A stretch of 64,000 nucleotides of DNA from Taklimakanibacter albus (GTDB taxonomy: Bacteria; Pseudomonadota; Alphaproteobacteria; Rhizobiales; Aestuariivirgaceae), in assembly GCF_016595235.1 (NCBI RefSeq), contig NZ_JAENHL010000006.1:1178001-1242000 (forward strand), read 5' to 3'. Made by a program: the position numbers and the translations under genes. The notes under the pieces are model-generated. The model was not told where the DNA came from, ran no database searches, and worked only from the letters and a program-made list of their open reading frames with translations. Below, piece after piece: positions 1-64,000 of the stretch (within the stretch, counting starts at the first letter, position 1; every line of letters starts with the position of its first letter).

Positions 1-884
1 GAGCGGCGCGCGATGTCGGCCACATAAGTGAGCAGCAGCTCGCAGAAGATCGCATAATCCTCCGCCATATCACGCCCCTGCAGCCCATCCGCGATCGATA
101 TTTTCGCTGCAAGATCAATCGATTGCGAGCGCGACATCAACTGACGCAAGAGGTCGAAATATTTAGCCCCGTCGGAATTCAGAAGCTCGAGCGCGCGGCC
201 CGGACTGCCCTTTGAAAGCTGCACGGCGCGGGCCAGCTCTTCCGGCTTGTGCTCGCCCATCGTCGCCAGCACGGCATTCGTCTCCGCGTCGTTCAACGGG
301 TTCAGATCGAGCCTGAGGCAGCGCGAGCGGATGGTCGGCAGCAGCCGGCCCGCCTGGTGGCTCACCAAGATAAAGAGGGAATGCGCCGGCGGCTCCTCGA
401 GGATCTTGAGCAGCGCATTGGCCGATTCGGTATTGAGGTCCTCGGCCGCATCGACGACGCAGATGCGCCAGCCCCCCTCGCCCGCGGTACGGCCGAAAAA
501 GGCCGAGGCCTTGCGCACGTCATCGACGGCGATTTCGCTCTTCAACCGCTCGGCCTTGGCGTCATAGGCACGCTCGAGGCTGATGATATCGGCATGACCG
601 CGCGCCGCCATTCGATGTGCGACCGGGGATTCGGCCGGCACATAGAGGCTGGTCCGGTCACCGGCGGCGCGAGGATCGGGATAGGACAGGAGGAAACGCG
701 CCAGGCGATAAGCGAGCGTCGCCTTGCCGATGCCGCGCGGACCGGCGAACAGCCAAGCGTGATGCATGCGGCCGGAGCGGTATTGCCGGAGCAGCGTCTC
801 CTCCGCCGCCGCATGGCCTTGGAGATCGGTGCGCCGGCGCGGATGATGCGGGCCTTCGCGCGGGTCTTCGGCGCTATCGCTCAT
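1..884 (-). CDS. holB: DNA polymerase III subunit delta' (partial)
   Basis: Clamp-loader subunit that helps load the beta sliding clamp. The frame opens at the ATG at 884 and runs off the left window edge, so the C-terminus is missing. A Walker A-like GPRGIGKAT lies at residues 48-56, after a variable N-terminus ending in HHAWLFAG, which is typical of delta' subunits. The start overlaps the tmk stop in an ATGA, so the two are translationally coupled. The tmk-holB order is common in alphaproteobacteria. Confidence 0.93.
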   Translation of the reverse strand, partial: MSDSAEDPREGPHHPRRRTDLQGHAAAEETLLRQYRSGRMHHAWLFAGPRGIGKATLAYRLARFLLSYPDPRAAGDRTSLYVPAESPVAHRMAARGHADIISLERAYDAKAERLKSEIAVDDVRKASAFFGRTAGEGGWRICVVDAAEDLNTESANALLKILEEPPAHSLFILVSHQAGRLLPTIRSRCLRLDLNPLNDAETNAVLATMGEHKPEELARAVQLSKGSPGRALELLNSDGAKYFDLLRQLMSRSQSIDLAAKISIADGLQGRDMAEDYAIFCELLLTYVADIARR

Positions 885-1519
885 GCGAGCCCCACTACGG
901 ACGCCACGGCGCGCTTTATATCTTCCGACACCGCCTCATAGGGCCGGCTCGAATCGATGACCCGACAGCGTCCCGGTTCCTTCGCGGCGATAGCGAGGAA
1001 GGCTTCGCGCAGCTTGCGGTGGAAGGCGAGCCCCTTCTTCTCGAAGCGGTCCTCGACGCCGGCGGCGCCAGCACGGCCCTTGGCACGCGCCAGGCCCAGT
1101 TCCGGCTCGACATCGAGGATGAGCGTGAGCTGCGGCCGCGTCGCGCCCACGATGCTCTGCTCGAGCATGTCGATCAGCGCCATGTCGCCGCCGCCGGCGA
1201 AGCCCTGATAGGCCCGGCTCGAATCCATGAAGCGGTCGCAGAGCACGAGATCACCGCGCGCCAGCGCCGGGCGGATCGTTTCGCGCAGATGCGAATCGCG
1301 CGCCGCGTAATTGAGCAGCGCCTCGGCATCGGCCGACCAGCGCCCGACCGCGCCGGTGACGAGCAGCGCCCGCACCTCTTCAGCGCTAGGCGAGCCGCCG
1401 GGTTCGCGGGTCAGGACGACGGTCCGTCCGGCCTTGCGCAAGACTTCAGCCAGATCGCGCGCATGCGAGCTCTTGCCGGTGCCTTCGCCGCCTTCGAAGG
1501 TAATGAAAACTCCCGGCAT
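881..1519 (-). CDS. tmk: thymidylate kinase
   Basis: Phosphorylates dTMP to dTDP in the dTTP pathway. The 212-residue length is normal for the family. The P-loop EGGEGTGKS is at residues 9-17, followed by LTREPGG and the DRF/SS region near residue 95 that binds nucleotide. It starts one base after the dacA stop and ends in an ATGA overlap with holB, so dacA-tmk-holB form one minus-strand operon. Confidence 0.97.
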   Translation of the reverse strand: MPGVFITFEGGEGTGKSSHARDLAEVLRKAGRTVVLTREPGGSPSAEEVRALLVTGAVGRWSADAEALLNYAARDSHLRETIRPALARGDLVLCDRFMDSSRAYQGFAGGGDMALIDMLEQSIVGATRPQLTLILDVEPELGLARAKGRAGAAGVEDRFEKKGLAFHRKLREAFLAIAAKEPGRCRVIDSSRPYEAVSEDIKRAVASVVGLA

Positions 1520-1520
1520 C

Positions 1521-2690
1521 TCAGCCGCCGAAGACCATATAGATCAGGCTGTCCCAGGCTTTGAGCCACATGGAGTTGACCGCGGCGATCTCGGTCGAGG
1601 TCTCGATCGGGAACTCCGCCAATGTGCGGCCGTCGAGATTGAATTCGATCGAGCCGGCCTTGGTGCCCTGCTTCACCGGCGCCAGCAGCGGGCCGGTATA
1701 ATGGAGATCGACCGTGACTTTCTGCTGCTCCGCCGGGGAGAGCATGAGACGGATGTCCTTCGGCGTCGTCAGGTCCACCCAGCGCGTTTCGCCGCCCCAG
1801 ACACGGGCGCGACCGACCCGGTCATTGGCATTGTAGACCTCGATCGGCCGGAACTGCTTGAACCCCCAGTCGAGGATCTTCTGTGCCTCGCGCCGGCGCT
1901 CCTCGATCGACGCGGCACCGGCGACCACCATGATGAGGCGGCGGCCGTCGCGCATCGCCGAGCCGACGAGATTATAGCCGGCCTCCTTGGTGTAGCCGGT
2001 CTTCATGCCGTCGGCGCCCGGATAGTCGGTCAGCAGAGGATTGCGATTCTTCTGCGCGATCTTGTTCCAGGTGAAGGTCGGCTGGCTGTAATAGTGGTAG
2101 TATTCGGGATAGGTCTTGACGATGTACTGCGCCAGCATCGAAAGCTCGCGCGCCGTCATGAGATGTTCGGGGTCGGGCAGCCCGGTCGCGTTGCGGAATG
2201 TCGATTTGGTGAGGCCGAGTGCCCGCGCCCGGCGCGTCATCTGATCGGCAAAGGCAGGCTCCGATCCCGACATGCCTTCGGCGACTGCGATGCAGCCGTC
2301 ATTGGCGGACTGCACGATGATGCCCTGGATCAGATCGGAGAGCTTCACCCGTGAATTCAGCGCCGCATACATGGTCGAGCCGCCGGCCGGCGCCCCGCCG
2401 CGTCGCCAGGCGTCCTCGCTGATCAGGAACTCCTGATCCAGGGTCAGCTTGCCGGCCTTCAGGGCGTCGAAGATCATGATCGCCGTCATCAGCTTGCTGG
2501 TGCTGGCGGGCGCGATCAGCTGATCGGCGTTCTTCTCATAGAAGACATTGCCGGTGCGCGCATCGATGAGAATGGCGTTCGGCACCGTCGTGTCGAGCGG
2601 CGGCGGCAGAGACGGCGGTGTCTGGGCGCCTGCGCCAACCACGAGGAACAGGACGGCGCAGACGGCGGCAAGCAGGCGATGCATGATCAT
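1521..2690 (-). CDS. dacA: D-alanyl-D-alanine carboxypeptidase, PBP5/6 family
   Basis: Periplasmic penicillin-binding protein that trims the terminal D-Ala from peptidoglycan stem peptides. Residues 1-22 form a signal peptide. The three active-site motifs of the S11 family are present: STSK (63-66), SAN (128-130) and KTG (229-231). The C-terminal part matches the usual beta-rich PBP5 domain and ends in an amphipathic membrane-anchor-like segment. A second ATG at 2684 is an equally possible start. It heads the dacA-tmk-holB operon. Confidence 0.94.
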   Translation of the reverse strand: MIMHRLLAAVCAVLFLVVGAGAQTPPSLPPPLDTTVPNAILIDARTGNVFYEKNADQLIAPASTSKLMTAIMIFDALKAGKLTLDQEFLISEDAWRRGGAPAGGSTMYAALNSRVKLSDLIQGIIVQSANDGCIAVAEGMSGSEPAFADQMTRRARALGLTKSTFRNATGLPDPEHLMTARELSMLAQYIVKTYPEYYHYYSQPTFTWNKIAQKNRNPLLTDYPGADGMKTGYTKEAGYNLVGSAMRDGRRLIMVVAGAASIEERRREAQKILDWGFKQFRPIEVYNANDRVGRARVWGGETRWVDLTTPKDIRLMLSPAEQQKVTVDLHYTGPLLAPVKQGTKAGSIEFNLDGRTLAEFPIETSTEIAAVNSMWLKAWDSLIYMVFGG

Positions 2691-2756
2691 GAGGCGAAGC
2701 TAAGAGCCTCCCCCTCCGAAATCAACTGTTACGGCAATCTGATAGCTCTGCAGGAA

Positions 2757-3716
2757 CTACAATGCGGCATTCGCCATGATGAGGCGCGCGTCGGGATGGC
2801 CGAGATCGACTGCCTGGCGCAGCGCAATCTGCGCCTGGCCTTCATTGACGATCGGCCCGATGCGGACGCGATAGAGCGGTCCGCCCGAGCCCATCAGCTC
2901 CTGAACCTGGACCGGGCCGGAATTCTCGAGCTCCTCACGGGCACGCTGTGCGTTATAGGGATCGGCGAAGGAACCGACCTGCACGAAATATTCGGGCGAT
3001 TGGTAGTCATTGGTCGCCGACGCGATGCTGGGCTGAGCCCCCTGATAGACCGGCGACGGTTCGAAGGACGGCGTCGCCGCCGCGATCTGCAGGCCGCTGC
3101 CGCCCGAGATCTCGCCATTGGCGGCCGCCATCATCTGGCGCAGCGGCGTGCCGTTGCGCAATTCGCGATTCATCGCGGCGAGATGCTGGCCCTGATCGTT
3201 GAGCGGCGCCGGGCCGATATATTGGACGCGCACTTGCGCCTTGCCCTGCGGCTTGAAGCCCAGGACCTCGGCCGACTTGCGCGACATGTCGATGATGCGG
3301 GTGCCGACGAAAGGCCCGCGGTCGTTGATGCGCACGACGACATTGCGGCCATTCGCGAGATTGGTGACCTTGGCGTAGCTCGGCAGCGGCAACGTCGCAT
3401 GCGCGGCGGTGAGCTCGTTCATGTCGAACCATTCTCCGTTCGACGTCATGCGGCGATGGAATTGCGGCCCATACCAGGAGGCGACGCCGGTCTTGTCGTA
3501 ATTCGGTTGCTCCCTAGGCGTGAAGCTGACGCCCGCCACCTCATAGGCCTTGCCGACGTGATAACGCCCGCCGCCTTTCGGCAACGGGCCGGATTTCGCA
3601 TAATAGGGGCTGCCGATGCCGGCAAATGGATCCTTCTTCTTAGCTGACGATGAGCAACCGGCCACGATCAGGCCAATGGCGATGATTGCAGCCGAAGATT
3701 GAAGCAGCCGACGCAT
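2757..3716 (-). CDS. rlpA: septal ring lytic transglycosylase RlpA-like lipoprotein
   Basis: Outer-membrane lipoprotein acting on denuded glycan strands at the septum. The lipobox VAGC puts the lipidated Cys at residue 21. The double-psi beta-barrel RlpA domain follows (GVASWYG near 78, then NGRNVVVRINDRGPF with the catalytic-region Asp). A SPOR peptidoglycan-binding domain starts at about residue 243 (YFVQVGSF). A GGGGAAG-like ribosome site (GGGGAAG, rc of 3722-3728) precedes the start. It lies just upstream of dacA on the same strand, fitting a shared cell-wall role. Confidence 0.93.
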   Translation of the reverse strand: MRRLLQSSAAIIAIGLIVAGCSSSAKKKDPFAGIGSPYYAKSGPLPKGGGRYHVGKAYEVAGVSFTPREQPNYDKTGVASWYGPQFHRRMTSNGEWFDMNELTAAHATLPLPSYAKVTNLANGRNVVVRINDRGPFVGTRIIDMSRKSAEVLGFKPQGKAQVRVQYIGPAPLNDQGQHLAAMNRELRNGTPLRQMMAAANGEISGGSGLQIAAATPSFEPSPVYQGAQPSIASATNDYQSPEYFVQVGSFADPYNAQRAREELENSGPVQVQELMGSGGPLYRVRIGPIVNEGQAQIALRQAVDLGHPDARLIMANAAL

Positions 3717-3868
3717 ATAGACACTTCCCCACTCGCGGGCCCCCCGGCCCGATGCGCGACACGCGCGGGGAAAGTTTTGCCGTCACGCCCGTAAAGGCGG
3801 CGTTCACAGACATGGTTAATGAAAGACGAAATCTCGCCTAAACACGGCTGGCCTATCGGAAAACTGGA

Positions 3869-4822
3869 TCAGCCGCCAGACGAGTCGGACTTGATCTTCT
3901 TTTCGGGCGCCGGTGCCGGAGCGGGTGCAACCTCGGCCGCCGGCTGCTCCTGGGGCTTGGCGTCGAGCGGATTGGCGGCGCTGAGCGGCGGCGGGCTGCT
4001 GTCGCTGCTGGCGGGCTTCGCTTCATTGGGCACAGGCGTAGTCGTGACGCCCGGCTGATCCGGCTTGGCGCTCGCAGGCTCGACGGCGGCGGGAGCACCA
4101 CCGGCCTGGATGACCTGCGGCTCGAGCCGCTTCTCGCTCTTGGCGGCGGCCTCGTTGCCCTTGGCGGCGGCCTGCTTGTAGAGGAACAGTGCCTTGGCGA
4201 GGTCCTGCTCGGTGCCCCAGCCCTTCTCATAAAGGCCGCCCAGATTGTTCATGCCCCAGTCATAGCCCTGGTTGGCTGAACGCTCGAACAGATCGAAGGC
4301 CTTGCGGTAATCCTGATCGACGCCCTTGGCGCCCAGATACATGAGGCCGAGATTGTTCTCGGCGATGGCGAGCTTGCCGTCGGCGGCCTTCTGATACCAC
4401 TCGACCGCTGCCTTATCGTCCTGTTTCACGCCGAGGCCATGCTGGTAGCAATAGCCGAGCCAGTTCTGCGCTTCGGTGTGGCCTTGTTTGGCGGCGGATT
4501 GATAGAGCTTGAACGCGCGCTCGGGATTCTTCTTGAGCCCGGTCGCACCTTCATGAAACAGCGTCGCGAGGCGATATTGCGCGTCGGCATTGCCCTGATC
4601 GGCGGCCTTGCCATACCATTTCGACGCCTCGAGCTTGCTTTCCTTGGCCCCCTCGCCTTTTTCATAGGCCATGGCGACGGCGATCTGCGCTTCTTCGTCG
4701 CCAGCCTTGGCGAGCGCCAGTTTCTTGCTGAACGGCAGCGTGTCGAGCGTCTGGGCTGCGGCCAGGGACGCGAAGACGGCAAAGCTCATGCCGGCCAAAG
4801 CGAGACCCAATTTGCGTTTCAT
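3869..4822 (-). CDS. secreted Sel1-repeat (SLR/TPR-like) protein
   Basis: A 317-residue protein with a signal peptide (MKRKLGLALAG to SLAAA). Five or so Sel1-like repeats of 36 residues follow, with the recurring A..GxxxAQ/Ax..LG..Y..G.G pattern. The C-terminal 90 residues are a low-complexity Pro/Ala/Lys/Glu-rich tail. The ATG at 4822 is chosen over an upstream in-frame codon at 4840 because GGGAG sits 7 bases before it. Sel1 proteins scaffold protein interactions; the partner here is unknown. Confidence 0.88.
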   Translation of the reverse strand: MKRKLGLALAGMSFAVFASLAAAQTLDTLPFSKKLALAKAGDEEAQIAVAMAYEKGEGAKESKLEASKWYGKAADQGNADAQYRLATLFHEGATGLKKNPERAFKLYQSAAKQGHTEAQNWLGYCYQHGLGVKQDDKAAVEWYQKAADGKLAIAENNLGLMYLGAKGVDQDYRKAFDLFERSANQGYDWGMNNLGGLYEKGWGTEQDLAKALFLYKQAAAKGNEAAAKSEKRLEPQVIQAGGAPAAVEPASAKPDQPGVTTTPVPNEAKPASSDSSPPPLSAANPLDAKPQEQPAAEVAPAPAPAPEKKIKSDSSGG

Positions 4823-4910
4823 CGGCGGACTCCCAGTCACTTCATCAATTCGGGGTCAGAGTCTGGGTAATAAATGTGTCAGCACTCTGGCTGACGCGCC
4901 GTCCGCGGCT

Positions 4911-4979
4911 AGTGTCCCGAATCCGAAGTTCGCCACTGCCAACGGCACCTTCCGAGCGAACTTCGGATTCGGAAGGACG
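4911..4979. repeat. imperfect inverted repeat, REP-like hairpin 1
   Basis: Arms at 4911-4933 and 4956-4979 (core CGAATCCGAAGTTCGC / GCGAACTTCGGATTCG) with a 22-base loop and outer AGTGTCC/GGACGCT extension. It lies in the gap between the DUF2147 and Sel1 genes. The next hairpin has the same plan, suggesting a short palindromic repeat family. Confidence 0.75.
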
Positions 4980-4997
4980 CTACAAAACTTAATGATT

Positions 4998-5073
4998 CTA
5001 GTGTGCTTTTGAACGCGAAGTTCCTGTCCGTGCAAGCCGCCTGATATCAGGAACTTCGCGTTCAGCACACTGG
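4998..5073. repeat. imperfect inverted repeat, REP-like hairpin 2
   Basis: Arms at 4998-5026 and 5048-5073 (core GAACGCGAAGTTCCTG / CAGGAACTTCGCGTTC) with outer AGTGTGCT/AGCACACT pairing. It shares the GAAGTTC...GAACTTC core and the AGTGT/ACACT ends with hairpin 1. It may end transcription of the DUF2147 gene. Confidence 0.75.
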
Positions 5074-5110
5074 TCGCGGCGCGCGGTGCGAAACCGCACG
5101 CCGGATCCGA

Positions 5111-5530
5111 TCAGTTGACCTTCTTGAAGGTATTCGTCTTGCAGAAGATGCCGGCGACGCAGCCCTTCAGCTTCATGGTGTTGCCGCTCATCGTCATGGT
5201 GGCGTTGTAGGTGCGGCCGTCATCGGCGTTATAGATGTTGCCGGCCCAGGTGCCATCGCCGCTCGGCTTCATGTTGCTGAGCACGGCAAGGCCCATCAGC
5301 GGACGATTACGCAATGCCGGGTTCTTGTTGTATTTGTCGATCTTCGCTTTGCCGTCTTTGTAGGTCGGCTCCTTGAGGCCCACGATATTGGCGCAGATTT
5401 CGCCGCCGCACTGGCGGACCTTCACGGTGATTTTGCCATTGTCCAGGCGCCATGTGCCCGACGGATCAGCGGCGAAGGCAAAGCCGGTGGTGGCCAGCAG
5501 GCCGAGAACGGCAAGGCTGATGGTCTTCAT
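5111..5530 (-). CDS. DUF2147 family secreted protein
   Basis: A 139-residue protein with a signal peptide (residues 1-20, ending FAFA|ADPSG). It has the DUF2147 features: GTWRL...ITVKVRQCGG.ICA.IVGL near the N-terminus and GLAVLSNMKP...W.G.IYN..DGRTY.A.M in the middle, with paired cysteines. It is probably a periplasmic beta-barrel of lipocalin type; no reaction is known. GGAG lies 7 bases before the ATG. It appears to be a single-gene unit. Confidence 0.9.
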   Translation of the reverse strand: MKTISLAVLGLLATTGFAFAADPSGTWRLDNGKITVKVRQCGGEICANIVGLKEPTYKDGKAKIDKYNKNPALRNRPLMGLAVLSNMKPSGDGTWAGNIYNADDGRTYNATMTMSGNTMKLKGCVAGIFCKTNTFKKVN

Positions 5531-5782
5531 TGTTGATCTCCAGAATCTTGTGTCGATAATGGGAGAATAAGCCGATCCCCCGAGTTTGTCACAGGTGCAT
5601 GAACGTCAGTTTAGCCGGTTGCGTGGCAAATTCGTGTCGAGTTTGCGGCGTGCCGCGCTTTGACAGCGAATGATTCCGCACCGGTTTTCCTTTTAACTAC
5701 AAACAGTTCCGATTGGTTCCGCAGATTGCTCATTAACCAAACGGAAGAATGTCCAAGGCACTCGCCTGACCAAGCCAAGCCC

Positions 5783-5810
5783 TTGCGCCCCGCCTCAGCA
5801 ATGCTATGTG
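5783..5810 (+). promoter_or_regulatory. promoter of tRNA-Ser
   Basis: TTGCGC at 5783-5788 and TATGTG at 5805-5810 are 16 bases apart and end 10 bases before the mature tRNA. This fits a housekeeping sigma-70 promoter. Confidence 0.5.
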
Positions 5811-5820
5811 AGGGCCGGAC

Positions 5821-5910
5821 GGAGGGGTGGCAGAGCGGTCGATTGCGGCGGTCTTGAAAACCGTTGAGGGTTCACGCCCTCCGGGGGTTCGAATCCCTCC
5901 CCCTCCGCCA
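5821..5910 (+). tRNA. tRNA-Ser(TGA)
   Basis: A 90-base class II tRNA with encoded CCA. Acceptor arms GGAGGGG (5821-5827) and CCCCTCC pair fully and are followed by discriminator G. The anticodon stem GCGGT/ACCGT encloses loop CTTGAAA with anticodon TGA at 5855-5857, which reads UCA. A long variable arm and the TTCGAAT T-loop are present. The accessory block of genes starts right after it. Confidence 0.97.
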
Positions 5911-5970
5911 GCCCCGCCTATAGCCCTATATGGCGTGATATTACCGCCGATCACCGCATCGATAAGGACG

Positions 5971-6399
5971 ATGACGATGACCGAAGTGCTGGACGAGGGC
6001 CCGTTCTTTCACGGCACAATCGCGGATTTGCGCGTGGGTGATTTCCTCACCGCGGGATACCGGTCGAACTATCGTCCTGAAGTGGTGATGAACCACATCT
6101 ACTTCACTGCCATTGTGGACGGCGCCGGGCTTGCCGCTGAAATCGCGGCGGAACTCACCGGAGGCGGCTCAGTCCCGCGTGTTTATGTCGTAGAGCCGAC
6201 CGGGACATTCGAGAACGACCCGAACGTGACCGACAAGAAATTTCCCGGCAACCCCACTCGGTCGTATCGCAGCAGCGCGCCGCTCAAGGTCACCGGCGAA
6301 ATCACGCATTGGACCAGGTTGACGCCCGAAGCGCTACAGGTGTGGAGAGCGCGACTGACCGCACTGCGCTCAGACGAACGAGGCGAAATCATCAACTGA
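5971..6399 (+). CDS. arr: NAD(+)--rifampin ADP-ribosyltransferase
   Basis: Inactivates rifamycins by ADP-ribosylating the ansa-chain hydroxyl at C23. The 142-residue length is that of Arr. The family signatures are almost unchanged: FFHGT near residue 11, then SNYRPEVVMNHIYFTA, VEPTGTFENDPNVTDKK and the C-terminal WTRLTPEALQVWR. The frame extends back into the tRNA, but the ATG at 5971, preceded by AAGGA, is the sensible start. Chromosomal arr genes occur in many soil bacteria. It lies 60 bases after tRNA-Ser, consistent with insertion by transfer. Confidence 0.95.
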   Translation: MTMTEVLDEGPFFHGTIADLRVGDFLTAGYRSNYRPEVVMNHIYFTAIVDGAGLAAEIAAELTGGGSVPRVYVVEPTGTFENDPNVTDKKFPGNPTRSYRSSAPLKVTGEITHWTRLTPEALQVWRARLTALRSDERGEIIN

Positions 6400-6518
6400 T
6401 GCGCGGCGACACGCTTCTTGTGCGCATTACTCGATCGAATCGCTAAGAGGAGACGGTCAGCCCATTCTCGCCGTTCGCTCGTGCCTCAATTTTGGCGGGC
6501 TATAGTTCCTTAAACAGA

Positions 6519-6545
6519 AAGCCCCGAGCTCACGCTCGGGGGCTT
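6519..6545 (-). terminator. intrinsic terminator of the DUF1236 gene
   Basis: Perfect-looking stem AAGCCCC-GAGC / GCTC-GGGGCTT. Read on the minus strand it is followed by TTTCTGTTTAAG. It lies 46 bases after the stop of the gene at 6592-6909. Confidence 0.7.
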
Positions 6546-6591
6546 CCCACAAATCGCGAGAGCTATGCCGCTCGCGAGGCACTAGGGTCCG

Positions 6592-6909
6592 TTAGCGAAC
6601 TTCCCCGACTATTCTCCGGTCGCCGTCCACAATGTAGACGCGGTCATTGAGATAGACGTATTTGTGCTTCTTGAACCTGGGCTCCGCCACGATGATAGTA
6701 TCCGGAACATCGTAGTACTCCACGTCACCAGGCACCACGACGCCGACCTTCACGTCGCCATCGTACTTGTGCGACTTATATTTCTTCACCTTCACTTCGT
6801 CTTGGAATTTCAGGCTGATTTCGGGTGCGATTACGAAATCGTCTGCTAGGGCGAGTGGAGCGCCAAAGAGCAAGGTAGACGCTATCAACATTGCTGAAAC
6901 CGTACGCAT
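6592..6909 (-). CDS. DUF1236 family secreted protein
   Basis: A 105-residue protein with a signal peptide (MRTVSAMLIAS to ALA|DDF). The C-terminal half has the DUF1236 pattern: VPGDVEYYDVPDTIIVAEP followed by KYVYLNDRVYIVD and a final RRIVGEV. A charged Lys-rich stretch sits in the middle. The family is common in rhizobial periplasms and has no known reaction. An EcfG-type motif lies upstream at 6977-7001, so it may belong to the general stress response. Confidence 0.85.
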   Translation of the reverse strand: MRTVSAMLIASTLLFGAPLALADDFVIAPEISLKFQDEVKVKKYKSHKYDGDVKVGVVVPGDVEYYDVPDTIIVAEPRFKKHKYVYLNDRVYIVDGDRRIVGEVR

Positions 6910-6976
6910 AAGAATGTCCTTTCCTCCCTCGATACGAGATTTGAAAGGCTCGTCGAGGACCGAGCTGTAGGTTCAC

Positions 6977-7001
6977 AACTCCCATTGTACGGGAGGGTTC
7001 C
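6977..7001 (-). promoter_or_regulatory. EcfG-type (general stress) promoter motif
   Basis: On the minus strand GGAAC (7001-6997), 17 bases, then GTT (6979-6977), the spacing used by alphaproteobacterial EcfG sigma factors. It lies 67 bases before the DUF1236 start. The gap 6910-7217 holds nothing else recognisable. Confidence 0.4.
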
Positions 7002-7217
7002 TACTTTAGGTGAGGATCGGCATTCGCCGCGGTGCAAAAGTTGCGCAAGCTAGGGAAGCGCGCCGCGACGTGCCACGCTGACCGTTGTGCAGCAAGCGCC
7101 AGAGGGCACTGGCATCCAATTCATCCCGAAAATGGCGGCAACGCTGGCTGACAAGCTCTGAACGCCCTTTACAATCGCATTGCTCGCGGCCAAAAATTAT
7201 CCCGACTGCATTTTGGG

Positions 7218-7430
7218 ATGCAAATGCATAACGACCACGAGCTTCTCCGCCGTTATCGATCAGCCAAGCCGCTGCGTCGCGAACTCTTGCTGCTCGGCAT
7301 GGCGGTGGTAACGTTCCTTCTCTTCTACCTGGATCTCACCCCCTACCCTTCGAGCAACCTGCTAGGCCTTGGTTGGGGATTGCTGATTGGAGCGGTAGTT
7401 TCTTACACCGTGCGTCTAAGCCGTCGATGA
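7218..7430 (+). CDS. small membrane protein, two predicted TM segments
   Basis: A 70-residue protein. A basic N-terminus (RRYRSAKPLRREL) precedes two hydrophobic segments at about residues 23-41 and 46-66, joined by a short Pro-rich turn (LTPYPSSN). It ends in a basic VRLSRR. I do not recognise the family. No strong ribosome site is visible before the ATG. It sits among stress-linked genes, and base composition in this stretch is lower in GC than in the flanking housekeeping genes. Confidence 0.5.
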   Translation: MQMHNDHELLRRYRSAKPLRRELLLLGMAVVTFLLFYLDLTPYPSSNLLGLGWGLLIGAVVSYTVRLSRR

Positions 7431-7682
7431 GGTCTATGAAGGCCCTTGGGAGGCCAGCGCGGGGCCATTACATTGGGCGGCGGAGCGTTAAAGCGCCGAT
7501 TGCTTCAGTCTAACACGCCCCTGTTGCTGAAGCGGGGCTTAATGCTTCTGAATCAGGGACCCGGCCTCCCAAAGGAGATCGCTGGCGTCCGTCATATTCA
7601 TGTCGCCCATGTCTTTGAGCAGCCGTCACCTCGCTCGCAGATATAGAATGTCCCATTTCCAGCGATTACAGAGGGCTTCGCC

Positions 7683-7707
7683 GGAACTTAATCGCTCATC
7701 GTCAGTT
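7683..7707 (+). promoter_or_regulatory. EcfG-type (general stress) promoter motif
   Basis: GGAAC at 7683-7687, 17 bases, then GTT at 7705-7707, only 24 bases before the start codon of the first receiver gene. The stretch 7431-7682 upstream holds no gene I can support. Confidence 0.45.
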
Positions 7708-7731
7708 ATAGGCAATCGGGCAAGGACGGCA

Positions 7732-8145
7732 ATGATACCAGTTGAAAAGGCGGGGCCTCATCAAAGACATCGACTTTTGGTGGTAGAGGACGAGGTTCTC
7801 ATTCTCATTGATACGGCCGACTTCCTTCGCTCTCGAGGGTTTGAGGTGCATGAGGCCACGAATGCCGACGACGCCATTCGAGTGCTCAAATCAGGCATCC
7901 CAATATCATTGGTTTTTACCGACATCCGGATGCCCGGGTCGCTTGATGGCTACGGTCTCGCCAATTACATTCGCGCGCACCATCCGCATACGCTTTTGCT
8001 TGCCACATCTGGCCATGTCAGAATTGACGACTGCCCTCCCGGCTTTCCCCTGCCAATAGCCAAGCCTTATTCGCTAGAGCGGATAACAAACGAAATTGAA
8101 GCGCTGTTAGCATCGAGATCTACGGGATCTGCGAATGACCAATAA
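7732..8145 (+). CDS. single-domain response regulator (receiver only)
   Basis: A 137-residue receiver domain with no output domain. All phospho-site residues are present: the acidic group in VVEDE near residue 20, the phosphoacceptor Asp in FTDIRMPG near 61, the conserved Thr/Ser region (LLATSG) and Lys in AKPY. The ATG at 7732 is chosen because AAGGA precedes it; an upstream TTG/ATG extension lacks homology to the fold. It overlaps the next receiver gene by 11 bases, so the two are cotranslated. An EcfG-type motif lies just upstream. Confidence 0.85.
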   Translation: MIPVEKAGPHQRHRLLVVEDEVLILIDTADFLRSRGFEVHEATNADDAIRVLKSGIPISLVFTDIRMPGSLDGYGLANYIRAHHPHTLLLATSGHVRIDDCPPGFPLPIAKPYSLERITNEIEALLASRSTGSANDQ

Positions 8146-8554
8146 CACAGACTCCCAGAGCGCAGAAAAACGTCCGATTGTTATTGTTGTGGAGCCGTCG
8201 ATATTGGCGCGGCTGGTCCTGTGTGACTATCTGCGAGAATGCGGGTATCGAGTGTTAGAAGCCTCGAATGCGACGGAAGCAATTGCCGTTCTCGATGAGA
8301 GTGGCCTCCCCATAGACGTTGTTCTTTCTGAAGTTGAGTTGCCTGGCGACATGGACGGCTTCACCTTCTCACGCTACGTCCGTCAAAAACATCCGCAGAT
8401 CCAAATGCTGCTGGCAGGCACCGTGGCAAAGGCGGCCGATGTGGCAGCGGAAATCTGTGAGGACGGCCCTCTCCTGACGAAGCCCTACGATCAACAATTG
8501 GTACTCGACCGCATTAAACGCCTCACGGCCTCCGCGAGTGCCCGCGAGGAATAA
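8135..8554 (+). CDS. degenerate receiver-domain protein
   Basis: A 139-residue receiver fold made of one domain. The phosphoacceptor Asp is replaced by Glu (VVLSEVELPG where VVLTDVxMPG is expected). The acidic pocket is also altered (VVEPS for VVEDE). The Lys in LTKPY and the GDMDGF turn are kept. It probably cannot be phosphorylated in the usual way and could be permanently 'on', since Glu can mimic phospho-Asp, or act as a partner of the normal receiver encoded just upstream, whose stop it overlaps. Confidence 0.82.
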   Translation: MTNNTDSQSAEKRPIVIVVEPSILARLVLCDYLRECGYRVLEASNATEAIAVLDESGLPIDVVLSEVELPGDMDGFTFSRYVRQKHPQIQMLLAGTVAKAADVAAEICEDGPLLTKPYDQQLVLDRIKRLTASASAREE

Positions 8555-8612
8555 AGGAAGAAAGCCCCCAAGCGACACACCCATATGAACGGAGAAACGG
8601 CAAATAAGCACC

Positions 8613-9077
8613 ATGGATGAGCATCTCTTAGATACGATCTATCGCTTAGCCGCGGCGACGGCGGTTGGCGTCGGTGTCGGTCTCAATCGCGACCTCATGG
8701 GCAAGGCTCTGGGGATGCGTACCCTAGGCCTCGTAGGCTTGGGGGCCGCTGTCGTAACATTGGCCACCATCGAGTATCACGGTCTTGCCGACCAGCCCGA
8801 TGCCTTGAGCCGGGTCGTTCAGGGCGTGATCCAGGGCGTAATGGCCGGGATTGGCTTTATTGGCGCGGGCGCCATCCTGCGCGATCCACAGGCGCGGCAC
8901 ATCGAAGGGTTGACTACTGCCGCAAGTGTCTGGGTCACGGCGGCGCTGGGGATAGCTTGCGCCTTTGCCGCTTGGCGCGTTGTGGCTGTGGGCGTCGGGC
9001 TCGCTCTATTGCTGCTGGTCGGTTTCGCCTGGATCGAGGCGTGGATCAACCGGGACAAAGAGGATCAGAGTTCGTGA
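8613..9077 (+). CDS. MgtC/SapB family membrane protein
   Basis: A 154-residue inner-membrane protein with four hydrophobic segments. The MgtC core is clear: GLNRDLMGKALGMRTLGLVGLGAA near residue 23, then GVMAGIGFIGAGAILRD and IEGLTTAASVWVTAALGIACA. MgtC proteins modulate F-type ATP synthase and help survival in low Mg2+ or acid. The C-terminal cytosolic domain of the longer MgtC is absent, as in many short family members. It follows the receiver pair by 58 bases. Confidence 0.92.
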   Translation: MDEHLLDTIYRLAAATAVGVGVGLNRDLMGKALGMRTLGLVGLGAAVVTLATIEYHGLADQPDALSRVVQGVIQGVMAGIGFIGAGAILRDPQARHIEGLTTAASVWVTAALGIACAFAAWRVVAVGVGLALLLLVGFAWIEAWINRDKEDQSS

Positions 9078-9129
9078 ACAAGCGCGGGCTGGTTGCGTGC
9101 AATGGGCCCTGCTACGTATCTTGCTGCCC

Positions 9130-9405
9130 TCAGCCACTTGGCAAGAGTTCAGTATCAAGTGGGTCATCCGTCAAGATGGCCATTCGCCTGGCAAAGGAGA
9201 TGAAGGCTGACCTGGCTGTCTCGGGCTCCACGGTTCCGTCTATTGCGAGTTTGCATACCTTGGCAGCAACCGACCGCGCAGAGTTGGCCGTGGCGCGCGG
9301 CAGTTCGCAAAGGTATTGATATGCTTGACTCGCGCTTTCAACTTTGGCGGCATAGCCAAGTCCCACCAGGATGGAAACGGGCCTTTCGAAGCGAGTTCTG
9401 TCCAT
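9130..9405 (-). CDS. DUF982 domain protein
   Basis: About 91 residues from the ATG at 9405; a GTG at 9417 would add four. The DUF982 pattern is visible: FERPVSILVGLG at the start, then SASQAYQYLCELP, a central AAKVCKLAIDGTV with the conserved Cys, and a final ARSAFISFARRMAIL. It is a small all-helical domain of unknown role, often present in many copies in rhizobia. It is transcribed against its neighbours. Confidence 0.82.
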   Translation of the reverse strand: MDRTRFERPVSILVGLGYAAKVESASQAYQYLCELPRATANSARSVAAKVCKLAIDGTVEPETARSAFISFARRMAILTDDPLDTELLPSG

Positions 9406-9573
9406 AGTTGGGCTCACGTGGATTGGCCTTTCATTTGCTGGGTCTGCTGTTCTCGGTCGATGAACAGCGAATGCAAACGTCGTGACGGGGGATCAGTTCC
9501 AAAATTCTCATCTTAAGATTTCCTGATGCCCAGTGCCCTTACGGTTCACGCGAAAATTTTTATGCCAGGGGGA

Positions 9574-9699
9574 CTTGAAGAGTATTCGCCTCGAACTAGA
9601 TCGATTTTTGCCGGGTCCATCGGGTATCAGATCCGGTGCGGGCGCTGGCGGAAGTCCGGCGCGCTGCTCGTACCCATGTTGCTCAAAGAGGATATGGCT
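9574..9699 (+). promoter_or_regulatory. ROSE-like RNA thermometer in the hsp20 leader, with possible RpoH -35
   Basis: The last hairpin has TTGCT (9679-9683), a five-base loop and AGGAT (9689-9693). The pairing U-A, G.G, C-G, U-A across the Shine-Dalgarno AGGA is the hallmark of ROSE elements. An upstream stem GCGCTGG/CCGGCGC (about 9650-9673) supports a structured leader. CTTGAAG at 9574-9580 resembles an RpoH -35 box. Upstream, 9418-9573 holds nothing I can identify. Confidence 0.65.
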
Positions 9700-10143
9700 A
9701 TGCGCAACTACGATTTAACCAACTTCTCGCGTTCAAGCATCGGCTTTGAGCCATTCTTGAGCATCCTGAACGGGGCCAGTCGCCGCCTCGAGGCCGAGGG
9801 TAATTTTCCGCCCTACGACATCATCAAGAAGGATGACGCGAATTATTGCATTCGCCTGGCTGTCGCCGGCTTTTCGCCTGATGACATCACCGTTACGGCT
9901 CAGCAAAACCTTCTGAAGGTCGCCGGCCGCAAGGCTTCCGAATCTGGCAAGCAGTACTTGCATGAGGGCATCACCGACACGGAGTTCGAGCGCCGGTTCA
10001 GCTTGGCCGACCATGTGGAGGTGACGGGCGCCGGCTATGATAAGGGCATCCTCGAAGTAGAGCTTCGCAACGAGGTTCCCGAAGCGGCGAAGCCCCGCAA
10101 AATCCCCATCAATGGGGGCAGCGCGCAAATGCATCTATCGTGA
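9700..10143 (+). CDS. Hsp20 small heat-shock protein (IbpA/HspH type)
   Basis: ATP-independent holdase chaperone, 147 residues. The N-terminus (MRNYDLTNFSRSSIGFEPF) matches rhizobial class A small heat-shock proteins. The alpha-crystallin domain runs from about residue 37 to 128, with ITVTAQQNLLKVAGRK and the conserved FERRFSLADHVEV and GILEVEL blocks. The ATG at 9700 is chosen over 9694 because AGGA ends at 9692, giving a normal 7-base spacing. Expression is probably controlled at translation by the ROSE-like leader. Confidence 0.92.
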   Translation: MRNYDLTNFSRSSIGFEPFLSILNGASRRLEAEGNFPPYDIIKKDDANYCIRLAVAGFSPDDITVTAQQNLLKVAGRKASESGKQYLHEGITDTEFERRFSLADHVEVTGAGYDKGILEVELRNEVPEAAKPRKIPINGGSAQMHLS

Positions 10144-10152
10144 GGTGGCGCC

Positions 10153-10482
10153 ATGCGAGGAATGAAGATGGCAAGGCACATCCCTTGCGAACTCAACCTT
10201 GATGGTGTCTTGCGGCCTGCTGACGCCTTCACGCATCCGAATGAGGTCGCGTGCGACCCGGACCTGTCGATCAATGAGAAGCGGGCAATCCTCGCCTCCT
10301 GGGCATCTGACGCTTGCGCTGTGGAATCCGTCCCCGGGCTTCGGAGGGCACCAGCGGGTGGGACCGTCACTTTCGATGAAATCATGAATGCGCTGAAGGA
10401 ACTGGACGAACAGGCGCGCCAAGGCCTCAAGCGAACGCCAGCCTACAAGCGCTGGATCAGGCATAGCGATCTGCTCACCTGA
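10153..10482 (+). CDS. conserved hypothetical protein next to hsp20
   Basis: A 109-residue soluble protein. The central block DPDLSINEKRAILASWASD followed by SVPGLRR is a pattern I associate with short hypothetical proteins in rhizobial stress regions. The second half is helical (FDEIMNALKELDEQAR). No function is known. GAGG lies 7 bases before the ATG at 10153, and the gene starts 9 bases after the hsp20 stop, so it probably shares the heat-induced transcript. Confidence 0.7.
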   Translation: MRGMKMARHIPCELNLDGVLRPADAFTHPNEVACDPDLSINEKRAILASWASDACAVESVPGLRRAPAGGTVTFDEIMNALKELDEQARQGLKRTPAYKRWIRHSDLLT

Positions 10483-10526
10483 TCAAGTATCGGGCTCCGC
10501 TCAATTGCCCCTGAGCGGATCACGGT

Positions 10527-10560
10527 GAGCCTGCCGCGGAGTGCGTGAAGCGGCAGGCTC
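10527..10560 (+). terminator. strong GC-rich hairpin after the hsp20 unit
   Basis: An 11-bp perfect stem GAGCCTGCCGC / GCGGCAGGCTC with a 12-base loop, then TCTTC. A smaller hairpin (TCCGCTCA/TGAGCGGA, 10496-10519) precedes it. The U-tract is weak, so this may slow or stop transcription. Confidence 0.5.
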
Positions 10561-10589
10561 TCTTCAATCCATATAAAAACTCACTGAAG

Positions 10590-10952
10590 ATGAAATTGCA
10601 CAGCGTACTATGGCAGAACGCCGCCGCCCTCGCGAGCAGCCAGACCGTTCGTCGCGTCGAGCTCTATGCCGAAATTGGCCGCCGCCAAGCCTATGAAATT
10701 ACTGATCAGGTCGCCCAGGAAATCGCGGCCATGGAGGCGGAGGCCGAGAATTGCCGCCAGGCCCTGCCCCGATTCACCACCTTCCGGCCTGACAAGGATC
10801 CGACTTGCCCATATTGCTGGATCGTCAAAGGCGAGCGCTCAGCTGTCGCCATATCTTCCCGCCCGGACCTGTATCGGTGCCCGAGCTGCGAAGGGGAATA
10901 TAGCGTAGCACCGTTACCCTCAGTACTGGCAGGGCAAAGGACGACGTCTTGA
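10590..10952 (+). CDS. hypothetical protein with C-terminal zinc ribbon
   Basis: About 120 residues. The N-terminal two-thirds is helical with an acidic coiled-coil-like stretch (EIAAMEAEAENCRQ). The C-terminus has two CxxC pairs, CPYC and CPSC, about 29 residues apart, which is a zinc-ribbon arrangement. An earlier ATG at 10545 lies inside the stem of the hairpin at 10527-10560, so the ATG at 10590 is preferred; neither start has a strong ribosome site. Family not recognised. Confidence 0.55.
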   Translation: MKLHSVLWQNAAALASSQTVRRVELYAEIGRRQAYEITDQVAQEIAAMEAEAENCRQALPRFTTFRPDKDPTCPYCWIVKGERSAVAISSRPDLYRCPSCEGEYSVAPLPSVLAGQRTTS

Positions 10953-11026
10953 TGGGATAAATGAGGGGATGAACCAAAGTTCTAGAGGGCCGTTGACGTC
11001 CATCGGCGCCGCCTCTCGGAGAAAAA

Positions 11027-11104
11027 ATGCCAGGTCCCGAAAAGCGCCTGGGATGGTTGCAGGCCACCATAGAAGTCCTGGCTGCCATGATCAAAGTGAA
11101 GTGA
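11027..11104 (+). CDS. possible 25-residue peptide
   Basis: A short frame encoding MPGPEKRLGW followed by a hydrophobic helix and a final KVK. CGGAGAAAAA gives a good ribosome site. It is the only coding candidate in the gap 10953-11328. Size alone makes this uncertain. Confidence 0.25.
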   Translation: MPGPEKRLGWLQATIEVLAAMIKVK

Positions 11105-11284
11105 ATCATCATCTGCGATCCAAGGGGTGACGACTATGGCCTTGCGATTGGCCAATGCTCCATCAAGGGTGAGCCGGACATAGTTGCGTCCGGAGAGCTA
11201 CCATCACCTCCACGTCATCAGCCGGATATTAACAAGGCCAAACCGCGCCAGTCACGGCGCTACGCGCCATGCCTGGCGTGCATG

Positions 11285-11307
11285 AAAAAGGGGCGCCGAA
11301 GCGCCCC
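11285..11307 (-). terminator. intrinsic terminator of the outer-membrane barrel gene
   Basis: Stem GGGGCGC/GCGCCCC with a CGAA tetraloop; on the minus strand it is followed by TTTTT. It lies 21 bases after the stop at 11329. Confidence 0.85.
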
Positions 11308-11328
11308 TGACTGCGTTCAGTCGGGAAT

Positions 11329-12060
11329 TTATTGGAAATGCCAGCTCAGGCCGGCACGAACCGCGTGGAATGTCAGTTCAGCTTCGTCGTCTATATTCTC
11401 TTCGTCGTTCCGGACATTGATTTTCCCGAGATCGGTATAGCGATATTCGATACGGCCGCTCAGCTCATCGGTGAGGGCGTATTCAACGCCGCCGCCGATC
11501 GTCCAGCCCCATTTTGTAGCGCTATCGTCGGCAAACTCTTCGCCGTCTTCGTCCTTGGCGGTCAGCTTGGCGCCGCCGACGGCGAGACCGCCTGTGGCGT
11601 AGAAAAGCGCACGGTCGGCGGCAAAGCCGGCGCGCAGCCGCAGCGAGCCGAGCCAGTTGATTTCCACCTCATCCACGCCGACAAGCTCACCGCTGCCATC
11701 GGAGCTCAGAATGTCGACCTCGTCGTTCAGATCGGCATATTCGATGTCGCCTTCGACACCCAGCACGAGACTGTCGCTCTGCCAGTTGTAGCCGGCATGG
11801 GCGCCGCCGACGAACCCGTCGAGATCGAACGTACCGTCCTCACCTTCGATGGTCGCGGCATCAAGCGCCTGGACCTCGCCAGTGATGATCTCTCCGACAT
11901 TGCCCGCGCTGAGATCGTTCTCGCCCCAAGCATAGCCGGCTTGAAGTCCGACATAGGGGCCGGTCCAGTCATAGGCGGCCGGCTCGATGATATCGGCTGC
12001 CTGCGCCCCGGCGCTGAACAGCACGGATACCGAACCAATCAAGAGACACTTTCTAAACAT
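11329..12060 (-). CDS. outer-membrane beta-barrel protein, Omp25/31-like
   Basis: A 243-residue protein with a signal peptide (MFRKCLLIG to AQA|ADI). The mature part begins YDWTGPYVGLQAGYAWG, the usual opening of the rhizobial/Brucella Omp25/31-type eight-stranded barrel, and ends in SWHFQ with a terminal aromatic residue as outer-membrane barrels do. Conserved blocks include GGAHAGYNWQSDSLVLGVEGDIEY and LGSLRLRAGFAADRALFYATGGLA. The loops are unusually rich in Asp and Glu. The start at 12060 is preferred over 12096 because only it begins with the signal peptide. Confidence 0.9.
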   Translation of the reverse strand: MFRKCLLIGSVSVLFSAGAQAADIIEPAAYDWTGPYVGLQAGYAWGENDLSAGNVGEIITGEVQALDAATIEGEDGTFDLDGFVGGAHAGYNWQSDSLVLGVEGDIEYADLNDEVDILSSDGSGELVGVDEVEINWLGSLRLRAGFAADRALFYATGGLAVGGAKLTAKDEDGEEFADDSATKWGWTIGGGVEYALTDELSGRIEYRYTDLGKINVRNDEENIDDEAELTFHAVRAGLSWHFQ

Positions 12061-12342
12061 GATTCCACCCAGCGGTTGCATCCACGAGGATTTCAACTCT
12101 GTAACGAGCGTCGCGTCAATTCCAGTCCATACTACGTTGAGTGATTTTGGCTGAGGTGTGACAGGAACGCTACACTTAACCTGACGTAAGGATCAACCTT
12201 AACCCAACGCGGGATTGAATTGACTTTGGACGGAGCCTGGCGCGATCACGCAGAAACACAAGCGCGACAGGCCCGAGCCTTCACTTCCATCGTCATCGTT
12301 CCGTAATCGCCCTCCTCCTCGCTTTGCGGCGACCGCTCTATC

Positions 12343-13984
12343 TCACTTCCCCCCGCCACTGGCTGCGGACTGAAGTGCCTCCAGAAACTGACTTACATCA
12401 AATGAACCGGATTTCTGGCTGGGTGGATAGTCGCGGAAACTCGCGAGGAACTCTGCGACGATTGCCTGTGCGGGCACCAGCGTCCAGAGCTTGTCGGACC
12501 ACCAGCGCTCATAGGAACCAGCTTCCTCGTGGTACTTTTCGAACGGATCCTCTCTCAGGTTCGTGACGAGCGGAACATTCTGCGTGACGCGCCTTCCGGT
12601 AAACAGATTGCCCTCGATCCAGGCGAAAGAAATCTTCCAGTCATTGTAGCGCATCGCGTTGATGTTCGCCTGGTCGTCGAAGTAGAAAAACTCATGGCGC
12701 GGCGCATCAGAGATTTCGCTCTTGAAGAAGGGGAGGAAATTGTAGCCGTCGAGATGGGTCTTGAATGTCTTGTCTCCCACCGCCAGCCCCTTGAGCAGTT
12801 GCTCCTTTACGTCTGGATTGCCGGCTGCCGCAAGCAAGGTGGGCAGCCAGTCCTCGTGCGACATGGTTGCATTGATAATCGTGCCAGGCTTGATTGCGCC
12901 TGGCCAACGAGTAAGGCATGGCGCGCGGAAGCCACCTTCCCATGTAGTACCCTTTTCGCCGCGAAATGGCTGGGTTCCGCCATCCGGCCACGAGAAACTC
13001 TCTGCACCATTGTCGGTGGAGAAGACGACGATGGTATCGTCCGCAATGCCGAGGTCGTCGAGCTTCTTCAACAGCCGGCCAACGACATCATCGAGCTCAG
13101 CCATGCCGTCGGCATAGAGGCCATACCCGGTCTTGTTCTGCCACTTGGGTGAGAGCCGTGTCCAAACATGCATGCGCGTCGTGTTGTGCCAGAGGAAGAA
13201 CGGCTTACCGGCAGAAACCGAGCGGTCAATGAAGTCCAGCGACCGAGCCAGCAACTCCTCTTCAGCGGTCTCCATTTCGCGCGCGCGTCAGGGGGCCCGT
13301 ATCCTTGATGACTTGCTTGCCGACGCGGCCGAAGCGCGGGTCCTCAGTCGGGTCGTCGACGTCGGTGGCCTTGACGTCGAGCAGTCCGCGCGGGCCAAAC
13401 TTCGCATGAAATTCCAAGCTTTTCGGATAGTCAGGGTCTTCCGGCTCCTCTTCTGCGTTCAGATGGTAGAGGTTGCCGAAAAACTCATCGAAACCATGCC
13501 TGGTCGGCAGGAACTCGTTGCGGTCGCCAAGATGATTCTTGCCGATTTGGGCGGTGACATAGCCGTGCGGCTTGAGCAGCTCCGCGATGGTCGGGTCCTT
13601 GTCCTGTAATCCCTGTTTTGCCCCCGGCAAGCCGACCTTCAACAGGCCGACACGGAAAGGACACTGGCCAGTAATGAACGCCGCGCGCCCGGCCGTGCAT
13701 GAGTTCTGAGAGTAGTAATCTGTGAACAGCGCCCCTTCCTTCGCAAGCCTGTCGATATTAGGGGTCGTCCCACCCATCATGCCCCTGTGATAGGCGCTTA
13801 TGTTCCAGATACCCACATCATCGGCGAAGATGACGACGATGTTGGGCTTTCCTTTTGTCTGAGCTTCCGCGGCATCGATCAGTCCTGCCAAAGGCAACGC
13901 TGTGGCTGCGAGAAGCGAAGCGCCACTCAATAGAAGTCCACGCCTCTTGAGCCGCCCATTCTGATGCGCCTGGTCACCGCTCAT
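12343..13984 (-). pseudogene. arylsulfatase, split by a frameshift
   Basis: Two adjacent frames together make one full-length sulfatase of about 550 residues. The 5' part (13984-13262, 240 residues) has a twin-arginine signal (LKRRGLLLSG), the metal-binding IVVIFADDVG and the formylglycine motif CTAGR. The 3' part (13275-12343, 310 residues) continues with METAEEELL, STDNGAE and the C-terminal domain. The break lies at a (CG)5 run followed by AAA (13275-13287): loss of one A or gain of one CG restores a continuous frame. The halves overlap by 14 bases, and the second opens with an ATG, so reinitiation is possible. GGGAGG precedes the first ATG. Confidence 0.75.
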
Positions 13985-14415
13985 GATGGCCTCCCTTTTT
14001 TATACCCCCTGCCACTATGTTGGGCCGGCGGCTTTGGGGATAGTTGGACCAAAGGCCTCATCCAAAGTGGATTCCTGGCCTTAGGACTTGAAGGGTGGCC
14101 GTATCGGGGAGCGTGCGTCGCCCTTTCACTCCCATCCAACGCAAAGGGAACCAAGTTATACATATGCGCGATACGCCACTGCCGTTCTCGGGCAGAGAAC
14201 AGGCCGTTGCCCGAAACCACAGGTCCAGTTTTTCACCATTGACCTCGGTGCCTGTCATGTCTTGAAGACCATGGGCATTGGCCGCATCGCCATCAATCGC
14301 GATGTTTGGGGCGTGCGAATCCCGCGTGAAGAGAGATACTCTTAAATGCCAGCGGTGACGCTTGATTCCTCTCGGGCGGTTACGGTCGGTAAGCAGAACG
14401 GGGCACGAATCTATC
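13985..14415. other. 431-bp gap without a supported gene
   Basis: The upstream region of the sulfatase gene and of the methyltransferase gene. Open frames here have no recognisable protein pattern or ribosome site. No repeat or terminator stands out. Confidence 0.5.
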
Positions 14416-15054
14416 ATGACCATATCAGGCGACGCCCGCTTCTGGGATCGGACGGCGCGGAAATATGCCGCCGGCGCGATCGGGGATCAGGCTGGATATG
14501 AGCGCACGCTGGCGCGGACCCGCGCTTTGCTTCGACCAGGCGACAGGGTGTTGGAATTGGGCTGCGGGACGGGAACGACGGCGCTGCGGCTTGTGGGCGC
14601 CGTCGAGGCCTATCTTGCGACCGACATCTCTGCCGCAATGATTGCGATCAGCAAGGAGAAGCACGCGACCACGCCAATCCCAAGTCTTGCCTTCCGCGTC
14701 GCGGCCGCTGAAGAGATCACGCCCGAACCGGCATTGTTCAATGCCGTCCTCGGCTTCAACTATCTCCATCTGGTCCGCGACCTGACCGGCACCCTCGCCC
14801 AAATCCACGCTTTACTCGCGCCGGCGGGTCTGTTCATCTCCAAAACGCCCTGCGTCGCGGATATGAACCCGCTCATCCGGTTCGTCTTGCTGCCCGCAAT
14901 GCGCGCGATCGGCAAGGCGCCCTATGCGGGTGTGTTTCGCGCGAGCGAGCTGAAGAAGCTGATCAATGCCGCGGGCTTCGAGATCGTTGCTGTTGAAGAC
15001 CATGCGACCAAGGTCAACGACAACCGACCTTACATCCTCGCGCGCAAGAGATGA
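14416..15054 (+). CDS. class I SAM-dependent methyltransferase
   Basis: A 212-residue enzyme. The SAM-binding motif I VLELGCGTGTTAL lies near residue 47, preceded by a WDRTARKYA opening typical of UbiE/Coq5-like small-molecule methyltransferases. Motif II-like acidic residues (ATDIS) and the FNYLHLV region follow. The substrate is unknown. The ATG at 14416 is chosen because homology to the fold begins there; the ribosome site is weak. It converges on the alpha/beta hydrolase gene. Confidence 0.85.
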   Translation: MTISGDARFWDRTARKYAAGAIGDQAGYERTLARTRALLRPGDRVLELGCGTGTTALRLVGAVEAYLATDISAAMIAISKEKHATTPIPSLAFRVAAAEEITPEPALFNAVLGFNYLHLVRDLTGTLAQIHALLAPAGLFISKTPCVADMNPLIRFVLLPAMRAIGKAPYAGVFRASELKKLINAAGFEIVAVEDHATKVNDNRPYILARKR

Positions 15055-15076
15055 CTGGAGCGGCCCTGCGCTCACT

Positions 15077-15937
15077 TCACGATCGCCAGCTTTCGAGAAA
15101 CGCCATGATCCGTGACGTCTGGTCCGGCAGGAAATGATAGCCGTCTTCGATAAAGCATATCTCCGCCTGCGGGGCCGCCCGCCGCAAGCGCTCCCGCGTG
15201 TCGCGTGACTCGATGAGGACATCCTGGCCGCCGACGATCGTCAGGATCGGCATGGCGAGTCTCTTGAGCTCAACGTCGGTGAGTCTCGGAATGCGGACCA
15301 CCCGCGGTTTGATCGCCTGCCCGACACATTCCATGAGCTGGGCGAGTGGCCGCATCTCTTCCGGCAAGATCTCCGGCGCAGGTCCGAACACCAGCTCCCG
15401 TATCCGGCGTTTGCCCCACGCCCCCAGCAGAAAAAGCGGCAGCGCTTTCAGGAGAAAGTTCTTCTGGCGGCCGATGCCGGCGGGGCATAGCAAGACCAGC
15501 GCCTCGACGGCGTCAGGCCTCCTCTTCGCATAATCGAGCGCCAGCCATCCCCCCAATGAGGTGCCGACGATGGCGCAGCGCGACAGGTTGAGCCCTTCTA
15601 AAACATCATCGAGCCACAAGGTGTGAGCCTCGCCGTCAAGCTGCGGCCTCACACGTGCGCTGAAGCCCGCTTCGCCGATCATGTCGACCGCAAACAACCT
15701 GAATTTCGTCGACCACGTTGCGACATCGAGCATCCAGGCGGCAGCATTGGCCTGTGCGCCATGCAGCAGAACGACCGGCGGTGCGGTTTCAGGCCCACAA
15801 GCCAGGACGAAGGTCGAGCCCTGACGCGTCGGCAGATGCAATTCGGTGTGGGCGACCGGCCAATGATCGAGGACGCGCCGGTACAACGTCTCGACACCAG
15901 CCGCCGCTTCGGCGCTTCGATAGACGACGTCGCTCAC
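15077..15937 (-). CDS. alpha/beta-fold hydrolase
   Basis: A 286-residue hydrolase. The oxyanion-side VVLLHGAQAN is near residue 56 and the nucleophile elbow GTSLGGW near residue 124. The later acid (GGQDVLI) and the catalytic His (DGYHFLPDQ) complete the triad. A cap of helices lies between about residues 150 and 205. The start overlaps the stop of the upstream HTH gene in an ATGA, so the two form one operon. The substrate is unknown. Confidence 0.88.
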   Translation of the reverse strand: MSDVVYRSAEAAAGVETLYRRVLDHWPVAHTELHLPTRQGSTFVLACGPETAPPVVLLHGAQANAAAWMLDVATWSTKFRLFAVDMIGEAGFSARVRPQLDGEAHTLWLDDVLEGLNLSRCAIVGTSLGGWLALDYAKRRPDAVEALVLLCPAGIGRQKNFLLKALPLFLLGAWGKRRIRELVFGPAPEILPEEMRPLAQLMECVGQAIKPRVVRIPRLTDVELKRLAMPILTIVGGQDVLIESRDTRERLRRAAPQAEICFIEDGYHFLPDQTSRIMAFLESWRS

Positions 15938-16356
15938 GGCGACGCATCGATCTGCAATTGCACCAATTCCAACAGCTTGCGCACGTCGGAAACGCTGCCG
16001 ATCATCACCACTTTCATGCTCCGGGCCGCCGGATCGAATGCGGTTTCGAGATGGAGCACCGGTGTTTCGGCATTGCCGGCCAGCGCCGCCGAATGGAGGA
16101 AGGTCGCCAGCCGCTGCGCGCCATCCACGGACAGATCGGGAATATCAACGATGCATGTCGTCCGTATGCCGGCCACGGTCTCCGCTCTGCCCTGTACGAC
16201 TCCGGCAAAGGCATCGAGCTTGGCGCGCGCGATACGATAGGACTTGCCGATCCGTGTCGCTGTCAGCCGTCCGTCGCGTATGTAACGGAGAACGGTCTTG
16301 GGATGCAGGTTCAGTTCCTCGGCCGCCTGCTCCACTGTCACGAGGTTATCAGACAC
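15934..16356 (-). CDS. helix-turn-helix (HTH_17/MerR-like) regulator
   Basis: A 140-residue protein. The N-terminal 50 residues are an excisionase/MerR-like winged helix: TVEQAAEELNLHPKTVLRYI followed by GRLTATRIGKSYRI. The C-terminal 75 residues form an alpha/beta domain I do not recognise (TTCIVDIPDLSVDGAQRLATF, MKVVMIGSV). A palindromic pair of TATTCCCTAT/ATAGGGAATA sites lies between this gene and the divergent YqeY-like gene, a likely place for autoregulation. Confidence 0.82.
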   Translation of the reverse strand: MSDNLVTVEQAAEELNLHPKTVLRYIRDGRLTATRIGKSYRIARAKLDAFAGVVQGRAETVAGIRTTCIVDIPDLSVDGAQRLATFLHSAALAGNAETPVLHLETAFDPAARSMKVVMIGSVSDVRKLLELVQLQIDASP

Positions 16357-16369
16357 ATTTGTTCCTTAT

Positions 16370-16418
16370 TATTCCCTATAATTATAAAATAGAGACTATT
16401 TGAGAACAATAGGGAATA
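16370..16418. promoter_or_regulatory. inverted-repeat operator candidate
   Basis: TATTCCCTAT (16370-16379) and ATAGGGAATA (16409-16418) are exact inverted copies 29 bases apart in an AT-rich divergent promoter region. The right arm overlaps the ribosome site of the gene at 16427. Confidence 0.5.
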
Positions 16419-16426
16419 AGCAGTAC

Positions 16427-16795
16427 ATGGATATGGACAAGCGGGAAGATGCGGCGGAGGCCATGAAAACCCGTCTGCGTGCCGATTTACGCGCCGCAAT
16501 GAAGGACAGGCGGTCGGGCGAAGCGGACGTCCTCCGGTCGCTCGTTTCGGCGATCGACAATGCCGAAGCGCCGCCTACGCAAAAGGAAGAGATTATGTCG
16601 AGCTTACATCGCTTTCGCAGTGGATCGGCCGAAGTCGAACGGCTCCTTCTCGACGGCGCGCAAGTGCGGCAGGTGCTGCTGGCGGAGATCCAAGAGCGCG
16701 AGCTTGCCGCAGCCGAGTTCGACCGCCTGGAGAAGACGGTTCGCGCCGCAGCCTTGCGGGCGGAAGTCGCGATCGTGAGGCGATATCTGGCTTAG
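16427..16795 (+). CDS. GatB/YqeY-like domain protein
   Basis: A 122-residue mostly helical protein. MKTRLRADLRAAMKDRRSGEADVLRSLVSAIDNAE is the characteristic opening of YqeY-type proteins, which resemble the tRNA-binding tail of the GatB amidotransferase subunit. The second half is shorter than in classical YqeY (about 150 residues). The role is unknown. AGGGA precedes the ATG at 16427; an ATG at 16433 is an alternative. It is divergent from the HTH gene and its stop overlaps that of the next gene by 4 bases. Confidence 0.75.
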   Translation: MDMDKREDAAEAMKTRLRADLRAAMKDRRSGEADVLRSLVSAIDNAEAPPTQKEEIMSSLHRFRSGSAEVERLLLDGAQVRQVLLAEIQERELAAAEFDRLEKTVRAAALRAEVAIVRRYLA

Positions 16796-17265
16796 AGCGG
16801 CTCGCACGTCATCGCGCCCACCTGCCCCTCGCTGCTCAAGGCTTTTTCGCAATTGTCCATCAAACGCGCGGCGGCTGGATCGGCGGCGCAGAATGCTCCC
16901 GTCGTCTTCGTCGCCAGCTCGCCCACGCACCAAAAATCGGCACGCCCGGACTCGAACGGACCGCATGAGGCATAGCAGCTGCGGACGTCTACGAGGCAGG
17001 CGTCCTGTTTCTCGTTGCGCGTCAAGGCGCAGGGTTTGAGCTCGGTCCTGAGGCAATTGAACTTGTCGGCCGGCAGCGCGCTCATGCATTTCTTGTTTCC
17101 GGCCTTCATGCAGGCCTCATACGCCACATAGAGAGTTTCCACACAGCTCCGGCCCTTCGCTTCGCATTGCGTCTTGACGCAGTCGACACCGCTTGCCGCT
17201 TGCGCCTCAGCGCCAAGAAGGAATGAGATTACAACCAGAATGACGACAGCGAATGGCCGCATCAT
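16792..17265 (-). CDS. secreted cysteine-rich protein
   Basis: A 157-residue protein with a signal peptide (MMRPFAVVILVV to EAQA|ASG). The mature part has about 15 cysteines in CxxxxC-type spacings (CVKTQCEAKGRSC, CLVDVRSCYASCG), suggesting several disulfides in the periplasm. I do not recognise a family. The ATG at 17265 follows AGGGGA; a frame extension to 17289 lacks the signal-peptide start. Confidence 0.65.
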   Translation of the reverse strand: MMRPFAVVILVVISFLLGAEAQAASGVDCVKTQCEAKGRSCVETLYVAYEACMKAGNKKCMSALPADKFNCLRTELKPCALTRNEKQDACLVDVRSCYASCGPFESGRADFWCVGELATKTTGAFCAADPAAARLMDNCEKALSSEGQVGAMTCEPL

Positions 17266-17378
17266 CTTTCCCCTGACTGTCAGAACCACAAGCAGGCTAT
17301 AGAAGGATGGGCCCTTGGTCCAACTCGAACCGGTGACCTGCCAGGCGCAGTATGGCGGCAGACAGCAAGGGACGAGCC

Positions 17379-17882
17379 ATGCCGGTCGGTGCGCGATTTG
17401 CCAAATGGGGCTTGGGACAGTTCATCTTCGGGGTGTTTCTGACTTTCGGAATCATCGCGCATTATTGCGTCGGCGCCCGCTGGCCGACCGGCCAGCTCTT
17501 CATGCAGAACATCTCCCTCTGGTGGGCGTGTCCATGGACGCTTTCGGTCGCCGCCATTCAGGCTGGCGGCCTCGGCATGGTGGCGACCGGCCTGGTCTTG
17601 CTCCTCGCCCCTCGTGTAGCGGGAATGGACGGCTCCCAGACTTCCGGAGATTCAGTGGCGCTCCTCCTGTGCAATGCCGGTCTCTTCGGCGTCTTCGCTA
17701 TCGGCTATCCGGGTTATTTCGTGTTCGACGCCATCTGGCCCAGCTTTTTCTATTCGCCGATAGCCGATGGAAAGAACCTTTGGCTCCTGGGCCAGGCTTT
17801 GTTCATCGCCTTGTATTTTGCCGGGCTTCTGATGGCGTTCGTCACAGTCCGCAAGGTGCTCGACCAGAAGCGGTATGCCTAG
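17379..17882 (+). CDS. four-TM membrane protein of unknown function
   Basis: A 167-residue protein with four hydrophobic segments (roughly residues 10-32, 50-72, 88-110 and 130-155). Motifs include WGLGQFIFGVFLTFGIIAHY and a Trp/Pro-rich DAIWPSFFYSPIADG loop. AAGGGA lies 7 bases before the ATG at 17379, which favours it over 17352. I do not recognise the family with confidence. Confidence 0.65.
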   Translation: MPVGARFAKWGLGQFIFGVFLTFGIIAHYCVGARWPTGQLFMQNISLWWACPWTLSVAAIQAGGLGMVATGLVLLLAPRVAGMDGSQTSGDSVALLLCNAGLFGVFAIGYPGYFVFDAIWPSFFYSPIADGKNLWLLGQALFIALYFAGLLMAFVTVRKVLDQKRYA

Positions 17883-18094
17883 AAGCGCCGCTGGGCCCGT
17901 TGAGTTTTCTTCGCCGTCACAAACTCAGGGTTTACGGCCACTGCCCCGCAACCGCACGCTGCTTGCCAAGGTCCTTCGGCTTGTTTCATTTGGTCGGTGG
18001 GCAGCGAGTCACCCCCGGTTTAAAAACTCGCGACCGTGGAAAGTCCCAGGCGCAAACTTGGGACTTTCTGCCATGCCCTCTTCCATCAAGATCA
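17883..18094. other. gap with one hairpin, no gene
   Basis: A hairpin AAGTCCCA/TTGGGACTT (18041-18066) is the only clear feature and could end transcription of the four-TM gene. No coding frame is convincing. Confidence 0.4.
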
Positions 18095-18130
18095 AATAAG
18101 AGGCTCGCGTCAGAAGGACCGACGCGAGCC
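18095..18130 (-). terminator. intrinsic terminator of the EamA exporter operon
   Basis: A 10-bp stem GGCTCGCGTC/GACGCGAGCC; on the minus strand it is followed by TCTTATTTGAT. Confidence 0.75.
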
Positions 18131-18209
18131 AGGCAGAGAAGAGAGGAAACGTGTTTTCAACGCGCGCGCTCTCGAAAGGTTCCCACCCGGTCAGTCATCC
18201 GCTGGCACG

Positions 18210-19043
18210 TTAGCTGAGCCAGATGCTGCCGATGACGAGAACGATGCCGGCCATCTGACTCAAGCTCAACGCCTGATCCAGAAAAACCCAGCCGAGCAGC
18301 ACGGCGGTCAGCGGGCTTAGAAACAGCAGCGACGATGCGACGGTCGCTTCCAGCCGCCCGATGCCCCTGAACCACAACGCATAGGTCAAGGCACCACCGA
18401 TCAGGCCGAGCCAGGCGAGCCCCAGCAGGTTGGCGGTCGTCGGCATGGGAATGACGGGATCGAACAGGAGCACGACCGGGACCAGCAGCAGGCCGCCGGC
18501 GGTCAGCTGCCAGGCCGTAAAGGTGAGGAGCGGCACGGGCGGACGCCATTTGCGCGTCAATATGCTTCCCAAGGCCATGGCCGCGGCCGCCGCGAGGCCT
18601 GCCGCCACACCGGCCGGATCGAGCGCCGCATGCGGCGCCAGCACCAGCAATGCAACACCGCCGATGCCGATGAGTGCGGCGACGATCGCCAACAGGCGGA
18701 CTGGGCTGCCGAGCAGAAGTGCCGCGAGAAAGATGGCGAATAACGGTTGCACGGACGCCACCGTCGCCGCGACCCCGCCCGGAAGCCGATAGGCGGCGAC
18801 GAACAGCAGGCTCAGGAAGATCGAGATATTGAGCGCGCCGAGGATGAAGGCGCGCAGCCACCAGATCCCGCTCGGAAGTTGTCGTCCAATGAGCAGCAAC
18901 AGCAAACCGGCCGGCAGCGCGCGCAGCATGGCGACCGTCATCGGCGAGAAACCGGCCAGGAATTCGGTGGTGACGATATAGGTGCTGCCCCAGATCGCCG
19001 GCGCGATGGCGGTAAGCAGCAGGTCGGAAGGGTTGGTCTTCAT
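18210..19043 (-). CDS. EamA/DMT-family exporter
   Basis: A 277-residue inner-membrane protein with ten hydrophobic segments in two EamA halves. IWGSTYIVTTEFL opens the first half and LATRKWR-like LTRKWRPP links to the second; GGALTYALWFRGIGRLEATVASSLLFLSPL is the typical second-half signature. Such proteins usually export metabolites or drugs. Its start overlaps the nitroreductase stop (ATGA), so both form an operon divergent from a LysR regulator. Confidence 0.88.
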   Translation of the reverse strand: MKTNPSDLLLTAIAPAIWGSTYIVTTEFLAGFSPMTVAMLRALPAGLLLLLIGRQLPSGIWWLRAFILGALNISIFLSLLFVAAYRLPGGVAATVASVQPLFAIFLAALLLGSPVRLLAIVAALIGIGGVALLVLAPHAALDPAGVAAGLAAAAAMALGSILTRKWRPPVPLLTFTAWQLTAGGLLLVPVVLLFDPVIPMPTTANLLGLAWLGLIGGALTYALWFRGIGRLEATVASSLLFLSPLTAVLLGWVFLDQALSLSQMAGIVLVIGSIWLS

Positions 19044-19654
19044 GATATGTGCAAAACCTCGTGCAGCGGACGCCGTGGCTTCTGTGGCCAGTTTCCCGGC
19101 GCGGCGCGGCCAACGGCCACGAGCAGCACCGGGATGGCATGCGGTTCGAGGCCGAACGCGCGCGCGACACCTTCCGCATCGAATCCGCCTATCGGACCTG
19201 TGGCGAAACCCTTGGCTTCGGCGGCATGGATCAGGGTCGCTGCGCCGAAGGTGGCCGAGCGGACCGCTTCATCGCGGGCCACCCGCTTGTCGGCATATTG
19301 CGCGCGAGCACCCTCCTCCCAGCCCGACGCCATGGATGCCGGCATGAAGCCCTCTTCGGTGAAGGACCGCAGTCGCGTGGGGATGTCGGCATGATCCGGC
19401 AGGAGGCCGCAGACGATGAAGGTCACGGCGGCCTCTGTCACCTTGGGCTGGTCATGGGCCAGGCGCCGCAAGCGCATCTTCGCCTCGGGCATCCGCGCCG
19501 CGATGAAACGCCAGTTCTGCAGGTTGTAAGCGGAGGGCGCCCGCGTGGCGAGGCCAACCAACTCAGCGATCTCGGTTTCGCTCAGGGCATGGGCGGCGTC
19601 GAAACGATTGGCCGACACGCGTTTCTCGATCAGGGCAAGTGTGGGGTTGGTCAT
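19040..19654 (-). CDS. nitroreductase-family flavoprotein
   Basis: A 204-residue FMN-dependent oxidoreductase. The N-terminal FMN-binding region RVSANRF and TRAPSAYNLQNWRFI are typical, as are AATLIHAAEAKGFATGPIGGFD and the C-terminal IPVLLVAVGRA. Such enzymes reduce nitro-compounds or quinones with NAD(P)H. It is cotranscribed with the EamA exporter and probably controlled by the divergent LysR gene, a common arrangement for detoxification. Confidence 0.9.
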   Translation of the reverse strand: MTNPTLALIEKRVSANRFDAAHALSETEIAELVGLATRAPSAYNLQNWRFIAARMPEAKMRLRRLAHDQPKVTEAAVTFIVCGLLPDHADIPTRLRSFTEEGFMPASMASGWEEGARAQYADKRVARDEAVRSATFGAATLIHAAEAKGFATGPIGGFDAEGVARAFGLEPHAIPVLLVAVGRAAPGNWPQKPRRPLHEVLHIS

Positions 19655-19763
19655 TTCTTCAAAGTCCGAACTGATGTGGCGTTCGGAGCTGAGATAGAGA
19701 ATTCACCTACAGAAGATAATCAGCTAAATCGAGAAGATACTATTTACTCTTAGAGAACAATAG

Positions 19764-20669
19764 ATGGATCGATTTACGGCCTTACAGGTCTTTCGCCAGG
19801 TGGCGGAGCTGAAAAGCTTCGCCGAAGCCGGCCGGCGCCTGAACCTGTCGGCGGCGGCGATCAGCAAGAATATCGCCGAGCTCGAGGTGCATGTCGGCGC
19901 GCGCCTCATCAATCGCACGACGCGGCGCATGGCGCTGACCGAAGAAGGCCGGCTCTATCTGGAGCATGTCACGCGCGGCCTAGATGCTTTCGCGGAAGCC
20001 GACCAGGCCTTGCGGCCCATCCGGCAGGAGCCGGGCGGCGTCCTGCGGGTGAGCGCGCCGATGACCGTCACGCTCATTTGCCTTTCCGCCGCCATCCCGC
20101 GCTTCCTGTCGCGCTATCCGGCGCTGACCCTCGACCTTCAGCTCGATGACCGGCGCGTCGATCTCATCCGGGAGGGATATGATCTCGCCATTCGCGGCAG
20201 CGACCGGCTGGAGGATTCGAGCCTGATCGCCAAACGGCTCGCGGTAATGCCGCATGTGCTCTGCGCGGCGCCCGCTTATTTCGCGGCGCATGGCAAGCCG
20301 AGGACGCCGTCCGAGCTGAAGTCGCACAACTTCATTCGCTTCAGCCTCTCGGGCCATGCGGATTTCTGGGAGTTCAGCAAGGATGGCCGCAGCGAACGGA
20401 TCAGCGTCGATGCCCGCTATTCCGTCACCTCGAGCCTCGCGGTCCGTGACGCGCTGCGCGAAGGCTTCGGCCTCAGCCTGATCCCCGCTCCTTATGTCGC
20501 GGACGATCTGCGCGACGGCCGGCTCGAGGCGGCGCTCGAGGACTGGCGCGCGGTGGAAACCACGCTCTACGCCATCTATCCGTCCCGCCAGCATCTCGCC
20601 CCGAAGATCCGCGTCTTTCTCGATTTTCTGAGCGAGGAGTTTGGCCGCCAGAGACCCGAGATCAGGTGA
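19764..20669 (+). CDS. LysR-family transcriptional regulator
   Basis: A 301-residue regulator. The winged HTH occupies residues 1-60 ([32 protein letters not shown]); the effector domain follows ([32 protein letters not shown]). Residues such as [20 protein letters not shown] place it in the large DmlR/AaeR-like subgroup. It is divergent from the nitroreductase-exporter operon, its likely target. The stop overlaps the convergent DUF1328 gene by 8 bases. Confidence 0.92.
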
Positions 20670-20835
20670 CGACCGCAATCCCGGCGAAGATCATGATAAG
20701 CACGATCACGGCGAGGATCAGGAACAGCACGAAGAGAATCTTGGCGATGCCGGCTGCGCCACGCGCGACGCCAGAAAAGCCCAAGGCGCCTGCGACGATC
20801 GAAATCAGGAAGAATATGAGCGCCCATTTCAGCAT
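20662..20835 (-). CDS. DUF1328 small membrane protein (YtjA-like)
   Basis: A 57-residue protein with two hydrophobic helices. It opens [20 protein letters not shown], continues [15 protein letters not shown] and ends in a second helix and AGIAVVT, which matches DUF1328. These proteins are induced under stress in many proteobacteria; the mechanism is unknown. It faces the LysR gene and overlaps its stop. Confidence 0.9.
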
Positions 20836-20973
20836 GATGACTCTCGACTCTGATCGTACCTTTTAAACGACGACGGTGAAAGTTCCCGAGAGGGAACAAG
20901 CCGGCGAGCAAGCGGCCTGCGGCAGGCACCGGGGAGGCCCGCTCGTTGACCGAGCAGACCTCCCCTTCGCGGC

Positions 20974-21174
20974 CTACTTATTCTGGCCGCCCGGGGTCCG
21001 ATCGTCTTCTTCTTCACGCCGGGGAGTCTGTTGCCCCGGATTCTGCTGCTGCTGCTGGCCGGGGTTCTTCGCCCCGCCGCCCTGCTGTTCTTGGCCGGGA
21101 CGCTGCGGCGGGTTGCCCTGCTGCTGCTGTCCGCCTTGGTTCTGGCCACGCTGGTTGTCTTGGTCGCGATTCAT
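20974..21174 (-). CDS. disordered Gln/Gly/Pro-rich small protein
   Basis: A 66-residue hydrophilic protein with no hydrophobic core. It is made of runs of Q, G, N and P, with a repeated NPGQQ, and ends in an acidic REEEDDRTPGG. AGGAG lies 7 bases before the ATG and an EcfG-type motif lies 37 bases upstream, so I take it as a real gene. It may act as a hydrophilin-like stress protein; that is inference from composition and context. Confidence 0.65.
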   Translation of the reverse strand: MNRDQDNQRGQNQGGQQQQGNPPQRPGQEQQGGGAKNPGQQQQQNPGQQTPRREEEDDRTPGGQNK

Positions 21175-21210
21175 GTCTCACTCCTGTTTGAGGGATTAGT
21201 GACCAGCGCC

Positions 21211-21235
21211 AACACATCGCGAGGACATTAGTTCC
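21211..21235 (-). promoter_or_regulatory. EcfG-type (general stress) promoter motif
   Basis: GGAAC (21235-21231 on the minus strand), 17 bases, then GTT (21213-21211), 36 bases before the start of the disordered-protein gene. Confidence 0.5.
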
Positions 21236-21297
21236 TGATGGATCACGCATGATGTCGGAACGACGTGCCGCGCCTGGCGTCTTCCAACAATAAGAAT

Positions 21298-21322
21298 GGA
21301 ACATTACCGCCCCTAACCTGTT
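21298..21322 (+). promoter_or_regulatory. EcfG-type (general stress) promoter motif
   Basis: GGAAC at 21298-21302, 17 bases, GTT at 21320-21322, 34 bases before the DUF892 start. A second near-match (GGAAC-N16-CGTC, 21257-21281) lies just upstream. Confidence 0.5.
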
Positions 21323-21356
21323 GCCGCCGTCACAACCCTCAACCAGGAGAGACGCC

Positions 21357-21857
21357 ATGGCTTTGGACACACTCGACGCATTGTTCGAGGACACGCTGCG
21401 CGACATGTATTATGCGGAAAAGAAGCTGACCAAAATTCTTCCCAAGATGGCGAAGAAGGCGAGCAGCGCGGAACTCGCCGACGCCTTCACGTCGCATGCC
21501 GAGGAAACTCAGGGGCATGTCGATCGCATCGAAAAGATCTTCGGCATGCTGGACAAGACACCCCGTGCCAAGAAATGTGAAGCGCTGGAAGGGCTCTCCA
21601 AGGAGGGCGATCATGTGATGGACGAAGCCGACGCCGAGTCGGTCATGGACGCCGGTCTGATCGCGGCTGCCCAGGCGGTCGAGCATTATGAAATGGCCCG
21701 CTACGGGACCCTTATCGCCTGGGCCAACGAAATCGGCCTTTCCGATGCGGTAAAGCTGCTCGAGGCGAGCCTTGCGGAAGAGAAAGCGGCGGATGAGAAA
21801 CTATCCGGCATTGCCACGACGGTGAATCCGGCCGCCGAGCGCAAGGAAGCCGCCTGA
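21357..21857 (+). CDS. DUF892 ferritin-like protein (YciE/YciF family)
   Basis: A 166-residue four-helix-bundle protein. LDALFEDTLRDMYYAEKKLTKILPKM opens the domain; conserved Glu and His residues of the di-iron type follow (SHAEETQGHVDRIEKIF, AVEHYEMARYGTL). The C-terminus is charged. YciE/YciF proteins are induced by osmotic and general stress. CAGGAGAG precedes the ATG at 21357. It is divergent from the disordered-protein gene, and each has an EcfG-type motif. Confidence 0.92.
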   Translation: MALDTLDALFEDTLRDMYYAEKKLTKILPKMAKKASSAELADAFTSHAEETQGHVDRIEKIFGMLDKTPRAKKCEALEGLSKEGDHVMDEADAESVMDAGLIAAAQAVEHYEMARYGTLIAWANEIGLSDAVKLLEASLAEEKAADEKLSGIATTVNPAAERKEAA

Positions 21858-21866
21858 CGCCGATGG

Positions 21867-21900
21867 ATCCGCCGGTGAATCTCCGGCGGATTTTTCTTTC
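21867..21900 (+). terminator. intrinsic terminator of the DUF892 gene
   Basis: Stem ATCCGCCGG/CCGGCGGAT with a short loop, then TTTTTCTTTC. It begins 10 bases after the stop codon. Confidence 0.93.
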
Positions 21901-22073
21901 CCGGCAGTGCATCAGAACGCCGCCATGTTGGAATTTTCCCACGGGAATTTTGACAGCTACCCTGACCCAATTCAGCCAGTCGCACTGACATTCATGTCAG
22001 CCGATTCCTCTTGAATCCTTCCTAAGCAAGCGAGACTATTCCCGCGGGATCGACGTTCAGCGGAACGACAAAA

Positions 22074-22337
22074 ATGCCAAAGGCCTATTTCGAGCCCAAG
22101 ACATTGGCCGAGCTCGGGGCGGTGCTTGAGCGGGCCAAGGCGATCCTTGCACGCAGGGGCGAAGACACACCGATCAATATGGACTGGGTCGCCCGGCGCA
22201 TCCTCGAGCTTGCGTCCCAAGGCATTCCGCCGGAGCAAATCCTGGCCCAGGTCATGAAGCCGCTCTCGCCCTTTGATGCGGGGTTGAAGACAACCGAAAT
22301 CAAGATTTCTTTCTCTCCGAACCAGCCCTGCCCGTAG
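22074..22337 (+). CDS. short hypothetical protein
   Basis: An 87-residue soluble protein. Helical stretches LAELGAVLERAKAILARRG and NMDWVARRILELASQGIPPEQIL dominate, followed by a Ser/Thr/Pro-rich tail. A perfect small palindrome, CTGACAT/ATGTCAG, lies upstream at 21985-22000. The ribosome site is weak (GCGGAACG). Family not recognised. Confidence 0.55.
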   Translation: MPKAYFEPKTLAELGAVLERAKAILARRGEDTPINMDWVARRILELASQGIPPEQILAQVMKPLSPFDAGLKTTEIKISFSPNQPCP

Positions 22338-22370
22338 CCGTTGGGGCGTGGCGGAACTTTGGCGGCGCCA

Positions 22371-22592
22371 TCAACCCTGATCTGCCGCATCCTCTTCGTA
22401 GCGCAGCAGATCGCCTGGCTGGCAATTCAGGAACTGGCAGATTCGTTCGAGCGTATCGAACCGCACCCCCTTCACCTTGCCTTGCTTGAGCAGTGACAGG
22501 TTGGCTTCGGTGATGCCGACATATTCCGCCAGGTCTTTCGACTTCACATTACGCTCGGCCAGCATGACATTGAGCCTGACCCGGATGGCCAT
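22371..22592 (-). CDS. XRE-family HTH regulator (YozG-like)
   Basis: A 73-residue single-domain HTH protein. The HTH is SKDLAEYVGITEANLSLLKQGKVKGVRFDTLERIC, followed by LNCQPGDLLRYEED, the usual ending of this short Cro/C1-type group. Such regulators typically pair with a DUF2975 membrane gene, as here, 11 bases upstream. A longer frame open through the neighbouring gene is a shadow. Confidence 0.9.
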   Translation of the reverse strand: MAIRVRLNVMLAERNVKSKDLAEYVGITEANLSLLKQGKVKGVRFDTLERICQFLNCQPGDLLRYEEDAADQG

Positions 22593-22603
22593 GAGCACGG
22601 TCC

Positions 22604-23176
22604 TCAGACGAACTGCGCGTTTTCGTCGGCAAGTGCCACCGCATCCGTCATCACCCAGGCGATGACCGCGACCATACCTGCGAAGAGGAGCGTGAGCAGC
22701 GTGTCGGATCCGACGGTGAGCGCAAGTGTTCTCGCTCCCGTTACCACAGCCGAGCTCAGCAGCAGGCTCAAAGCGGCGCCCGCCAGCGGCTTCAGCAGGG
22801 CCGACACCGAAATGGCGATCGAGAACGCCTTGAGTCCGCCGACCGTCTGCATCGAAAAGATCCGGCCGCCCGCGAATTCGGTGAAACAACGCCGGGCCTG
22901 CATCAGCCCAAAGATCAAGGCGGAGAGCGGGATCATCGAGATGGCGAGGCCACCGAGGCGGAGATCCCATCCGATATCGGGAGGCGCCGCGCCGGTCACG
23001 CCGGTCATCGCGAGAAGAGCCCCGGCCGGTGTCGTCAGCCAATAATAGGCCATGGCCGCGACGAGCAGCAGCGCTGTCACCAGACACAGGATGGCCATGA
23101 CCCGGCTGAGGCTCCCGATACGGCGGAGCCGCCTCGTCCGGACGGGATCATTGTTGTCGGCGGCCAAAATGATCAT
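22604..23176 (-). CDS. DUF2975 family membrane protein
   Basis: A 190-residue inner-membrane protein with four hydrophobic segments (about residues 25-45, 75-95, 118-140 and 152-178). The RCFTEFAGGRIFSMQTVGGLKAFS segment between TM2 and TM3 is the DUF2975 signature. It is cotranscribed with the XRE regulator downstream; the pair occurs widely and is thought to act as membrane sensor and regulator, though no ligand is known. Confidence 0.88.
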   Translation of the reverse strand: MIILAADNNDPVRTRRLRRIGSLSRVMAILCLVTALLLVAAMAYYWLTTPAGALLAMTGVTGAAPPDIGWDLRLGGLAISMIPLSALIFGLMQARRCFTEFAGGRIFSMQTVGGLKAFSIAISVSALLKPLAGAALSLLLSSAVVTGARTLALTVGSDTLLTLLFAGMVAVIAWVMTDAVALADENAQFV

Positions 23177-23222
23177 GCGGCTCTCCCTATGCTCCAGTCA
23201 CTGATACGACAGAATTTATCGT

Positions 23223-23250
23223 TTGACAATAATTTTTATCTGCCTATCAA
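23223..23250 (+). promoter_or_regulatory. sigma-70-type promoter
   Basis: TTGACA (23223-23228), 16 bases, TATCAA (23245-23250), 27 bases before the start of the secreted-protein gene at 23278. Confidence 0.5.
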
Positions 23251-23277
23251 TCTCACGACTTGATGAGGAACCGTTCA

Positions 23278-23676
23278 ATGGCACTCCGTTCGACAGACTG
23301 GGCCCCCCTTCCCTTCATCCTTTTTGCGGCTTTCTCCGGCCTGTCATCGCCATCGGTCGCGGCGCCTTCGACCGCACAAGGTCAGGTCTCGGTGGCGCAG
23401 GTTGTCGAGATGCTCGACAAGGCGCCGGCCGAAAGAGTGGCCCGCCAAGTGCTGACGGCGTATCTCTCAGGGCTTGGTGAAGCCGCCGGCGTCCTCCTCA
23501 CCGCGGGAAGCGACGCCAAGCTCGCACGGTGCAGCAAGCCCCTGAGCCTGAGCGATAGCCAGGCGCGACAGGCGCTCGCCGCCGCAAGCCGGCGCAAGGA
23601 CCGCAACGAGATCGCCGCGACACCTTTGCTCCTCAGCGACATGATAAAGCGCGCCGGCTGCCGGTTCGCACCTTGA
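23278..23676 (+). CDS. secreted hypothetical protein, possibly Rap1a/Tai-like
   Basis: A 132-residue protein with a signal peptide (to about SVAA|APST). The mature part is helical with two cysteines (KLARCSKPL and KRAGCRF) that may form a disulfide, and a GEAAGVLL block. The layout is a weak match to Rap1a/Tai immunity-like domains; I would not name it on this alone. GAGGA lies 8 bases before the ATG at 23278, favouring it over 23263. A lipoprotein gene follows closely. Confidence 0.65.
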   Translation: MALRSTDWAPLPFILFAAFSGLSSPSVAAPSTAQGQVSVAQVVEMLDKAPAERVARQVLTAYLSGLGEAAGVLLTAGSDAKLARCSKPLSLSDSQARQALAAASRRKDRNEIAATPLLLSDMIKRAGCRFAP

Positions 23677-23694
23677 GCGGAGCCGGCTCACACC

Positions 23695-23841
23695 ATGCGC
23701 AGAATATTTGTGACCCTCTTCATCCTCGCCACCCTCACCGGCTGTGCGAGCTGGAATTGGAAGGCGACGGGAGAGGCCTGGCGCGAGCCCCTCTGCCGCG
23801 ACCAGCACAAGCAATCCTGCAAAGCCGATGACGAGGACTGA
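23695..23841 (+). CDS. small lipoprotein (48 residues)
   Basis: It begins MRRIFVTLFILATLTGC, a short signal peptide with lipobox LTGC and Cys at residue 17. The 31-residue mature part is polar and ends DDED, with two more cysteines. The start is 18 bases after the previous stop, so it likely shares that transcript. No family recognised. Confidence 0.65.
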   Translation: MRRIFVTLFILATLTGCASWNWKATGEAWREPLCRDQHKQSCKADDED

Positions 23842-23859
23842 TTGGTTGATACCGTCGCC

Positions 23860-24396
23860 CTAAAGCCGGCTGTAGATACCGCTCGCTTCGCCGCCCGGAT
23901 CAGTGATACGCAGCTTGCCATCCTCGAATTGCCAGTACAGTACAACCGGCTCCAGATCCTGAGCTTCAAAGCTCCAGCTGCCGGTGAGATCGGACCGGCA
24001 GTCATTGACGGATTTATACACCCCGACCGCCGGCAGGAAGGTAATGGTGCCGCCCTTGATCTCGATCTTACCGGTCTTGCGGGCAAGCGAGCGGACCTGC
24101 CCGCAGCCATCGACGCGCCTCGACTGGAAGAGGAAATAATCGGTCCGGCCGCTTCGATGGAAGGAGAAGGAGACGCTGCCGCCATCGCCATCCGCGCAAT
24201 GGTCAATATCGATGCAATAGCTGCCGCCGGATGCCGCATAGCCCCACTTGCCGACGAGCTCGCGCGGTATAACGCCCTCTCCATCGGTCGACGGAGCCCT
24301 GCCCAAGGCGCCACTCAAGAGCCCGAGGATCACCAGCCAGATGGCGACGGTGGACATGAGAACGATGCGAATGCGTAACGACACGGCCTCACTCAC
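23860..24396 (-). CDS. membrane-anchored secreted protein, duplicated copy A
   Basis: A 178-residue protein with an N-terminal hydrophobic segment (about residues 10-32). The extracytoplasmic domain has LVGKWGYA, a run of cysteines, and a highly conserved end: VYKSVNDCRSDLTGSW...LRITDPGGEASGIYSR. Its paralogue is at 25847-26365. The start is a GTG at 24396 overlapping the stop of the small gene upstream (GTGA), so they are coupled. The fold suggests a lipocalin-like beta-barrel; this is inferred. Confidence 0.75.
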   Translation of the reverse strand: MSEAVSLRIRIVLMSTVAIWLVILGLLSGALGRAPSTDGEGVIPRELVGKWGYAASGGSYCIDIDHCADGDGGSVSFSFHRSGRTDYFLFQSRRVDGCGQVRSLARKTGKIEIKGGTITFLPAVGVYKSVNDCRSDLTGSWSFEAQDLEPVVLYWQFEDGKLRITDPGGEASGIYSRL

Positions 24397-24554
24397 CGCG
24401 ACTGCCTTTCGTCACCACCAGAGGTTTCCTGCGATTCGCCATGCTCATGCTCTCCTTTGCGCCGCTCCAACAGAAACGTGACGGAATAGACGCGGGCATT
24501 GCATTGCGCTGCTGCAACGTCCGACAGCACCTTCCAGAATTTGAGATGAAACAT
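24393..24554 (-). CDS. MFHL-type small protein, copy A (53 residues)
   Basis: It begins MFHLKFWKVLSDVAAAQCNA, which matches the start of a 33-residue protein at 26679-26780. The C-terminal part is polar and acidic (GEHEHGESQETSGGD). AAGGA precedes the ATG and the stop overlaps the next start as GTGA. No known family. Confidence 0.6.
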   Translation of the reverse strand: MFHLKFWKVLSDVAAAQCNARVYSVTFLLERRKGEHEHGESQETSGGDERQSR

Positions 24555-24685
24555 CTCGAGTCCTTTGCCATATGTGCCGCCCTCGCCAAGCGGGCCACAA
24601 GCTAAGGGCGGTCCAGATGCGTCGCTTGGACTAAACGGCCCTCAAATTGGCCCAAAAGGCCCTGCAAATCGGCCAAATTTTCCCC

Positions 24686-24812
24686 TAGAGCCCTTCCCGT
24701 TTTGGTCGAACCGTTTCGGTTCGGTCAAAATGGGAAGAAGGGCTCGAAATCAAATAATCTGGAGCGCTTCCTTATCGCCAAAGTCGAGCAACTTTGGCGG
24801 GAAGCGCTCTAG
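24686..24812. repeat. RIME-like palindromic element, copy 1
   Basis: 127 bp, bounded by TAGAG and CTCTAG, with two long hairpins. Hairpin 1 pairs 24688-24711 with 24715-24745; hairpin 2 pairs GAGCGCTTCC and CGCCAAAGT with ACTTTGGCG and GGAAGCGCTC. Copy 2 is at 44322-44448 with compensatory changes. The two-palindrome plan resembles RIME elements of rhizobia. Confidence 0.88.
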
Positions 24813-24863
24813 CCCTTGGACTTCAGCTTGACGCATCACGACGTCTGCTGGCAGGGAGTGTCG

Positions 24864-25841
24864 ATGACCATGACGCGTGAGTCCGCCTCGTTTCGCCTGC
24901 GGACCGATGCCCTTCCGGCGCGCGACCGCGTCGAGATCATGCGCGAAGTCTATGGCCGCACCGTGCTCAAGGTCGATGTCGATCCGGTGGCGCCGCTTGC
25001 CGTCGACATGACACTGCGCGGCCTGCCCGGTGTCGGCATCGCCATCGGCTCCAGCTCGCAATTGCGCGCGCATCGCTCGACCGCCTTGATCGACAATGAC
25101 GATGTGATCCTGCTCTTGGCACGGTCGGGCGCCAGCCTGATGAAGCATCGCGGCCGCGAGGAATCCGTCAATGAAGGCCAGGCGCTGATCATGAGCGGCG
25201 GCGAAGTCGGCATCAGCCAGATCCAGCCGGGCGGCTTGCACTTTATCAATATGAGCTTCTCGATGCGCAAGCTGGCGCCCCTGGTCGGCGATCCGGGTGC
25301 CGTCTTCATGCGGCCGCTTCCGACCGACAGCGCGCCGATGCGGCTGCTGATCGATTATGTGCAGGCGGTGCAGGCCATCGATCGCGAGGCGCCTGCCGAA
25401 ATGTGGCACCTCGCGGCGACACATATGATCGACCTGATGGCCGTCGCGATGGGGGCGACGCGCGATGCCACCGAGATCGCCCGCGGCCGCGGCGTGCGGG
25501 TGGCGCGGCTGCGCGCCATCAAGGCCGACATCATTGCGCATGGCGCGAATTTGTCGACCGACCAGATCGCCGCGCGCCATCGTCTGTCACCGCGTTATGT
25601 GCGCAAGCTGTTCGAAGGCGAAGGCACGTCACTGTCCGACTTCATGCTGTCGCAACGGCTCGAGCGCGCGCATCGCCTCCTGAGCGATCCGCGCCAGGCG
25701 GGCGCGACCATCACGGCCATCGCCTTCGAGGCCGGCTTCAACGACCTGTCCTATTTCAACCGTGCCTTCCGGCGCCGTTATGCCGTGACGCCGACGGATG
25801 TGCGTGCCGCGGTGAAAAAGGCGCGCGACGACGAAACGTAA
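24864..25841 (+). CDS. AraC-family regulator, duplicated copy A
   Basis: A 325-residue regulator. The N-terminal sensing domain resembles AraC_binding_2 (about residues 20-190). The double HTH spans about residues 220-320: LSTDQIAARHRLSPRYVRKLFEGEG and ITAIAFEAGFNDLSYFNRAFRRRY. It is about 75% identical by eye to the gene at 26958-27935, of equal length. GGGAG lies 6 bases before the ATG at 24864. It is divergent from the small-protein operon at 24396-24554, its probable target. Confidence 0.92.
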   Translation: MTMTRESASFRLRTDALPARDRVEIMREVYGRTVLKVDVDPVAPLAVDMTLRGLPGVGIAIGSSSQLRAHRSTALIDNDDVILLLARSGASLMKHRGREESVNEGQALIMSGGEVGISQIQPGGLHFINMSFSMRKLAPLVGDPGAVFMRPLPTDSAPMRLLIDYVQAVQAIDREAPAEMWHLAATHMIDLMAVAMGATRDATEIARGRGVRVARLRAIKADIIAHGANLSTDQIAARHRLSPRYVRKLFEGEGTSLSDFMLSQRLERAHRLLSDPRQAGATITAIAFEAGFNDLSYFNRAFRRRYAVTPTDVRAAVKKARDDET

Positions 25842-25846
25842 CGCGC

Positions 25847-26365
25847 TCAACGCCGGCTATAGACGCCGCTCGCCTCGCCGGAAGAATCGGTGATGCGCAA
25901 ACTGCCGCCCTCAAGGCGCCAATGGTGCGAAACCGGCTTCAGATCGGAGGGATCAAACTTCCAGGTGCCGGTGAGGTCCGGCCGGCAGTCATTCACGGAT
26001 TTGTAGGTCCCGGCCGACGGCGTGAAGACGATCGTGCCGCCGTTCACCTTTATCCTCCCATCTTTCAACTCCAGCGACCGGATCTGGCCACAGCCGTCCA
26101 CCAAACCAGACTGGAACAGAGCAAAAGTGGTACGGCCGTCGGGCTTGAAGTCGAAGGAGATGCTGCCGCCGCTGCCCGGGGCGCAGTGATTGAAGTCGGC
26201 ACAATATTCGCCGATGGCGACGGCGAAGCCCCATTTGCCGACGAGTTCGGGCGGGACCAGCCCCGCGCTTTCCGCCGGAACGCCGGTGATGATCGCCCAC
26301 CCGGTCGCTGCCGCGACGAGCAGCATGCCGATATGCCGCTGCCGCTTGCCGGATTGCCTCAGCAT
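25847..26365 (-). CDS. secreted protein, duplicated copy B
   Basis: A 172-residue paralogue of the protein at 23860-24396. It shares LVGKWGFA, GSISFDFKPDGRT, GTYKSVNDCRPDLTGTW and the end LRITDSSGEASGVYSR, and the same cysteine positions. The N-terminus is hydrophobic (about residues 12-30). The start overlaps the stop of the upstream gene by 7 bases. Confidence 0.75.
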   Translation of the reverse strand: MLRQSGKRQRHIGMLLVAAATGWAIITGVPAESAGLVPPELVGKWGFAVAIGEYCADFNHCAPGSGGSISFDFKPDGRTTFALFQSGLVDGCGQIRSLELKDGRIKVNGGTIVFTPSAGTYKSVNDCRPDLTGTWKFDPSDLKPVSHHWRLEGGSLRITDSSGEASGVYSRR

Positions 26366-26679
26366 CCCTTGCTCGCCTTGACCGTGTTCAGATAGGCGAG
26401 CCGCGTCGTGATGACCTCCGTCACAATGGCTTGTTTGCCGGCGGGAGCCTTGCCGCCATATTTCTTCGCCGCCGGGCTGGCCGTAAGGCCGGTTTCATAA
26501 TTGGCCTCTATCTGCCCGAGCTCGGTGCAGGACATGCTCTGATAGCGCGCTTTCTCCTGCGCGGTGATGACGCCGGCCTGCGCCAGGCCGATGGAGTTGG
26601 CGATCGGATTGCCGCCGACGCAGCCGGATAGGCCGAGGCAGAACAGCGCTGACAATCGCAGGAGGTGTCGCAAGGCCAT
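26359..26679 (-). CDS. small lipoprotein in the duplicated unit B
   Basis: A 106-residue protein with a lipobox-like LSGC at about residue 20 (MALRHLLRLSALFCLGLSGC). The mature part is helical (GVITAQEKARYQSMSCTELGQI) and ends KASKGC. It has no counterpart in unit A, so it was gained by B or lost by A. The ATG overlaps the stop of the MFHL-type gene (TGATG), and its own stop overlaps the next start. Confidence 0.7.
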   Translation of the reverse strand: MALRHLLRLSALFCLGLSGCVGGNPIANSIGLAQAGVITAQEKARYQSMSCTELGQIEANYETGLTASPAAKKYGGKAPAGKQAIVTEVITTRLAYLNTVKASKGC

Positions 26680-26780
26680 CACCTGTCCCCATCGAACCTG
26701 AGTGTGATCAACCAGGCTTGCGCGTCGCACCTTGCGGATGCCAGCGCCGACAGGGTCTTCCAGAAATGGAGATGAAACAT
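26679..26780 (-). CDS. MFHL-type small protein, copy B (33 residues)
   Basis: It begins MFHLHFWKTLSALASARCDA, which agrees with copy A at 12 of 20 positions, and ends RFDGDR. It is coupled to the next gene by TGATG. Conservation between duplicated units, despite divergence elsewhere, supports that it is translated. Confidence 0.55.
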   Translation of the reverse strand: MFHLHFWKTLSALASARCDAQAWLITLRFDGDR

Positions 26781-26957
26781 CGGACCTCACGAGCTGTGAC
26801 CTGAATACGTTCCGGGAATCGAAACGCGGCCGCAACCTAAGGATCGGGCGGACCAAGGGCTCGGACTGAGCGGCCCTCAATTTGGCCAGAACGGCCCTAT
26901 ATTGACGTTTCTCACGGTCGGGCGCATATCCGCGCGCTCGCGGACAGGGAGTTTCCC

Positions 26958-27935
26958 ATGACGACGGCGAGGCAGTCCGCCTCGTATCGACTGCGGACCG
27001 ATGCGCTTCCGGAGAGAGATCGCGTCGAGATCATGCGCGAGATCTATGGCCGCACCGTGCTCAAGGTCGATCTCGATCCGCTTGCCCCGCTCGATGTCGA
27101 CATGACCTTGCGCGCGCTGCCGGGCCTCGGCATCGCCACCGGCCGCTGCACACAGCTGCGCGCGTATCACTCCACACCGTTGATCGACAGCGACGACGTC
27201 GTCCTGCTGGTCGCCTTGTCGGGCGCCAGCCTCATGAAGCATCGCGGCTGCGAGGAGATCGTCAATACCGATCAGGCCGTGATGCTGAGCGGCAGCGAGG
27301 TCGGCAGCAGCCAGATCCAGCCGGGCGGCCTGCGCTTCATCAATATGAGCTTTTCCCTGCGCCGGCTGGCGCCGCTGGTCGGCAATCCCGCGGCCGCGCT
27401 GATGCGGCCCTTGCTTGTCGCTACCGCGCCGATGCGGCTTCTGATCGACTATGTGAGCGCCGTCCAGGCGATGGAGCACGAGGCGCCACCGGAGATCTGG
27501 CGCCTGACGGCGACGCATATCTTCGATCTGATGGCCATGGCGATGGGCGCGACCGGCGATGCGGCCGAAGTCGCCAGGGGCCGCGGCGTGCGGGTGGCGC
27601 GGCTGCGCGCCATCAAGGCCGATATCGCCGCCCATGGCGCTCAGCTTTCGGCCGACGATATCGCCATCCGCCACCGGCTCTCACCGCGTTATGTGCGCAA
27701 GCTGTTCGAGAGTGACGGCACATCTCTTACCGACTTCATATTGGCGCAGCGGCTCGAACGCGCTCACCGCATGCTGAGCGATCCGCGCCAGGCGGGACGC
27801 AACATCACGGCCCTCGCTTTCGAGGCCGGCTTCAACGATCTGTCCTATTTCAACCGCACCTTCCGGCGCCGCTACGGCGCGACACCATCGGAGGTGCGCG
27901 CCACGGCGCAAGGGGCACGCGACGACGAGACGTGA
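26958..27935 (+). CDS. AraC-family regulator, duplicated copy B
   Basis: A 325-residue paralogue of the gene at 24864-25841, with the same domain order. The recognition-helix regions are nearly identical (HRLSPRYVRKLFE, AFEAGFNDLSYFNR), so both may bind similar sites. GGGAG lies 8 bases before the ATG. Upstream, the motif GGCCCTCAA-TTGGCC-AACGGCCCT is shared with copy A and is a candidate operator. Confidence 0.92.
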   Translation: MTTARQSASYRLRTDALPERDRVEIMREIYGRTVLKVDLDPLAPLDVDMTLRALPGLGIATGRCTQLRAYHSTPLIDSDDVVLLVALSGASLMKHRGCEEIVNTDQAVMLSGSEVGSSQIQPGGLRFINMSFSLRRLAPLVGNPAAALMRPLLVATAPMRLLIDYVSAVQAMEHEAPPEIWRLTATHIFDLMAMAMGATGDAAEVARGRGVRVARLRAIKADIAAHGAQLSADDIAIRHRLSPRYVRKLFESDGTSLTDFILAQRLERAHRMLSDPRQAGRNITALAFEAGFNDLSYFNRTFRRRYGATPSEVRATAQGARDDET

Positions 27936-28023
27936 GCGCGCCGAGATCAAGCAATCCTGGTCTACGCCGAGCGCAGAGCCTTCGCCCTATCCTTGCCGCG
28001 CCATATTGGCGAAGATCATCACC

Positions 28024-28713
28024 ATGAGCACAAACGTACCCTCCGCCTCGGCCTTCACTCGTTATGCGCAAGCCTATGACGCGATGCGCCGCCGCCTTAT
28101 CCCCTGCTTCGACGACCTCTACGGTGCGGCCTTGCGCCTGATCGACGACTGGAAGACGCGCGAGGACTTTCGCGTGCTCGATCTCGGTGCCGGGACCGGC
28201 TTGTTCTCGGCCATGATCCTGGAGCGCTTTCCGAAGGTCCGGCTGCATCTGATCGACGCCTCGTCCGGCATGCTCGATCAGGCCAAAGAGCGCTTCCGCG
28301 GCAACTCGTCCGTCACCTTCGGCATCCGCGACATGGCGACATCCAATCTGGACGGCCCTTGGGACGTCATCGTGTCGGCGCTCGCCATCCACCACATTGA
28401 CGATCACGCCAAGCAGTCACTGTTTGCACGCGTCGCCGCTAGTCTCGAGCCCGGCGGCCTGTTCGTCAATGCCGAGCAGGTTCGGGGTCCGACGCCGGAA
28501 GCGGAAGACCGTTATGTCCGTTTCTGGCATGCCGACATCCGCGCCGCCGGTGTTTCCGAAGAAGAGATCGCCGGCGCCGCCGAACGCATGGCCTTCGACC
28601 GCTGTGCATCCGTCGAGGCGCAGCTTGCCTGGATGCGCGCGGCGGGCCTGCACGATGTCGATTGCAGCTTCAAGTCCTGGCGCTTCGCGGTGCTGAGCGG
28701 GCGCCGAGCCTGA
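28024..28713 (+). CDS. class I SAM-dependent methyltransferase
   Basis: A 229-residue enzyme. SAM motif I is VLDLGAGTGLFS near residue 52; HLIDASSGMLDQAKERF supplies the ribose-binding acid; VSALAIHHIDD matches motif post-II. The substrate is unknown. The ATG at 28024 is preferred to an upstream TTG at 28006. It converges with the MFS gene of the arsenic operon; the stops are 2 bases apart. Confidence 0.88.
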   Translation: MSTNVPSASAFTRYAQAYDAMRRRLIPCFDDLYGAALRLIDDWKTREDFRVLDLGAGTGLFSAMILERFPKVRLHLIDASSGMLDQAKERFRGNSSVTFGIRDMATSNLDGPWDVIVSALAIHHIDDHAKQSLFARVAASLEPGGLFVNAEQVRGPTPEAEDRYVRFWHADIRAAGVSEEEIAGAAERMAFDRCASVEAQLAWMRAAGLHDVDCSFKSWRFAVLSGRRA

Positions 28714-28715
28714 GC

Positions 28716-29903
28716 CTATCCCCTCGCTTGCATCAGGCGTCCTATTCCCAAAAACGTCACCACCGCGCCGGCCCCCAACGCCATGGTGATCCCGAGGGAC
28801 CAGGTGGCGCCGATCTGTGCCATGCCGGCAGCGAAAGCAAAGGGCGCGGCCGCCGAGACGACCAGACGCGCCGAGGCGACCCGTCCCTGCAGCCTTCCAT
28901 AGCCTTCGCTTCCAAACAGCAGAAGCGGCAAGGTGCCGAGCACGATGCTGAACAGGCCATTGCCCAGGCCGAAGAGAACGGCAAAGGCCATGGCTCCAGT
29001 GACCATCGGCGCCGTCAGAATGAGCACCAGAACCGCACCCGACATCAGGGCCGCCGCGATGGTGGCGAGGATCACCGGCGACAGGTTGCGCCCGAAAGCC
29101 ATGTTGATGAGGCGGCTCGCCACCTGGGACGGGCCGAAGACCGTGGCGATGATGGCCGCCGTGGCGGTGAGGCCCAGCGCCGCCAGCATCGGCACCATGT
29201 GAATGAGAACCGCCGAGGCGACGAAGGACTGGAGCGAGAAGGCCAGGATCATCAGCGCGAAGCCGATCGGCCGCGCGGTGACCGAGAGCCTGCCGATGAC
29301 CGGCTCTGTTCCCGCCGCAATCGCATCCCGGCTGCGCGCCAGTCCCCGCGCCAGCCACGCATGCAGCGGCAGGCAGACCAGAAGATTGAGCGCGGCGAAG
29401 ATCAGATAGACGGAGCGCCATGACATCTGCGTCTCCAGAAAGGCGGTGATCGGCCAGAAAACGGTCGAGGCGAAGCCGCCGATCAAGGTCAGATAGGTGA
29501 TGCTCCGTTGCGCCTGGGCCGGATTGAGCTGCACGAGAAGTGCGAAAGCGGCGCCATACTGGACGAGGCTCGCCGCCACTTCGACGACGACGAGAGTGCC
29601 GACAAAGATGAGCTTGTTGGGCGCCAGGCTGCAGCCGATGAGGGCTGCCGCCGCGCAGGCCGAGCCGATGGTCATCAACCGCCCGGCGCCGTAGCGATCA
29701 ATCAGAATGCCGAACCACGGCGCCGTCAGCCCCCCGACCAGGAGCGAAAGCGACAGGGCCGCGAAGATCCATTCGACCGACCATGTCAGATCGCGCGCCA
29801 TATCCGGCGCCAGGATGCTGAAGGCGTAATAGAGCGTCCCGTAGCCAATGATCTGGGTCACGCCAAGGGCGACGATTGGCGCAATCGATAGGCGTGCATT
29901 CAT
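28716..29903 (-). CDS. MFS transporter in the arsenic operon (ArsK-like?)
   Basis: A 395-residue permease with 12 hydrophobic segments. It opens with QIIGYGTLYYAFSILAPDMA, and GILIDRYGAGRLMTIG is the loop 2-3 MFS motif. It overlaps the acr3 stop by one base (TGATG), so it is the last gene of the arsR-arsC-acr3 operon. By position it could export arsenicals or an organo-arsenic product. ArsK-type MFS proteins fit the context, but I cannot confirm the subfamily from motifs. Confidence 0.82.
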   Translation of the reverse strand: MNARLSIAPIVALGVTQIIGYGTLYYAFSILAPDMARDLTWSVEWIFAALSLSLLVGGLTAPWFGILIDRYGAGRLMTIGSACAAAALIGCSLAPNKLIFVGTLVVVEVAASLVQYGAAFALLVQLNPAQAQRSITYLTLIGGFASTVFWPITAFLETQMSWRSVYLIFAALNLLVCLPLHAWLARGLARSRDAIAAGTEPVIGRLSVTARPIGFALMILAFSLQSFVASAVLIHMVPMLAALGLTATAAIIATVFGPSQVASRLINMAFGRNLSPVILATIAAALMSGAVLVLILTAPMVTGAMAFAVLFGLGNGLFSIVLGTLPLLLFGSEGYGRLQGRVASARLVVSAAAPFAFAAGMAQIGATWSLGITMALGAGAVVTFLGIGRLMQARG

Positions 29904-30961
29904 CAGGCGTTTTCAGACTCGAGGGGCTGCTCTGCGGTGGAACCGCGCTCATACCATGCCTTGGACCGATTCACGATCGCCACGACCGACAGCATGACCG
30001 GCACCTCGACCAGGACGCCGACCACCGTCGCCAGTGCCGCACCGGAGCTGAAGCCGAACAGGCTGATCGCCGCCGCCACCGCAAGCTCGAAGAAGTTCGA
30101 AGCCCCGATCAGGGCGGAGGGACCGGCCACGCAATGCCGCTCGCCCAGGAAGCGATTGAGCAGATAAGCCAGGCCTGAATTGAAATAGACCTGGATCAGG
30201 ATCGGCACCGCGAGAATACCGATGACCAGCGGCTGCGCGATGATCTGTTCGCCCTGGAAGCCGAACAGCAGAACCAGAGTTGCGAGAAGCGCCAGCAGCG
30301 ACAAGGGCTGCAGCTTCTTGAGGAGACGATCGAGCGCCCCCTGCCCGCCGGACGCCAGAAGGAAGCGGCGCAGCAGCTGGGCGGCGATCACGGGAATGAC
30401 GATGTAGAGGCCGACGGAAAGGATCAGCGTGTCCCACGGTACGATGATGGCCGAGAGGCCGAGCAGCAGGCCGACGATCGGCGCAAAGGCCACCACCATG
30501 ATCGCGTCGTTCAGCGCGACCTGCGACAAGGTGAAATGCGGTTCGCCCTTGGTGAGATTGGACCATACGAACACCATGGCCGTGCAGGGTGCGGCGGCCA
30601 GAATGATAAGACCGGCAATATAGGAGTCGATCTGGTCCGCCGGCAGATAGGATCGGAACAGCCAGCCGATAAAGAGCCAGCCGAGCAAGGCCATCGAAAA
30701 TGGCTTCACCGCCCAATTGATGAAGAGCGTCACGCCGATGCCGCGCCAATGGCGGCCGACCTCGCCGAGCGCTGCAAAGTCGATCTTCAGCAGCATCGGC
30801 ACGATCATGAGCCAGATCAGCAAAGCGACAGGAATATTGACCTTGGCTAACTCGGCGGCGCCGATCGCATGGAATATCCCGGGAAACAAATGGCCGAGCG
30901 CCACGCCCGCAATGATGCAGAGCGCCACCCAGACGGTCAGATAACGTTCGAATATCGACAT
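29903..30961 (-). CDS. acr3: ACR3-family arsenite efflux transporter
   Basis: A 352-residue, ten-TM As(III) exporter driven by proton motive force. The family signature with the essential Cys is present (LAAAPCTAMVFVWSNLTKGEP, near residue 130). WAVKPFSMALLGWLF and GASNFFELAVAAAISLFG are also typical of ACR3. It starts 4 bases after the arsC fusion gene, in the arsenic operon. Confidence 0.95.
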   Translation of the reverse strand: MSIFERYLTVWVALCIIAGVALGHLFPGIFHAIGAAELAKVNIPVALLIWLMIVPMLLKIDFAALGEVGRHWRGIGVTLFINWAVKPFSMALLGWLFIGWLFRSYLPADQIDSYIAGLIILAAAPCTAMVFVWSNLTKGEPHFTLSQVALNDAIMVVAFAPIVGLLLGLSAIIVPWDTLILSVGLYIVIPVIAAQLLRRFLLASGGQGALDRLLKKLQPLSLLALLATLVLLFGFQGEQIIAQPLVIGILAVPILIQVYFNSGLAYLLNRFLGERHCVAGPSALIGASNFFELAVAAAISLFGFSSGAALATVVGVLVEVPVMLSVVAIVNRSKAWYERGSTAEQPLESENA

Positions 30962-30965
30962 GAGG

Positions 30966-31889
30966 TCAGAACTTCTTGGTCAGGATTGTCGCGGAAGCCG
31001 GGCAGAGACTGGCGGCTTGCCGCGTCGCCAGAATCGCTTCCGGCACGGCATCGCGGTCCACCGGCGTGAAGCCTTGTTTCTCGAAGAACGGAGCAGCCGA
31101 AGTGGTGATCAGATAACCGCGCCGCGCTCCCGCCTGTGTCGCCTCCGCGATCAGCAGCCGGAGCGTCGTCTCGCCGATCCCGTGGCCCTTATGGTCAGGC
31201 AAAACCACGATCGAGCGCAGCAGCGCGTCGTCGCCGTGCAATTCGTAGCCCGCGAAACCAACCGTCGCGCCGCCACGGATCACCCGGAAGAATCTGCGGC
31301 CCTCTTCCGTCAGGTCGTCGACCGGCAGTTTTTCGCCGGCCAGCGCACCGCGCAATTCCGGCGCGAGACCGTCGATGGGAAGCAAAGCAAGCCACGTCGC
31401 TCCCTCAGCCGAACCGATCCGTTGCAAGTGACGACGCAACACCATGCCGTCGATCGACTCCATGGGCAGGTTCAAGAAGGCAATGATGCGGTTCTTGAGA
31501 TATCTGGCCGCCGTCGAGAAGATGCGCTCCTTCTCGATATCGCTCCCCTCCACCGCGGCGGGATCCTCGATGCCCCAATGGGCAGTCATCGGCTGACCCG
31601 GCCAGATCGGGCACATCTCGCCGGCCGCGCTGTCGCAAACGGTGAAAACGAAATCCATGACCGGGGCGCCCGGCGACGCAAACTCGTCCCATGGCTTCGA
31701 GCGCAGTCCGTCGGTCGGATAATCCAGGGCGGCCAGGACCTTCAGGGCGAAGGGATTGACCCGCCCTTTAGGCTGGCTTCCGGCCGAAAAGGCATTGAAC
31801 CGTCCGGCGCCTTCCTTCCGCAAGATGCTTTCGGCCAGGATCGAGCGGGCGGTATTGCCGGTGCACAGAAACAGGACATTGTACGTCAC
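30966..31889 (-). CDS. arsC: arsenate reductase fused to a GNAT acetyltransferase (ArsC-ArsN2)
   Basis: A 307-residue two-domain protein. Residues 1-140 are the LMW-PTPase type of arsenate reductase (LFLCTGNTARSILAE with the CX5R loop; VCDSAAGEMCPIWPG). Residues about 165-300 are a GNAT fold of ArsN2 type (GGATVGFAGYELHG, SIVVLPDHKGHGIGETTLRLL, TSAAPFFEKQGF). The first reduces arsenate to arsenite; the second may acetylate an arsenic compound or amino acid. It starts at a GTG overlapping the arsR stop (GTGA). Confidence 0.92.
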   Translation of the reverse strand: MTYNVLFLCTGNTARSILAESILRKEGAGRFNAFSAGSQPKGRVNPFALKVLAALDYPTDGLRSKPWDEFASPGAPVMDFVFTVCDSAAGEMCPIWPGQPMTAHWGIEDPAAVEGSDIEKERIFSTAARYLKNRIIAFLNLPMESIDGMVLRRHLQRIGSAEGATWLALLPIDGLAPELRGALAGEKLPVDDLTEEGRRFFRVIRGGATVGFAGYELHGDDALLRSIVVLPDHKGHGIGETTLRLLIAEATQAGARRGYLITTSAAPFFEKQGFTPVDRDAVPEAILATRQAASLCPASATILTKKF

Positions 31890-32239
31890 AGCGCGGCCCC
31901 TTTCACCGGCGTACAGCAGGTGGCGGCCGAAATGACCGGCGCACAGATTTCCGGACGGCCCGAACAGCAATCCTCCATCAGGAAGCGGATGAGGCCGCTC
32001 AACACGTCATATTCTGCACTGTAGATGATCGAACGCGCGTCGCGCCGCGCCGTAACGAGGCCGGCGCGTTCCAGCTCTTTCAGATGGAAGGACACATTCG
32101 AGGCGCTCACTTCCACTTTCTCGGCTATGGCACCGGCAGCGAGGCCCTCAGGGCCGGCGACGACCAGCATGCGCAATATCCGAAGCCTTGTTTCCTGCGA
32201 CAGGGCCGCAAACACGGTTAGGGCTTGACGTTCATCCAT
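31886..32239 (-). CDS. arsR: ArsR-family arsenical-responsive repressor
   Basis: A 117-residue winged-helix repressor. ALSQETRLRILRMLVVAGPEG and VSASNVSFHLKELERAGLV form the HTH. The C-terminal extension has a CC pair and further cysteines (DCCSGRPEIC, TCC), a likely As(III) site, rather than the ELCVCDL motif of the E. coli type. It leads the arsenic operon and is divergent from a DUF6428 gene. Confidence 0.94.
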   Translation of the reverse strand: MDERQALTVFAALSQETRLRILRMLVVAGPEGLAAGAIAEKVEVSASNVSFHLKELERAGLVTARRDARSIIYSAEYDVLSGLIRFLMEDCCSGRPEICAPVISAATCCTPVKGAAL

Positions 32240-32281
32240 ATTTCAATAATCCTATGAATATCGAAATGATGGATAAATGAG
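32240..32281. promoter_or_regulatory. divergent arsR/DUF6428 promoter-operator region
   Basis: Only 42 bases separate the two starts. The AT-rich stretch has an imperfect dyad (ATTTC...GAAAT, about 32241-32267), a plausible ArsR site acting on both genes. Confidence 0.4.
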
Positions 32282-32815
32282 ATGGCGAGCTTTGGCAATG
32301 GTAATATGGCGTCCCTGGCGCCTCTTCCTCTGAATGATCTGACAATCGGTGACTTGCTCGACGGCCTGGCGGCACGTCCAGCCAGCCGCCTGACGTTTCG
32401 ATATGACGGCAAGACAATACGGCGCGGCTATCATGTGACCGAGGTGAAGGCGGGACAGTTCGCCGCTCTCGACTGCGGCGCCAATCCCGAGGCCTGGACC
32501 GAGATATTCATCCAGCTCTGGGATGTCGATGATGCGCCGGATCAGATGACGGCCGGAAAATTCGCCGGCATCATCCGCAAGGTGACCACCCATGTCGCCC
32601 TCGACATGAATGCACGGCTCACCTTCGAGGTGAGCGACGGCATCGGCCCGATGCAGCTTCATCAGGCCAACGGCCCTGTGGCGTCAGACGACGAGATTTT
32701 CGTCGAGCTTTCACCGCGCCCCGCGAGCTGCAAGCCGCGCGATCGCTGGCTGACCGCTCAGAACGAGGCCGCATCGGCCTGCTGCGGACCCAGCAAGTCG
32801 CCATGCTGCGCGTGA
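32282..32815 (+). CDS. DUF6428 family protein
   Basis: A 177-residue protein. I recognise the pattern of a family found beside arsenic operons: RLTFRYDGKTIRRGYHVTEVKAGQFAALDCGANP, then IQLWD, and RPASCKPRDRWL near the end. The tail has a Cys-rich CCGPSKSPCC that could bind As(III) or another soft metal. A second in-frame ATG is at 32306. It is divergent from arsR and so probably induced by arsenic. Confidence 0.82.
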   Translation: MASFGNGNMASLAPLPLNDLTIGDLLDGLAARPASRLTFRYDGKTIRRGYHVTEVKAGQFAALDCGANPEAWTEIFIQLWDVDDAPDQMTAGKFAGIIRKVTTHVALDMNARLTFEVSDGIGPMQLHQANGPVASDDEIFVELSPRPASCKPRDRWLTAQNEAASACCGPSKSPCCA

Positions 32816-32942
32816 GACAGCGATGAACAGACCTCCGAGAAAACCCGGTTACGATTCCTGCGACGCTGACGCCTGCGCCGAGCATTGAGCTCGTCACATT
32901 CGCCTTCGCAGATATCGCGACCTACCTTCTTGGAGATCCCCC

Positions 32943-33866
32943 ATGGTTCGTTCTTCACCGCGCCTGCCGCCTGCCCTGCTCTTGATCACGGCCTGTGCCT
33001 TCTGGGGCGCCGCCACCGTTCTCAACAAGGCTTTGCTGGCGTCCATTTCGCCGATCACCTTGCTCGTCCTACAGCTCGCGCCAAGCGCGATCGCTCTATG
33101 GATCATCGTCACGGCGACCAAGCGGCCACTGCCGCCCAGATCGCTGATGCTCCCGCTGATCCTGCTCGGCGTCCTCAATCCCGGCATATCCTATACGCTC
33201 AGCCTAATGGGACTCATGAACATAAGCGCGAGCGTCGCCACGATGTTATGGGCGGCGGAACCGCTGATGATCCTCGGTCTGGCGGCGCTGCTTATCGGCG
33301 AAGCGATCACCTGGCGGTTGTTGCTTACCATGTTGATCGGCGCGTTTGGTGTCGCCCTCGTCGCCAATATCGGCGGCGCGCTCGATGGCATGGGCGGAGA
33401 TCCGATTGCAACGCTGCTGCTTCTGGGAGCGGTGTTGTGCTGCGCCTTCTACACGGTGTTTTCGCGGAAGCTGAGCGAGATGGTCGATCCGATCACCACG
33501 GTGGCCGTCCAGCAAAGCGCCGGCCTCGCATGGGCGCTCGCTTTGCTGTCCACCGGCACAAGGTTCGGGACACCGACGGATTTCCTGGTCATTTCACCGG
33601 ACCTCTTCGCTGCAGCAGCCCTTTCCGGACTGCTTTATTACGCGGCCGCCTATTGTCTCTATATCGCGGCACTCCGCGACGTCCCTGCCGCCATTGCCGG
33701 CGGCTACTTCAACGTCATACCGATCTTCGGCATCGGGCTGGCCTATCTGTTCCTCGGTGAGAGGCTCACCCTCATACAGTGGCTGGGAGCGGCGGCAGTC
33801 CTCGTCTCGGGCTATATGCTGGTCCGTCTCACCAGCAGGGCCGAGCCGGTGCATTCGGCTACGTGA
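32943..33866 (+). CDS. EamA/DMT-family exporter
   Basis: A 307-residue membrane protein with ten hydrophobic segments and two EamA repeats. ACAFWGAATVLNKALLASISPITLLVLQL opens the first; YYAAAYCLYIAALRDVPAAIAGGYFNVIPIFGI is in the second. GGAG precedes the ATG. It lies beyond the arsenic genes, but nothing ties it to arsenic. Confidence 0.88.
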   Translation: MVRSSPRLPPALLLITACAFWGAATVLNKALLASISPITLLVLQLAPSAIALWIIVTATKRPLPPRSLMLPLILLGVLNPGISYTLSLMGLMNISASVATMLWAAEPLMILGLAALLIGEAITWRLLLTMLIGAFGVALVANIGGALDGMGGDPIATLLLLGAVLCCAFYTVFSRKLSEMVDPITTVAVQQSAGLAWALALLSTGTRFGTPTDFLVISPDLFAAAALSGLLYYAAAYCLYIAALRDVPAAIAGGYFNVIPIFGIGLAYLFLGERLTLIQWLGAAAVLVSGYMLVRLTSRAEPVHSAT

Positions 33867-33887
33867 TCGCAACGGCTCTGCGGGCGT

Positions 33888-34868
33888 TCAACCAGCGCTG
33901 AACGCTTGCAGATCCGGCCCTAGCATGGCTTGCCGCAGAAGGCTCGCCGCGCCATTGGCGCCGGTGAGCAGGATCACGACGCGTTTGCCCTTGATCTCGT
34001 CGCGGCGCCGCCAGGCGCCGGCGAGCCCGGCCGCCGCCCCCGGCTCGACCAATATACGTCCGGCCGTCGCGGCCGTATGCAGCGCCGGCAAGAGCGACGC
34101 CTCCGGCACCAGGAAGGCGTCATCGACCGAGTGCAGCAAGGTCGCGAGCGCCAGCAAGGCCGGCACCCGGCAGACGATGCAATCGCCGACGGTGCGGATG
34201 TCGCGCTCGACCGGACGGCGCGCATGGTAGCTCTCGACCATCGCCGGCGCCCCGTCCGACTGCACCGCCCAGACTTGTGTCTTCGGCTGATGGATCTTCA
34301 CACCAAGGCCGGTGCCGCCGGCGAGCGAGCCGCTGCCCATCGGCACCAGCACGATATCGACGCTGTCGAGCGCCAGCCCGATCTCGAGCCCGGCGGTCGC
34401 CGCTCCCGCAATAAGCGACGCGCTTTCGCCGTCATCCACGAATTCGCCACCCCTCTCGGCCGCATGGCTTCGCGCTCTGTCCTTGGCGGCATCGATATCC
34501 GATCCGCCAATATGGAGCTTGCCGCCGAACCGGCGGATCGCGGCGAGCTTCTCGGCGACGCAGCCTTCCGGGACGAAGACATCTGCAGGCATCCCCAGAA
34601 GCCGCGCCGCATAGGCGACCCCTTGGCCGTGATTGCCGGTCGAGGCGGTAACGGCGGCGACGGGTTTATTGGAAGCCGTCAGCAGCGCATTGAGGGCGCC
34701 ACGCAATTTGAAGGATGCGATCGGCCCCGTCGTCTCGACCTTGAGCCAGATATCGGCCACCAGCAGCTCGGACAAAGCGGCGGAGCGAAATAAGGGCGTC
34801 GGCTGCCCGAGATGGGGGGCCAGCCGCTCGGCGGCGGCGAGGATGTCTGCTTGCGAGGGTATGTTCAT
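33888..34868 (-). CDS. threonine/serine dehydratase-like PLP enzyme
   Basis: A 326-residue fold-type II PLP enzyme. The PLP lysine is in ASFKLRGALNAL near residue 53; the phosphate-binding Gly loop is MGSGSLAGG near residue 178; STGNHGQG is the Asn loop. The 326-residue length without an ACT domain is that of catabolic threonine dehydratase or serine racemase-like enzymes. It is divergent from an Lrp-type regulator, its likely controller. Confidence 0.88.
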   Translation of the reverse strand: MNIPSQADILAAAERLAPHLGQPTPLFRSAALSELLVADIWLKVETTGPIASFKLRGALNALLTASNKPVAAVTASTGNHGQGVAYAARLLGMPADVFVPEGCVAEKLAAIRRFGGKLHIGGSDIDAAKDRARSHAAERGGEFVDDGESASLIAGAATAGLEIGLALDSVDIVLVPMGSGSLAGGTGLGVKIHQPKTQVWAVQSDGAPAMVESYHARRPVERDIRTVGDCIVCRVPALLALATLLHSVDDAFLVPEASLLPALHTAATAGRILVEPGAAAGLAGAWRRRDEIKGKRVVILLTGANGAASLLRQAMLGPDLQAFSAG

Positions 34869-34962
34869 GCCTTCCTTTTACCGTCCCTCTGATTTGAGTA
34901 GATTGCAAACTGGCATACCGTGTGTTTCATAGATTCCGATTTTCGATACCAAAGCGGAATCT

Positions 34963-35424
34963 ATGATAAAACTCGACGACGTCGACCGCCGCCTGCTGCG
35001 GCGGCTGCAGACCGACAACCGCGAGACCAATCTCGATCTGGCGGCGGCTGTCGGCATCTCGCCGCCGGCCTGCCTGAGAAGAGTGCGGCGGCTGCGCGAG
35101 GCGGGTATCGTCCGCGCCGATGTGGCCCTCCTCGATCCCTCGGTCGCCGGCACCCATCTCACCATCCTGGTCGAAGTCATGCTGGAGCGTGAGCGCCTCG
35201 ATGTGGTCGAGGGTTTCAAGCGCGCCGTGGCGGCCGAGGAGGCCGTGACCCAATGCTGGCTGGTGACCGGTGATCCCGATTTCGTCCTGGTGGTGCGCGT
35301 CCCCGATATGGACGCCTATGAGAGGCTGACCCAGCGCCTCTTCTATGCCAATCCCAATATTGCCAAATACCGCACCTTGGTTTCGATCTCCGAAGTCAAA
35401 TTCGAGACTAAGCTGCCGATATAG
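34963..35424 (+). CDS. Lrp/AsnC-family regulator
   Basis: A 153-residue protein. The HTH is LRRLQTDNRETNLDLAAAVGISPPACLRRVRRL in the first 45 residues. The RAM domain follows and ends KYRTLVSISEVKF. It probably controls the divergent dehydratase gene in response to an amino acid. The 94-base gap between them holds both promoters. Confidence 0.93.
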   Translation: MIKLDDVDRRLLRRLQTDNRETNLDLAAAVGISPPACLRRVRRLREAGIVRADVALLDPSVAGTHLTILVEVMLERERLDVVEGFKRAVAAEEAVTQCWLVTGDPDFVLVVRVPDMDAYERLTQRLFYANPNIAKYRTLVSISEVKFETKLPI

Positions 35425-35446
35425 CCCTAAGAAAGCTCGAGCAACC

Positions 35447-35971
35447 ATGATCTATCTCGTCGGAGGTCCGCCGCGTGTCGGTAAAAGCACTCTGGCTCTC
35501 ATCGCTCTCGAAGAGGCCGGAATCCCCTATTGCTCGACCGACATGATTGTCGGCATGCTCGAACTCGGCGCCCCCCAGCTCGGCGTTCGTCACGGCTTCC
35601 ATGCCGACAAGGCAAACTCGATGACCGGTCTCCTCACCCATTTCGTGTGCTGCGCCGATATCGGCAATGACGCCTATCTCATCGAAGGCGACGTCATTAC
35701 GCCGACCTTCGCCCAGCTGATCGCGCCGCAGTTGAGCGAAATGCGCGCCGTCTTCCTGGGCAACAGCGCGCTCACTCTGGACGACCTGCGCCATGCGCCG
35801 GACTGGCTCGAGAATTCGGAAACGGCCGAGTATGAAACGGTACGACACAAAATTGTCGCGCGCAGCCAACAGCTCCGGACAGAATGCGAGCAGCTGGGTT
35901 ATGCATATGTCGAGATGAGCCAGGACCGCAATGCAAGTTTCGCAGCGGCCCTCAAGGCCCTCGATCTGTAA
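35447..35971 (+). CDS. P-loop NTPase/kinase-like protein
   Basis: A 174-residue protein with Walker A GGPPRVGKST at residues 6-15. It resembles small 2-phosphoglycerate-kinase-like or adenylate-kinase-like P-loop proteins: YCSTDMIVGML follows the first helix, and LIEGDVITP resembles a Walker B region. The substrate is unknown. The stop lies 20 bases inside the convergent DUF4166 gene. Confidence 0.75.
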   Translation: MIYLVGGPPRVGKSTLALIALEEAGIPYCSTDMIVGMLELGAPQLGVRHGFHADKANSMTGLLTHFVCCADIGNDAYLIEGDVITPTFAQLIAPQLSEMRAVFLGNSALTLDDLRHAPDWLENSETAEYETVRHKIVARSQQLRTECEQLGYAYVEMSQDRNASFAAALKALDL

Positions 35972-37658
35972 CCGCCACGGGCACCAGCCAGCCCCGATAA
36001 CGCACGATAAGGCCCGTCAGGGGATGACCAATCTCCACGTGGAAGTGGAAGCGTCCCTCTTCCACGCTCTCATGCGCTGTCGAGCGCGGGCACAGGAACA
36101 TCGGCATGGGAATGCCGAAGGCCCGCCAGTGGCGCAGGACGAGCGACAGGCGTCCGTCCTTCAGCACCAGCGCCATGGCGAAGGTCAAAGGGCCGAAGCG
36201 CTCGTAAAGCAAAACCTCATCCTGGCCCGTGCCGGCGAACTGCGCGCTGTGGAAAGTCTCGGCGCCGAAACTGCGCGTCCAGGTCTCGACGCCATGCGTG
36301 ACGTCGAAACGCACCCGAACCGGCGTGTCGGCGGTCGCGGCGGGAAAGCCGATGACGGCGCCGGCGAGGCGCGCCAGGAAGCCCTGCCCGCGCTCGACGC
36401 CGGCGCGCCCTTCCGCCAGAGCCGTCGTCTCAACCTGATGCATCGCGCGGATTTCCGCCGGCAATTCCTTCCATGCCGAACCCAGGATGCGCTCATAGAG
36501 CGGCGCCCCGTCGGGCAACGGCTCATGCCTGACGCCCCATGCGATCGACCGGCCGGCGAAGAGGCGTTCATAGTCGGCAAGCTCGAGGTCGCGTGTTGCC
36601 GCCCGTGCTCCCGTCAGAGGCGTATGTCCCTCCAGCATCTTGTGGATATAGGCCGCGACCGCCATTGCGGGGATATAAGGTCCGTCATCACCTTCTGCAG
36701 CGAGGTGCCAGGAACGGGTGACGGGCCGGCTGTTTTCATCCATGCCCGCCACTTCCATGAACATGCCGCTCCGATGTTCGCCCCAGCGCAAAGTCCGCGT
36801 CACGCCATGGATCAGCGGCGCCAGGGCGATAAGACTGCGCAGCACGCGCAAACGGACCAGCCAGGCCGCGCCGATGAACAGCCGGTGGAACACCTCCGGC
36901 ACGGGAGCGGCGCCGATCCAGATGTCGCGGGCCTCGGGCCAGAGCTCAGCCAGCGCTCTCAGATCCGGCACTTCGACGAGCGAAAACAGCCGGCTGCACA
37001 GCGGCACGCCACCCGGTGGCGCGATGGTGAAGCGTATTTGCTCCGTGGCCGGATAACCGGTCGCATGAGCGCCGTCTCGCCGCAGGACAATCGGCTTTCC
37101 GGCATAAGAGGCAATGGCCCGCATCACATTCAAGCCCAGATCCGCAAAAGGTGAGGGCGCGAGACCACCGCGGATGGAGTCGATATGCGTCATACCACTG
37201 ATGAGGTGGCGCACCGCCGCCGCGGAAAGCGCTGGAAAGCTCGACGCGCCGGAGAGGACACAGAGTCCTGCCGTCCTGGCCCGCTGATCAAAGGCCGAAA
37301 TGCCCATGACGAAATCGGCGCTGTCGGCCAGATCGAGATAATGCGCGCCTTGCACGATCGCCGCCTCGACGAGACGATATTGCCCCGCGCCATAGGCCTG
37401 GAAGGGACCGCTCGCATCGACGACGACGTCCGGCTCGAGCCGCGCCAGCTGTTGTGCCAGTTCGCCGTCACGATCGAACACCGCCGGAACGAGCTCGGCT
37501 TGAAGTGACTTTCGCCCCGCGCAGTAGTCCTCGGCGTGTTTCAGCGAACGCCCCGCGACGATGATCGTGAGGCGCGCTTCGTCCTCCAGAAGCTCGACGA
37601 TCCGGCCGCCGAAGCTGCCATAGCCGCCGACGATCAGGAGTCTGAGACGCTTGCCCAT
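35952..37658 (-). CDS. saccharopine dehydrogenase-like NAD(P) domain plus DUF4166
   Basis: A 568-residue protein. The N-terminal Rossmann domain has LLIVGGYGSFGGRIVELL (residues 7-24) and VVDASGPFQAYG, as in saccharopine dehydrogenase-like proteins. The C-terminal 190 residues match DUF4166 (MHQVETTALAEGRAGVERGQGFLARL, GFPAATADTPVRV, WTRSFG). Enzymatic role unknown; possibly a dehydrogenase linked to a lipid-type substrate. Confidence 0.85.
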   Translation of the reverse strand: MGKRLRLLIVGGYGSFGGRIVELLEDEARLTIIVAGRSLKHAEDYCAGRKSLQAELVPAVFDRDGELAQQLARLEPDVVVDASGPFQAYGAGQYRLVEAAIVQGAHYLDLADSADFVMGISAFDQRARTAGLCVLSGASSFPALSAAAVRHLISGMTHIDSIRGGLAPSPFADLGLNVMRAIASYAGKPIVLRRDGAHATGYPATEQIRFTIAPPGGVPLCSRLFSLVEVPDLRALAELWPEARDIWIGAAPVPEVFHRLFIGAAWLVRLRVLRSLIALAPLIHGVTRTLRWGEHRSGMFMEVAGMDENSRPVTRSWHLAAEGDDGPYIPAMAVAAYIHKMLEGHTPLTGARAATRDLELADYERLFAGRSIAWGVRHEPLPDGAPLYERILGSAWKELPAEIRAMHQVETTALAEGRAGVERGQGFLARLAGAVIGFPAATADTPVRVRFDVTHGVETWTRSFGAETFHSAQFAGTGQDEVLLYERFGPLTFAMALVLKDGRLSLVLRHWRAFGIPMPMFLCPRSTAHESVEEGRFHFHVEIGHPLTGLIVRYRGWLVPVAVTDRGP

Positions 37659-37714
37659 TGGGGGAGATGATCCTGTGCCGGGATCACCTCCCTAGCAAAT
37701 AGGCCGATACGCCA

Positions 37715-38632
37715 TCAAGGCTGCGCGGGCAGTGTGTGGACCAGGCCGCGCGTGAACCCCGAAGGAAATACGGTCAGATGATTTTCTCCGGCCAGCACTT
37801 CGGACTTCACGCGCAGACCGGGATAGCCGCGTTTCATCACGCGTCGCTCGAACAGCTGGAGATCCTTCACCATGTCACGGTTGCGATTGAAGCGCCGGTC
37901 ATTCGGATGAACGCCCTCGAAGGCGCCGACATAGAGGAAGACATTGGCGGCAAGGTCGCGATGCGCCTTGGCATAGTCCGCTTCGATTTTCCACATCACG
38001 TGATTGTCGTACCAGAAGGACGGGCTGCCGAGGATGTAGTCTCGGAAGAGCTGCGGCTCGGAGAGCAGGATCTGCGCGCCGAGCAGGCCGCCATAGGAAT
38101 GGCCCATGAAGACACGGCGGCCGGGATCGGCCCGGAATTTACGCTCGACGAAAGGCAGCACCTGATCGCGCAGATAGCGCTGATACTGAGCGCCCTGCCC
38201 GTGCACTGCCTTCTTGGGCGCCCCCTCGCCACCGCGGATCGTCGGCGTGTAATCGCGCCGCCGGCTGGTCATGCCGTCCTCGCCTTTGGCATAGGACAGG
38301 CCGACCAGGATGAACTCCTCGGTCACCGGCCCGTCGAGATTGATGCGCCGGGTGATGCTGCGGATGAGCGGGAAACCGTAATCGGCGTCGGCGACATAGA
38401 GAACGGGATAACGGCGCTCCGGCTCGTGCGCATAACTCGCCGGAAGGCTCACAAAGACCTCATAGAGGCGACCCGATCGCGGATCGGGCACCGACCAGAC
38501 CTGCGTGCCCTCGAGCGTATAAGCCCGCCCCTCTTCCGTCGCGGGCGCCGATCGCGCGATTGACGGGACGGCGATCAGCGTGAGGCCGATGACCGCCGCA
38601 GAAAGAAGCTTCGTGTCGCAAATGATACGCAT
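37715..38632 (-). CDS. secreted esterase (ferri-siderophore esterase-like)
   Basis: A 305-residue alpha/beta hydrolase with a signal peptide (MRIICDTKLLS to ARSA|PA). It belongs to the esterase D/Fes-like fold: RRYPVLYVADADYGFPLIRS, then the nucleophile in GHSYGGLLGAQIL, and a late GENHLTVFP with the catalytic His. It could release iron from siderophores or cleave other esters. The ATG at 38632 is chosen since the signal peptide begins there. Confidence 0.83.
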   Translation of the reverse strand: MRIICDTKLLSAAVIGLTLIAVPSIARSAPATEEGRAYTLEGTQVWSVPDPRSGRLYEVFVSLPASYAHEPERRYPVLYVADADYGFPLIRSITRRINLDGPVTEEFILVGLSYAKGEDGMTSRRRDYTPTIRGGEGAPKKAVHGQGAQYQRYLRDQVLPFVERKFRADPGRRVFMGHSYGGLLGAQILLSEPQLFRDYILGSPSFWYDNHVMWKIEADYAKAHRDLAANVFLYVGAFEGVHPNDRRFNRNRDMVKDLQLFERRVMKRGYPGLRVKSEVLAGENHLTVFPSGFTRGLVHTLPAQP

Positions 38633-38697
38633 AGGTCCCCGGAAATGAGCGAGCTGAACCGTCCCTGCGAACTCTCTCACGGCGGTCTGCGGTCGAT

Positions 38698-39576
38698 TTA
38701 AGGCACCTTTACGCCACGCGACTCCACAGCCGGCACCGCGATTCGGCGCCAGGACGCCGCCACCTCCTCCGGGCTAGCCGCGCGGACCGCTTTCAGATCG
38801 CGCGGATAGGCGACACCATCGGCTTCACTGAGGCGTGTCGCGTGAAACTGCCCGTTGCTGGCGCGCAGAATCCACCCAGCCTCCGAACACTCCTGGGAGA
38901 CGAGATAGATTGCACCGGGCGCGATCTCGCCGGGTTTGAGCTCGTCGGGCTCCTCGGCGATGCCCCACATCCGCGTCTTGGCCACCGGCGAGATCGCGTT
39001 GACGATGATGCCGTGCGGCGCGCCCTCATCGGCCAGCACATTGACGATGCCGACGGCGCCGATCTTCGCCGCCGCATAAGCGGCAAGGCCAGGCTGCACA
39101 TATTGTGGATAGAGCGCACGGTCTGACGTCGTCAAAAGGATACGCCCATAGTTCCGCGCCTTCATCGCCGGCCAGGCTGCCTGGGCTAACCACAACGGCG
39201 ACTTGACACCGAGCGCCAGCATCCGGTCGAGGAACGCCTCGTCGAGCTCCTCGATGCGCTGATAGCCGACCCAGCCGGCATTATGGATCAGCACATCGAG
39301 ACGGCCATGTTTCTCCAGCACGCGCGCGACGAGCGCATGGCACTCGTCCCGCGTCTCGATACTGCCGCTTTCGCCGAAGGCCTTGCCGCCGATGGCCTGT
39401 AGTCCCGCCGCCGCGGCATGCGCGACGGCCGGATCATGGCCCTGGCCGTCGGATCCGGCACCGACATCGTGGACGACGACCACGGCGCCGCGTTCAGCCA
39501 GAAGCTTCGCATATGCGAAGCCGATGCCCCGGCCGGCGCCGGTGATGAGGGCCACCTGCCCGTCGAACCTGATCAT
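38698..39576 (-). CDS. SDR-family oxidoreductase
   Basis: A 292-residue short-chain dehydrogenase. The cofactor motif is TGAGRGIG (residues 13-20); NAG and VKSPLWLAQ follow, and the catalytic Tyr-Lys is YAAAKIG near residue 168. The inserted GAGSDGQGHDP segment is typical of the hydroxysteroid/multifunctional-enzyme 2 type of SDR. Substrate unknown. Confidence 0.9.
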   Translation of the reverse strand: MIRFDGQVALITGAGRGIGFAYAKLLAERGAVVVVHDVGAGSDGQGHDPAVAHAAAAGLQAIGGKAFGESGSIETRDECHALVARVLEKHGRLDVLIHNAGWVGYQRIEELDEAFLDRMLALGVKSPLWLAQAAWPAMKARNYGRILLTTSDRALYPQYVQPGLAAYAAAKIGAVGIVNVLADEGAPHGIIVNAISPVAKTRMWGIAEEPDELKPGEIAPGAIYLVSQECSEAGWILRASNGQFHATRLSEADGVAYPRDLKAVRAASPEEVAASWRRIAVPAVESRGVKVP

Positions 39577-39597
39577 TTGCTCTTCCTTGTCTTAGGT

Positions 39598-40008
39598 TCA
39601 GGCGCTTTCGGGAGCGTCGACCTCGAGGACGGTCAACTCATGCCGCTGGCCGTTCCGCGCCGTCCACAGGATCGACTGTCCGGGCGACAGCCCGATGAGC
39701 GCCGTTCCGACCGGCGTCAGGATCGACATCTTGCCTTTCGCGATATCGGCCTCAGGCGGGAAGACCAGGGAAACGGTGCGCTCGAGCCCCTTCTCGTCTT
39801 TGAAACGCAGGCGCGATCCCATGCGGATGACGCCTTGGGCGATCTTGTCGTCGGCGACGACGCGCGCCCGCTCGAGCTCGCCGGCGAGGTCGTCGGCCAG
39901 CGCCGCGTCGCGCTCAGCGATGGCATCGGCGAGCATGCTCAGCCGGGCATGGTCGCTCGTCGAGATGCTGATTTCGGGCTTCTGGCGGGCTGTGGTGATG
40001 TCGGTCAT
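39598..40008 (-). CDS. rnk: nucleoside diphosphate kinase regulator / GreA-GreB C-terminal domain
   Basis: A 136-residue protein. An N-terminal short coiled coil (HARLSMLADAIAERDAALADDLAGELERA) is followed by the FKBP-like GreA/B C-terminal domain (MGSRLRFKDE, VSLVFPPEADIAKGKMSILTPVGTALIGL). This is the Rnk layout; Rnk binds RNA polymerase without stimulating cleavage. Confidence 0.9.
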   Translation of the reverse strand: MTDITTARQKPEISISTSDHARLSMLADAIAERDAALADDLAGELERARVVADDKIAQGVIRMGSRLRFKDEKGLERTVSLVFPPEADIAKGKMSILTPVGTALIGLSPGQSILWTARNGQRHELTVLEVDAPESA

Positions 40009-40093
40009 GTCAAATAGGCCTATTACGCTTCCGCCCGGTTACGGTGCGGGAGTCCTGCAATTTATGAGGGAAATGAGAGGTTGGCGGCGCCTT

Positions 40094-40226
40094 AGCGACG
40101 AGCGAGCGGAAAAGACTCAAGCCCTGCCCCACGACTCGGAGGTGCCAGGGGGCCGAGCCGGGGGTTACGTTCCCGCGATGGGGCAGGCCCCATAATGAAG
40201 ATGAGTCGTATTTCGCTGCATTTTTT
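40094..40226 (+). ncRNA. candidate rod-like structured RNA
   Basis: Nested long-range pairs: AGCGA (40101-40105)/TCGCT (40213-40217), GACTCA (40114-40119)/TGAGTC (40202-40207), CCTGCCCCA (40123-40131)/TGGGGCAGG (40179-40187), with two small hairpins inside. The last arm runs into TTTTTT at 40221-40226. No coding frame is convincing in 40009-40378. Confidence 0.35.
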
Positions 40227-40378
40227 GCATGGCTCATAGTTGGGGGCGCCGCTCCCGATGTCAAGCGCAACCCGTCCAGGCCCGGTTAACAGTGTCGGGG
40301 CTTGCCCGATTGACAGCGGGCCGGGGATGGAAAATATTCCAAAAAGGAGGGGCAAATCAGCCCTTGGAGGAGAGACGG

Positions 40379-40678
40379 ATGATCAAGATGATGGTGGCGG
40401 CGGCCGGACTTTCGGTCGGTCTGATGATGATGCCGGTGGCGACGGTCCCCGCAAAGGCCGGTGTCAATATCGATATCAATATCGGTGGCAAGAAACGGAT
40501 CAGCTGCCGGCGCGGCGCGCGGATCGCCGAGGATTACGGTTACTTCCGCATTCGCGCCCGTGACTGCAGCGGCGGCACTTACAGCTATTTCGGCCGGCGC
40601 AACGGCAAGAGCTACATCATTTACGTCGACTCCAGGCGCGGCTACGTCTCCGATGTCCGCCGCGTCGGTTATTACTGA
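40379..40678 (+). CDS. small secreted basic protein
   Basis: A 99-residue protein with a signal peptide (MIKMMVAAAGLS to PAKA|GVN). The mature part begins with VNIDINIGGKKRISC and has two cysteines, many Arg and Tyr residues and a YSYFGRRNGKSYIIYVDSR stretch, resembling short PepSY/BA14K-like periplasmic proteins of rhizobia, but I cannot assign it. GGAGGAGAG precedes the ATG. Confidence 0.75.
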   Translation: MIKMMVAAAGLSVGLMMMPVATVPAKAGVNIDINIGGKKRISCRRGARIAEDYGYFRIRARDCSGGTYSYFGRRNGKSYIIYVDSRRGYVSDVRRVGYY

Positions 40679-40705
40679 TACGGCTCGGAAATCGCGAGCC
40701 TAAGC

Positions 40706-40738
40706 AAACAGCGGGCACTTGCCCGCTGTTTTCGTTTG
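40706..40738 (+). terminator. intrinsic terminator
   Basis: Stem AACAGCGGGC/GCCCGCTGTT with an ACTT loop followed by TTCGTTT. It ends the small secreted-protein gene. Confidence 0.9.
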
Positions 40739-40896
40739 GCGTTATTGCTCGTCGATCAATTGCATTTTAATGGAATTGCATCCGTCTGTGACATATGAGC
40801 AACAGTAACGACAATTCGACCACCCTTACCTAGCGTATCACTGGTGCAACAAGGAACTTTGAGGCGTAATCCGACTCATCACTCCTCCATGGAACT

Positions 40897-40920
40897 AAGG
40901 CCCTGCGGGGCCTTTTTCTT
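40897..40920 (+). terminator. orphan intrinsic terminator, possible end of an sRNA
   Basis: Stem AAGGCCC/GGGCCTT followed by TTTCTT on the plus strand. The nearest plus-strand gene already has its own terminator, so a separate short transcript from within 40740-40896 is possible. That stretch carries an ACTCCTCC anti-Shine-Dalgarno-like motif. Confidence 0.6.
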
Positions 40921-40938
40921 TGGCGGAGGGCAAACGGC

Positions 40939-41931
40939 CTAGCAGGCCAAGGCGGCGGCTTCCTGCTGCGTCGCCGAGCGTTCCTTCTCATTTCGGGCTT
41001 TGGCATAGAACTCTTGCGCCTTGGCAAGGCTCTTACAGCTGTCGGCCTTGCGGTCGAGCGAGGCCAGGATAGTGGCGTGCGTGCGGTACTGGACCGCCGA
41101 GACGTAGTCTGACCCGGCCGGTCCCGACAGGCTCTTTTCGGAAAAACTCAACGCCTCGTCGAAACGCTTCATGGCGAGGAGGATCTGCGCCTGGGTGTCG
41201 TTGATGGTCGACAACACGCCCTTGTCGCCCAGTACCTCGGCGATACGTAGCCCTTCCTGCGCCGGGGGCAGCGCTTTGCCATACTGTTTGCCGCGCAGAT
41301 ACATCCAAGCCAGATTGTTATAGGCGAGAGCCTTCATATACGGATCGGCCGGCGACTGCGCCTCTGCCCGTTTGCGGGTCTCCTCGAGATAATATTCTCC
41401 GCGATCGAAATCCCCGTCGTGAACATAGGCAATGCCCAAGGACATGATGATCTGGGATTCGAGCGCCGGATTGATCTCCCTGGCGAGGCTGGCCGCTTCA
41501 TGAAAATACGTGATGGCTTCTCCATACCGCCCACTGGAATCCAATGTTGCGGCCAATTCGACGATGACATGCACCCGGTTCGACTTGAGCAGCGGCGGGA
41601 ACGAGCTCGCATCCACAGCGAGCGCGGCCATCGTATAACGTTCGGCCGCCGCCGCATCCTTCTTGTACTCGCTATTCAGACCGGCCAGCATTCCGTTCAG
41701 ACCGAACTGATATTCCGGCGCGGAGAATGCCTCGTCCGCGACCGCGGCAAGCAGAAGCTGTTCGGCAGCGACGGGGTCCTGGGCGTCCAGCTTGGTGAAC
41801 ACGTTGCGGTGGAGCTCCGCAAATCGCTGCTCCGCCTGGTTTTCGATGTGGAAGTAGGTATACGCCATCAAAGCGAGAACGGCGACGGTGGCGACAACGG
41901 TCGCGACAATGGTGATTAGCGTCTTCTTCAC
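40939..41931 (-). CDS. membrane-anchored TPR protein
   Basis: A 330-residue protein. A single N-terminal TM helix (about residues 5-26) is followed by TPR-like repeats: GRYGEAITYFHEAASLAREI, ALAYNNLAWMYLRGKQYGKAL and LLAMKRFDEALSFSEKSL. It probably acts in protein assembly at the membrane, but there is no clue to its partner. Downstream lies an orphan terminator on the other strand. Confidence 0.82.
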   Translation of the reverse strand: MKKTLITIVATVVATVAVLALMAYTYFHIENQAEQRFAELHRNVFTKLDAQDPVAAEQLLLAAVADEAFSAPEYQFGLNGMLAGLNSEYKKDAAAAERYTMAALAVDASSFPPLLKSNRVHVIVELAATLDSSGRYGEAITYFHEAASLAREINPALESQIIMSLGIAYVHDGDFDRGEYYLEETRKRAEAQSPADPYMKALAYNNLAWMYLRGKQYGKALPPAQEGLRIAEVLGDKGVLSTINDTQAQILLAMKRFDEALSFSEKSLSGPAGSDYVSAVQYRTHATILASLDRKADSCKSLAKAQEFYAKARNEKERSATQQEAAALAC

Positions 41932-42078
41932 AGGATGCCCCCGGCAGATTCGACGCCGACGCTAATCCACGGTCGGCGCCAGGTCGAGACTCTTTCCTGG
42001 GCGTCACCGGCGCGCCACATTGCTGAATCAGAGCTTAGCCGGTAAGTGTCAGATCAAATCAGCCACGGAGTTTCGACG

Positions 42079-43287
42079 GTGAAGCTTGTCCCCCTCTGCC
42101 TGTCCGCCTTGCTTGTGTTGGCCACGTCCACTGCCGCCTCGGCCGCCGACTGCCAGCCCACCTCCCCTTCCAAATTCCCGAGCTGGCTTTCGGGGGTCAA
42201 GAAGGAAGCCGCCGGGATGGGCATTTCGCGGCGCGGGCTCGCCGGCCTAGACGGCCTCACCTATGATCCCGCGGTCATCAAGCGGGACCGCTCGCAGAGC
42301 GTCTTCTCCCTCACTTTCCTCGAATTCCAGGCGCGCCTGATTTCCGGCGGTCGCATGAACAAGGGCGCCGCGCTCATCAAGCAGCATGCGGCGATCTTCA
42401 AGCAAGTGGAGCAGCGCTACGGCGTGCCGCCCTCGGTGATTACCGCCTTCTGGGGCCTCGAAACCGATTTCGGCGGTTATATGGGTGATTTCCATACCAT
42501 CCGCTCGCTCGCGACGCTCGCCTTCGATTGCCGGCGGCCTGAGAAATTCCGCCCGCAGGTCTTTGCCGCCCTCCAGATTCTGGATCGCGGCGATATGACC
42601 GAAGAGGATATGGTCGGCGCCTGGGCCGGCGAGATCGGCCAGGTGCAGTTCCTCCCCGCCGATTTTCTCGAGAGCGCCGTCGACGCCGATGGCGACGGCC
42701 GTGTGGACCTCAAGCGCAGCATTCCCGACATTCTGATGTCGACCGGCAGCCTTCTCGTCAATCACGGCTGGCAAGCCAACCAGCCCTGGCTGCAGGAAGT
42801 GAGCGTTCCCGAGGACATGCCATGGGATCAGGCCGATATCGCCATCCAGCATCCGCGGTCGCAATGGGCCAAATGGGGAGTAAAACTGGTATCCGGGAAG
42901 AGCCTGAAGGCAGACAAGGCAGGAGCCTCGCTGCTCCTGCCCATGGGCCGTCACGGTCCGGCTTTCCTCGCCTATCCGAATTTCACCAAGGTCTATCTGA
43001 AGTGGAACGAGTCGCTCATCTACTCGACGACGGCCGCCTATTTCGGCACCCGTCTCGCGGGCGCTCCGCCGGTCAGCAAGGGCAATGGTCCGGTCGATGC
43101 TCTCGACTACAACCAGATCATGGAATTGCAGAAGATCCTGACCCGCATGGGTTATGACGTCGGCAAGGTCGACGGCAAGCTGGGGGCCGCAAGCCGGGCC
43201 GCGGTCAAGGCGGTACAGATCAAGCTCGGCCTACCGGCCGATTCCTGGCCGACGACGGAATTCCTCGCCCGCTTGCGCAAGAGCTGA
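42079..43287 (+). CDS. lytic murein transglycosylase (MltB type) with peptidoglycan-binding domain
   Basis: A 402-residue periplasmic enzyme that cleaves the MurNAc-GlcNAc bond to form 1,6-anhydro ends. A signal peptide (KLVPLCLSALLVLA) is followed by the family 3 lytic transglycosylase domain with the catalytic Glu in FWGLETDFGGYMG and GQVQFLPADFL. The C-terminal 70 residues are a PG_binding_1 domain (QKILTRMGYDVGKVDGKLG). The GTG at 42079 is chosen because GGAG lies 8 bases before it; a GTG at 42046 has none. Confidence 0.93.
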   Translation: MKLVPLCLSALLVLATSTAASAADCQPTSPSKFPSWLSGVKKEAAGMGISRRGLAGLDGLTYDPAVIKRDRSQSVFSLTFLEFQARLISGGRMNKGAALIKQHAAIFKQVEQRYGVPPSVITAFWGLETDFGGYMGDFHTIRSLATLAFDCRRPEKFRPQVFAALQILDRGDMTEEDMVGAWAGEIGQVQFLPADFLESAVDADGDGRVDLKRSIPDILMSTGSLLVNHGWQANQPWLQEVSVPEDMPWDQADIAIQHPRSQWAKWGVKLVSGKSLKADKAGASLLLPMGRHGPAFLAYPNFTKVYLKWNESLIYSTTAAYFGTRLAGAPPVSKGNGPVDALDYNQIMELQKILTRMGYDVGKVDGKLGAASRAAVKAVQIKLGLPADSWPTTEFLARLRKS

Positions 43288-43295
43288 CGGCAACG

Positions 43296-44324
43296 ATGAC
43301 GGAACGACGTGCCTCCGCCCAAGAACTGGCGGCCTTATCCTATGCGGTTTTGACCTCGGCCGGCGCCGATCCGGATTCGGCCGAGGCAACGACCGGCGCC
43401 ATGCTGCACGCCTCGCTTCTGGGCGTCGACAGCCATGGCATCAGGCTCCTGCCCTTCTATGCCGATTGCCTGAGGGACGGCATCTGCAATCCGAAGCCCA
43501 AGATCACCGTGTCGCATCCGCGCCGCAGCGCCGTGCTGGTCGACGCCGATGACGGCCTCGGCCATCTCCCCACCTATCGGGCCATGGACGAGGCCTGCGC
43601 CATTGCGCGCGACACCGGCATCGGCATGGGCGTGGTGATCAACTCGACCCATTTCGGCGCCGCCGGCGCCTATGCGCTCGCCGCCGCGAATGCCGGCTTC
43701 ATCGGCTTCGTCACCTGCAATTCAGGCGCCTTCGTCGTGCCTTATGGCGGCAAGAAGCCTATTCACGGCACGAGCCCGATCGCCATGGCGGCGCCCCTCG
43801 AGAGCCGTGATCCCTATTTCCTCGACATGGCGACGAGTTCCATCCCCTGGAACAAGGTGATGCGCTACCGCACCGAAGGGCTCGAGCTGCCTCCTGATGC
43901 GGCGCTCGACGCCGAAGGGCAGTACACCCTGGATCCCAATATGGCGGTCTGCTTAGGCCCCGTCGGCGGTTCGGGCTTCGGCTACAAGGGCGCGGCGCTC
44001 GCCGGCCTGGCCGAAGTCCTGGGCGCCATGCTTACCGGCATGCGGCTCTCCATCGAGCAGGAAGGCGTCGTGCTCGCCGACACCAAGGTCGGCCATTTCG
44101 TCATGGCGATCGATCCGTCGACCTTCGTTCCCCTGGCTGTCTTCAACGAGCGCCATGCGGGCTATCTCGACGGCTTCAAGGCAGAACCTGGAATCATGCC
44201 GGCGGGCGGACCCGAATGGGCGAAGCGGATCGACCGCGAGGCCAAGGGTATTCCGTTGGCCGAAGGTCTCCACCGCGAGCTCGCCGACGCGGCGGACAAG
44301 GCGAAAGTGGCATTTTCGCTCTAG
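43296..44324 (+). CDS. Ldh-family (malate/L-lactate dehydrogenase type 2) oxidoreductase
   Basis: A 342-residue NAD(P)H-dependent enzyme. LLGVDSHGIRLLPFYAD with the conserved Ser-His is near residue 42; NSTHFGAAGAYAL and HGTSPIAMAAP mark the nucleotide site. It could reduce an alpha-keto acid such as ureidoglycolate, sulfolactate or lactate; the substrate is open. It starts 8 bases after the transglycosylase gene. Its TAG stop is the first triplet of the palindromic repeat copy 2. Confidence 0.92.
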   Translation: MTERRASAQELAALSYAVLTSAGADPDSAEATTGAMLHASLLGVDSHGIRLLPFYADCLRDGICNPKPKITVSHPRRSAVLVDADDGLGHLPTYRAMDEACAIARDTGIGMGVVINSTHFGAAGAYALAAANAGFIGFVTCNSGAFVVPYGGKKPIHGTSPIAMAAPLESRDPYFLDMATSSIPWNKVMRYRTEGLELPPDAALDAEGQYTLDPNMAVCLGPVGGSGFGYKGAALAGLAEVLGAMLTGMRLSIEQEGVVLADTKVGHFVMAIDPSTFVPLAVFNERHAGYLDGFKAEPGIMPAGGPEWAKRIDREAKGIPLAEGLHRELADAADKAKVAFSL

Positions 44325-44448
44325 AGCCCTACCCGTCTTGATCGAATCGGAACGATTCGATCAAGACGGGTAAAAGGGCTCGAAAACATATAATCTGGAG
44401 CGCTTCCTTATCGCTAAAGTCGAGCAACTTTGGCGGGAAGCGCTCTAG
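44322..44448. repeat. RIME-like palindromic element, copy 2
   Basis: 127 bp, same ends (TAGAG...CTCTAG) and same two hairpins as 24686-24812. The second half is almost unchanged; the first hairpin differs at many positions but keeps its pairing. It supplies the stop codon of the upstream gene. Confidence 0.88.
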
Positions 44449-44530
44449 ATTCGGGCCATGCGCGGGCTGCATCCGGGGCCATCCGGATTGTTCATTGGCT
44501 TGCGCCTGCTCCCTCCCTATAGCTCGCCCA

Positions 44531-45427
44531 ATGAGCGTTGCGGGAGAGACAGCCGGTCATCGGGACAATCACGCCGTGGGTATCCTCTGGATGCTCGTCA
44601 CGGTGCTGTGCTTCACCTCGCTCGACACGCTGGTCAAACACCTGCTCGAGACCTATTCGCTGGTCCAGGTCACCTGGGCGCGCTTCTTTTTCGCCACCAT
44701 CGTCGCCGCTTTGGCGGCGGGCAAGAACCTGCCCAAGGTGGTGAAGACCAAGGCACCGACCATGCAGCTGACGCGCTCGCTGCTCCTTGCCTTGACCACC
44801 GCTCTGTTCAATGCCGGCATACGCATCGTGCCCCTGGCGACGGCGACGACCATCATGTTCCTCGCCCCCATCCTGGTCACCGTGCTGTCGGTTCCGCTGC
44901 TCAAAGAACATGTGGGGCCGCGGCGCTGGTTCGGCGTGCTCGTCGGCTTTGTCGGCGCGCTTATCGTGGTCCGTCCTTGGGAAAGCCATGCCGGTCTGTT
45001 CATCAGCGGCGCCCTGTTCCTGCTGATCGCCGCCTTGCTCAATGCCAGCTATCAGATCACCACCCGCAAGGTGCGCCTCTTCGACGAGCCCCTGACCTCG
45101 ATGTTCTACACCTCGGTGATCGGCGCGCTCGTTACCACGGTCTTCGTGCCTTGGCACTGGCAATGGCCGGAAGCGACCGATTGGCTGCTCCTCATCGGCA
45201 CCGGACTTCTCGGCGGTATCGGCCATCTCTTTCTCATCCGGGCCTTCCGCCAGGCGCCCGCCTCGGTCGTCGCCCCGTTTTCCTATTCATCGCTGATCTG
45301 GGCCGCTCTGTTCGGCTGGCTGTTTTTCGCCGAATGGCCTGAATACTGGACATGGCTGGGTGCCGCCTTGATCATCGGTTCCGGCCTTTACATTTTCCAT
45401 CGCGAAAGACAGCATAGGCACAACTGA
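44531..45427 (+). CDS. EamA/DMT-family exporter
   Basis: A 298-residue membrane protein with ten hydrophobic segments. GILWMLVTVLCFTSLDTLVKHLLETYSLVQVTWARF opens the first EamA repeat, and FRQAPASVVAPFSYSSLIWAALFGWLFF is in the second. ATG at 44531 is preferred to 44495, since only it gives a normal short cytoplasmic lead. A class II aldolase gene follows 17 bases later and may share its transcript. Confidence 0.88.
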   Translation: MSVAGETAGHRDNHAVGILWMLVTVLCFTSLDTLVKHLLETYSLVQVTWARFFFATIVAALAAGKNLPKVVKTKAPTMQLTRSLLLALTTALFNAGIRIVPLATATTIMFLAPILVTVLSVPLLKEHVGPRRWFGVLVGFVGALIVVRPWESHAGLFISGALFLLIAALLNASYQITTRKVRLFDEPLTSMFYTSVIGALVTTVFVPWHWQWPEATDWLLLIGTGLLGGIGHLFLIRAFRQAPASVVAPFSYSSLIWAALFGWLFFAEWPEYWTWLGAALIIGSGLYIFHRERQHRHN

Positions 45428-45444
45428 CAATTCGGGAGAATGCT

Positions 45445-46203
45445 ATGACTTCGGTGACCAAGCTCAAGACCAAGACGTCGGAAGAACAGCAGCTGCGCAT
45501 CGATCTGGCCGCGGCCTTCCGCCTCGCCGAGCATTTCAACTGGCATGAGGGCGTCGCCAATCATTTCAGCCTGGCCGTGTCGCCGGACGGCAAGCAGTTC
45601 CTGATGAACCCGAAATGGCGGCATTTCTCCGGCATCAAGGCGTCCGATCTCCTGCTCCTCGATGCCGACGACAAGGAGGCGATGAAGCGCCCCGATGCGC
45701 CCGACGAGACGGCGTGGTGCATCCATGGCCGCATGCACGCTCTGGTTCCGTCGGCGCGCTGCGTGCTGCATGTCCACCCGACCTATGCGACGGCGCTCGC
45801 CGGCCTCGCCGATCCTGAGGTCAAGCCGATCGATCAGAACACGGCGCGCTTCTATAACCGCATCGCCTATGATCTGGGCTATGAGGGCATGGCCAATTCG
45901 GACGCCGAGGGTAACCGCCTCGCGAGCCTCCTCGGCAATAACAAGACGATGATGATGGGCAATCACGGCGTGCTGATCGCCGCCGGTTCGGTCGCCGAAG
46001 CCTTCGACGAGCTCTATTATCTCGAGCGCGCCTGCCAGACGCTGATGATCGCTTATGCGAGCGGCCAGAAGCTCAATGTCATGAACGACAAGGTCGCCGA
46101 ACAGACGGCGCGCGATTGGGACCTTTATGCCGACTCGGCTTTCGCGCATTTCGCCGAGATGAAAAAGATCCTCGACCGCAAGGATCCGTCCTACGCCGAC
46201 TGA
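45445..46203 (+). CDS. class II aldolase/adducin-family protein
   Basis: A 252-residue protein. The zinc-binding His pair HVHP (near residue 112) and the later NHG motif (residue 173) are present, with ANHFSLAVSP and NPKWRHFSGIKASDLLLLD before them. Members split sugar phosphates or act as decarboxylase-like enzymes; the substrate here is unknown. CGGGAGAATGCT precedes the ATG. Confidence 0.9.
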   Translation: MTSVTKLKTKTSEEQQLRIDLAAAFRLAEHFNWHEGVANHFSLAVSPDGKQFLMNPKWRHFSGIKASDLLLLDADDKEAMKRPDAPDETAWCIHGRMHALVPSARCVLHVHPTYATALAGLADPEVKPIDQNTARFYNRIAYDLGYEGMANSDAEGNRLASLLGNNKTMMMGNHGVLIAAGSVAEAFDELYYLERACQTLMIAYASGQKLNVMNDKVAEQTARDWDLYADSAFAHFAEMKKILDRKDPSYAD

Positions 46204-46334
46204 TCTAACCACCTGATCTAATGACCAAAAAACGCTGAATGGCGGACAACCGTCCGTTCAGCGGTGGCTCAGCACATTGCGCCTATTCTGTGACAATCAA
46301 TTGGGGGCCGATTGTTTCAGGATAGGAGAACGCC

Positions 46335-46421
46335 ATGCGTCCTGTCGAAACCGTTTTCGCCGGTCTGTTGATCGTCACCGTCCTCACCACCGTTGTGAAG
46401 GTTGCCGTCATCCTGCTGTGA
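46335..46421 (+). CDS. possible 28-residue single-TM protein
   Basis: MRPVETVFAGLLIVTVLTTV then VKVAVILL: a short basic start and one hydrophobic helix. AGGAGAACGCC gives a strong ribosome site with 6-base spacing. It lies in the gap 46204-46429, after a GCTGAA/TTCAGC hairpin at 46233-46263. Confidence 0.45.
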   Translation: MRPVETVFAGLLIVTVLTTVVKVAVILL

Positions 46422-46429
46422 GAGGTGGG

Positions 46430-46840
46430 TCACGCATGCAGCTTCAGGCCTTTGACGATCTTGTCGAGCGTTTTGCGCTCGGCATGAAGAGCGACCCCGG
46501 CGAGATCGAGCTTGTCGGTCGGAACATTCGCCACCGCCGCACGATTGTCGACATCGTTATAGGTCGTGAACAGCTCCATCGTGTAGATAGACGGCACGAC
46601 GCCGCGCTCGGCCGCCCGTTTCAGCACCCGCGTCAACGCCTCGGCGTCTGCCGCGAAGACGAGGATGGGCTGGCGCACCAGAGGTCCATAGGCAACGCCG
46701 CTGCCGTCCCGGTAGCGGTCGCCGACGATCTCGGGGTAGACTCCGGCAAGGCCGCCGGCGAGAAAGGCGGTCACATTGAGTTTCTGCCATTGTGCCAGGC
46801 TCTCGCGCACCACGATGGCGATCTTGGTATCGAATGTCAT
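46430..46840 (-). CDS. DUF2000 family protein
   Basis: A 136-residue protein. KIAIVVRESLAQWQKLNVTAFLAGGLAG at the start and ADAEALTRVLKRAAERGVVPSIYTMELFTTYNDVDN in the middle match DUF2000, a peptidyl-tRNA hydrolase-like fold of unknown role. It is divergent from an AraC-family gene, starting 19 bases from it. Confidence 0.9.
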   Translation of the reverse strand: MTFDTKIAIVVRESLAQWQKLNVTAFLAGGLAGVYPEIVGDRYRDGSGVAYGPLVRQPILVFAADAEALTRVLKRAAERGVVPSIYTMELFTTYNDVDNRAAVANVPTDKLDLAGVALHAERKTLDKIVKGLKLHA

Positions 46841-46859
46841 GCCGCAGACCTTAGGAGAA

Positions 46860-47699
46860 ATGCCGCAGATCCGTCTTGAACGATCGTGCGGCGCACACGA
46901 CGGTGACTGGATCGGTCATGCGCCCGCTGGCGCCGGCTTCGAGCGCATCGAGGCCTTTTTCTCAGGGTATGCTTATGATCCGCATCGCCACGACACCTAT
47001 GCGCTGGGCTACACGATCAGCGGCGTCCAGTCCTTCACCTATCGCGGCGCCCAGGCCGACAGTCTTGCCGGCAATGCCATGGTGCTCCATCCCGACGAAG
47101 TCCATGACGGCCGCGCCGGCGTCGCGACGGGGTTCCGCTATCGGATGCTTTATATCGAGCCACGCCTGATCAGCGAGGCCCTGCGCGGCCGGACCCATGC
47201 TCTGCCGTTCCTGAAGACGGCCGTCTCGTCCGATCCAGCGCTTCTTGCGGCACTCGGCGCGGCCCTTGCCGATCTCACGCGCGCGCTCGAGCCACTCGAA
47301 AGGGACCGCATCGTCACCGCAATCGCCGATGCCCTCTTTGCCCTGGACGCCTCGCTGCCGGCGCGCCGGATGTCTGCCACCTCCGCGCACGCGGTCGACC
47401 GCGCCCGCCAGTTTCTCGACGCGCATTTTGCCCGCGTCGTCGCTTCGGAGGAGCTCGAGACCGAAACCGGGCTCGACCGTTATGCGCTCGCCCGGCATTT
47501 CCGGACGCGACTCGGCACCAGTCCCTATCGCTATCTCACCATGCGCCGCCTCGACCGTGCCAAGGCCGCTATCCTCAGCGGTGAGCCCCTGGCCGAGGCC
47601 GCCTTCCTCAGCGGCTTTGCCGATCAGAGCCACATGACGCGGCAGTTCAAGCAGGCTTTTGGTCTGACACCCGGCCATTGGCAGGCTCTGCGGCATTAG
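46860..47699 (+). CDS. AraC-family regulator with N-terminal cupin
   Basis: A 279-residue regulator. The N-terminal AraC-ligand cupin contains YDPHRHDTYALGYTISGVQSFTYRG (about residues 35-60). The two HTH motifs are in the last 100 residues (LETETGLDRYALARHFRTRLG, AFLSGFADQSHMTRQFKQAFG). AGGAG lies only 2 bases before the ATG at 46860, so an ATG at 46839 is possible. It probably controls DUF2000 or the DMT gene downstream. Confidence 0.9.
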   Translation: MPQIRLERSCGAHDGDWIGHAPAGAGFERIEAFFSGYAYDPHRHDTYALGYTISGVQSFTYRGAQADSLAGNAMVLHPDEVHDGRAGVATGFRYRMLYIEPRLISEALRGRTHALPFLKTAVSSDPALLAALGAALADLTRALEPLERDRIVTAIADALFALDASLPARRMSATSAHAVDRARQFLDAHFARVVASEELETETGLDRYALARHFRTRLGTSPYRYLTMRRLDRAKAAILSGEPLAEAAFLSGFADQSHMTRQFKQAFGLTPGHWQALRH

Positions 47700-47777
47700 C
47701 TAAAGACCGGTCGCGCCTGTTGCAGCCATGCCGCGAACAGGCGAGCGCCTCATCCCCAACCTCTTCAGTCTCCTCCC

Positions 47778-48713
47778 ATGGCATTTCTCTCCGGCAACAG
47801 GAACCTGCTCGGCATCGCGTCGCTCTGCGCCGGCATCCTGATCATTTCGACCCAGGATGCGATCATCAAGGCGGTGAGCGGCGACTATGCTGTCACCCAG
47901 GCGGTCGCCACGCGCTCGATCGTCGCGTTGCCCATCCTCCTGTTCTTCGTCCATCTGAATGGCGGAATCCGGCAACTCTTCTCGCCGCGCTATTGGGTGC
48001 TGATCTTCCGCGGAGTCATCCTGCTTATCGCCTACACGTCCTATTACCTGGCGTTTCCGGCCCTGCCGCTCGCCGAGGCGATCGTGCTGTTCTTCACCGC
48101 GCCCTTCCTCGTCACCTTTCTCGCCGCCCCGATCCTCGGCGAGCGCGTCGAGCTCAAGGCGATCATCGCTCTCTTCGTCGGTTTTGCCGGTGTGCTGGTC
48201 ATCCTGAAGCCGGGCTTCGGCTTCTTCGAGCCGGCCGCATTGTTCAGCCTGCTGGCCGCCATCACCTATGCGCTGGCCATGCTCTTCGCCAGGAAGCTCG
48301 GCGTGACAGAGCCGGCCTCCGTCATGGCCTTCTACCAGAATTGGGTCTATCTCGTCGGCGCCGGTCTCATGGCGTTGGTCTTCCATCTCGGCGGCATCAC
48401 CACGTCGGACCATCCGAGCCTTGCGTTCCTGGTCCGGCCGTGGTCGTGGCCCGATCCCTTGAGCTTCGCGATGATGGCCGCCTGCGGTGCCATCGCCGCC
48501 ATCGCGATGGTGCTCATCACGCAGGCCTATCGCCTGGCCGATGCCAGCCTCGTCACCGTCTTCGAATATACCGGCATGATCTGGGCGCCGCTCTGGGGCT
48601 TCCTGTTTTTCGCCGAGGTGCCGGCAGCGACGACGCTGCTCGGCATGCTGCTCATCCTGGTGGCAGGCCTGATCGTGCTTGTGCGGCCGTCGCGGCGCGT
48701 CGAGGCGACCTGA
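47778..48713 (+). CDS. EamA/DMT-family exporter
   Basis: A 311-residue membrane protein, ten hydrophobic segments. ILIISTQDAIIKAVSGDYAVTQAVATRS starts the first repeat; LFFTAPFLVTFLAAPILGERVELKAIIAL and TGMIWAPLWGFLFFAEVP are characteristic of the RhaT/EamA group. It lies 78 bases after an AraC regulator, possibly under its control. Confidence 0.88.
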   Translation: MAFLSGNRNLLGIASLCAGILIISTQDAIIKAVSGDYAVTQAVATRSIVALPILLFFVHLNGGIRQLFSPRYWVLIFRGVILLIAYTSYYLAFPALPLAEAIVLFFTAPFLVTFLAAPILGERVELKAIIALFVGFAGVLVILKPGFGFFEPAALFSLLAAITYALAMLFARKLGVTEPASVMAFYQNWVYLVGAGLMALVFHLGGITTSDHPSLAFLVRPWSWPDPLSFAMMAACGAIAAIAMVLITQAYRLADASLVTVFEYTGMIWAPLWGFLFFAEVPAATTLLGMLLILVAGLIVLVRPSRRVEAT

Positions 48714-48716
48714 CGG

Positions 48717-49088
48717 TCAGACCGCCTTCGGATATTGATGGAAGGTCTTGCCGCTGACCTGGATGCCGGAACCGGACGCGACGAAGCTCAGCGCGTCACA
48801 ATAGCGGAAGCCGCCATAGACGGTTTCGACAAAGGCGCAGGCGACCGTCTCCATGATGGTGACGGAGCTGATCCGATAGTCGGGAGCACCCGCTCCCGCT
48901 TTGTCGGGAGCGCAGACGACCTCGATCCAGCGGTCGCGCGGCACCGAGATCGGCTTGCCTTCATCGATGCCGGTGATATGCGCCGTCGGCGCGAACAGCG
49001 CCGCCAGCATCGCTTTGTCCTGCTTGGCGACACCGGTGATGTAGCGGCGCACCCCGTCCTCGACGGTCTCCAGCGAAAGTCTGCTCAC
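48717..49088 (-). CDS. nuclear transport factor 2-like (SnoaL-type) protein
   Basis: A 123-residue alpha+beta barrel protein. The opening SLETVEDGVRRYITGVAKQDKAMLAALFAPTAHITG and RDRWIEVV match the NTF2-like fold. The last gene of the ABC/catabolic operon, its start overlaps the permease stop as ATGA. Could be an isomerase or binding protein for a pathway intermediate; no catalytic residues are assigned. Confidence 0.85.
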   Translation of the reverse strand: MSRLSLETVEDGVRRYITGVAKQDKAMLAALFAPTAHITGIDEGKPISVPRDRWIEVVCAPDKAGAGAPDYRISSVTIMETVACAFVETVYGGFRYCDALSFVASGSGIQVSGKTFHQYPKAV

Positions 49089-50059
49089 TTGATCACTCCG
49101 ATCTTCTTGCGGTCGATGGAAATCACCACGGCGATGATCAGCACCGCGCCCTTGATGATCAGCTGCGAATAAGACGAAACGCCCGCCAGATTGAGGCCGT
49201 TGGACAGGATGGTAATGATGAGCGCGCCGATGATGGTGCCCACCACGCCCCCCATGCCGCCGGTGAGCGGTGTTCCGCCGATGACCACGGCGGCGATCAC
49301 GTCGAGCTCGAGGCCCGTGCCGGCCGTCGGGCTGCCGGCGCCCATGCGCGAAGACAGAACGATCCCGGCAAGGCCGGAATAAAGGCCGGCCAGCGCGAAG
49401 GTGCCGATCTTGACCCGGTCGATGCGTATGCCGGAACGCTGCGCCACCATCTCACCGCCGCCGATGGCGACGATGCTGCGGCCGAGGATCGTGTGGTTCT
49501 GGATCACGTAAGCGACGGCGAAGGCGATGAGCGCCACGATGACGATCGTCGGCACGCCGGCGATATCGCCGGAACCGATCCAGCGCATCGTCTCGTCCTT
49601 GATCATGATCGGACGGCCTTCGGTGATGTGCAGCATCATGCCATGGCCGGCGACCAGAAGGCCCAGCGTCACGATGAAGGACGGCACCTTCATCTTGGCA
49701 TAGATGACGCCGACCAGGGCGCCGAGGAAAGCGCCGCTCAGCAATCCTGCCGGCGCCGCCAGGAGACCGTTCGACTGCATGAAATAGGCGACGATGACCG
49801 CCGAAAGCCCGACCACCGAGCCGACCGACAGATCAATGGAGGCCATCATGATGATGAAGGTCGCGCCCATGGCGGCGATCGACAGCACCGATGCCTGGCG
49901 CAGCACGGTCTCCAGATTGCGCGCGCTCACGAACTGGTCGGAGAAGATGGCGAAGCCGATGCAGACCAGGATGAGGACCATGAAGGGGAAATAGGTCCGC
50001 AGGCGATCGAAATTCATGCCGGATCGCAAGGATGGGGTGGAAGCTGTCATATCGCTCAT
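49085..50059 (-). CDS. sugar-type ABC transporter permease (RbsC-like)
   Basis: A 324-residue inner-membrane permease with 8-10 hydrophobic segments. GATFIIMMASIDLSVGSVVGLSAV and VVIGGTPLTGGMGGVVGTIIGALIITILSNGLNLAGVSSY are signatures of the RbsC/BPD_transp_2 family. It works with the ATPase and binding protein encoded just upstream. Confidence 0.95.
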   Translation of the reverse strand: MSDMTASTPSLRSGMNFDRLRTYFPFMVLILVCIGFAIFSDQFVSARNLETVLRQASVLSIAAMGATFIIMMASIDLSVGSVVGLSAVIVAYFMQSNGLLAAPAGLLSGAFLGALVGVIYAKMKVPSFIVTLGLLVAGHGMMLHITEGRPIMIKDETMRWIGSGDIAGVPTIVIVALIAFAVAYVIQNHTILGRSIVAIGGGEMVAQRSGIRIDRVKIGTFALAGLYSGLAGIVLSSRMGAGSPTAGTGLELDVIAAVVIGGTPLTGGMGGVVGTIIGALIITILSNGLNLAGVSSYSQLIIKGAVLIIAVVISIDRKKIGVIK

Positions 50060-50072
50060 AGCATGTCGCTCT

Positions 50073-51608
50073 CTAGATCATCGCATTTATGAGATTGGTT
50101 TCGGTGATGGCCTCACCTTCGAAGACGCCGGAAATCGCGCCGTGGCGGATGGTGATCACCATGTCGCTGACGCGGATGACCTCGGCCATGTCCTCTGAAG
50201 CCATGAGCACGGCGAGATCGCGCTCTTCGCGCAACTTCTGCAGCATCTCATAGATCTCGAGCTTGACGCCGACATCGACGCCACGCGTCGGGTTGTTGAG
50301 AAGAATGAGCTTGGGATTGGTCAGGAACCACTTGGCCAGCAGCACCTTCTGCTTGTTGCCGCCGGAGAGGTTGCGCACCGCCGTCGCCGCGCTCGGCGCC
50401 TTGATGCGGAAAAGCTGCATGCCCTGCTCGGCATCCTTGGACTCAGCGCTGCCGTCGACGAAACCGCCGCGCGCATTGCGAGTGAGCCCGGCAAGCCCGA
50501 TATTGAACTGGATATCGGCGCTGTCGATCAGGCCTTCGACGGCGCGCTCTTTCGGAACCATGGCGATGCCGGCGGCGATCGCCTCAGGAATATCCCGGCC
50601 TTCATGCCGCTTGCCGTCGAGCTCAATGCTGCCTTTGCTGACGGCGACCGCGCCGAAGACGGCTTCGAGAACGGCATCGGCGCCCGAACCGGCAAGGCCG
50701 GCCAGCGTGACAATCTGGCCGCGCCGCACTTTCAGCGACACGTCCTTGAAGCCAGCCCCGCTCAGGCCGTCGAGCGCCAGCATGACCGGCCGGTCGGCGA
50801 GACCCGGGGTCCGCTCCCAGACATCGATCTTGCGGCCGATCATCAGGGCCGACAGCTGGCTCTCGTCGAGATCCTCGACCGGACGCGTCGTGACATAGGC
50901 GCCGTCCTTCATGACCTCGACGGTCGTACAGCTGCCGAAAATCTCCTGCAGGCGGTGCGAGACATAAAGGATGCCCACCCCCTGGGCACGCAGATCGGCC
51001 ATCAGCCGGTGCAAAGTGTCGGCGTCGTCATGGTCGAGCGACGCGGTGATCTCGTCGAGCAGCAGAACTTTCGGATTGGTCGACAGGGCGCGTGCCAGCT
51101 CGATCATCTTGCAGGTCGAGGGCGACAGGCTGCCGATGGAAGCACGGGGATCGATCTTGAGACCGAGCCGGTTCAGCACCTCTTGCGCCGCGGCATGGAG
51201 CTTGGTCCAGTCGATAATGCCGAAACGGCGGAACATGTCCATCCGCCCGAGAAAGACATTCTCGGCGACCGAAGTGTTCGGCAGCGTGTTGAATTCCTGA
51301 TAGACCATCGACACGCCGGCGCGCACCGCCGATGCCGCTGAATCAGGCCTGAATGGGTCGCCATTGAGCGTGATCTCGCCGCCATCCGGCGTCACTTCCC
51401 CGGCCAGTATCTTGAAAATGGTCGACTTGCCGGCGCCGTTCTCGCCGCACAAGGCCAGCGCTTCGCCGGCATGAAGGGTGAGGCCGACGTCGCGCACCGC
51501 ATGGACGGGGCCGTACTGCTTCTGCAATCCGCGCGCTTCGAGTATCGCGTGCGAGAAGCGTTTGGCAGTCCCCTGCCCGGTTTCCATGTGATTTGCGACG
51601 TCAGCCAT
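50073..51608 (-). CDS. sugar-type ABC transporter ATPase (RbsA/MglA-like)
   Basis: A 511-residue tandem ATPase. The first half has Walker A GENGAGKST, SIGSLSPSTC-type signature, and Walker B LLLDEI. The second half has NLSGGNKQKVLLAKW, the usual signature, followed by LNNPTRGVD. The second Walker A is degenerate (LAGLAGSGADAVLEA), as usual in this family. Also note LLDEITASLD in half one, where most have LLDEPTAAL. Confidence 0.95.
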   Translation of the reverse strand: MADVANHMETGQGTAKRFSHAILEARGLQKQYGPVHAVRDVGLTLHAGEALALCGENGAGKSTIFKILAGEVTPDGGEITLNGDPFRPDSAASAVRAGVSMVYQEFNTLPNTSVAENVFLGRMDMFRRFGIIDWTKLHAAAQEVLNRLGLKIDPRASIGSLSPSTCKMIELARALSTNPKVLLLDEITASLDHDDADTLHRLMADLRAQGVGILYVSHRLQEIFGSCTTVEVMKDGAYVTTRPVEDLDESQLSALMIGRKIDVWERTPGLADRPVMLALDGLSGAGFKDVSLKVRRGQIVTLAGLAGSGADAVLEAVFGAVAVSKGSIELDGKRHEGRDIPEAIAAGIAMVPKERAVEGLIDSADIQFNIGLAGLTRNARGGFVDGSAESKDAEQGMQLFRIKAPSAATAVRNLSGGNKQKVLLAKWFLTNPKLILLNNPTRGVDVGVKLEIYEMLQKLREERDLAVLMASEDMAEVIRVSDMVITIRHGAISGVFEGEAITETNLINAMI

Positions 51609-51624
51609 TATTGCACCAATCCGA

Positions 51625-52662
51625 TCAGGGTTTGATCACCTGGAAGACGTCGGAATATTTGATCGACGGATTCGTCGTCTTGCTGATCGCCTTCCAGTCG
51701 ATGAGCGACTTGCCGGCCGCCAGGGGCTCGATGATCTTCGAGCGATAGTCGCCGATACCGTCCTTGGTCAGGTAATAGAGGCTCATCTCATAGACCGGCT
51801 GGTCCGGCTTCTGGCCGTTCAGATAGTCGTGGATGATGGTGATACCATAGCCGCCCATGACCCAATGGCCGCCGGCGAGCATCGACAGCTTGCCTTCGGC
51901 GAGCGAGTCGAGCGCGGCGGCCGTGATGTCGATGCCGGCGAGCTTGACCGAACCGAGGCGGCCGGAGTTCTCCATGGCGACGATGGCGCCCAGGAGCGGG
52001 TCGGAGCCGGCGCCCCAGACACCGTCAATGTCGCTGAAGCGCGTCAGGAAGTCTTCCATGACGGTCTGGCCCTTGGCGAGCGTCCAGTCCGTATACTGAA
52101 GGTCGAGGAGCTCGACGCCCGGATGCTCGGCGACCGCCTTCTTCAGGCCGTCATTGCGCGATTCCGAAGTGGAAATGCCGGGAACGCCGCCGATGCCGAC
52201 GATCTTCTTGACGTTGTCCTTCTCGATCAGGTGCTTGGCCACATTGTAGCCGGCCACTTCGTCATCGAGCTTGATGAAGGCAAGGTAATTCGGGACCGAT
52301 CCCACTTCGACGCCCGGGAAGGTGTCGGTGACGACGACCGGGATATTCGCCTTGTTGAGCAGGTTGATCGCCTGGATGCCGAGCGGCTCGCTGAGCGGGG
52401 TCAGGATGACGCCTTTGACGCCGGCATTGATCAGCGACTCGATGTCGGACAGCTGCTTGTCCTCGCGCGACTGCGCGTCGGTCACCACCAGCTCATAGCC
52501 ATAGGCTTCCGCCGCGGTCTTGGCGAAATTCACATAGTCGACCCAGAACGCATCGTTGAGCGTCGTCATCGGCATGCCGATCTTGGGTTTGTCCTGGGCC
52601 GCCGCCGTCAACGCCGAGGTGACGGCGAAGACAAAGGCAGCGACTAGAGAAATGATACGCAT
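51625..52662 (-). CDS. sugar-type ABC transporter substrate-binding protein
   Basis: A 345-residue periplasmic binding protein with a signal peptide (MRIISLVAAFVFA to TAAA|QDK). It belongs to the RbsB-like periplasmic-binding 4 fold: KPKIGMPMTTLNDAFWVDYV, SLINAGVKGVILTPLSEPLG, IPVVVTDTF and VWGAGSDPLLGAIVAMENSG. Ligand unknown, presumably the substrate of the cluster's enzymes. Confidence 0.93.
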   Translation of the reverse strand: MRIISLVAAFVFAVTSALTAAAQDKPKIGMPMTTLNDAFWVDYVNFAKTAAEAYGYELVVTDAQSREDKQLSDIESLINAGVKGVILTPLSEPLGIQAINLLNKANIPVVVTDTFPGVEVGSVPNYLAFIKLDDEVAGYNVAKHLIEKDNVKKIVGIGGVPGISTSESRNDGLKKAVAEHPGVELLDLQYTDWTLAKGQTVMEDFLTRFSDIDGVWGAGSDPLLGAIVAMENSGRLGSVKLAGIDITAAALDSLAEGKLSMLAGGHWVMGGYGITIIHDYLNGQKPDQPVYEMSLYYLTKDGIGDYRSKIIEPLAAGKSLIDWKAISKTTNPSIKYSDVFQVIKP

Positions 52663-52699
52663 GCTACTCTCCTCCTCTGTTGGTTTTCGTTACGTGCGT

Positions 52700-53710
52700 T
52701 CAAAGTGCGATGCGGCGGCCTTCGACCGCCGACCGGTAGGTTGCTTCGACGATTTCGACGATGCGGCGGGCTTCCTGTCCGTCGGCGGCGAGCTTCGCCC
52801 GTCCCTGGACCGCCGCGATGAAGTTCTCGACCGAGCGCGCGACCGTTTCGGTCCATGCCACCGTCTCGACGTCCACCGCCGCCCATTTTCCATCCTGCCA
52901 GCGCAGCAGCTCGGGCTCGCCCGAGAACTTCTCGAAATGCGCCTCGAGGCCCGGAATGCGGATCAGCGCGTCGGCCGTCACCGCCTCGACCTGGTCGTCG
53001 AAGGCGCCTTTCGGCGCGTGATAGCCGGCTTCGATCACCGCCCGGCCGCCATCGCGGAATTCCAGGATGACGAGGCCTGAATCCTCGCCCTTCTCGCGCG
53101 GCTTGTCGGTGTCGAGCACCGCCGTCACCGCTTTGACCTCACCCATGATGTAACGGGCCACGTAGAAACGGTGGAAACCAGCATCGAACAGCAGGCCGCC
53201 GCCGGTCAGATCCGGATCGGCGCGCCAGCCGCCGAGCTTGCCGCCGATCGCCAGGCGGAGCCGCAACGTGGTCGGCCGCGCGATACGCTTCTCGGCGATC
53301 GCCTCGGCGAGCCAGCGATGCGGCGGATAGAACAGCTGATTGTGGCTGGCGCCGAAGACGACACCCTTATCCTTGGCCAAACCGTTCAGCACGTCGCATT
53401 GCACGGCGGTGACGGTCGCCGGCTTCTCGACCAGCACATGTTTTCCGGCCTTGAGGGCGCTCGCGCACAGCTCGGCATGGAATTTGTGCGGCACACAGAT
53501 GACGACGGCTTCGACGTCTTTGTCGGCCAGAAGCTCCTCGGCCCGCGCATAGCCGCGGATGGACGTTCCGGCGATGGTCGCCTTGAGCAGCTCGGCATTG
53601 AGGTCAGCCGCTGCGAAGAGCTCGGCATGGGCGCTGGCGCGCACGCCATTGGCCTGATGGCGTCCGACTTCGCCGAGACCGATCACACCGACTTTCAATT
53701 TCGTAGTCAT
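52700..53710 (-). CDS. Gfo/Idh/MocA-family oxidoreductase
   Basis: A 336-residue NAD(P)-dependent dehydrogenase. N-terminal Rossmann: KVGVIGLGEVGRHQANGVRAS. The catalytic-region EKP is HVLVEKPATVT. LFDAGFHRFYVARYIMG in the second half supplies the conserved His. The family includes inositol 2-dehydrogenase; with an IolD-like gene in the operon, a cyclitol or polyol dehydrogenase role is plausible. It overlaps the isomerase stop (ATGA). Confidence 0.93.
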   Translation of the reverse strand: MTTKLKVGVIGLGEVGRHQANGVRASAHAELFAAADLNAELLKATIAGTSIRGYARAEELLADKDVEAVVICVPHKFHAELCASALKAGKHVLVEKPATVTAVQCDVLNGLAKDKGVVFGASHNQLFYPPHRWLAEAIAEKRIARPTTLRLRLAIGGKLGGWRADPDLTGGGLLFDAGFHRFYVARYIMGEVKAVTAVLDTDKPREKGEDSGLVILEFRDGGRAVIEAGYHAPKGAFDDQVEAVTADALIRIPGLEAHFEKFSGEPELLRWQDGKWAAVDVETVAWTETVARSVENFIAAVQGRAKLAADGQEARRIVEIVEATYRSAVEGRRIAL

Positions 53711-54603
53711 GCACGCATTCCTTCAGGCAACAGGTCTTCGAGCGCGCGCAGCTGCTGCATCGACAGCTCGGAAGCACGGGCGGGATCGGACTTCAGGATC
53801 GTCCGGTAATAACGGTAGGATTCGAACTCGACCGACATCACGCCGCGATAGCGGGCGGCATCGAGGGCGGTGAACACCGCCTGCCAGTCGACGAGCCCTT
53901 CGCCGATCAGCGGGAAGATGAATTCCTTCCCGTCGCGGCCCGGCATGCCGGCGACGTCCTTGATATGGACATGGCGGATATAGGGGCCGAGCTCGGCGAT
54001 GACCCAGGAGAGATCGTCGCGTGCCAGCGCGAAATGGCTCGGATCGAAATTGATGCCGAAGGCCGGATGCGAGCCGAAGCGGCGCAGCAGCACGCCGGTG
54101 CTGTGGAAGTCATGCGCGAGCCCGCCCCAGCAGGGTTCGAGCGCCGCCACGGCGCCGATCTCGGCAAGACCGTCCAGCATGCGGGCATAGGCATCGAGCA
54201 GCAGCGTCCAGGCTTCGCCTTCCGGCATCGCCTGGCCGACATCGACATGGCCCGTTTCCCAGCGGTTAGGTCCGGTCAGCACATTGATGAGATTCACATC
54301 GCGCCAGACGGCGGCCTTGGCCGCGGCAATCGTCAGGTCGACGCGCCTCGCCCGCTCCGCCTTGTCGGCGCAGACCAGGTCCTGCTGTACGACGATCTCC
54401 GAGACCGCGATGCCGTGCTTGCGGCTCGCCGCGAAGGCGGCATCGAGCTCGGCGTCGTTCATGCGCCGCGGATCGAAATGCGCCAGCGTCCATTCGACCG
54501 CGCCATAACCTTGCGCGGCAAGCGTCTGGGCGACGCGTTCGGCCGGCCAGGTTTCATAATCGAGCGCCGCCAGGAAACCCCAGCGCTTGAAAGGTCCGGC
54601 CAT
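53707..54603 (-). CDS. sugar phosphate isomerase/epimerase-type TIM barrel
   Basis: A 298-residue xylose isomerase-like TIM barrel (AP_endonuc_2 family). Metal ligands expected from the fold are seen: ALEPCWGG, FGINFDPSHFALARDD, HVHIKDVAG and MSVEFESYRY. Related members include IolE (inosose dehydratase), IolI and hydroxypyruvate isomerase. It lies 2 bases after the aminotransferase gene and overlaps the next. Confidence 0.9.
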   Translation of the reverse strand: MAGPFKRWGFLAALDYETWPAERVAQTLAAQGYGAVEWTLAHFDPRRMNDAELDAAFAASRKHGIAVSEIVVQQDLVCADKAERARRVDLTIAAAKAAVWRDVNLINVLTGPNRWETGHVDVGQAMPEGEAWTLLLDAYARMLDGLAEIGAVAALEPCWGGLAHDFHSTGVLLRRFGSHPAFGINFDPSHFALARDDLSWVIAELGPYIRHVHIKDVAGMPGRDGKEFIFPLIGEGLVDWQAVFTALDAARYRGVMSVEFESYRYYRTILKSDPARASELSMQQLRALEDLLPEGMRA

Positions 54604-54605
54604 CC

Positions 54606-55946
54606 TCAGTGCATCCTGTCAAGACGGGCCTGGGCGGCGGCAAGCGAGCGCTCGAGCCGGTCCAGCATCTCATCGGCCTGGTCGCGCGTCGTGTTCACCG
54701 CCGGCTTCAGCTTGATGACATTGCCGAAGTCGCCGAACACCGGGCCGCTCTTGCCGAGCAGCAGGCGCTGCTTCTCGAGCGCGTCCTTCCACACGAAGCC
54801 GGTCAGCTCATCGGCCGGCTCCTTGCTCTCGCGATCCTTGACCAGCTCAACACCGATCATGAGGCCGAGGCCGCGCACATCGCCGATGATCGAATAACGC
54901 TCCTTCATGTCGTTGAGGCGCGCCACCATGTGAGCGCCGATCTCGGTCGAATTCTTGCCGAGATCCTCCTCCTCCATGACTTCCAGCATGGCGAGGCTTC
55001 CGGCGCAGACCGCCGGCGTGGCCATCAAGGTGAAGCCCGCTTCCCAGCCCCTGAGCGAGGTGAAGCCTTCACCGGCCACGACGCCCGACAGCGGCAGGCC
55101 GGCGCCGAACGCCTTGCCCATCACGATGAGGTCGGGTTCGACGCCCACGACATTGGAGGCGAAGATGTCGCCGCAGCGCGAGAAGGCCGTCTGCACCTCA
55201 TCGGCAATGAGCGCCACGCCGTTCTTGGTGCAGATCTCGCGCACCATCTCGATATACCCTTCCGGCATTGGGATCATGCCGCCATTCGACTGGAACAGCT
55301 CGATGATCACGCCGGCGACCTTGGCGTCGGGCTGATGCTTGATGGCGGTGTCGATATAACGCGCGCACAACATGTCGCAAGAGCCGGGCTTCAGGCCGAA
55401 CGGACAGCGATAGCAATTGTAATTCGGCACCCGGATCTGCCGGGTCAAGTAGCGGTCGAGCCCTTCCTTGGAGCCTTCGAGCATCTTCGGATAGGAATAG
55501 CTCAGCGCCAGCGTGCTGAAGGTGGTGCCGTGGAAGGCGCTGAACAGCGAGACGAACTCGCTTCCCCCGGTGGCCCGCATCGCCAGATGCATGGCCCCTT
55601 CGACCGCATCGGCGCCGCTCAAGGCGAAGAGCACGCTGCGCATGTTCTTCGGCGCCTTGGACAGGACCTTCTCGGCCAGCTTGGTGCGCTGCTCGTTCTC
55701 GAAGACCGGCGTCACATATTCGATGCTGTCGAGCTGTTCCTTGATCGCCGCGACGACTTTGGGATGGCGGTAGCCAAGATTGACCACCCATTCGCCCGAA
55801 ACGGCATCGAGATATTCGGTGCCCTCCTCGTCCCAGAAGCGCACGCCCTCGCCGCGCACGATGCGCAGCGGATAGTGGCCCATCGGCTTGATGACTTTTT
55901 CGACCGTGGGTGAATTGAGAACAGGATTGGTGCTGTCGGCCTGCAT
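54606..55946 (-). CDS. class III PLP-dependent aminotransferase
   Basis: A 446-residue fold-type I enzyme. LIADEVQTAFSRCG binds PLP and the Schiff-base Lys is in IVMGKAFGAGLPLSGVV. It carries the NCYRCPFGLKPGSCDMLC cysteine motif of the AGXT2/GABA-like subgroup. In this operon it could remove an amino group from the transported substrate to give a ketose or keto-cyclitol. Confidence 0.93.
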   Translation of the reverse strand: MQADSTNPVLNSPTVEKVIKPMGHYPLRIVRGEGVRFWDEEGTEYLDAVSGEWVVNLGYRHPKVVAAIKEQLDSIEYVTPVFENEQRTKLAEKVLSKAPKNMRSVLFALSGADAVEGAMHLAMRATGGSEFVSLFSAFHGTTFSTLALSYSYPKMLEGSKEGLDRYLTRQIRVPNYNCYRCPFGLKPGSCDMLCARYIDTAIKHQPDAKVAGVIIELFQSNGGMIPMPEGYIEMVREICTKNGVALIADEVQTAFSRCGDIFASNVVGVEPDLIVMGKAFGAGLPLSGVVAGEGFTSLRGWEAGFTLMATPAVCAGSLAMLEVMEEEDLGKNSTEIGAHMVARLNDMKERYSIIGDVRGLGLMIGVELVKDRESKEPADELTGFVWKDALEKQRLLLGKSGPVFGDFGNVIKLKPAVNTTRDQADEMLDRLERSLAAAQARLDRMH

Positions 55947-55981
55947 TTGTGTCTCCGTCGGGGGATGCAGAGGGGGAATTG

Positions 55982-57853
55982 TCAGAGGTAATGGCGCTGA
56001 AGGGCGTCGCGGCGTTCTTCGTATTTGCGGCGCAGCTCCTGGGCGGCCGGGATGCCGGAAGTCTCCGGCGGCGCGATATCCCAGAAGCTGTGCTTGGTGC
56101 CGACCGACATCTTGTGCGGCTCGACCTCGATCACCACGACATTCAAGCCGGGCGCGGCGTCGGCGGCGGCGAGCGCCGCTTCCAGCTGCTCTGGGGTCTG
56201 GGCGCGATGCACCTTGGCGCCCAAGCTCTGGGCGTTCTGCCCGATATCGATGCCGAGATAGGCACCATTATAGGAGCCGGCATTGTCGCGGCCGCGGAAC
56301 TCGGTCGAGAAGCTGCTTCCGGTGGTGAGCGTCTGCAGATCGCGGATGATCTGGTAGCCGTGATTGACGAAGACGCAGACGGTGAGCTTGATCCCTTCGC
56401 GCGCTGCGACGATGAGGTCGCTCGGATTCATGAGATAGGTGCCATCGCCGATGACGACGGTGACGTTCTTCTCGCCGCCGAGCACCAGGCCGATGCCGGC
56501 CGGCATTTCATAGGTCATGCAGGAGAAGCCGAATTCGAGATGGGTGCGCTTGGAACCGCGCGTATCCCACAATTTGGCGACATCGCCCGGCAGGCTGCCG
56601 GCCGCGGCGACCACATAGGAGTCGCGCCGCGTCGCTTTGTTGACGAGAGTCAGGGCCTGCGCCTGGGTCATCTTCTGGCCGGCGGTGGCCTTGAGCGTCG
56701 GCTCGGCGAGCCCCGTCCACTCGTCGCGGGCGCTCTTCATTTCGGTGGTCCAGTCGGCCTTGGGCTTCACACCTTTGGCGGCAGCCGCCTCGGCGAGCGC
56801 CGTCAGGCCGACCTTCGCATCGGCGGTGATCGGCTCGGCGCCGAGCTTGATCGAATCGCGTCCCGTCACGTTGATGGAAGCGAAACGCACATCGGGATTC
56901 TGGAACAGGGTCTGCGAGCAGGTCACGACATCGGTGAGCCTGGTGCCGATGGCGAGAACGAGATCGGCCTGGCTGGCGATCCGGTTGGCGGCGAGATTGC
57001 CGGCAATGCCGACCGCGCCCAGCGCATTGAGCGATTCGCCCGGCATGGTGCTGCGTCCGGCCACCGTCTCGACCACCGGAATGCCGAAACGCTCGGCGAA
57101 GCTCTTCAACTCCTGCTCGGCCTCGGAATAATAGACGCCGCCACCGCTGATCAGCACCGGCTGCTTCGCTTTGGCCAGCATCTCGGCCACGCGCGTCACC
57201 TGGGCGGCATCGGCGGCCCGCCGCTCGACGCGCCAGACACGCTTTTCGAACAATTCGACCGGGAAGTCGCCGGCTTCGCCTTGCGTGTCCTGGCAGATGG
57301 ACAGTGTGACGGCGCCCGTTTCGGACGGGCTCGTCAGCACCCGCATCGCTTCCATGAGCGAGGGCAGCAGCTGCTCGGGCCGCACGATCTTGTCGAAGAA
57401 GGCGCTGACCGTGCGCAGGCCATCCGAGACCGACAGGTCGTAATTGGGATGCTCCAGCTGCTGCAGGACGATGCCCTGGCGGCGCGTCGCATAATGATCG
57501 GAGGCGAGCAGCAGCACCGGCACGCGCTGCACCGTGGCGCCGGCGGCGCCCGTATACATATTGGCGGTGCCCGGACCGATCGAGGCGGTGCAGGCGAAGG
57601 TCGACAGGCGGCGCTTCACGCGCGCATAGGCGACGGCCATATGCACCATGCTCTGCTCATGGAACGGCTGATAGAAGGGAATGTCCTGGCCGCATTCGGC
57701 GAGTCCCTGCCCCAGGCCTGATAGATTGCCGTGTCCGAAGATGCCGCAGGCGCCGCCGATCAGGCGCTGTTCGACGCCGTCACGCTCCGTCCATTGCGCC
57801 GCCAAAAACTTCGCGACCGCTTGTCCAACCGTCAGTCTGATGCTGCGTCCCAT
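55982..57853 (-). CDS. IolD-like thiamine diphosphate enzyme
   Basis: A 623-residue ThDP enzyme. The N-terminal part closely follows IolD (3D-(3,5/4)-trihydroxycyclohexane-1,2-dione hydrolase): GACGIFGHGNLSGLGQGL, ASIGPGTANMYTGAAGATVQRVPVLLL and IVRPEQLLPSLMEAMRVL. The ThDP/Mg site near the C-terminus is VVIGDGTYLMNPSDL. The start at 57853 is chosen because GGGGAG precedes it. It leads the operon and may cleave a cyclic dione. Confidence 0.9.
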   Translation of the reverse strand: MGRSIRLTVGQAVAKFLAAQWTERDGVEQRLIGGACGIFGHGNLSGLGQGLAECGQDIPFYQPFHEQSMVHMAVAYARVKRRLSTFACTASIGPGTANMYTGAAGATVQRVPVLLLASDHYATRRQGIVLQQLEHPNYDLSVSDGLRTVSAFFDKIVRPEQLLPSLMEAMRVLTSPSETGAVTLSICQDTQGEAGDFPVELFEKRVWRVERRAADAAQVTRVAEMLAKAKQPVLISGGGVYYSEAEQELKSFAERFGIPVVETVAGRSTMPGESLNALGAVGIAGNLAANRIASQADLVLAIGTRLTDVVTCSQTLFQNPDVRFASINVTGRDSIKLGAEPITADAKVGLTALAEAAAAKGVKPKADWTTEMKSARDEWTGLAEPTLKATAGQKMTQAQALTLVNKATRRDSYVVAAAGSLPGDVAKLWDTRGSKRTHLEFGFSCMTYEMPAGIGLVLGGEKNVTVVIGDGTYLMNPSDLIVAAREGIKLTVCVFVNHGYQIIRDLQTLTTGSSFSTEFRGRDNAGSYNGAYLGIDIGQNAQSLGAKVHRAQTPEQLEAALAAADAAPGLNVVVIEVEPHKMSVGTKHSFWDIAPPETSGIPAAQELRRKYEERRDALQRHYL

Positions 57854-57913
57854 CACGCTCCCCTGCACAAATCTGTTTTCGAGTGAGCGCAGATTAGATA
57901 CCTTCTTATAGTA

Positions 57914-57948
57914 TTGTCAAGATCAGCATATATCAGTTATCATACAAC
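57914..57948. promoter_or_regulatory. divergent promoter with candidate FadR-type operator
   Basis: TTGTCA (57914-57919), 18 bases, TATCAT (57938-57943) forms a plus-strand promoter. The near-palindrome GTTATCATACAAC (57936-57948) overlaps the -10 box and is a plausible site for the GntR/FadR-type regulator encoded at 59401. Confidence 0.4.
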
Positions 57949-58012
57949 TTATGAAGGCGCGTAACTCTGGCGTCTGCGGCAAAAAACAGCGGCGCTATCG
58001 AGGAAAATGGGC

Positions 58013-59443
58013 ATGAATCAGGTATCGGATTTCACGGCGGCTTTGGCGCGGGCCCTGCCCGAAAGCGCCTTTCGGCTGTCTGCCGATGACCGCCGTCCGT
58101 TCGAAACGGACTGGCGCGGTCTGTTCAACAACGCATCAGCGGCGATCCTCCTCCCCGGCTCCACCGATGAGACGGCGCAGATGCTCAAGCTCTGCAACGA
58201 ACATGGAATCGCCGTCGTGCCGCAAGGCGGCAATACCGGTCTCGTGGGCGGCGCCGTGCCGATCGAGAACAGCGGCGCGCAGGCCATTCTTTCGCTGCGC
58301 CGGATGCGCGCCATCCGTAATGTCGATCCCCTCAACAACACGATGGAGATCGAGGCCGGCGTCATCCTGCAGGCCGCACAGCAGGCTGCCGAGGCGGCCG
58401 ACCGCCTTCTGCCTTTGAGCCTCGCCGCCGAAGGCTCCTGTCAGGTTGGCGGCACCATCGCCACCAATGCCGGCGGCATTCAGGTGCTGGCCTATGGCTC
58501 GATGCGCAATCTAGTCCTCGGCCTCGAAGTGGTGCTTCCCGACGGCCAGGTCTGGAATGGATTGCGCAGCTTGCGCAAGGACAATACCGGCATCGACCTC
58601 AAGCAGATCTTCATCGGCTCCGAAGGCATTCTCGGCGTCATTACGGCCGCCACCTTGCGGCTGGTGCCGCGGCCACGCAAATCCCTGACGGCGCTCGCCG
58701 CCATTTCGGATCCGCATCAGGCGCTCGCTTTGCTCCGCGCCACCCAGGAGAATTTCGGCAGCGAGCTCACCTCGTGCGAATATTTCGGCGCCGCCGGGCT
58801 CGAGCTGGTCAGCCGGCACCTGCCGGGCGCAGTGTCGCCATTCGCCAACAGCCATCCGGCCTTCGTCCTTCTCGAGGTCTCCTCGCTTGATGCCGATGCC
58901 GATCTCGCGGCGCGAATCGAGCCGGTCTTCGAGCGTCTCGTCACCGACGGCACGCTCCAGGACGTCGTCATCGCGCAGAATGAAACACAGCGCCAGCGTC
59001 TCTGGGCGTTGCGCGAGGCCTTGTCGGAAGGCGAACGCGCCGCCGGCGGCGCGATCAAGCACGACATCGCCGTACCGATATTCGCCATTCCGGACGTATT
59101 GCACAGCATCGAATCGGGGTTGCCCGAGATTGCGCCGGGCGCCCGGCCCAATATTTTCGGCCATCTCGGCGACGGCAACCTGCATGTCAACATCATGCCG
59201 CCGGAGGGCCGTGCAATTGACTTGCTCTTGGCGCGCGCTACAGAGATAACTTCCTTTATCGAGGGTGTCGTCGTCGCGGCCGGCGGAACGTTCAGTGCCG
59301 AACACGGAATTGGTCAATTGCGTCTCAAATCGCTGAAACAGCACCGCTCGTCGCTCGAGCTGGAGCTGATGCGGGCCATTAAAGGAGTCCTGGATCCCAA
59401 ATGGATGATGAATCCCGGCAAAGTTCTCAATCAAGGCTCCTGA
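58013..59443 (+). CDS. FAD-linked D-2-hydroxyacid dehydrogenase (GlcD/D2HGDH type)
   Basis: A 476-residue flavoprotein. The FAD-binding site VVPQGGNTGLVGGAVP is near residue 72, and the C-terminal domain has HLGDGNLHVNIMPP and EHGIGQ with conserved His residues. It oxidises a 2-hydroxyacid such as D-lactate, glycolate or 2-hydroxyglutarate. AGGA lies 8 bases before the ATG at 58013 but only 2 before 58007. It is divergent from the ABC/catabolic operon. Confidence 0.92.
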   Translation: MNQVSDFTAALARALPESAFRLSADDRRPFETDWRGLFNNASAAILLPGSTDETAQMLKLCNEHGIAVVPQGGNTGLVGGAVPIENSGAQAILSLRRMRAIRNVDPLNNTMEIEAGVILQAAQQAAEAADRLLPLSLAAEGSCQVGGTIATNAGGIQVLAYGSMRNLVLGLEVVLPDGQVWNGLRSLRKDNTGIDLKQIFIGSEGILGVITAATLRLVPRPRKSLTALAAISDPHQALALLRATQENFGSELTSCEYFGAAGLELVSRHLPGAVSPFANSHPAFVLLEVSSLDADADLAARIEPVFERLVTDGTLQDVVIAQNETQRQRLWALREALSEGERAAGGAIKHDIAVPIFAIPDVLHSIESGLPEIAPGARPNIFGHLGDGNLHVNIMPPEGRAIDLLLARATEITSFIEGVVVAAGGTFSAEHGIGQLRLKSLKQHRSSLELELMRAIKGVLDPKWMMNPGKVLNQGS

Positions 59444-60171
59444 GCCGGCGCAGCGTTGCGGCGAAGATCAAGTCGAAGCCGATCGTCCGGCCGGATCGGC
59501 TTTCTGACCTGGTCATCGACGCCCTGCGCAACGACATGGAATCGGGACGCATCGGTCCGGGCTCACGCCTGCCGTCCGAGAAGGACCTCACCGAGAGCTT
59601 CAATGTCAGCCGCACCGTGATCCGCGAGGCCATATCGCGCCTGCAATCCGACGGCCTCGTGGTCAGCCGGCAGGGTTCCGGCGTCTATGTCACCTCGCCC
59701 TCGGAAGGAACCCGCGCCTTCCGCCTTGGCCTGAACGACCCGCATGAGAAGACCACCGCCCGCGACATCTATGAGTTGCGCATCTGCGTCGAAAGCGACG
59801 CCGCCGGCCTCGCAGCACTCCGCCGCGGCAAGACCGATCTCGCGATGCTGGAAAAGGCCCTCAAGACCCTGTCGGCCGCCGGCGGCGATCTGGAAAAGGG
59901 CGTCAATGCCGATGTGCAGTTTCACCGCCTGATCGCGCGCCTGACCAAGAACTCGGCAATCATCAGGTTCCACGAATTCCTGGCCTCGATGCTGACCGAT
60001 ACGGTCCGGCTCGCCCGTGCGAATTCGGCCATGCATGAGGGCCTCACCGAATATGTGGCAACCGAGCACGTCGCCATTTTCGAGGCCATTGTCGCCGGCG
60101 ACGCCGAGAAGGCTCGTCACGCCATGCGCATGCATCTGAACAAGGCCCAGGAGCGTCTGGGCCTTCTCTAA
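59401..60171 (+). CDS. GntR-family regulator, FadR subgroup
   Basis: A 256-residue regulator. The winged HTH is GSRLPSEKDLTESFNVSRTVIREAISRLQSDGLV; the C-terminal FCD domain has the metal-binding pattern with ELRICVESDAAGLAAL, VQFHRLIARLTKNS and ATEHVAIFEAI. It overlaps the dehydrogenase gene by 43 bases, so they are cotranslated. It probably represses both this unit and the divergent operon until the substrate or an intermediate binds. Confidence 0.92.
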   Translation: MDDESRQSSQSRLLSRRSVAAKIKSKPIVRPDRLSDLVIDALRNDMESGRIGPGSRLPSEKDLTESFNVSRTVIREAISRLQSDGLVVSRQGSGVYVTSPSEGTRAFRLGLNDPHEKTTARDIYELRICVESDAAGLAALRRGKTDLAMLEKALKTLSAAGGDLEKGVNADVQFHRLIARLTKNSAIIRFHEFLASMLTDTVRLARANSAMHEGLTEYVATEHVAIFEAIVAGDAEKARHAMRMHLNKAQERLGLL

Positions 60172-60174
60172 GGG

Positions 60175-60525
60175 TCAGGCCGGGCCGTAGAACACCGACG
60201 CCTTGCCAAGAAGTCCGCTTGCAGCGCGCTCGCCACAGGTCACGCCGGCGGCGATAGCGGTCCGCTGGCCGTCCTCGAGCGTCCAGTTGACCAGGCAGGA
60301 TTCGTGATGCTCGGCGAAACCATTGGTGACGATACGCAGGCCCGGAATGGTCTTCTGCAACTCGCCGATATAGTGCGACAGCTGATCCCGGCCTTCGGTG
60401 CGGATGTTCGGATCGACATAAACGAATGTGCCGTCGAGCGTCCGACCGAGGGTCTCTGCCCGTTTGCCGGGGTCGGTCTCAGCCCAGGCTCCTTCATATT
60501 CGGCCCAGATGTCGCGCAATGCCAT
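60175..60525 (-). CDS. NTF2-like (SnoaL-type) protein
   Basis: A 116-residue protein. WAEYEGAWAETDPGKRAETLGRTLDGTFVYVDPNIRTEG is a typical NTF2-like start. GGGGAG precedes the ATG at 60525. It follows the alkyltransferase-like gene by 14 bases, so it is likely in that TetR-controlled unit. A longer upstream frame is an artefact of high GC. Confidence 0.82.
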   Translation of the reverse strand: MALRDIWAEYEGAWAETDPGKRAETLGRTLDGTFVYVDPNIRTEGRDQLSHYIGELQKTIPGLRIVTNGFAEHHESCLVNWTLEDGQRTAIAAGVTCGERAASGLLGKASVFYGPA

Positions 60526-60539
60526 GTGGATCTCCCCTG

Positions 60540-61007
60540 TCAGATGGCGGCCAGCTTCTTTTCGTAGTCCTTGACGACATGCCGCTTGCCGTCGCGGACG
60601 ATGACATGCCCCTCCTCTTCCAGGCGCCTTCTGACGCCGGCGAGGCCACCTGGATATTTGCCGTTGATCTCGCCGCCGGGTTTCAGCACGCGCCAATAGG
60701 GTGTGATCCGCGATTTGCCCAACTCCTCGGCCTCATGCGCGGCGTGGGCGGCGATCCAGGCGCAGATACCGGTCGTCACGCTGCAGCAGACCGTCGTCTT
60801 GTGGGTACGCGCCAGCGACTGGCCGATCTCACGCGCGGTGACGAGCTTGCGCTTGCCCACCATCTTGATGACGGCGTCGACATCGGCCGCGCTGGGCACT
60901 ACCATCGAGCCTGGCCCCAGCCGCTTGGTCATATTTTCCGGGATCTCCTTGATCACCCGTGGCGCGCTGTGCGCCAGCCGTTCGGCCCATGACTTGCGTT
61001 CCGGCAC
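60540..61007 (-). CDS. MGMT-family (alkyltransferase-like) protein
   Basis: A 155-residue protein of the methylated-DNA-cysteine methyltransferase family. The DNA-binding part has GKRKLVTAREIGQSLA and TTGICAWIAAHAAHEAEE. In place of the acceptor PCHRV there is TPYWRVLKPGGEINGKYPGG, so the usual reactive Cys is missing; two cysteines in VCCSVTTG are elsewhere. It may bind alkylated bases without removing the group. Two palindromic operators lie upstream. Confidence 0.8.
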   Translation of the reverse strand: MPERKSWAERLAHSAPRVIKEIPENMTKRLGPGSMVVPSAADVDAVIKMVGKRKLVTAREIGQSLARTHKTTVCCSVTTGICAWIAAHAAHEAEELGKSRITPYWRVLKPGGEINGKYPGGLAGVRRRLEEEGHVIVRDGKRHVVKDYEKKLAAI

Positions 61008-61026
61008 GGCGTCCTCCCAGCTGTTT

Positions 61027-61042
61027 CAGAACCGATGTTCTG
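61027..61042. promoter_or_regulatory. TetR-type operator 1 of 3
   Basis: The 16-bp palindrome CAGAACCGATGTTCTG, upstream of the MGMT-family gene (start 61007). Centre-to-centre distance to operator 2 is 24 bp. Confidence 0.65.
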
Positions 61043-61050
61043 TTATTTAC

Positions 61051-61066
61051 CAGAACGCTCGTTCTG
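61051..61066. promoter_or_regulatory. TetR-type operator 2 of 3
   Basis: The perfect 16-bp palindrome CAGAACGCTCGTTCTG (bar the central pair), ending one base before the TetR stop codon. Confidence 0.65.
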
Positions 61067-61657
61067 TCAATCACGATCGAGGGTCGACAGCGTCACTTCG
61101 ATATGATGGCTGATCGCCTTGCGGCCCGCTCCTGAACGCGCCAGGACCCAGACTGTTTGAAGCGCCGCGGTCAGGAAATCGGCATGGCGCGTTATATCGA
61201 TCTCGGCACCGATCTCGCCTTTCTCGCGCGCCGTGCCGAGCGCGCGCCGGAAAGCTTTGCCGGCAACATCCCGGAACCGCTTGACCCGTTCCGCCACGGC
61301 CGCATCGAAAGGCGCCACCTCGCTCGCCGAGTTGCACATGAGGCAGCCGAGCCGGCCGCCATCCGACTTGCCGGCATAGCCCAGCACCACATCGAAATAT
61401 TGCCGGATCTCGCCGACCGACGCGCCCACCTTCTCGACCGGCGCCAGGAGCGCCCGGAAAACCGTCTCGTGATAGTGATCGAGCGCCGCCAGGAAGAGCC
61501 CGTGCTTGTTCTCATAGACGTCATAGAGCCCATAGCGGCTGACTCCTGTGGCGGCGACGAGGTCGTCGATCGAGGTGTTGAAATAACCGCGTTCCCAGAA
61601 CACCATCATCGCGGTGCTGAGTGTCCGGGCGGGGTCGAAGCTACGCGGGCGCGCCAT
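61067..61657 (-). CDS. TetR-family transcriptional regulator
   Basis: A 196-residue repressor. The HTH is in residues 1-50 (NTSIDDLVAATGVSRYGLYDVYENKHGLFLAAL). The ligand domain has GCLMCNSASEVAPFD; the Cys pair could sense electrophiles. Three matching palindromes, two before the MGMT-family gene and one before its own start, imply autoregulation and control of the downstream genes. Confidence 0.93.
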   Translation of the reverse strand: MARPRSFDPARTLSTAMMVFWERGYFNTSIDDLVAATGVSRYGLYDVYENKHGLFLAALDHYHETVFRALLAPVEKVGASVGEIRQYFDVVLGYAGKSDGGRLGCLMCNSASEVAPFDAAVAERVKRFRDVAGKAFRRALGTAREKGEIGAEIDITRHADFLTAALQTVWVLARSGAGRKAISHHIEVTLSTLDRD

Positions 61658-61666
61658 GTCTAATTC

Positions 61667-61682
61667 CAGAATATGCGTTCTG
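61667..61682. promoter_or_regulatory. TetR-type operator 3 of 3
   Basis: CAGAATATGCGTTCTG, the third copy of the palindrome, between the TetR start (61657) and the divergent enolase-superfamily gene (61729). Confidence 0.6.
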
Positions 61683-61728
61683 CCATATTCGGTGATATGA
61701 GCTAGCCTGTCAAACCGGGGAGCACTGG

Positions 61729-62901
61729 ATGCGGATCACCGACATACGGGAATGCACGATCCCGATCTCACGTTACGCTGATCCGGCACTGCCGTCCGGC
61801 GGCCTCACCACCAGCCTCGTGGAGATTGTCACCGATGTCATCATGGACGGCAGTCCGGTCATTGGTCGAGGTTACGCATCAGTCGGCCGCTATGCCCAGG
61901 GCGGCCTTCTACGTGAGCGCTTCATCCCGCGCTTGATGAAGGCCGATCCAACCGAATGGCTCAGCTACGAAGGTGACGATCTCGATCCCTTTCGCGCATC
62001 AGATGTCATGATGGCGGGCGAGAAGCCCGGCGGTCATGGTGAAAGATGCGTCGCCGTGGGGGTCCTCGACATGGCCTTGTGGGACATCGCGGCCAAGATC
62101 GCCCGACAGCCGCTTTACGCATTGCTTGCCAAGAGGGTCTACCACGACACGCTGCTGCCTGATCGTGTCAAGGTCTATGCGGGTGGCGGTTACCCCTATC
62201 CGGACAACGACACCGGACAGCTGGCGGACGAGATGCGGCGCATCGTCGATCTCGGCTTCACACACGCCAAGATGAAGATCGGCAACCCCGACATCGCGGT
62301 CGATCTGAAACGGATCGAGGCGGCCGCGAAGGCGCTCGGGACTCCTGCCCGACTCGCCGTCGATGCCATGAACGTCTATCGCCGCGCAGATGCCCGTGTG
62401 GCGGCCACGGCGCTCGCGCCGATGAATCTCTGGTGGTTCGAGGACGTCTGCAACCCGCATGATTTCGTGACTCAGTCAGCCGTCGCTTCTCTCTACCCCG
62501 GTCCCCTGGGGGCGGGTGAACCACTTTTCTCTGAAGAAGAGGCTCTTCTGCTCGATGCGCATGGCGGCTTACGTCGAGATCGCGACGTCCTGCTCTTCGA
62601 CCCGGTTCATTGTTATGGCGCGAGCGGATATGTCAATATTGTGCACGCTTTGACCAGGAGAGGAGAAGGCTGGCCGCGCTCGTCCTTCTGGCCGCATGGC
62701 GGCCACCTGTTGAGCCTGCATCTGGTGGCGGTGCTGGGCCTTGGCGGCGCCGAGGTCACGCCTTTTGCCTTCCATCCCTTCTCGACCTTGTCCAAGAGCC
62801 TGCCCATCGAGGACGGCTTCGTACGCTTGCCGCAGTCACCTGGCATCGGCTTCGAACTGAATGACGATATCATGCGGGCCTTCAAGACTGCTTTTGCCTG
62901 A
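61729..62901 (+). CDS. mandelate racemase/muconate lactonizing enzyme family protein
   Basis: A 390-residue enolase-superfamily enzyme. The KxK base (HAKMKIG, near residue 183), metal ligands AVDAMNVY, WWFEDVCNP and GEPLFSEEEA, and a late catalytic His in WPHGGHLLSLH fit the mandelate racemase subgroup. It probably dehydrates an acid sugar or racemises a hydroxyacid. It is divergent from the TetR gene. Confidence 0.9.
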   Translation: MRITDIRECTIPISRYADPALPSGGLTTSLVEIVTDVIMDGSPVIGRGYASVGRYAQGGLLRERFIPRLMKADPTEWLSYEGDDLDPFRASDVMMAGEKPGGHGERCVAVGVLDMALWDIAAKIARQPLYALLAKRVYHDTLLPDRVKVYAGGGYPYPDNDTGQLADEMRRIVDLGFTHAKMKIGNPDIAVDLKRIEAAAKALGTPARLAVDAMNVYRRADARVAATALAPMNLWWFEDVCNPHDFVTQSAVASLYPGPLGAGEPLFSEEEALLLDAHGGLRRDRDVLLFDPVHCYGASGYVNIVHALTRRGEGWPRSSFWPHGGHLLSLHLVAVLGLGGAEVTPFAFHPFSTLSKSLPIEDGFVRLPQSPGIGFELNDDIMRAFKTAFA

Positions 62902-62903
62902 GT

Positions 62904-63668
62904 TCAGATCAGGGACACCACCAGGACCCCGGCCCACAAGATCAGCAGCACACCGGTGAACTGGTGCAGGCGCCAATGCGCCGGCACGAGCTTTTCCACC
63001 AGCACATAAAGGGCCAGCCCGCCGATCCAGTTGGCTTCCATGACGCCCCCATAGAACAGCAAAAGCATCAAGGGGCCGCAGCACCCCGCGCAATAGAGCC
63101 CATGGGCGAGGCCTCGGCGATAGGCGGCCATCCTACCGGCGCGCCATTCTCCCGGCCGGAAGGCAATCGGCGACTGGCATTTCACCAGGCAGGACTGTTT
63201 GGCCGGCGTCAATTGATAGAGGCCGGCGAGTGTCAGAAGCGCCACGCCGACAATTTGGCTGGTGATCGCCATCATCGGCGTCATCTGAACGATACGCCCG
63301 ATACCGACATTGACGGCTGTGGCGATCAGCGCGAAGGCCGTCCACACGCTGACATAGCCGAGCGCGAAGGCGATCTCGAGAAGCCTGCGATCCGCGCCTG
63401 GCGACCATTTGCTGGCGATCGCCGCATCGGTGAGAAGCGCCGGCACGGCGGTGGGCAGCATCATCGCCATCATCATCGTCCACCACATGATGAAGACCAT
63501 GACGGCATAAAGGAATGCTCCTGCGCCGCTGTCGAGCATCATCAGCCGGTCGCCCGACCATTGCATGGCGAAGATGCAGAGCACGACGACCAGCGACAGG
63601 CTGGCAATGACGACGAGCCGCTGACGATGGAAGAGCGACGCAAAGAAAGCGCTCGCCGCGCTGCTCAC
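62904..63668 (-). CDS. DUF2182 family membrane protein
   Basis: A 254-residue inner-membrane protein with six or seven hydrophobic segments. The DUF2182 signature MWWTMMMAMMLPTAVPAL is near residue 61, with a later QSCLVKCQSP and GLYCAGCCGPLMLLL that carry cysteines and could bind a metal. It always goes with DUF1326, whose gene is directly upstream here and overlaps by 4 bases. Confidence 0.9.
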   Translation of the reverse strand: MSSAASAFFASLFHRQRLVVIASLSLVVVLCIFAMQWSGDRLMMLDSGAGAFLYAVMVFIMWWTMMMAMMLPTAVPALLTDAAIASKWSPGADRRLLEIAFALGYVSVWTAFALIATAVNVGIGRIVQMTPMMAITSQIVGVALLTLAGLYQLTPAKQSCLVKCQSPIAFRPGEWRAGRMAAYRRGLAHGLYCAGCCGPLMLLLFYGGVMEANWIGGLALYVLVEKLVPAHWRLHQFTGVLLILWAGVLVVSLI

Positions 63669-64000
63669 CGCACGATGCCCTCGCCGGTCATGTGGATCAT
63701 GGTCAGATGCGCATGCCGTCCCGACCAGTCGAGCGGGATCGCGCCTTGCGTCTTCGTCGTGCTGCTGGCGAATTCAGCGGCAAGAAATTCGAAACCGTTG
63801 CGCAGAGACAGCTTGGGCCGATGCGGCTGGCCCGTCACCGGATTGCGGATCGGCTCTGCCTTTGCGTCGACGACACCGTCGACCTTGATATGTCCGGTCG
63901 CCGCATCGATGTCGGCGGCAAAGGCGATCGCCTTGAACAAGGGCTCATGCACCTTGTCGATCATCGAGCTGAACACCTGGAAATAAGTGGCGCCCGGCTG
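63665..64000 (-). CDS. DUF1326 domain protein (partial)
   Basis: The C-terminal 111 residues of a DUF1326 protein; the start lies beyond the right edge. ATGHIKVDGVVDAKAEPIRNPVTG and FASSTTKTQGAIPLDWSGRHAHLT are typical. It is coupled to the DUF2182 gene by a 4-base overlap; the pair is of unknown function. Confidence 0.85.
   Translation of the reverse strand, partial: QPGATYFQVFSSMIDKVHEPLFKAIAFAADIDAATGHIKVDGVVDAKAEPIRNPVTGQPHRPKLSLRNGFEFLAAEFASSTTKTQGAIPLDWSGRHAHLTMIHMTGEGIVR

Follow-up and report, generated by a model that had tools for sequence, protein, structure and literature searches.

What is a 127-bp element doing in two places of the same 64,000-nt stretch of the Taklimakanibacter albus genome (the window), with one of its hairpins altered in sequence and still able to pair? 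The two copies and the adjoining gene are located as follows.

24686-24812, + strand: copy 1 of the two-hairpin element (hairpin 1 24688-24745, linker 24746-24758, hairpin 2 24759-24812)
24686-24699, + strand: left end of copy 1, TA-GAGCCCTTCCCG, an IS630-like terminal repeat
44322-44448, + strand: copy 2 of the two-hairpin element (hairpin 1 44324-44381, linker 44382-44394, hairpin 2 44395-44448)
44434-44447, - strand: right end of copy 2, TA-GAGCGCTTCCCG as read on the - strand (left end at 44322-44335)
43296-44324, + strand: Ldh_2-type dehydrogenase gene; copy 2 begins with its TAG stop (44322-44324)

Structure of the two window copies

An earlier note, made from the sequence of the window, had described two copies of equal length with shared ends, a nearly fixed second hairpin and compensatory changes in the first, and this observation proved accurate to the single base. 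Both copies are exactly 127 bp long, starting with TAGAG and ending with CTCTAG, and the right end of copy 1 (24798-24811) is an inverted near-copy of its left end. Pairwise alignment of hairpin 1 confirms three double-sided changes (T-A to A-T, T-A to C-G and C-G to T-A), together with three positions at which a G.T pair turns canonical, while the paired part of hairpin 2 contains a single base difference. Compared with 200 dinucleotide shuffles, the two copies have RNA folding z scores of -11.7 and -14.1 on the + strand, and -9.9 and -11.3 on the - strand. A covariance model search of the window (E<=1) gave six matches. Two of these are the copies themselves, on the + strand; the other four, weaker and on the - strand, overlap them and are the same palindromes seen from the opposite side.

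A multi-copy family

The earlier note had further proposed a repeat family of this lineage, to be sought with a covariance model in the genome and its relatives. The search found further copies, with pairing kept family-wide. In this genome (G000), at least 27 near-full-length copies were aligned and at least 33 model matches exceed 80 bits, and each of three congeners contains at least 31-62 model matches, all copy counts being lower bounds. DNA searches found no family copies in 15 genomes of other genera, and BLASTN of the element against plasmids gave no match. Among the matches listed, the model search detected elements of the same shape and different sequence in 10 more genomes of the order, with one further match to a same-shaped element in Sinorhizobium meliloti.

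Gene contexts were studied in 104 copies drawn from the best model matches (32 each from G000 and its sister G001, 30 from the congener G003 and 10 from G002, excluding one further G000 match above 80 bits), using a crude purpose-built gene caller with 37 training ORFs, which also underlies all stop-codon calls. By this caller, 29 copies are flanked by divergent predicted genes, 20 by convergent and 51 by codirectional ones, while two fall inside a predicted gene and two are of unknown context. A terminal TA is present at 87/104 left ends and 78/104 right ends.

Empty sites and target sequence

Copy 1 is missing from the orthologous place in the sister genome, and copy 2 from the orthologous places in both the sister and G003. 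The same holds for much of the family: of the G000 sites compared, 21 of 30 are empty in G001. The reverse search started from 25 of the 32 copies in G001, omitting two weak ones and five that G000 also has, and 13 of the 17 sites it placed are empty in G000. One second-place G003 match (L253) was dropped from the comparison. Because 21 of the 30 compared sites are empty in the sister genome, the elements appear to move between sites, presumably by transposition.

The empty sites were tallied by hand from 34 absent sites, of which 11 were dropped as unreadable or unfit (L003, L005, L010, L015, L016, L050, L057, L058, L158, L163 and L164). One of these, L163, represents a loss in G000, the element being present in both G001 and G003, with AGAGCTCTA left behind. 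The 23 scored sites read TA in 15 cases and CA in eight. The eight CA sites have TA at both ends when filled, far more often than chance TA to CA change (16/359) would give (P 4e-6). Comparison with an outgroup shows TA at L060 and L109, and CA at L020 and L151. The CA sites are not explained by TA targeting and count against it. In S. meliloti, the empty sites of the counterpart elements read TTAG, TTAG and CTAG (n=3; a fourth locus, L259, is unreadable as its flanks are too diverged).

Landings on stop codons

The TAG stop of an adjoining predicted gene is supplied by the element in 27 of the 104 copies. These include copy 2, where the sister genome has TAA at the corresponding codon of the Ldh_2-type gene; in all 13 readable cases the stop of the relative is at that same codon. 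TA targeting together with tolerance of such insertions explains most or all of these landings. Active homing to stop codons was considered and rejected: stop codons make up an expected share of 0.149 of tolerated sites for a YYAR target (P 0.002) or 0.238 for YTAR (P 0.34), giving at most an approximately two-fold excess over expectation, which vanishes for a YTAR target. Such landings illustrate how a selfish element can occupy the end of a gene and leave the protein unchanged.

A probable IS630-type mobile element

What the earlier note missed is the identity suggested by the ends, which are bounded by TA and resemble those of IS630 insertion sequences. The element is probably RIME-like and mobile but non-autonomous, in the broad sense a MITE, and moves by means of IS630-family (Tc1/mariner-type) ends. 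It consists of approximately 127 bp with two neighboring palindromes, the outer arm of each starting with GAGC after TA, and its ends, TAGAGC...GCTCTAG, resemble IS630-family terminal repeats above shuffles on both sides, agreeing at 13-15 of 21 positions, with the GAGC making up much of the match. A multi-copy IS630 element in G003 has the same TAGAGC...GCTCTAG ends, and two of its six copies occupy the TA that terminates a two-hairpin element. In a search for TA-bounded pairs, TA-GAGC repeat pairs were found in six of seven named IS630 copies. The left end of the window family matches the G003 insertion sequence at 13 of 21 positions and a Microvirga one at 14, and the right end has its best match in a Bradyrhizobium insertion sequence (15 of 21); the ends are not specifically nearest to those of the congener. 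Members of the IS630 family (ISRm2011-2, ISRm10-1 and the G003 element) resemble the two-hairpin element in having GAGC next to TA at either end, and in C/T-TA...TA-G junctions in the copies read. By contrast, the insertion sequence is approximately 1.05 kb long and encodes a transposase (HTH_Tnp_IS630 and DDE_3), while the two-hairpin element is geneless.

In the proposed mechanism, an IS630-group transposase supplied in trans would act at TA|GAGC and insert the element at a TA that mostly lies in a YTAR-like context. Copies landing within genes would mostly be lost. TAA and TAG stop codons hold the target and the element carries its own in-frame TAG, so some survivors would lie exactly on stop codons, with the hairpins directly following the stop in the transcript of the host gene. 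A DDE_3 search of four genomes found a match in G003 but none in G000, G001 or G002; since G000 and G001 lack a match, yet differ at most sites, the partner must have been lost, have been missed or be of another kind. An IS5/IS402-type partner, for which the target is YTAR, was rejected, as G000 has no match to DUF4096, the sole IS5 model used. We know of no need of IS630 transposases for the constant bulge in hairpin 2, and its order-wide constancy counts against the IS630 assignment. If the link is true, known insertion sequences offer a way to test where such repeats come from and how they move.

Conservation of pairing

The earlier note had argued from the paired changes that the structure is under selection, and this stands in part. 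Pairing is kept throughout the family, with covariation exceeding both controls, and in orthologous copies 14/572 stem sites changed, compared with 17/~186 unpaired columns. The case for selection does not extend to each individual copy, as in six orthologous copy pairs 8 of the 11 changed base pairs fail to form in one or both species: three are paired in both species (one compensatory), seven in one species only and one in neither. Folding an orthologous pair from its own two sequences conceals such broken pairs, and a count made on that basis was set aside.

A neutral process, in which template switching or inversion at the palindromes copies one arm onto the other, could give the same compensatory appearance; it has somewhat less than even chances, concerns the pairing alone and is compatible with an IS630-type mobile element. 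It is suggested by inverted loop forms (GTTCC in 28 loop-readable copies, GGAAC in three from G000 and one from G003), by the orthologous pair L028/L160, which differs by three adjacent loop bases, and by L019, in which adjacent pairs change together. Against this, G.T intermediates are also present (window copy 1 and L115), as expected of ordinary compensatory evolution, and the bulge positions constant across the order are left unaccounted for. In spreading lineages, pairing may be kept by selection on source copies, by arm-to-arm copying, or by both.

The strong folding of both strands, the covariation and the scarcity of stem changes would also suit a structure useful to the host (3' UTR stabilizer, terminator or insulator), selected at most sites and only secondarily mobile, as would the same-shaped elements with unrelated stems in 10 other genomes of the order, which were model-found and are thus alike partly by construction. 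This is unlikely, given that most sites differ between sister species, that most changed orthologous pairs are unpaired in at least one of them, and that positions are not confined to gene ends; neither window copy matches an Rfam family at gathering score.

Still less probable is a REPIN or REP-type element whose hairpins, in single-stranded form, are the substrate of a RAYT (Y1 tyrosine transposase) that moves it with no target duplication. It would suit the two inverted hairpins with asymmetric bulges and the Y1_Tnp genes of G001-G004, and GTAG REPs are likewise reported to have paired palindromes and termini from which neighboring ORFs take TAG stop codons (PMC3733652). The element differs from these REPs in the lack of a GTAG tag (2/104 copies have a G before the left TA(G)) and of a flanking RAYT: seven Y1 loci have no element in their flanks (up to ~1.5 kb), with only chance-level matches of 11-19 nt. 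Weakened by tag, linkage and genome content (no Y1_Tnp match in G000), this alternative also leaves the IS630 ends and TA sites unaccounted for.

Relation to RIMEs and other repeats

RIMEs, the Rhizobium-specific intergenic mosaic elements of Osteras et al. (1995), are reported to be approximately 100-150 bp long with two large palindromes, and to occur in Rhizobiaceae. The window element is 127 bp long with two hairpins, multi-copy and mostly intergenic. S. meliloti pSymB contains 105-118 bp repeats with two palindromes and TAG...GCTCTAG-type ends; a model search of 300 kb matched one of them (E 0.0078). These repeats are probably the published RIMEs. The RIME-like affinity proposed in the earlier note is partly upheld: the two-palindrome build, the ends, the many intergenic copies and, at most scored sites, the TA-type empty sites are shared with the pSymB repeats, whereas the stem sequences differ and the host, an Aestuariivirgaceae member, is outside Rhizobiaceae.

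To our knowledge, rhizobial intergenic mosaic elements have no assigned mobilizer, and none was found in a search of full texts drawn largely from outside the subscription literature. The S. meliloti counterpart resembles ISRm2011-2. In a broader, tentative reading, the two-hairpin (RIME-type) repeats of the order Hyphomicrobiales would form one IS630-mobilized class. Within each lineage, the copies would share terminal repeats with the IS630 partner of that lineage, which for S. meliloti would be ISRm2011-2. They would join at any YA, not at TA alone, and overwrite it with their own TA, and any stop codon struck would become TAG.

ERIC elements are also 127 bp long, and differ in their enterobacterial host and in forming a single long imperfect palindrome instead of two hairpins. 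Compared by description, they share with the window element their size and an intergenic, MITE-like habit (for a review, PMC10969869).

Distribution and mobility of the element

Reading of the sequence bears out the earlier note's account of two 127-bp copies with the ends TAGAG...CTCTAG, and alignment of the two confirms the hairpin 1 changes that it listed, namely three base pairs altered on both sides and three wobble pairs turned canonical. Both copies fold far above shuffles, on the plus and minus strands alike.

Features in the window
24686-24812, two-hairpin element, copy 1, in a divergent intergenic region
24816-25841 (+), AraC-type regulator gene directly downstream of copy 1
44322-44448, two-hairpin element, copy 2
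9611-9706 (+), ROSE heat-shock RNA thermometer (47.9 bits; gathering score 45)

DNA and covariance-model searches recovered further copies in the Taklimakanibacter albus genome and its congeners, in line with the multi-copy family of this lineage that had been claimed. The DNA search of the T. albus genome gave at least 50 match pieces and 40 scored candidates, and 27 near-full-length copies formed the alignment A2, on which the covariance model R1 was built. In the same genome R1 gave at least 109 matches at E <= 0.01, of which many repeat a palindrome already matched on the opposite strand; at least 33 are above 80 bits. At E <= 1e-8, at least 45 matches were found in the sister species (G001), at least 62 in the outgroup congener G003 and at least 31 in the congener G002, the weaker of which take in other two-hairpin types. 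The sister appears to be 'Rhizobiales bacterium Y(2018)', with which it agrees in the coordinates of the dehydrogenase gene. DNA matches occurred in five of 20 genomes, all of one genus and including a fourth congener (G004), and the 15 genomes from other genera gave none. Across the order, R1 matched at least 11 of 121 genomes at E <= 1e-6, T. albus counted. The best matches in the ten others carry the left end TAGAGC in seven genomes, the right end GCTCTAG exactly in two (1-3 changes away in the rest) and a 4-nt 5' bulge in hairpin 2 in nine, with inner-stem sequences mostly unlike those of the T. albus element; their likeness in shape is partly by construction, R1 itself having located them.

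Eleven of the 20 model matches inspected represent a second T. albus two-hairpin family of the same build, 115 bp long (L121-L127, L132, L137-L139; ends TAGCGCGCATCCCGGCGAAG...GGGATTTGCTCTAG), which has the hairpin 2 inner stem and TTAT-type bulge in common with the 127-bp element. Half-elements at four T. albus loci (L030, L134, L135, L136) consist of hairpin 2 beside unrelated or different upstream sequence. In Taklimakanibacter lacteus (L033, ~7118-7220), a degenerate reversed copy abuts the apparent ATG of a transporter gene downstream of a dehydrogenase.

Comparison of orthologous loci showed that the sister species lacks both window copies, reading CTC TAA ATTC at the copy 2 site, where the window reads CTC TAG[...]CTC TAG ATTC. 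A sister counterpart was found for all 31 queried T. albus flanks, and at 30 loci the element was absent from the sister at 21, present at six (one internally deleted) and ambiguous at three (L004, L009, L027). Conversely, 17 of 25 sister loci could be placed in T. albus, with the element absent at 13 and ambiguous at four. An outgroup check covered 26 loci; G003 has a counterpart for 23 of them, of which several have diverged beyond reading. L053, L059 and L097 have the same empty form in G003 as in the sister, and L163 represents one element loss in T. albus. The element is real and mobile. At L009 and L157, a single intergenic region, the sisters carry elements at different points and in opposite orientation.

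Relation to RIMEs and IS630 elements

A 300-kb sample of Sinorhizobium meliloti pSymB (six 50-kb stretches of the 1,683,333-bp record) yielded de novo repeats, among them a two-hairpin family of 115-118 bp and a relative of 105 bp; their ends are of the TAG...GCTCTAG type, like those of the element. We take these repeats to fit the description of Rhizobium-specific intergenic mosaic elements (RIMEs), and infer that they are RIMEs; the proposed RIME-like nature of the window family is backed by shared build and ends, with different stems, and would extend to RIMEs proper if that identification is right. R1 matched the 105-bp relative at E 0.0078 (300 kb). At three of four S. meliloti elements the empty site of another strain or species could be read, as TTAG, TTAG and CTAG, two of the three having weak left flanks. 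RIMEs are mentioned in PMC2573895 and PMC2245857, and the RIME paper is cited in PMC2873474.

A DDE_3 (IS630) search gave no matches in T. albus, G001 or G002 and seven in G003, six of them near-identical copies of ~1055 bp with the ends TAGAGCGTTTTCGTGATTGATGG and, on the opposite strand, TAGAGCATTTTCATAGTTGATGG, and with two reading frames matching HTH_Tnp_IS630 and DDE_3. Two of the six (L268, L270) are inserted in a two-hairpin element, one from each family, precisely at its terminal TA. Seven other IS630 copies, taken from named plasmids, were screened for TA-bounded repeat pairs. A TA-GAGC pair is present in six (Bradyrhizobium, Microvirga, Polymorphobacter, ISRm10-1, ISRm2011-2 and an S. 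meliloti copy that lacks annotation but has ISRm2011-2 ends), and the screen found none in the Mesorhizobium copy. Element ends match the IS630 repeats better than shuffles do, GAGC making up much of the match. The left end of the window family matches the G003 IS at 13/21 positions and the Microvirga IS at 14/21, and its right end the Bradyrhizobium IS at 15 of 21; the likeness is with the IS630 group and not with one particular IS. For the S. meliloti 116-bp element the best match is ISRm2011-2 (left 14/21, right 13; next other family listed, 10 and 10). The element is RIME-like and most likely IS630-mobilised. Y1_Tnp (RAYT-like) genes occur in the four congeners (L142 and L147 in the sister; L141, L143-L146), with no two-hairpin element alongside in flanks of up to about 1.5 kb, and a search of T. 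albus for such genes found none.

Maintenance of the pairing

In A2, 97.9% of cells are paired, against a shuffled mean of 95.2%, and double-sided changes affect 13 pairs and 31 cells, against 3.7 and 6.0, a contrast inflated by kinship among copies; every measure of pairing falls when the partners are shifted by 1-3 columns. A C-G to G-C swap in the hairpin 2 inner stem relative to T. albus (CGCGAAAGT/ACTTTCGCG) is carried by 24 of the 30 G003 copies listed, one with an additional change. Between orthologous copies, compared in six pairs, 11 base pairs have changed: one is compensatory, two are one-sided yet paired, seven are paired in a single species and one in neither. Stem sites changed at 14/572 and unpaired columns at 17/~186, and aligned flanks differ at 5.2%. 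Because the outcome at fixed orthologous loci is mixed, pairing is a property of spreading lineages, with moderate in-place maintenance at most. Hence, of the earlier argument for selection on the structure, the compensatory changes are real, but alone they do not show selection at each copy, eight of the 11 changed pairs being broken in at least one species. Arm-copying at palindromes is a possible neutral source of the compensatory look, favoured by loops in inverted form and clustered changes among copies.

Target sites and stop codons

Among 104 copies, 84 have TAG as the left end trinucleotide and 87 have TA at its start; for the right end the figures are 70 and 78, TA ends thus not being universal; the base preceding the left end is T in 42, C in 35, A in 25 and G in two. 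Empty sites, scorable by hand at 23 of 34 absent sites, read TA at 15 and CA at eight, against a background of CA in the sister at 16 of 359 TA sites (P 4e-6 for at least 8/23). The outgroup has TA at two of the eight CA sites (L060, L109) and CA at two (L020, L151). Roughly two-thirds of the scored sites are thus compatible with simple TA duplication, which does not account for the remainder.

In 27 of the 104 copies an adjoining predicted gene takes its TAG stop from the element, at eight left and 21 right ends (two copies at both), and in about ten more contacts the gene overlaps the element in other registers. A sister locus was available for 14 of the 29 stop contacts; L004 was unalignable, and all 13 readable loci have a stop at exactly the same codon (TAA six, TGA four, TAG three). 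Window stop codons are TGA in 51 of 72. Since the expected stop-site share is 0.149 (YYAR) or 0.238 (YTAR) against 0.26 observed, targeting and tolerance account for most or all of these landings. Stop-codon-supplying termini are already described for GTAG REPs (PMC3733652). The elements are not limited to gene ends, 29 of the 104 lying between divergent predicted genes.
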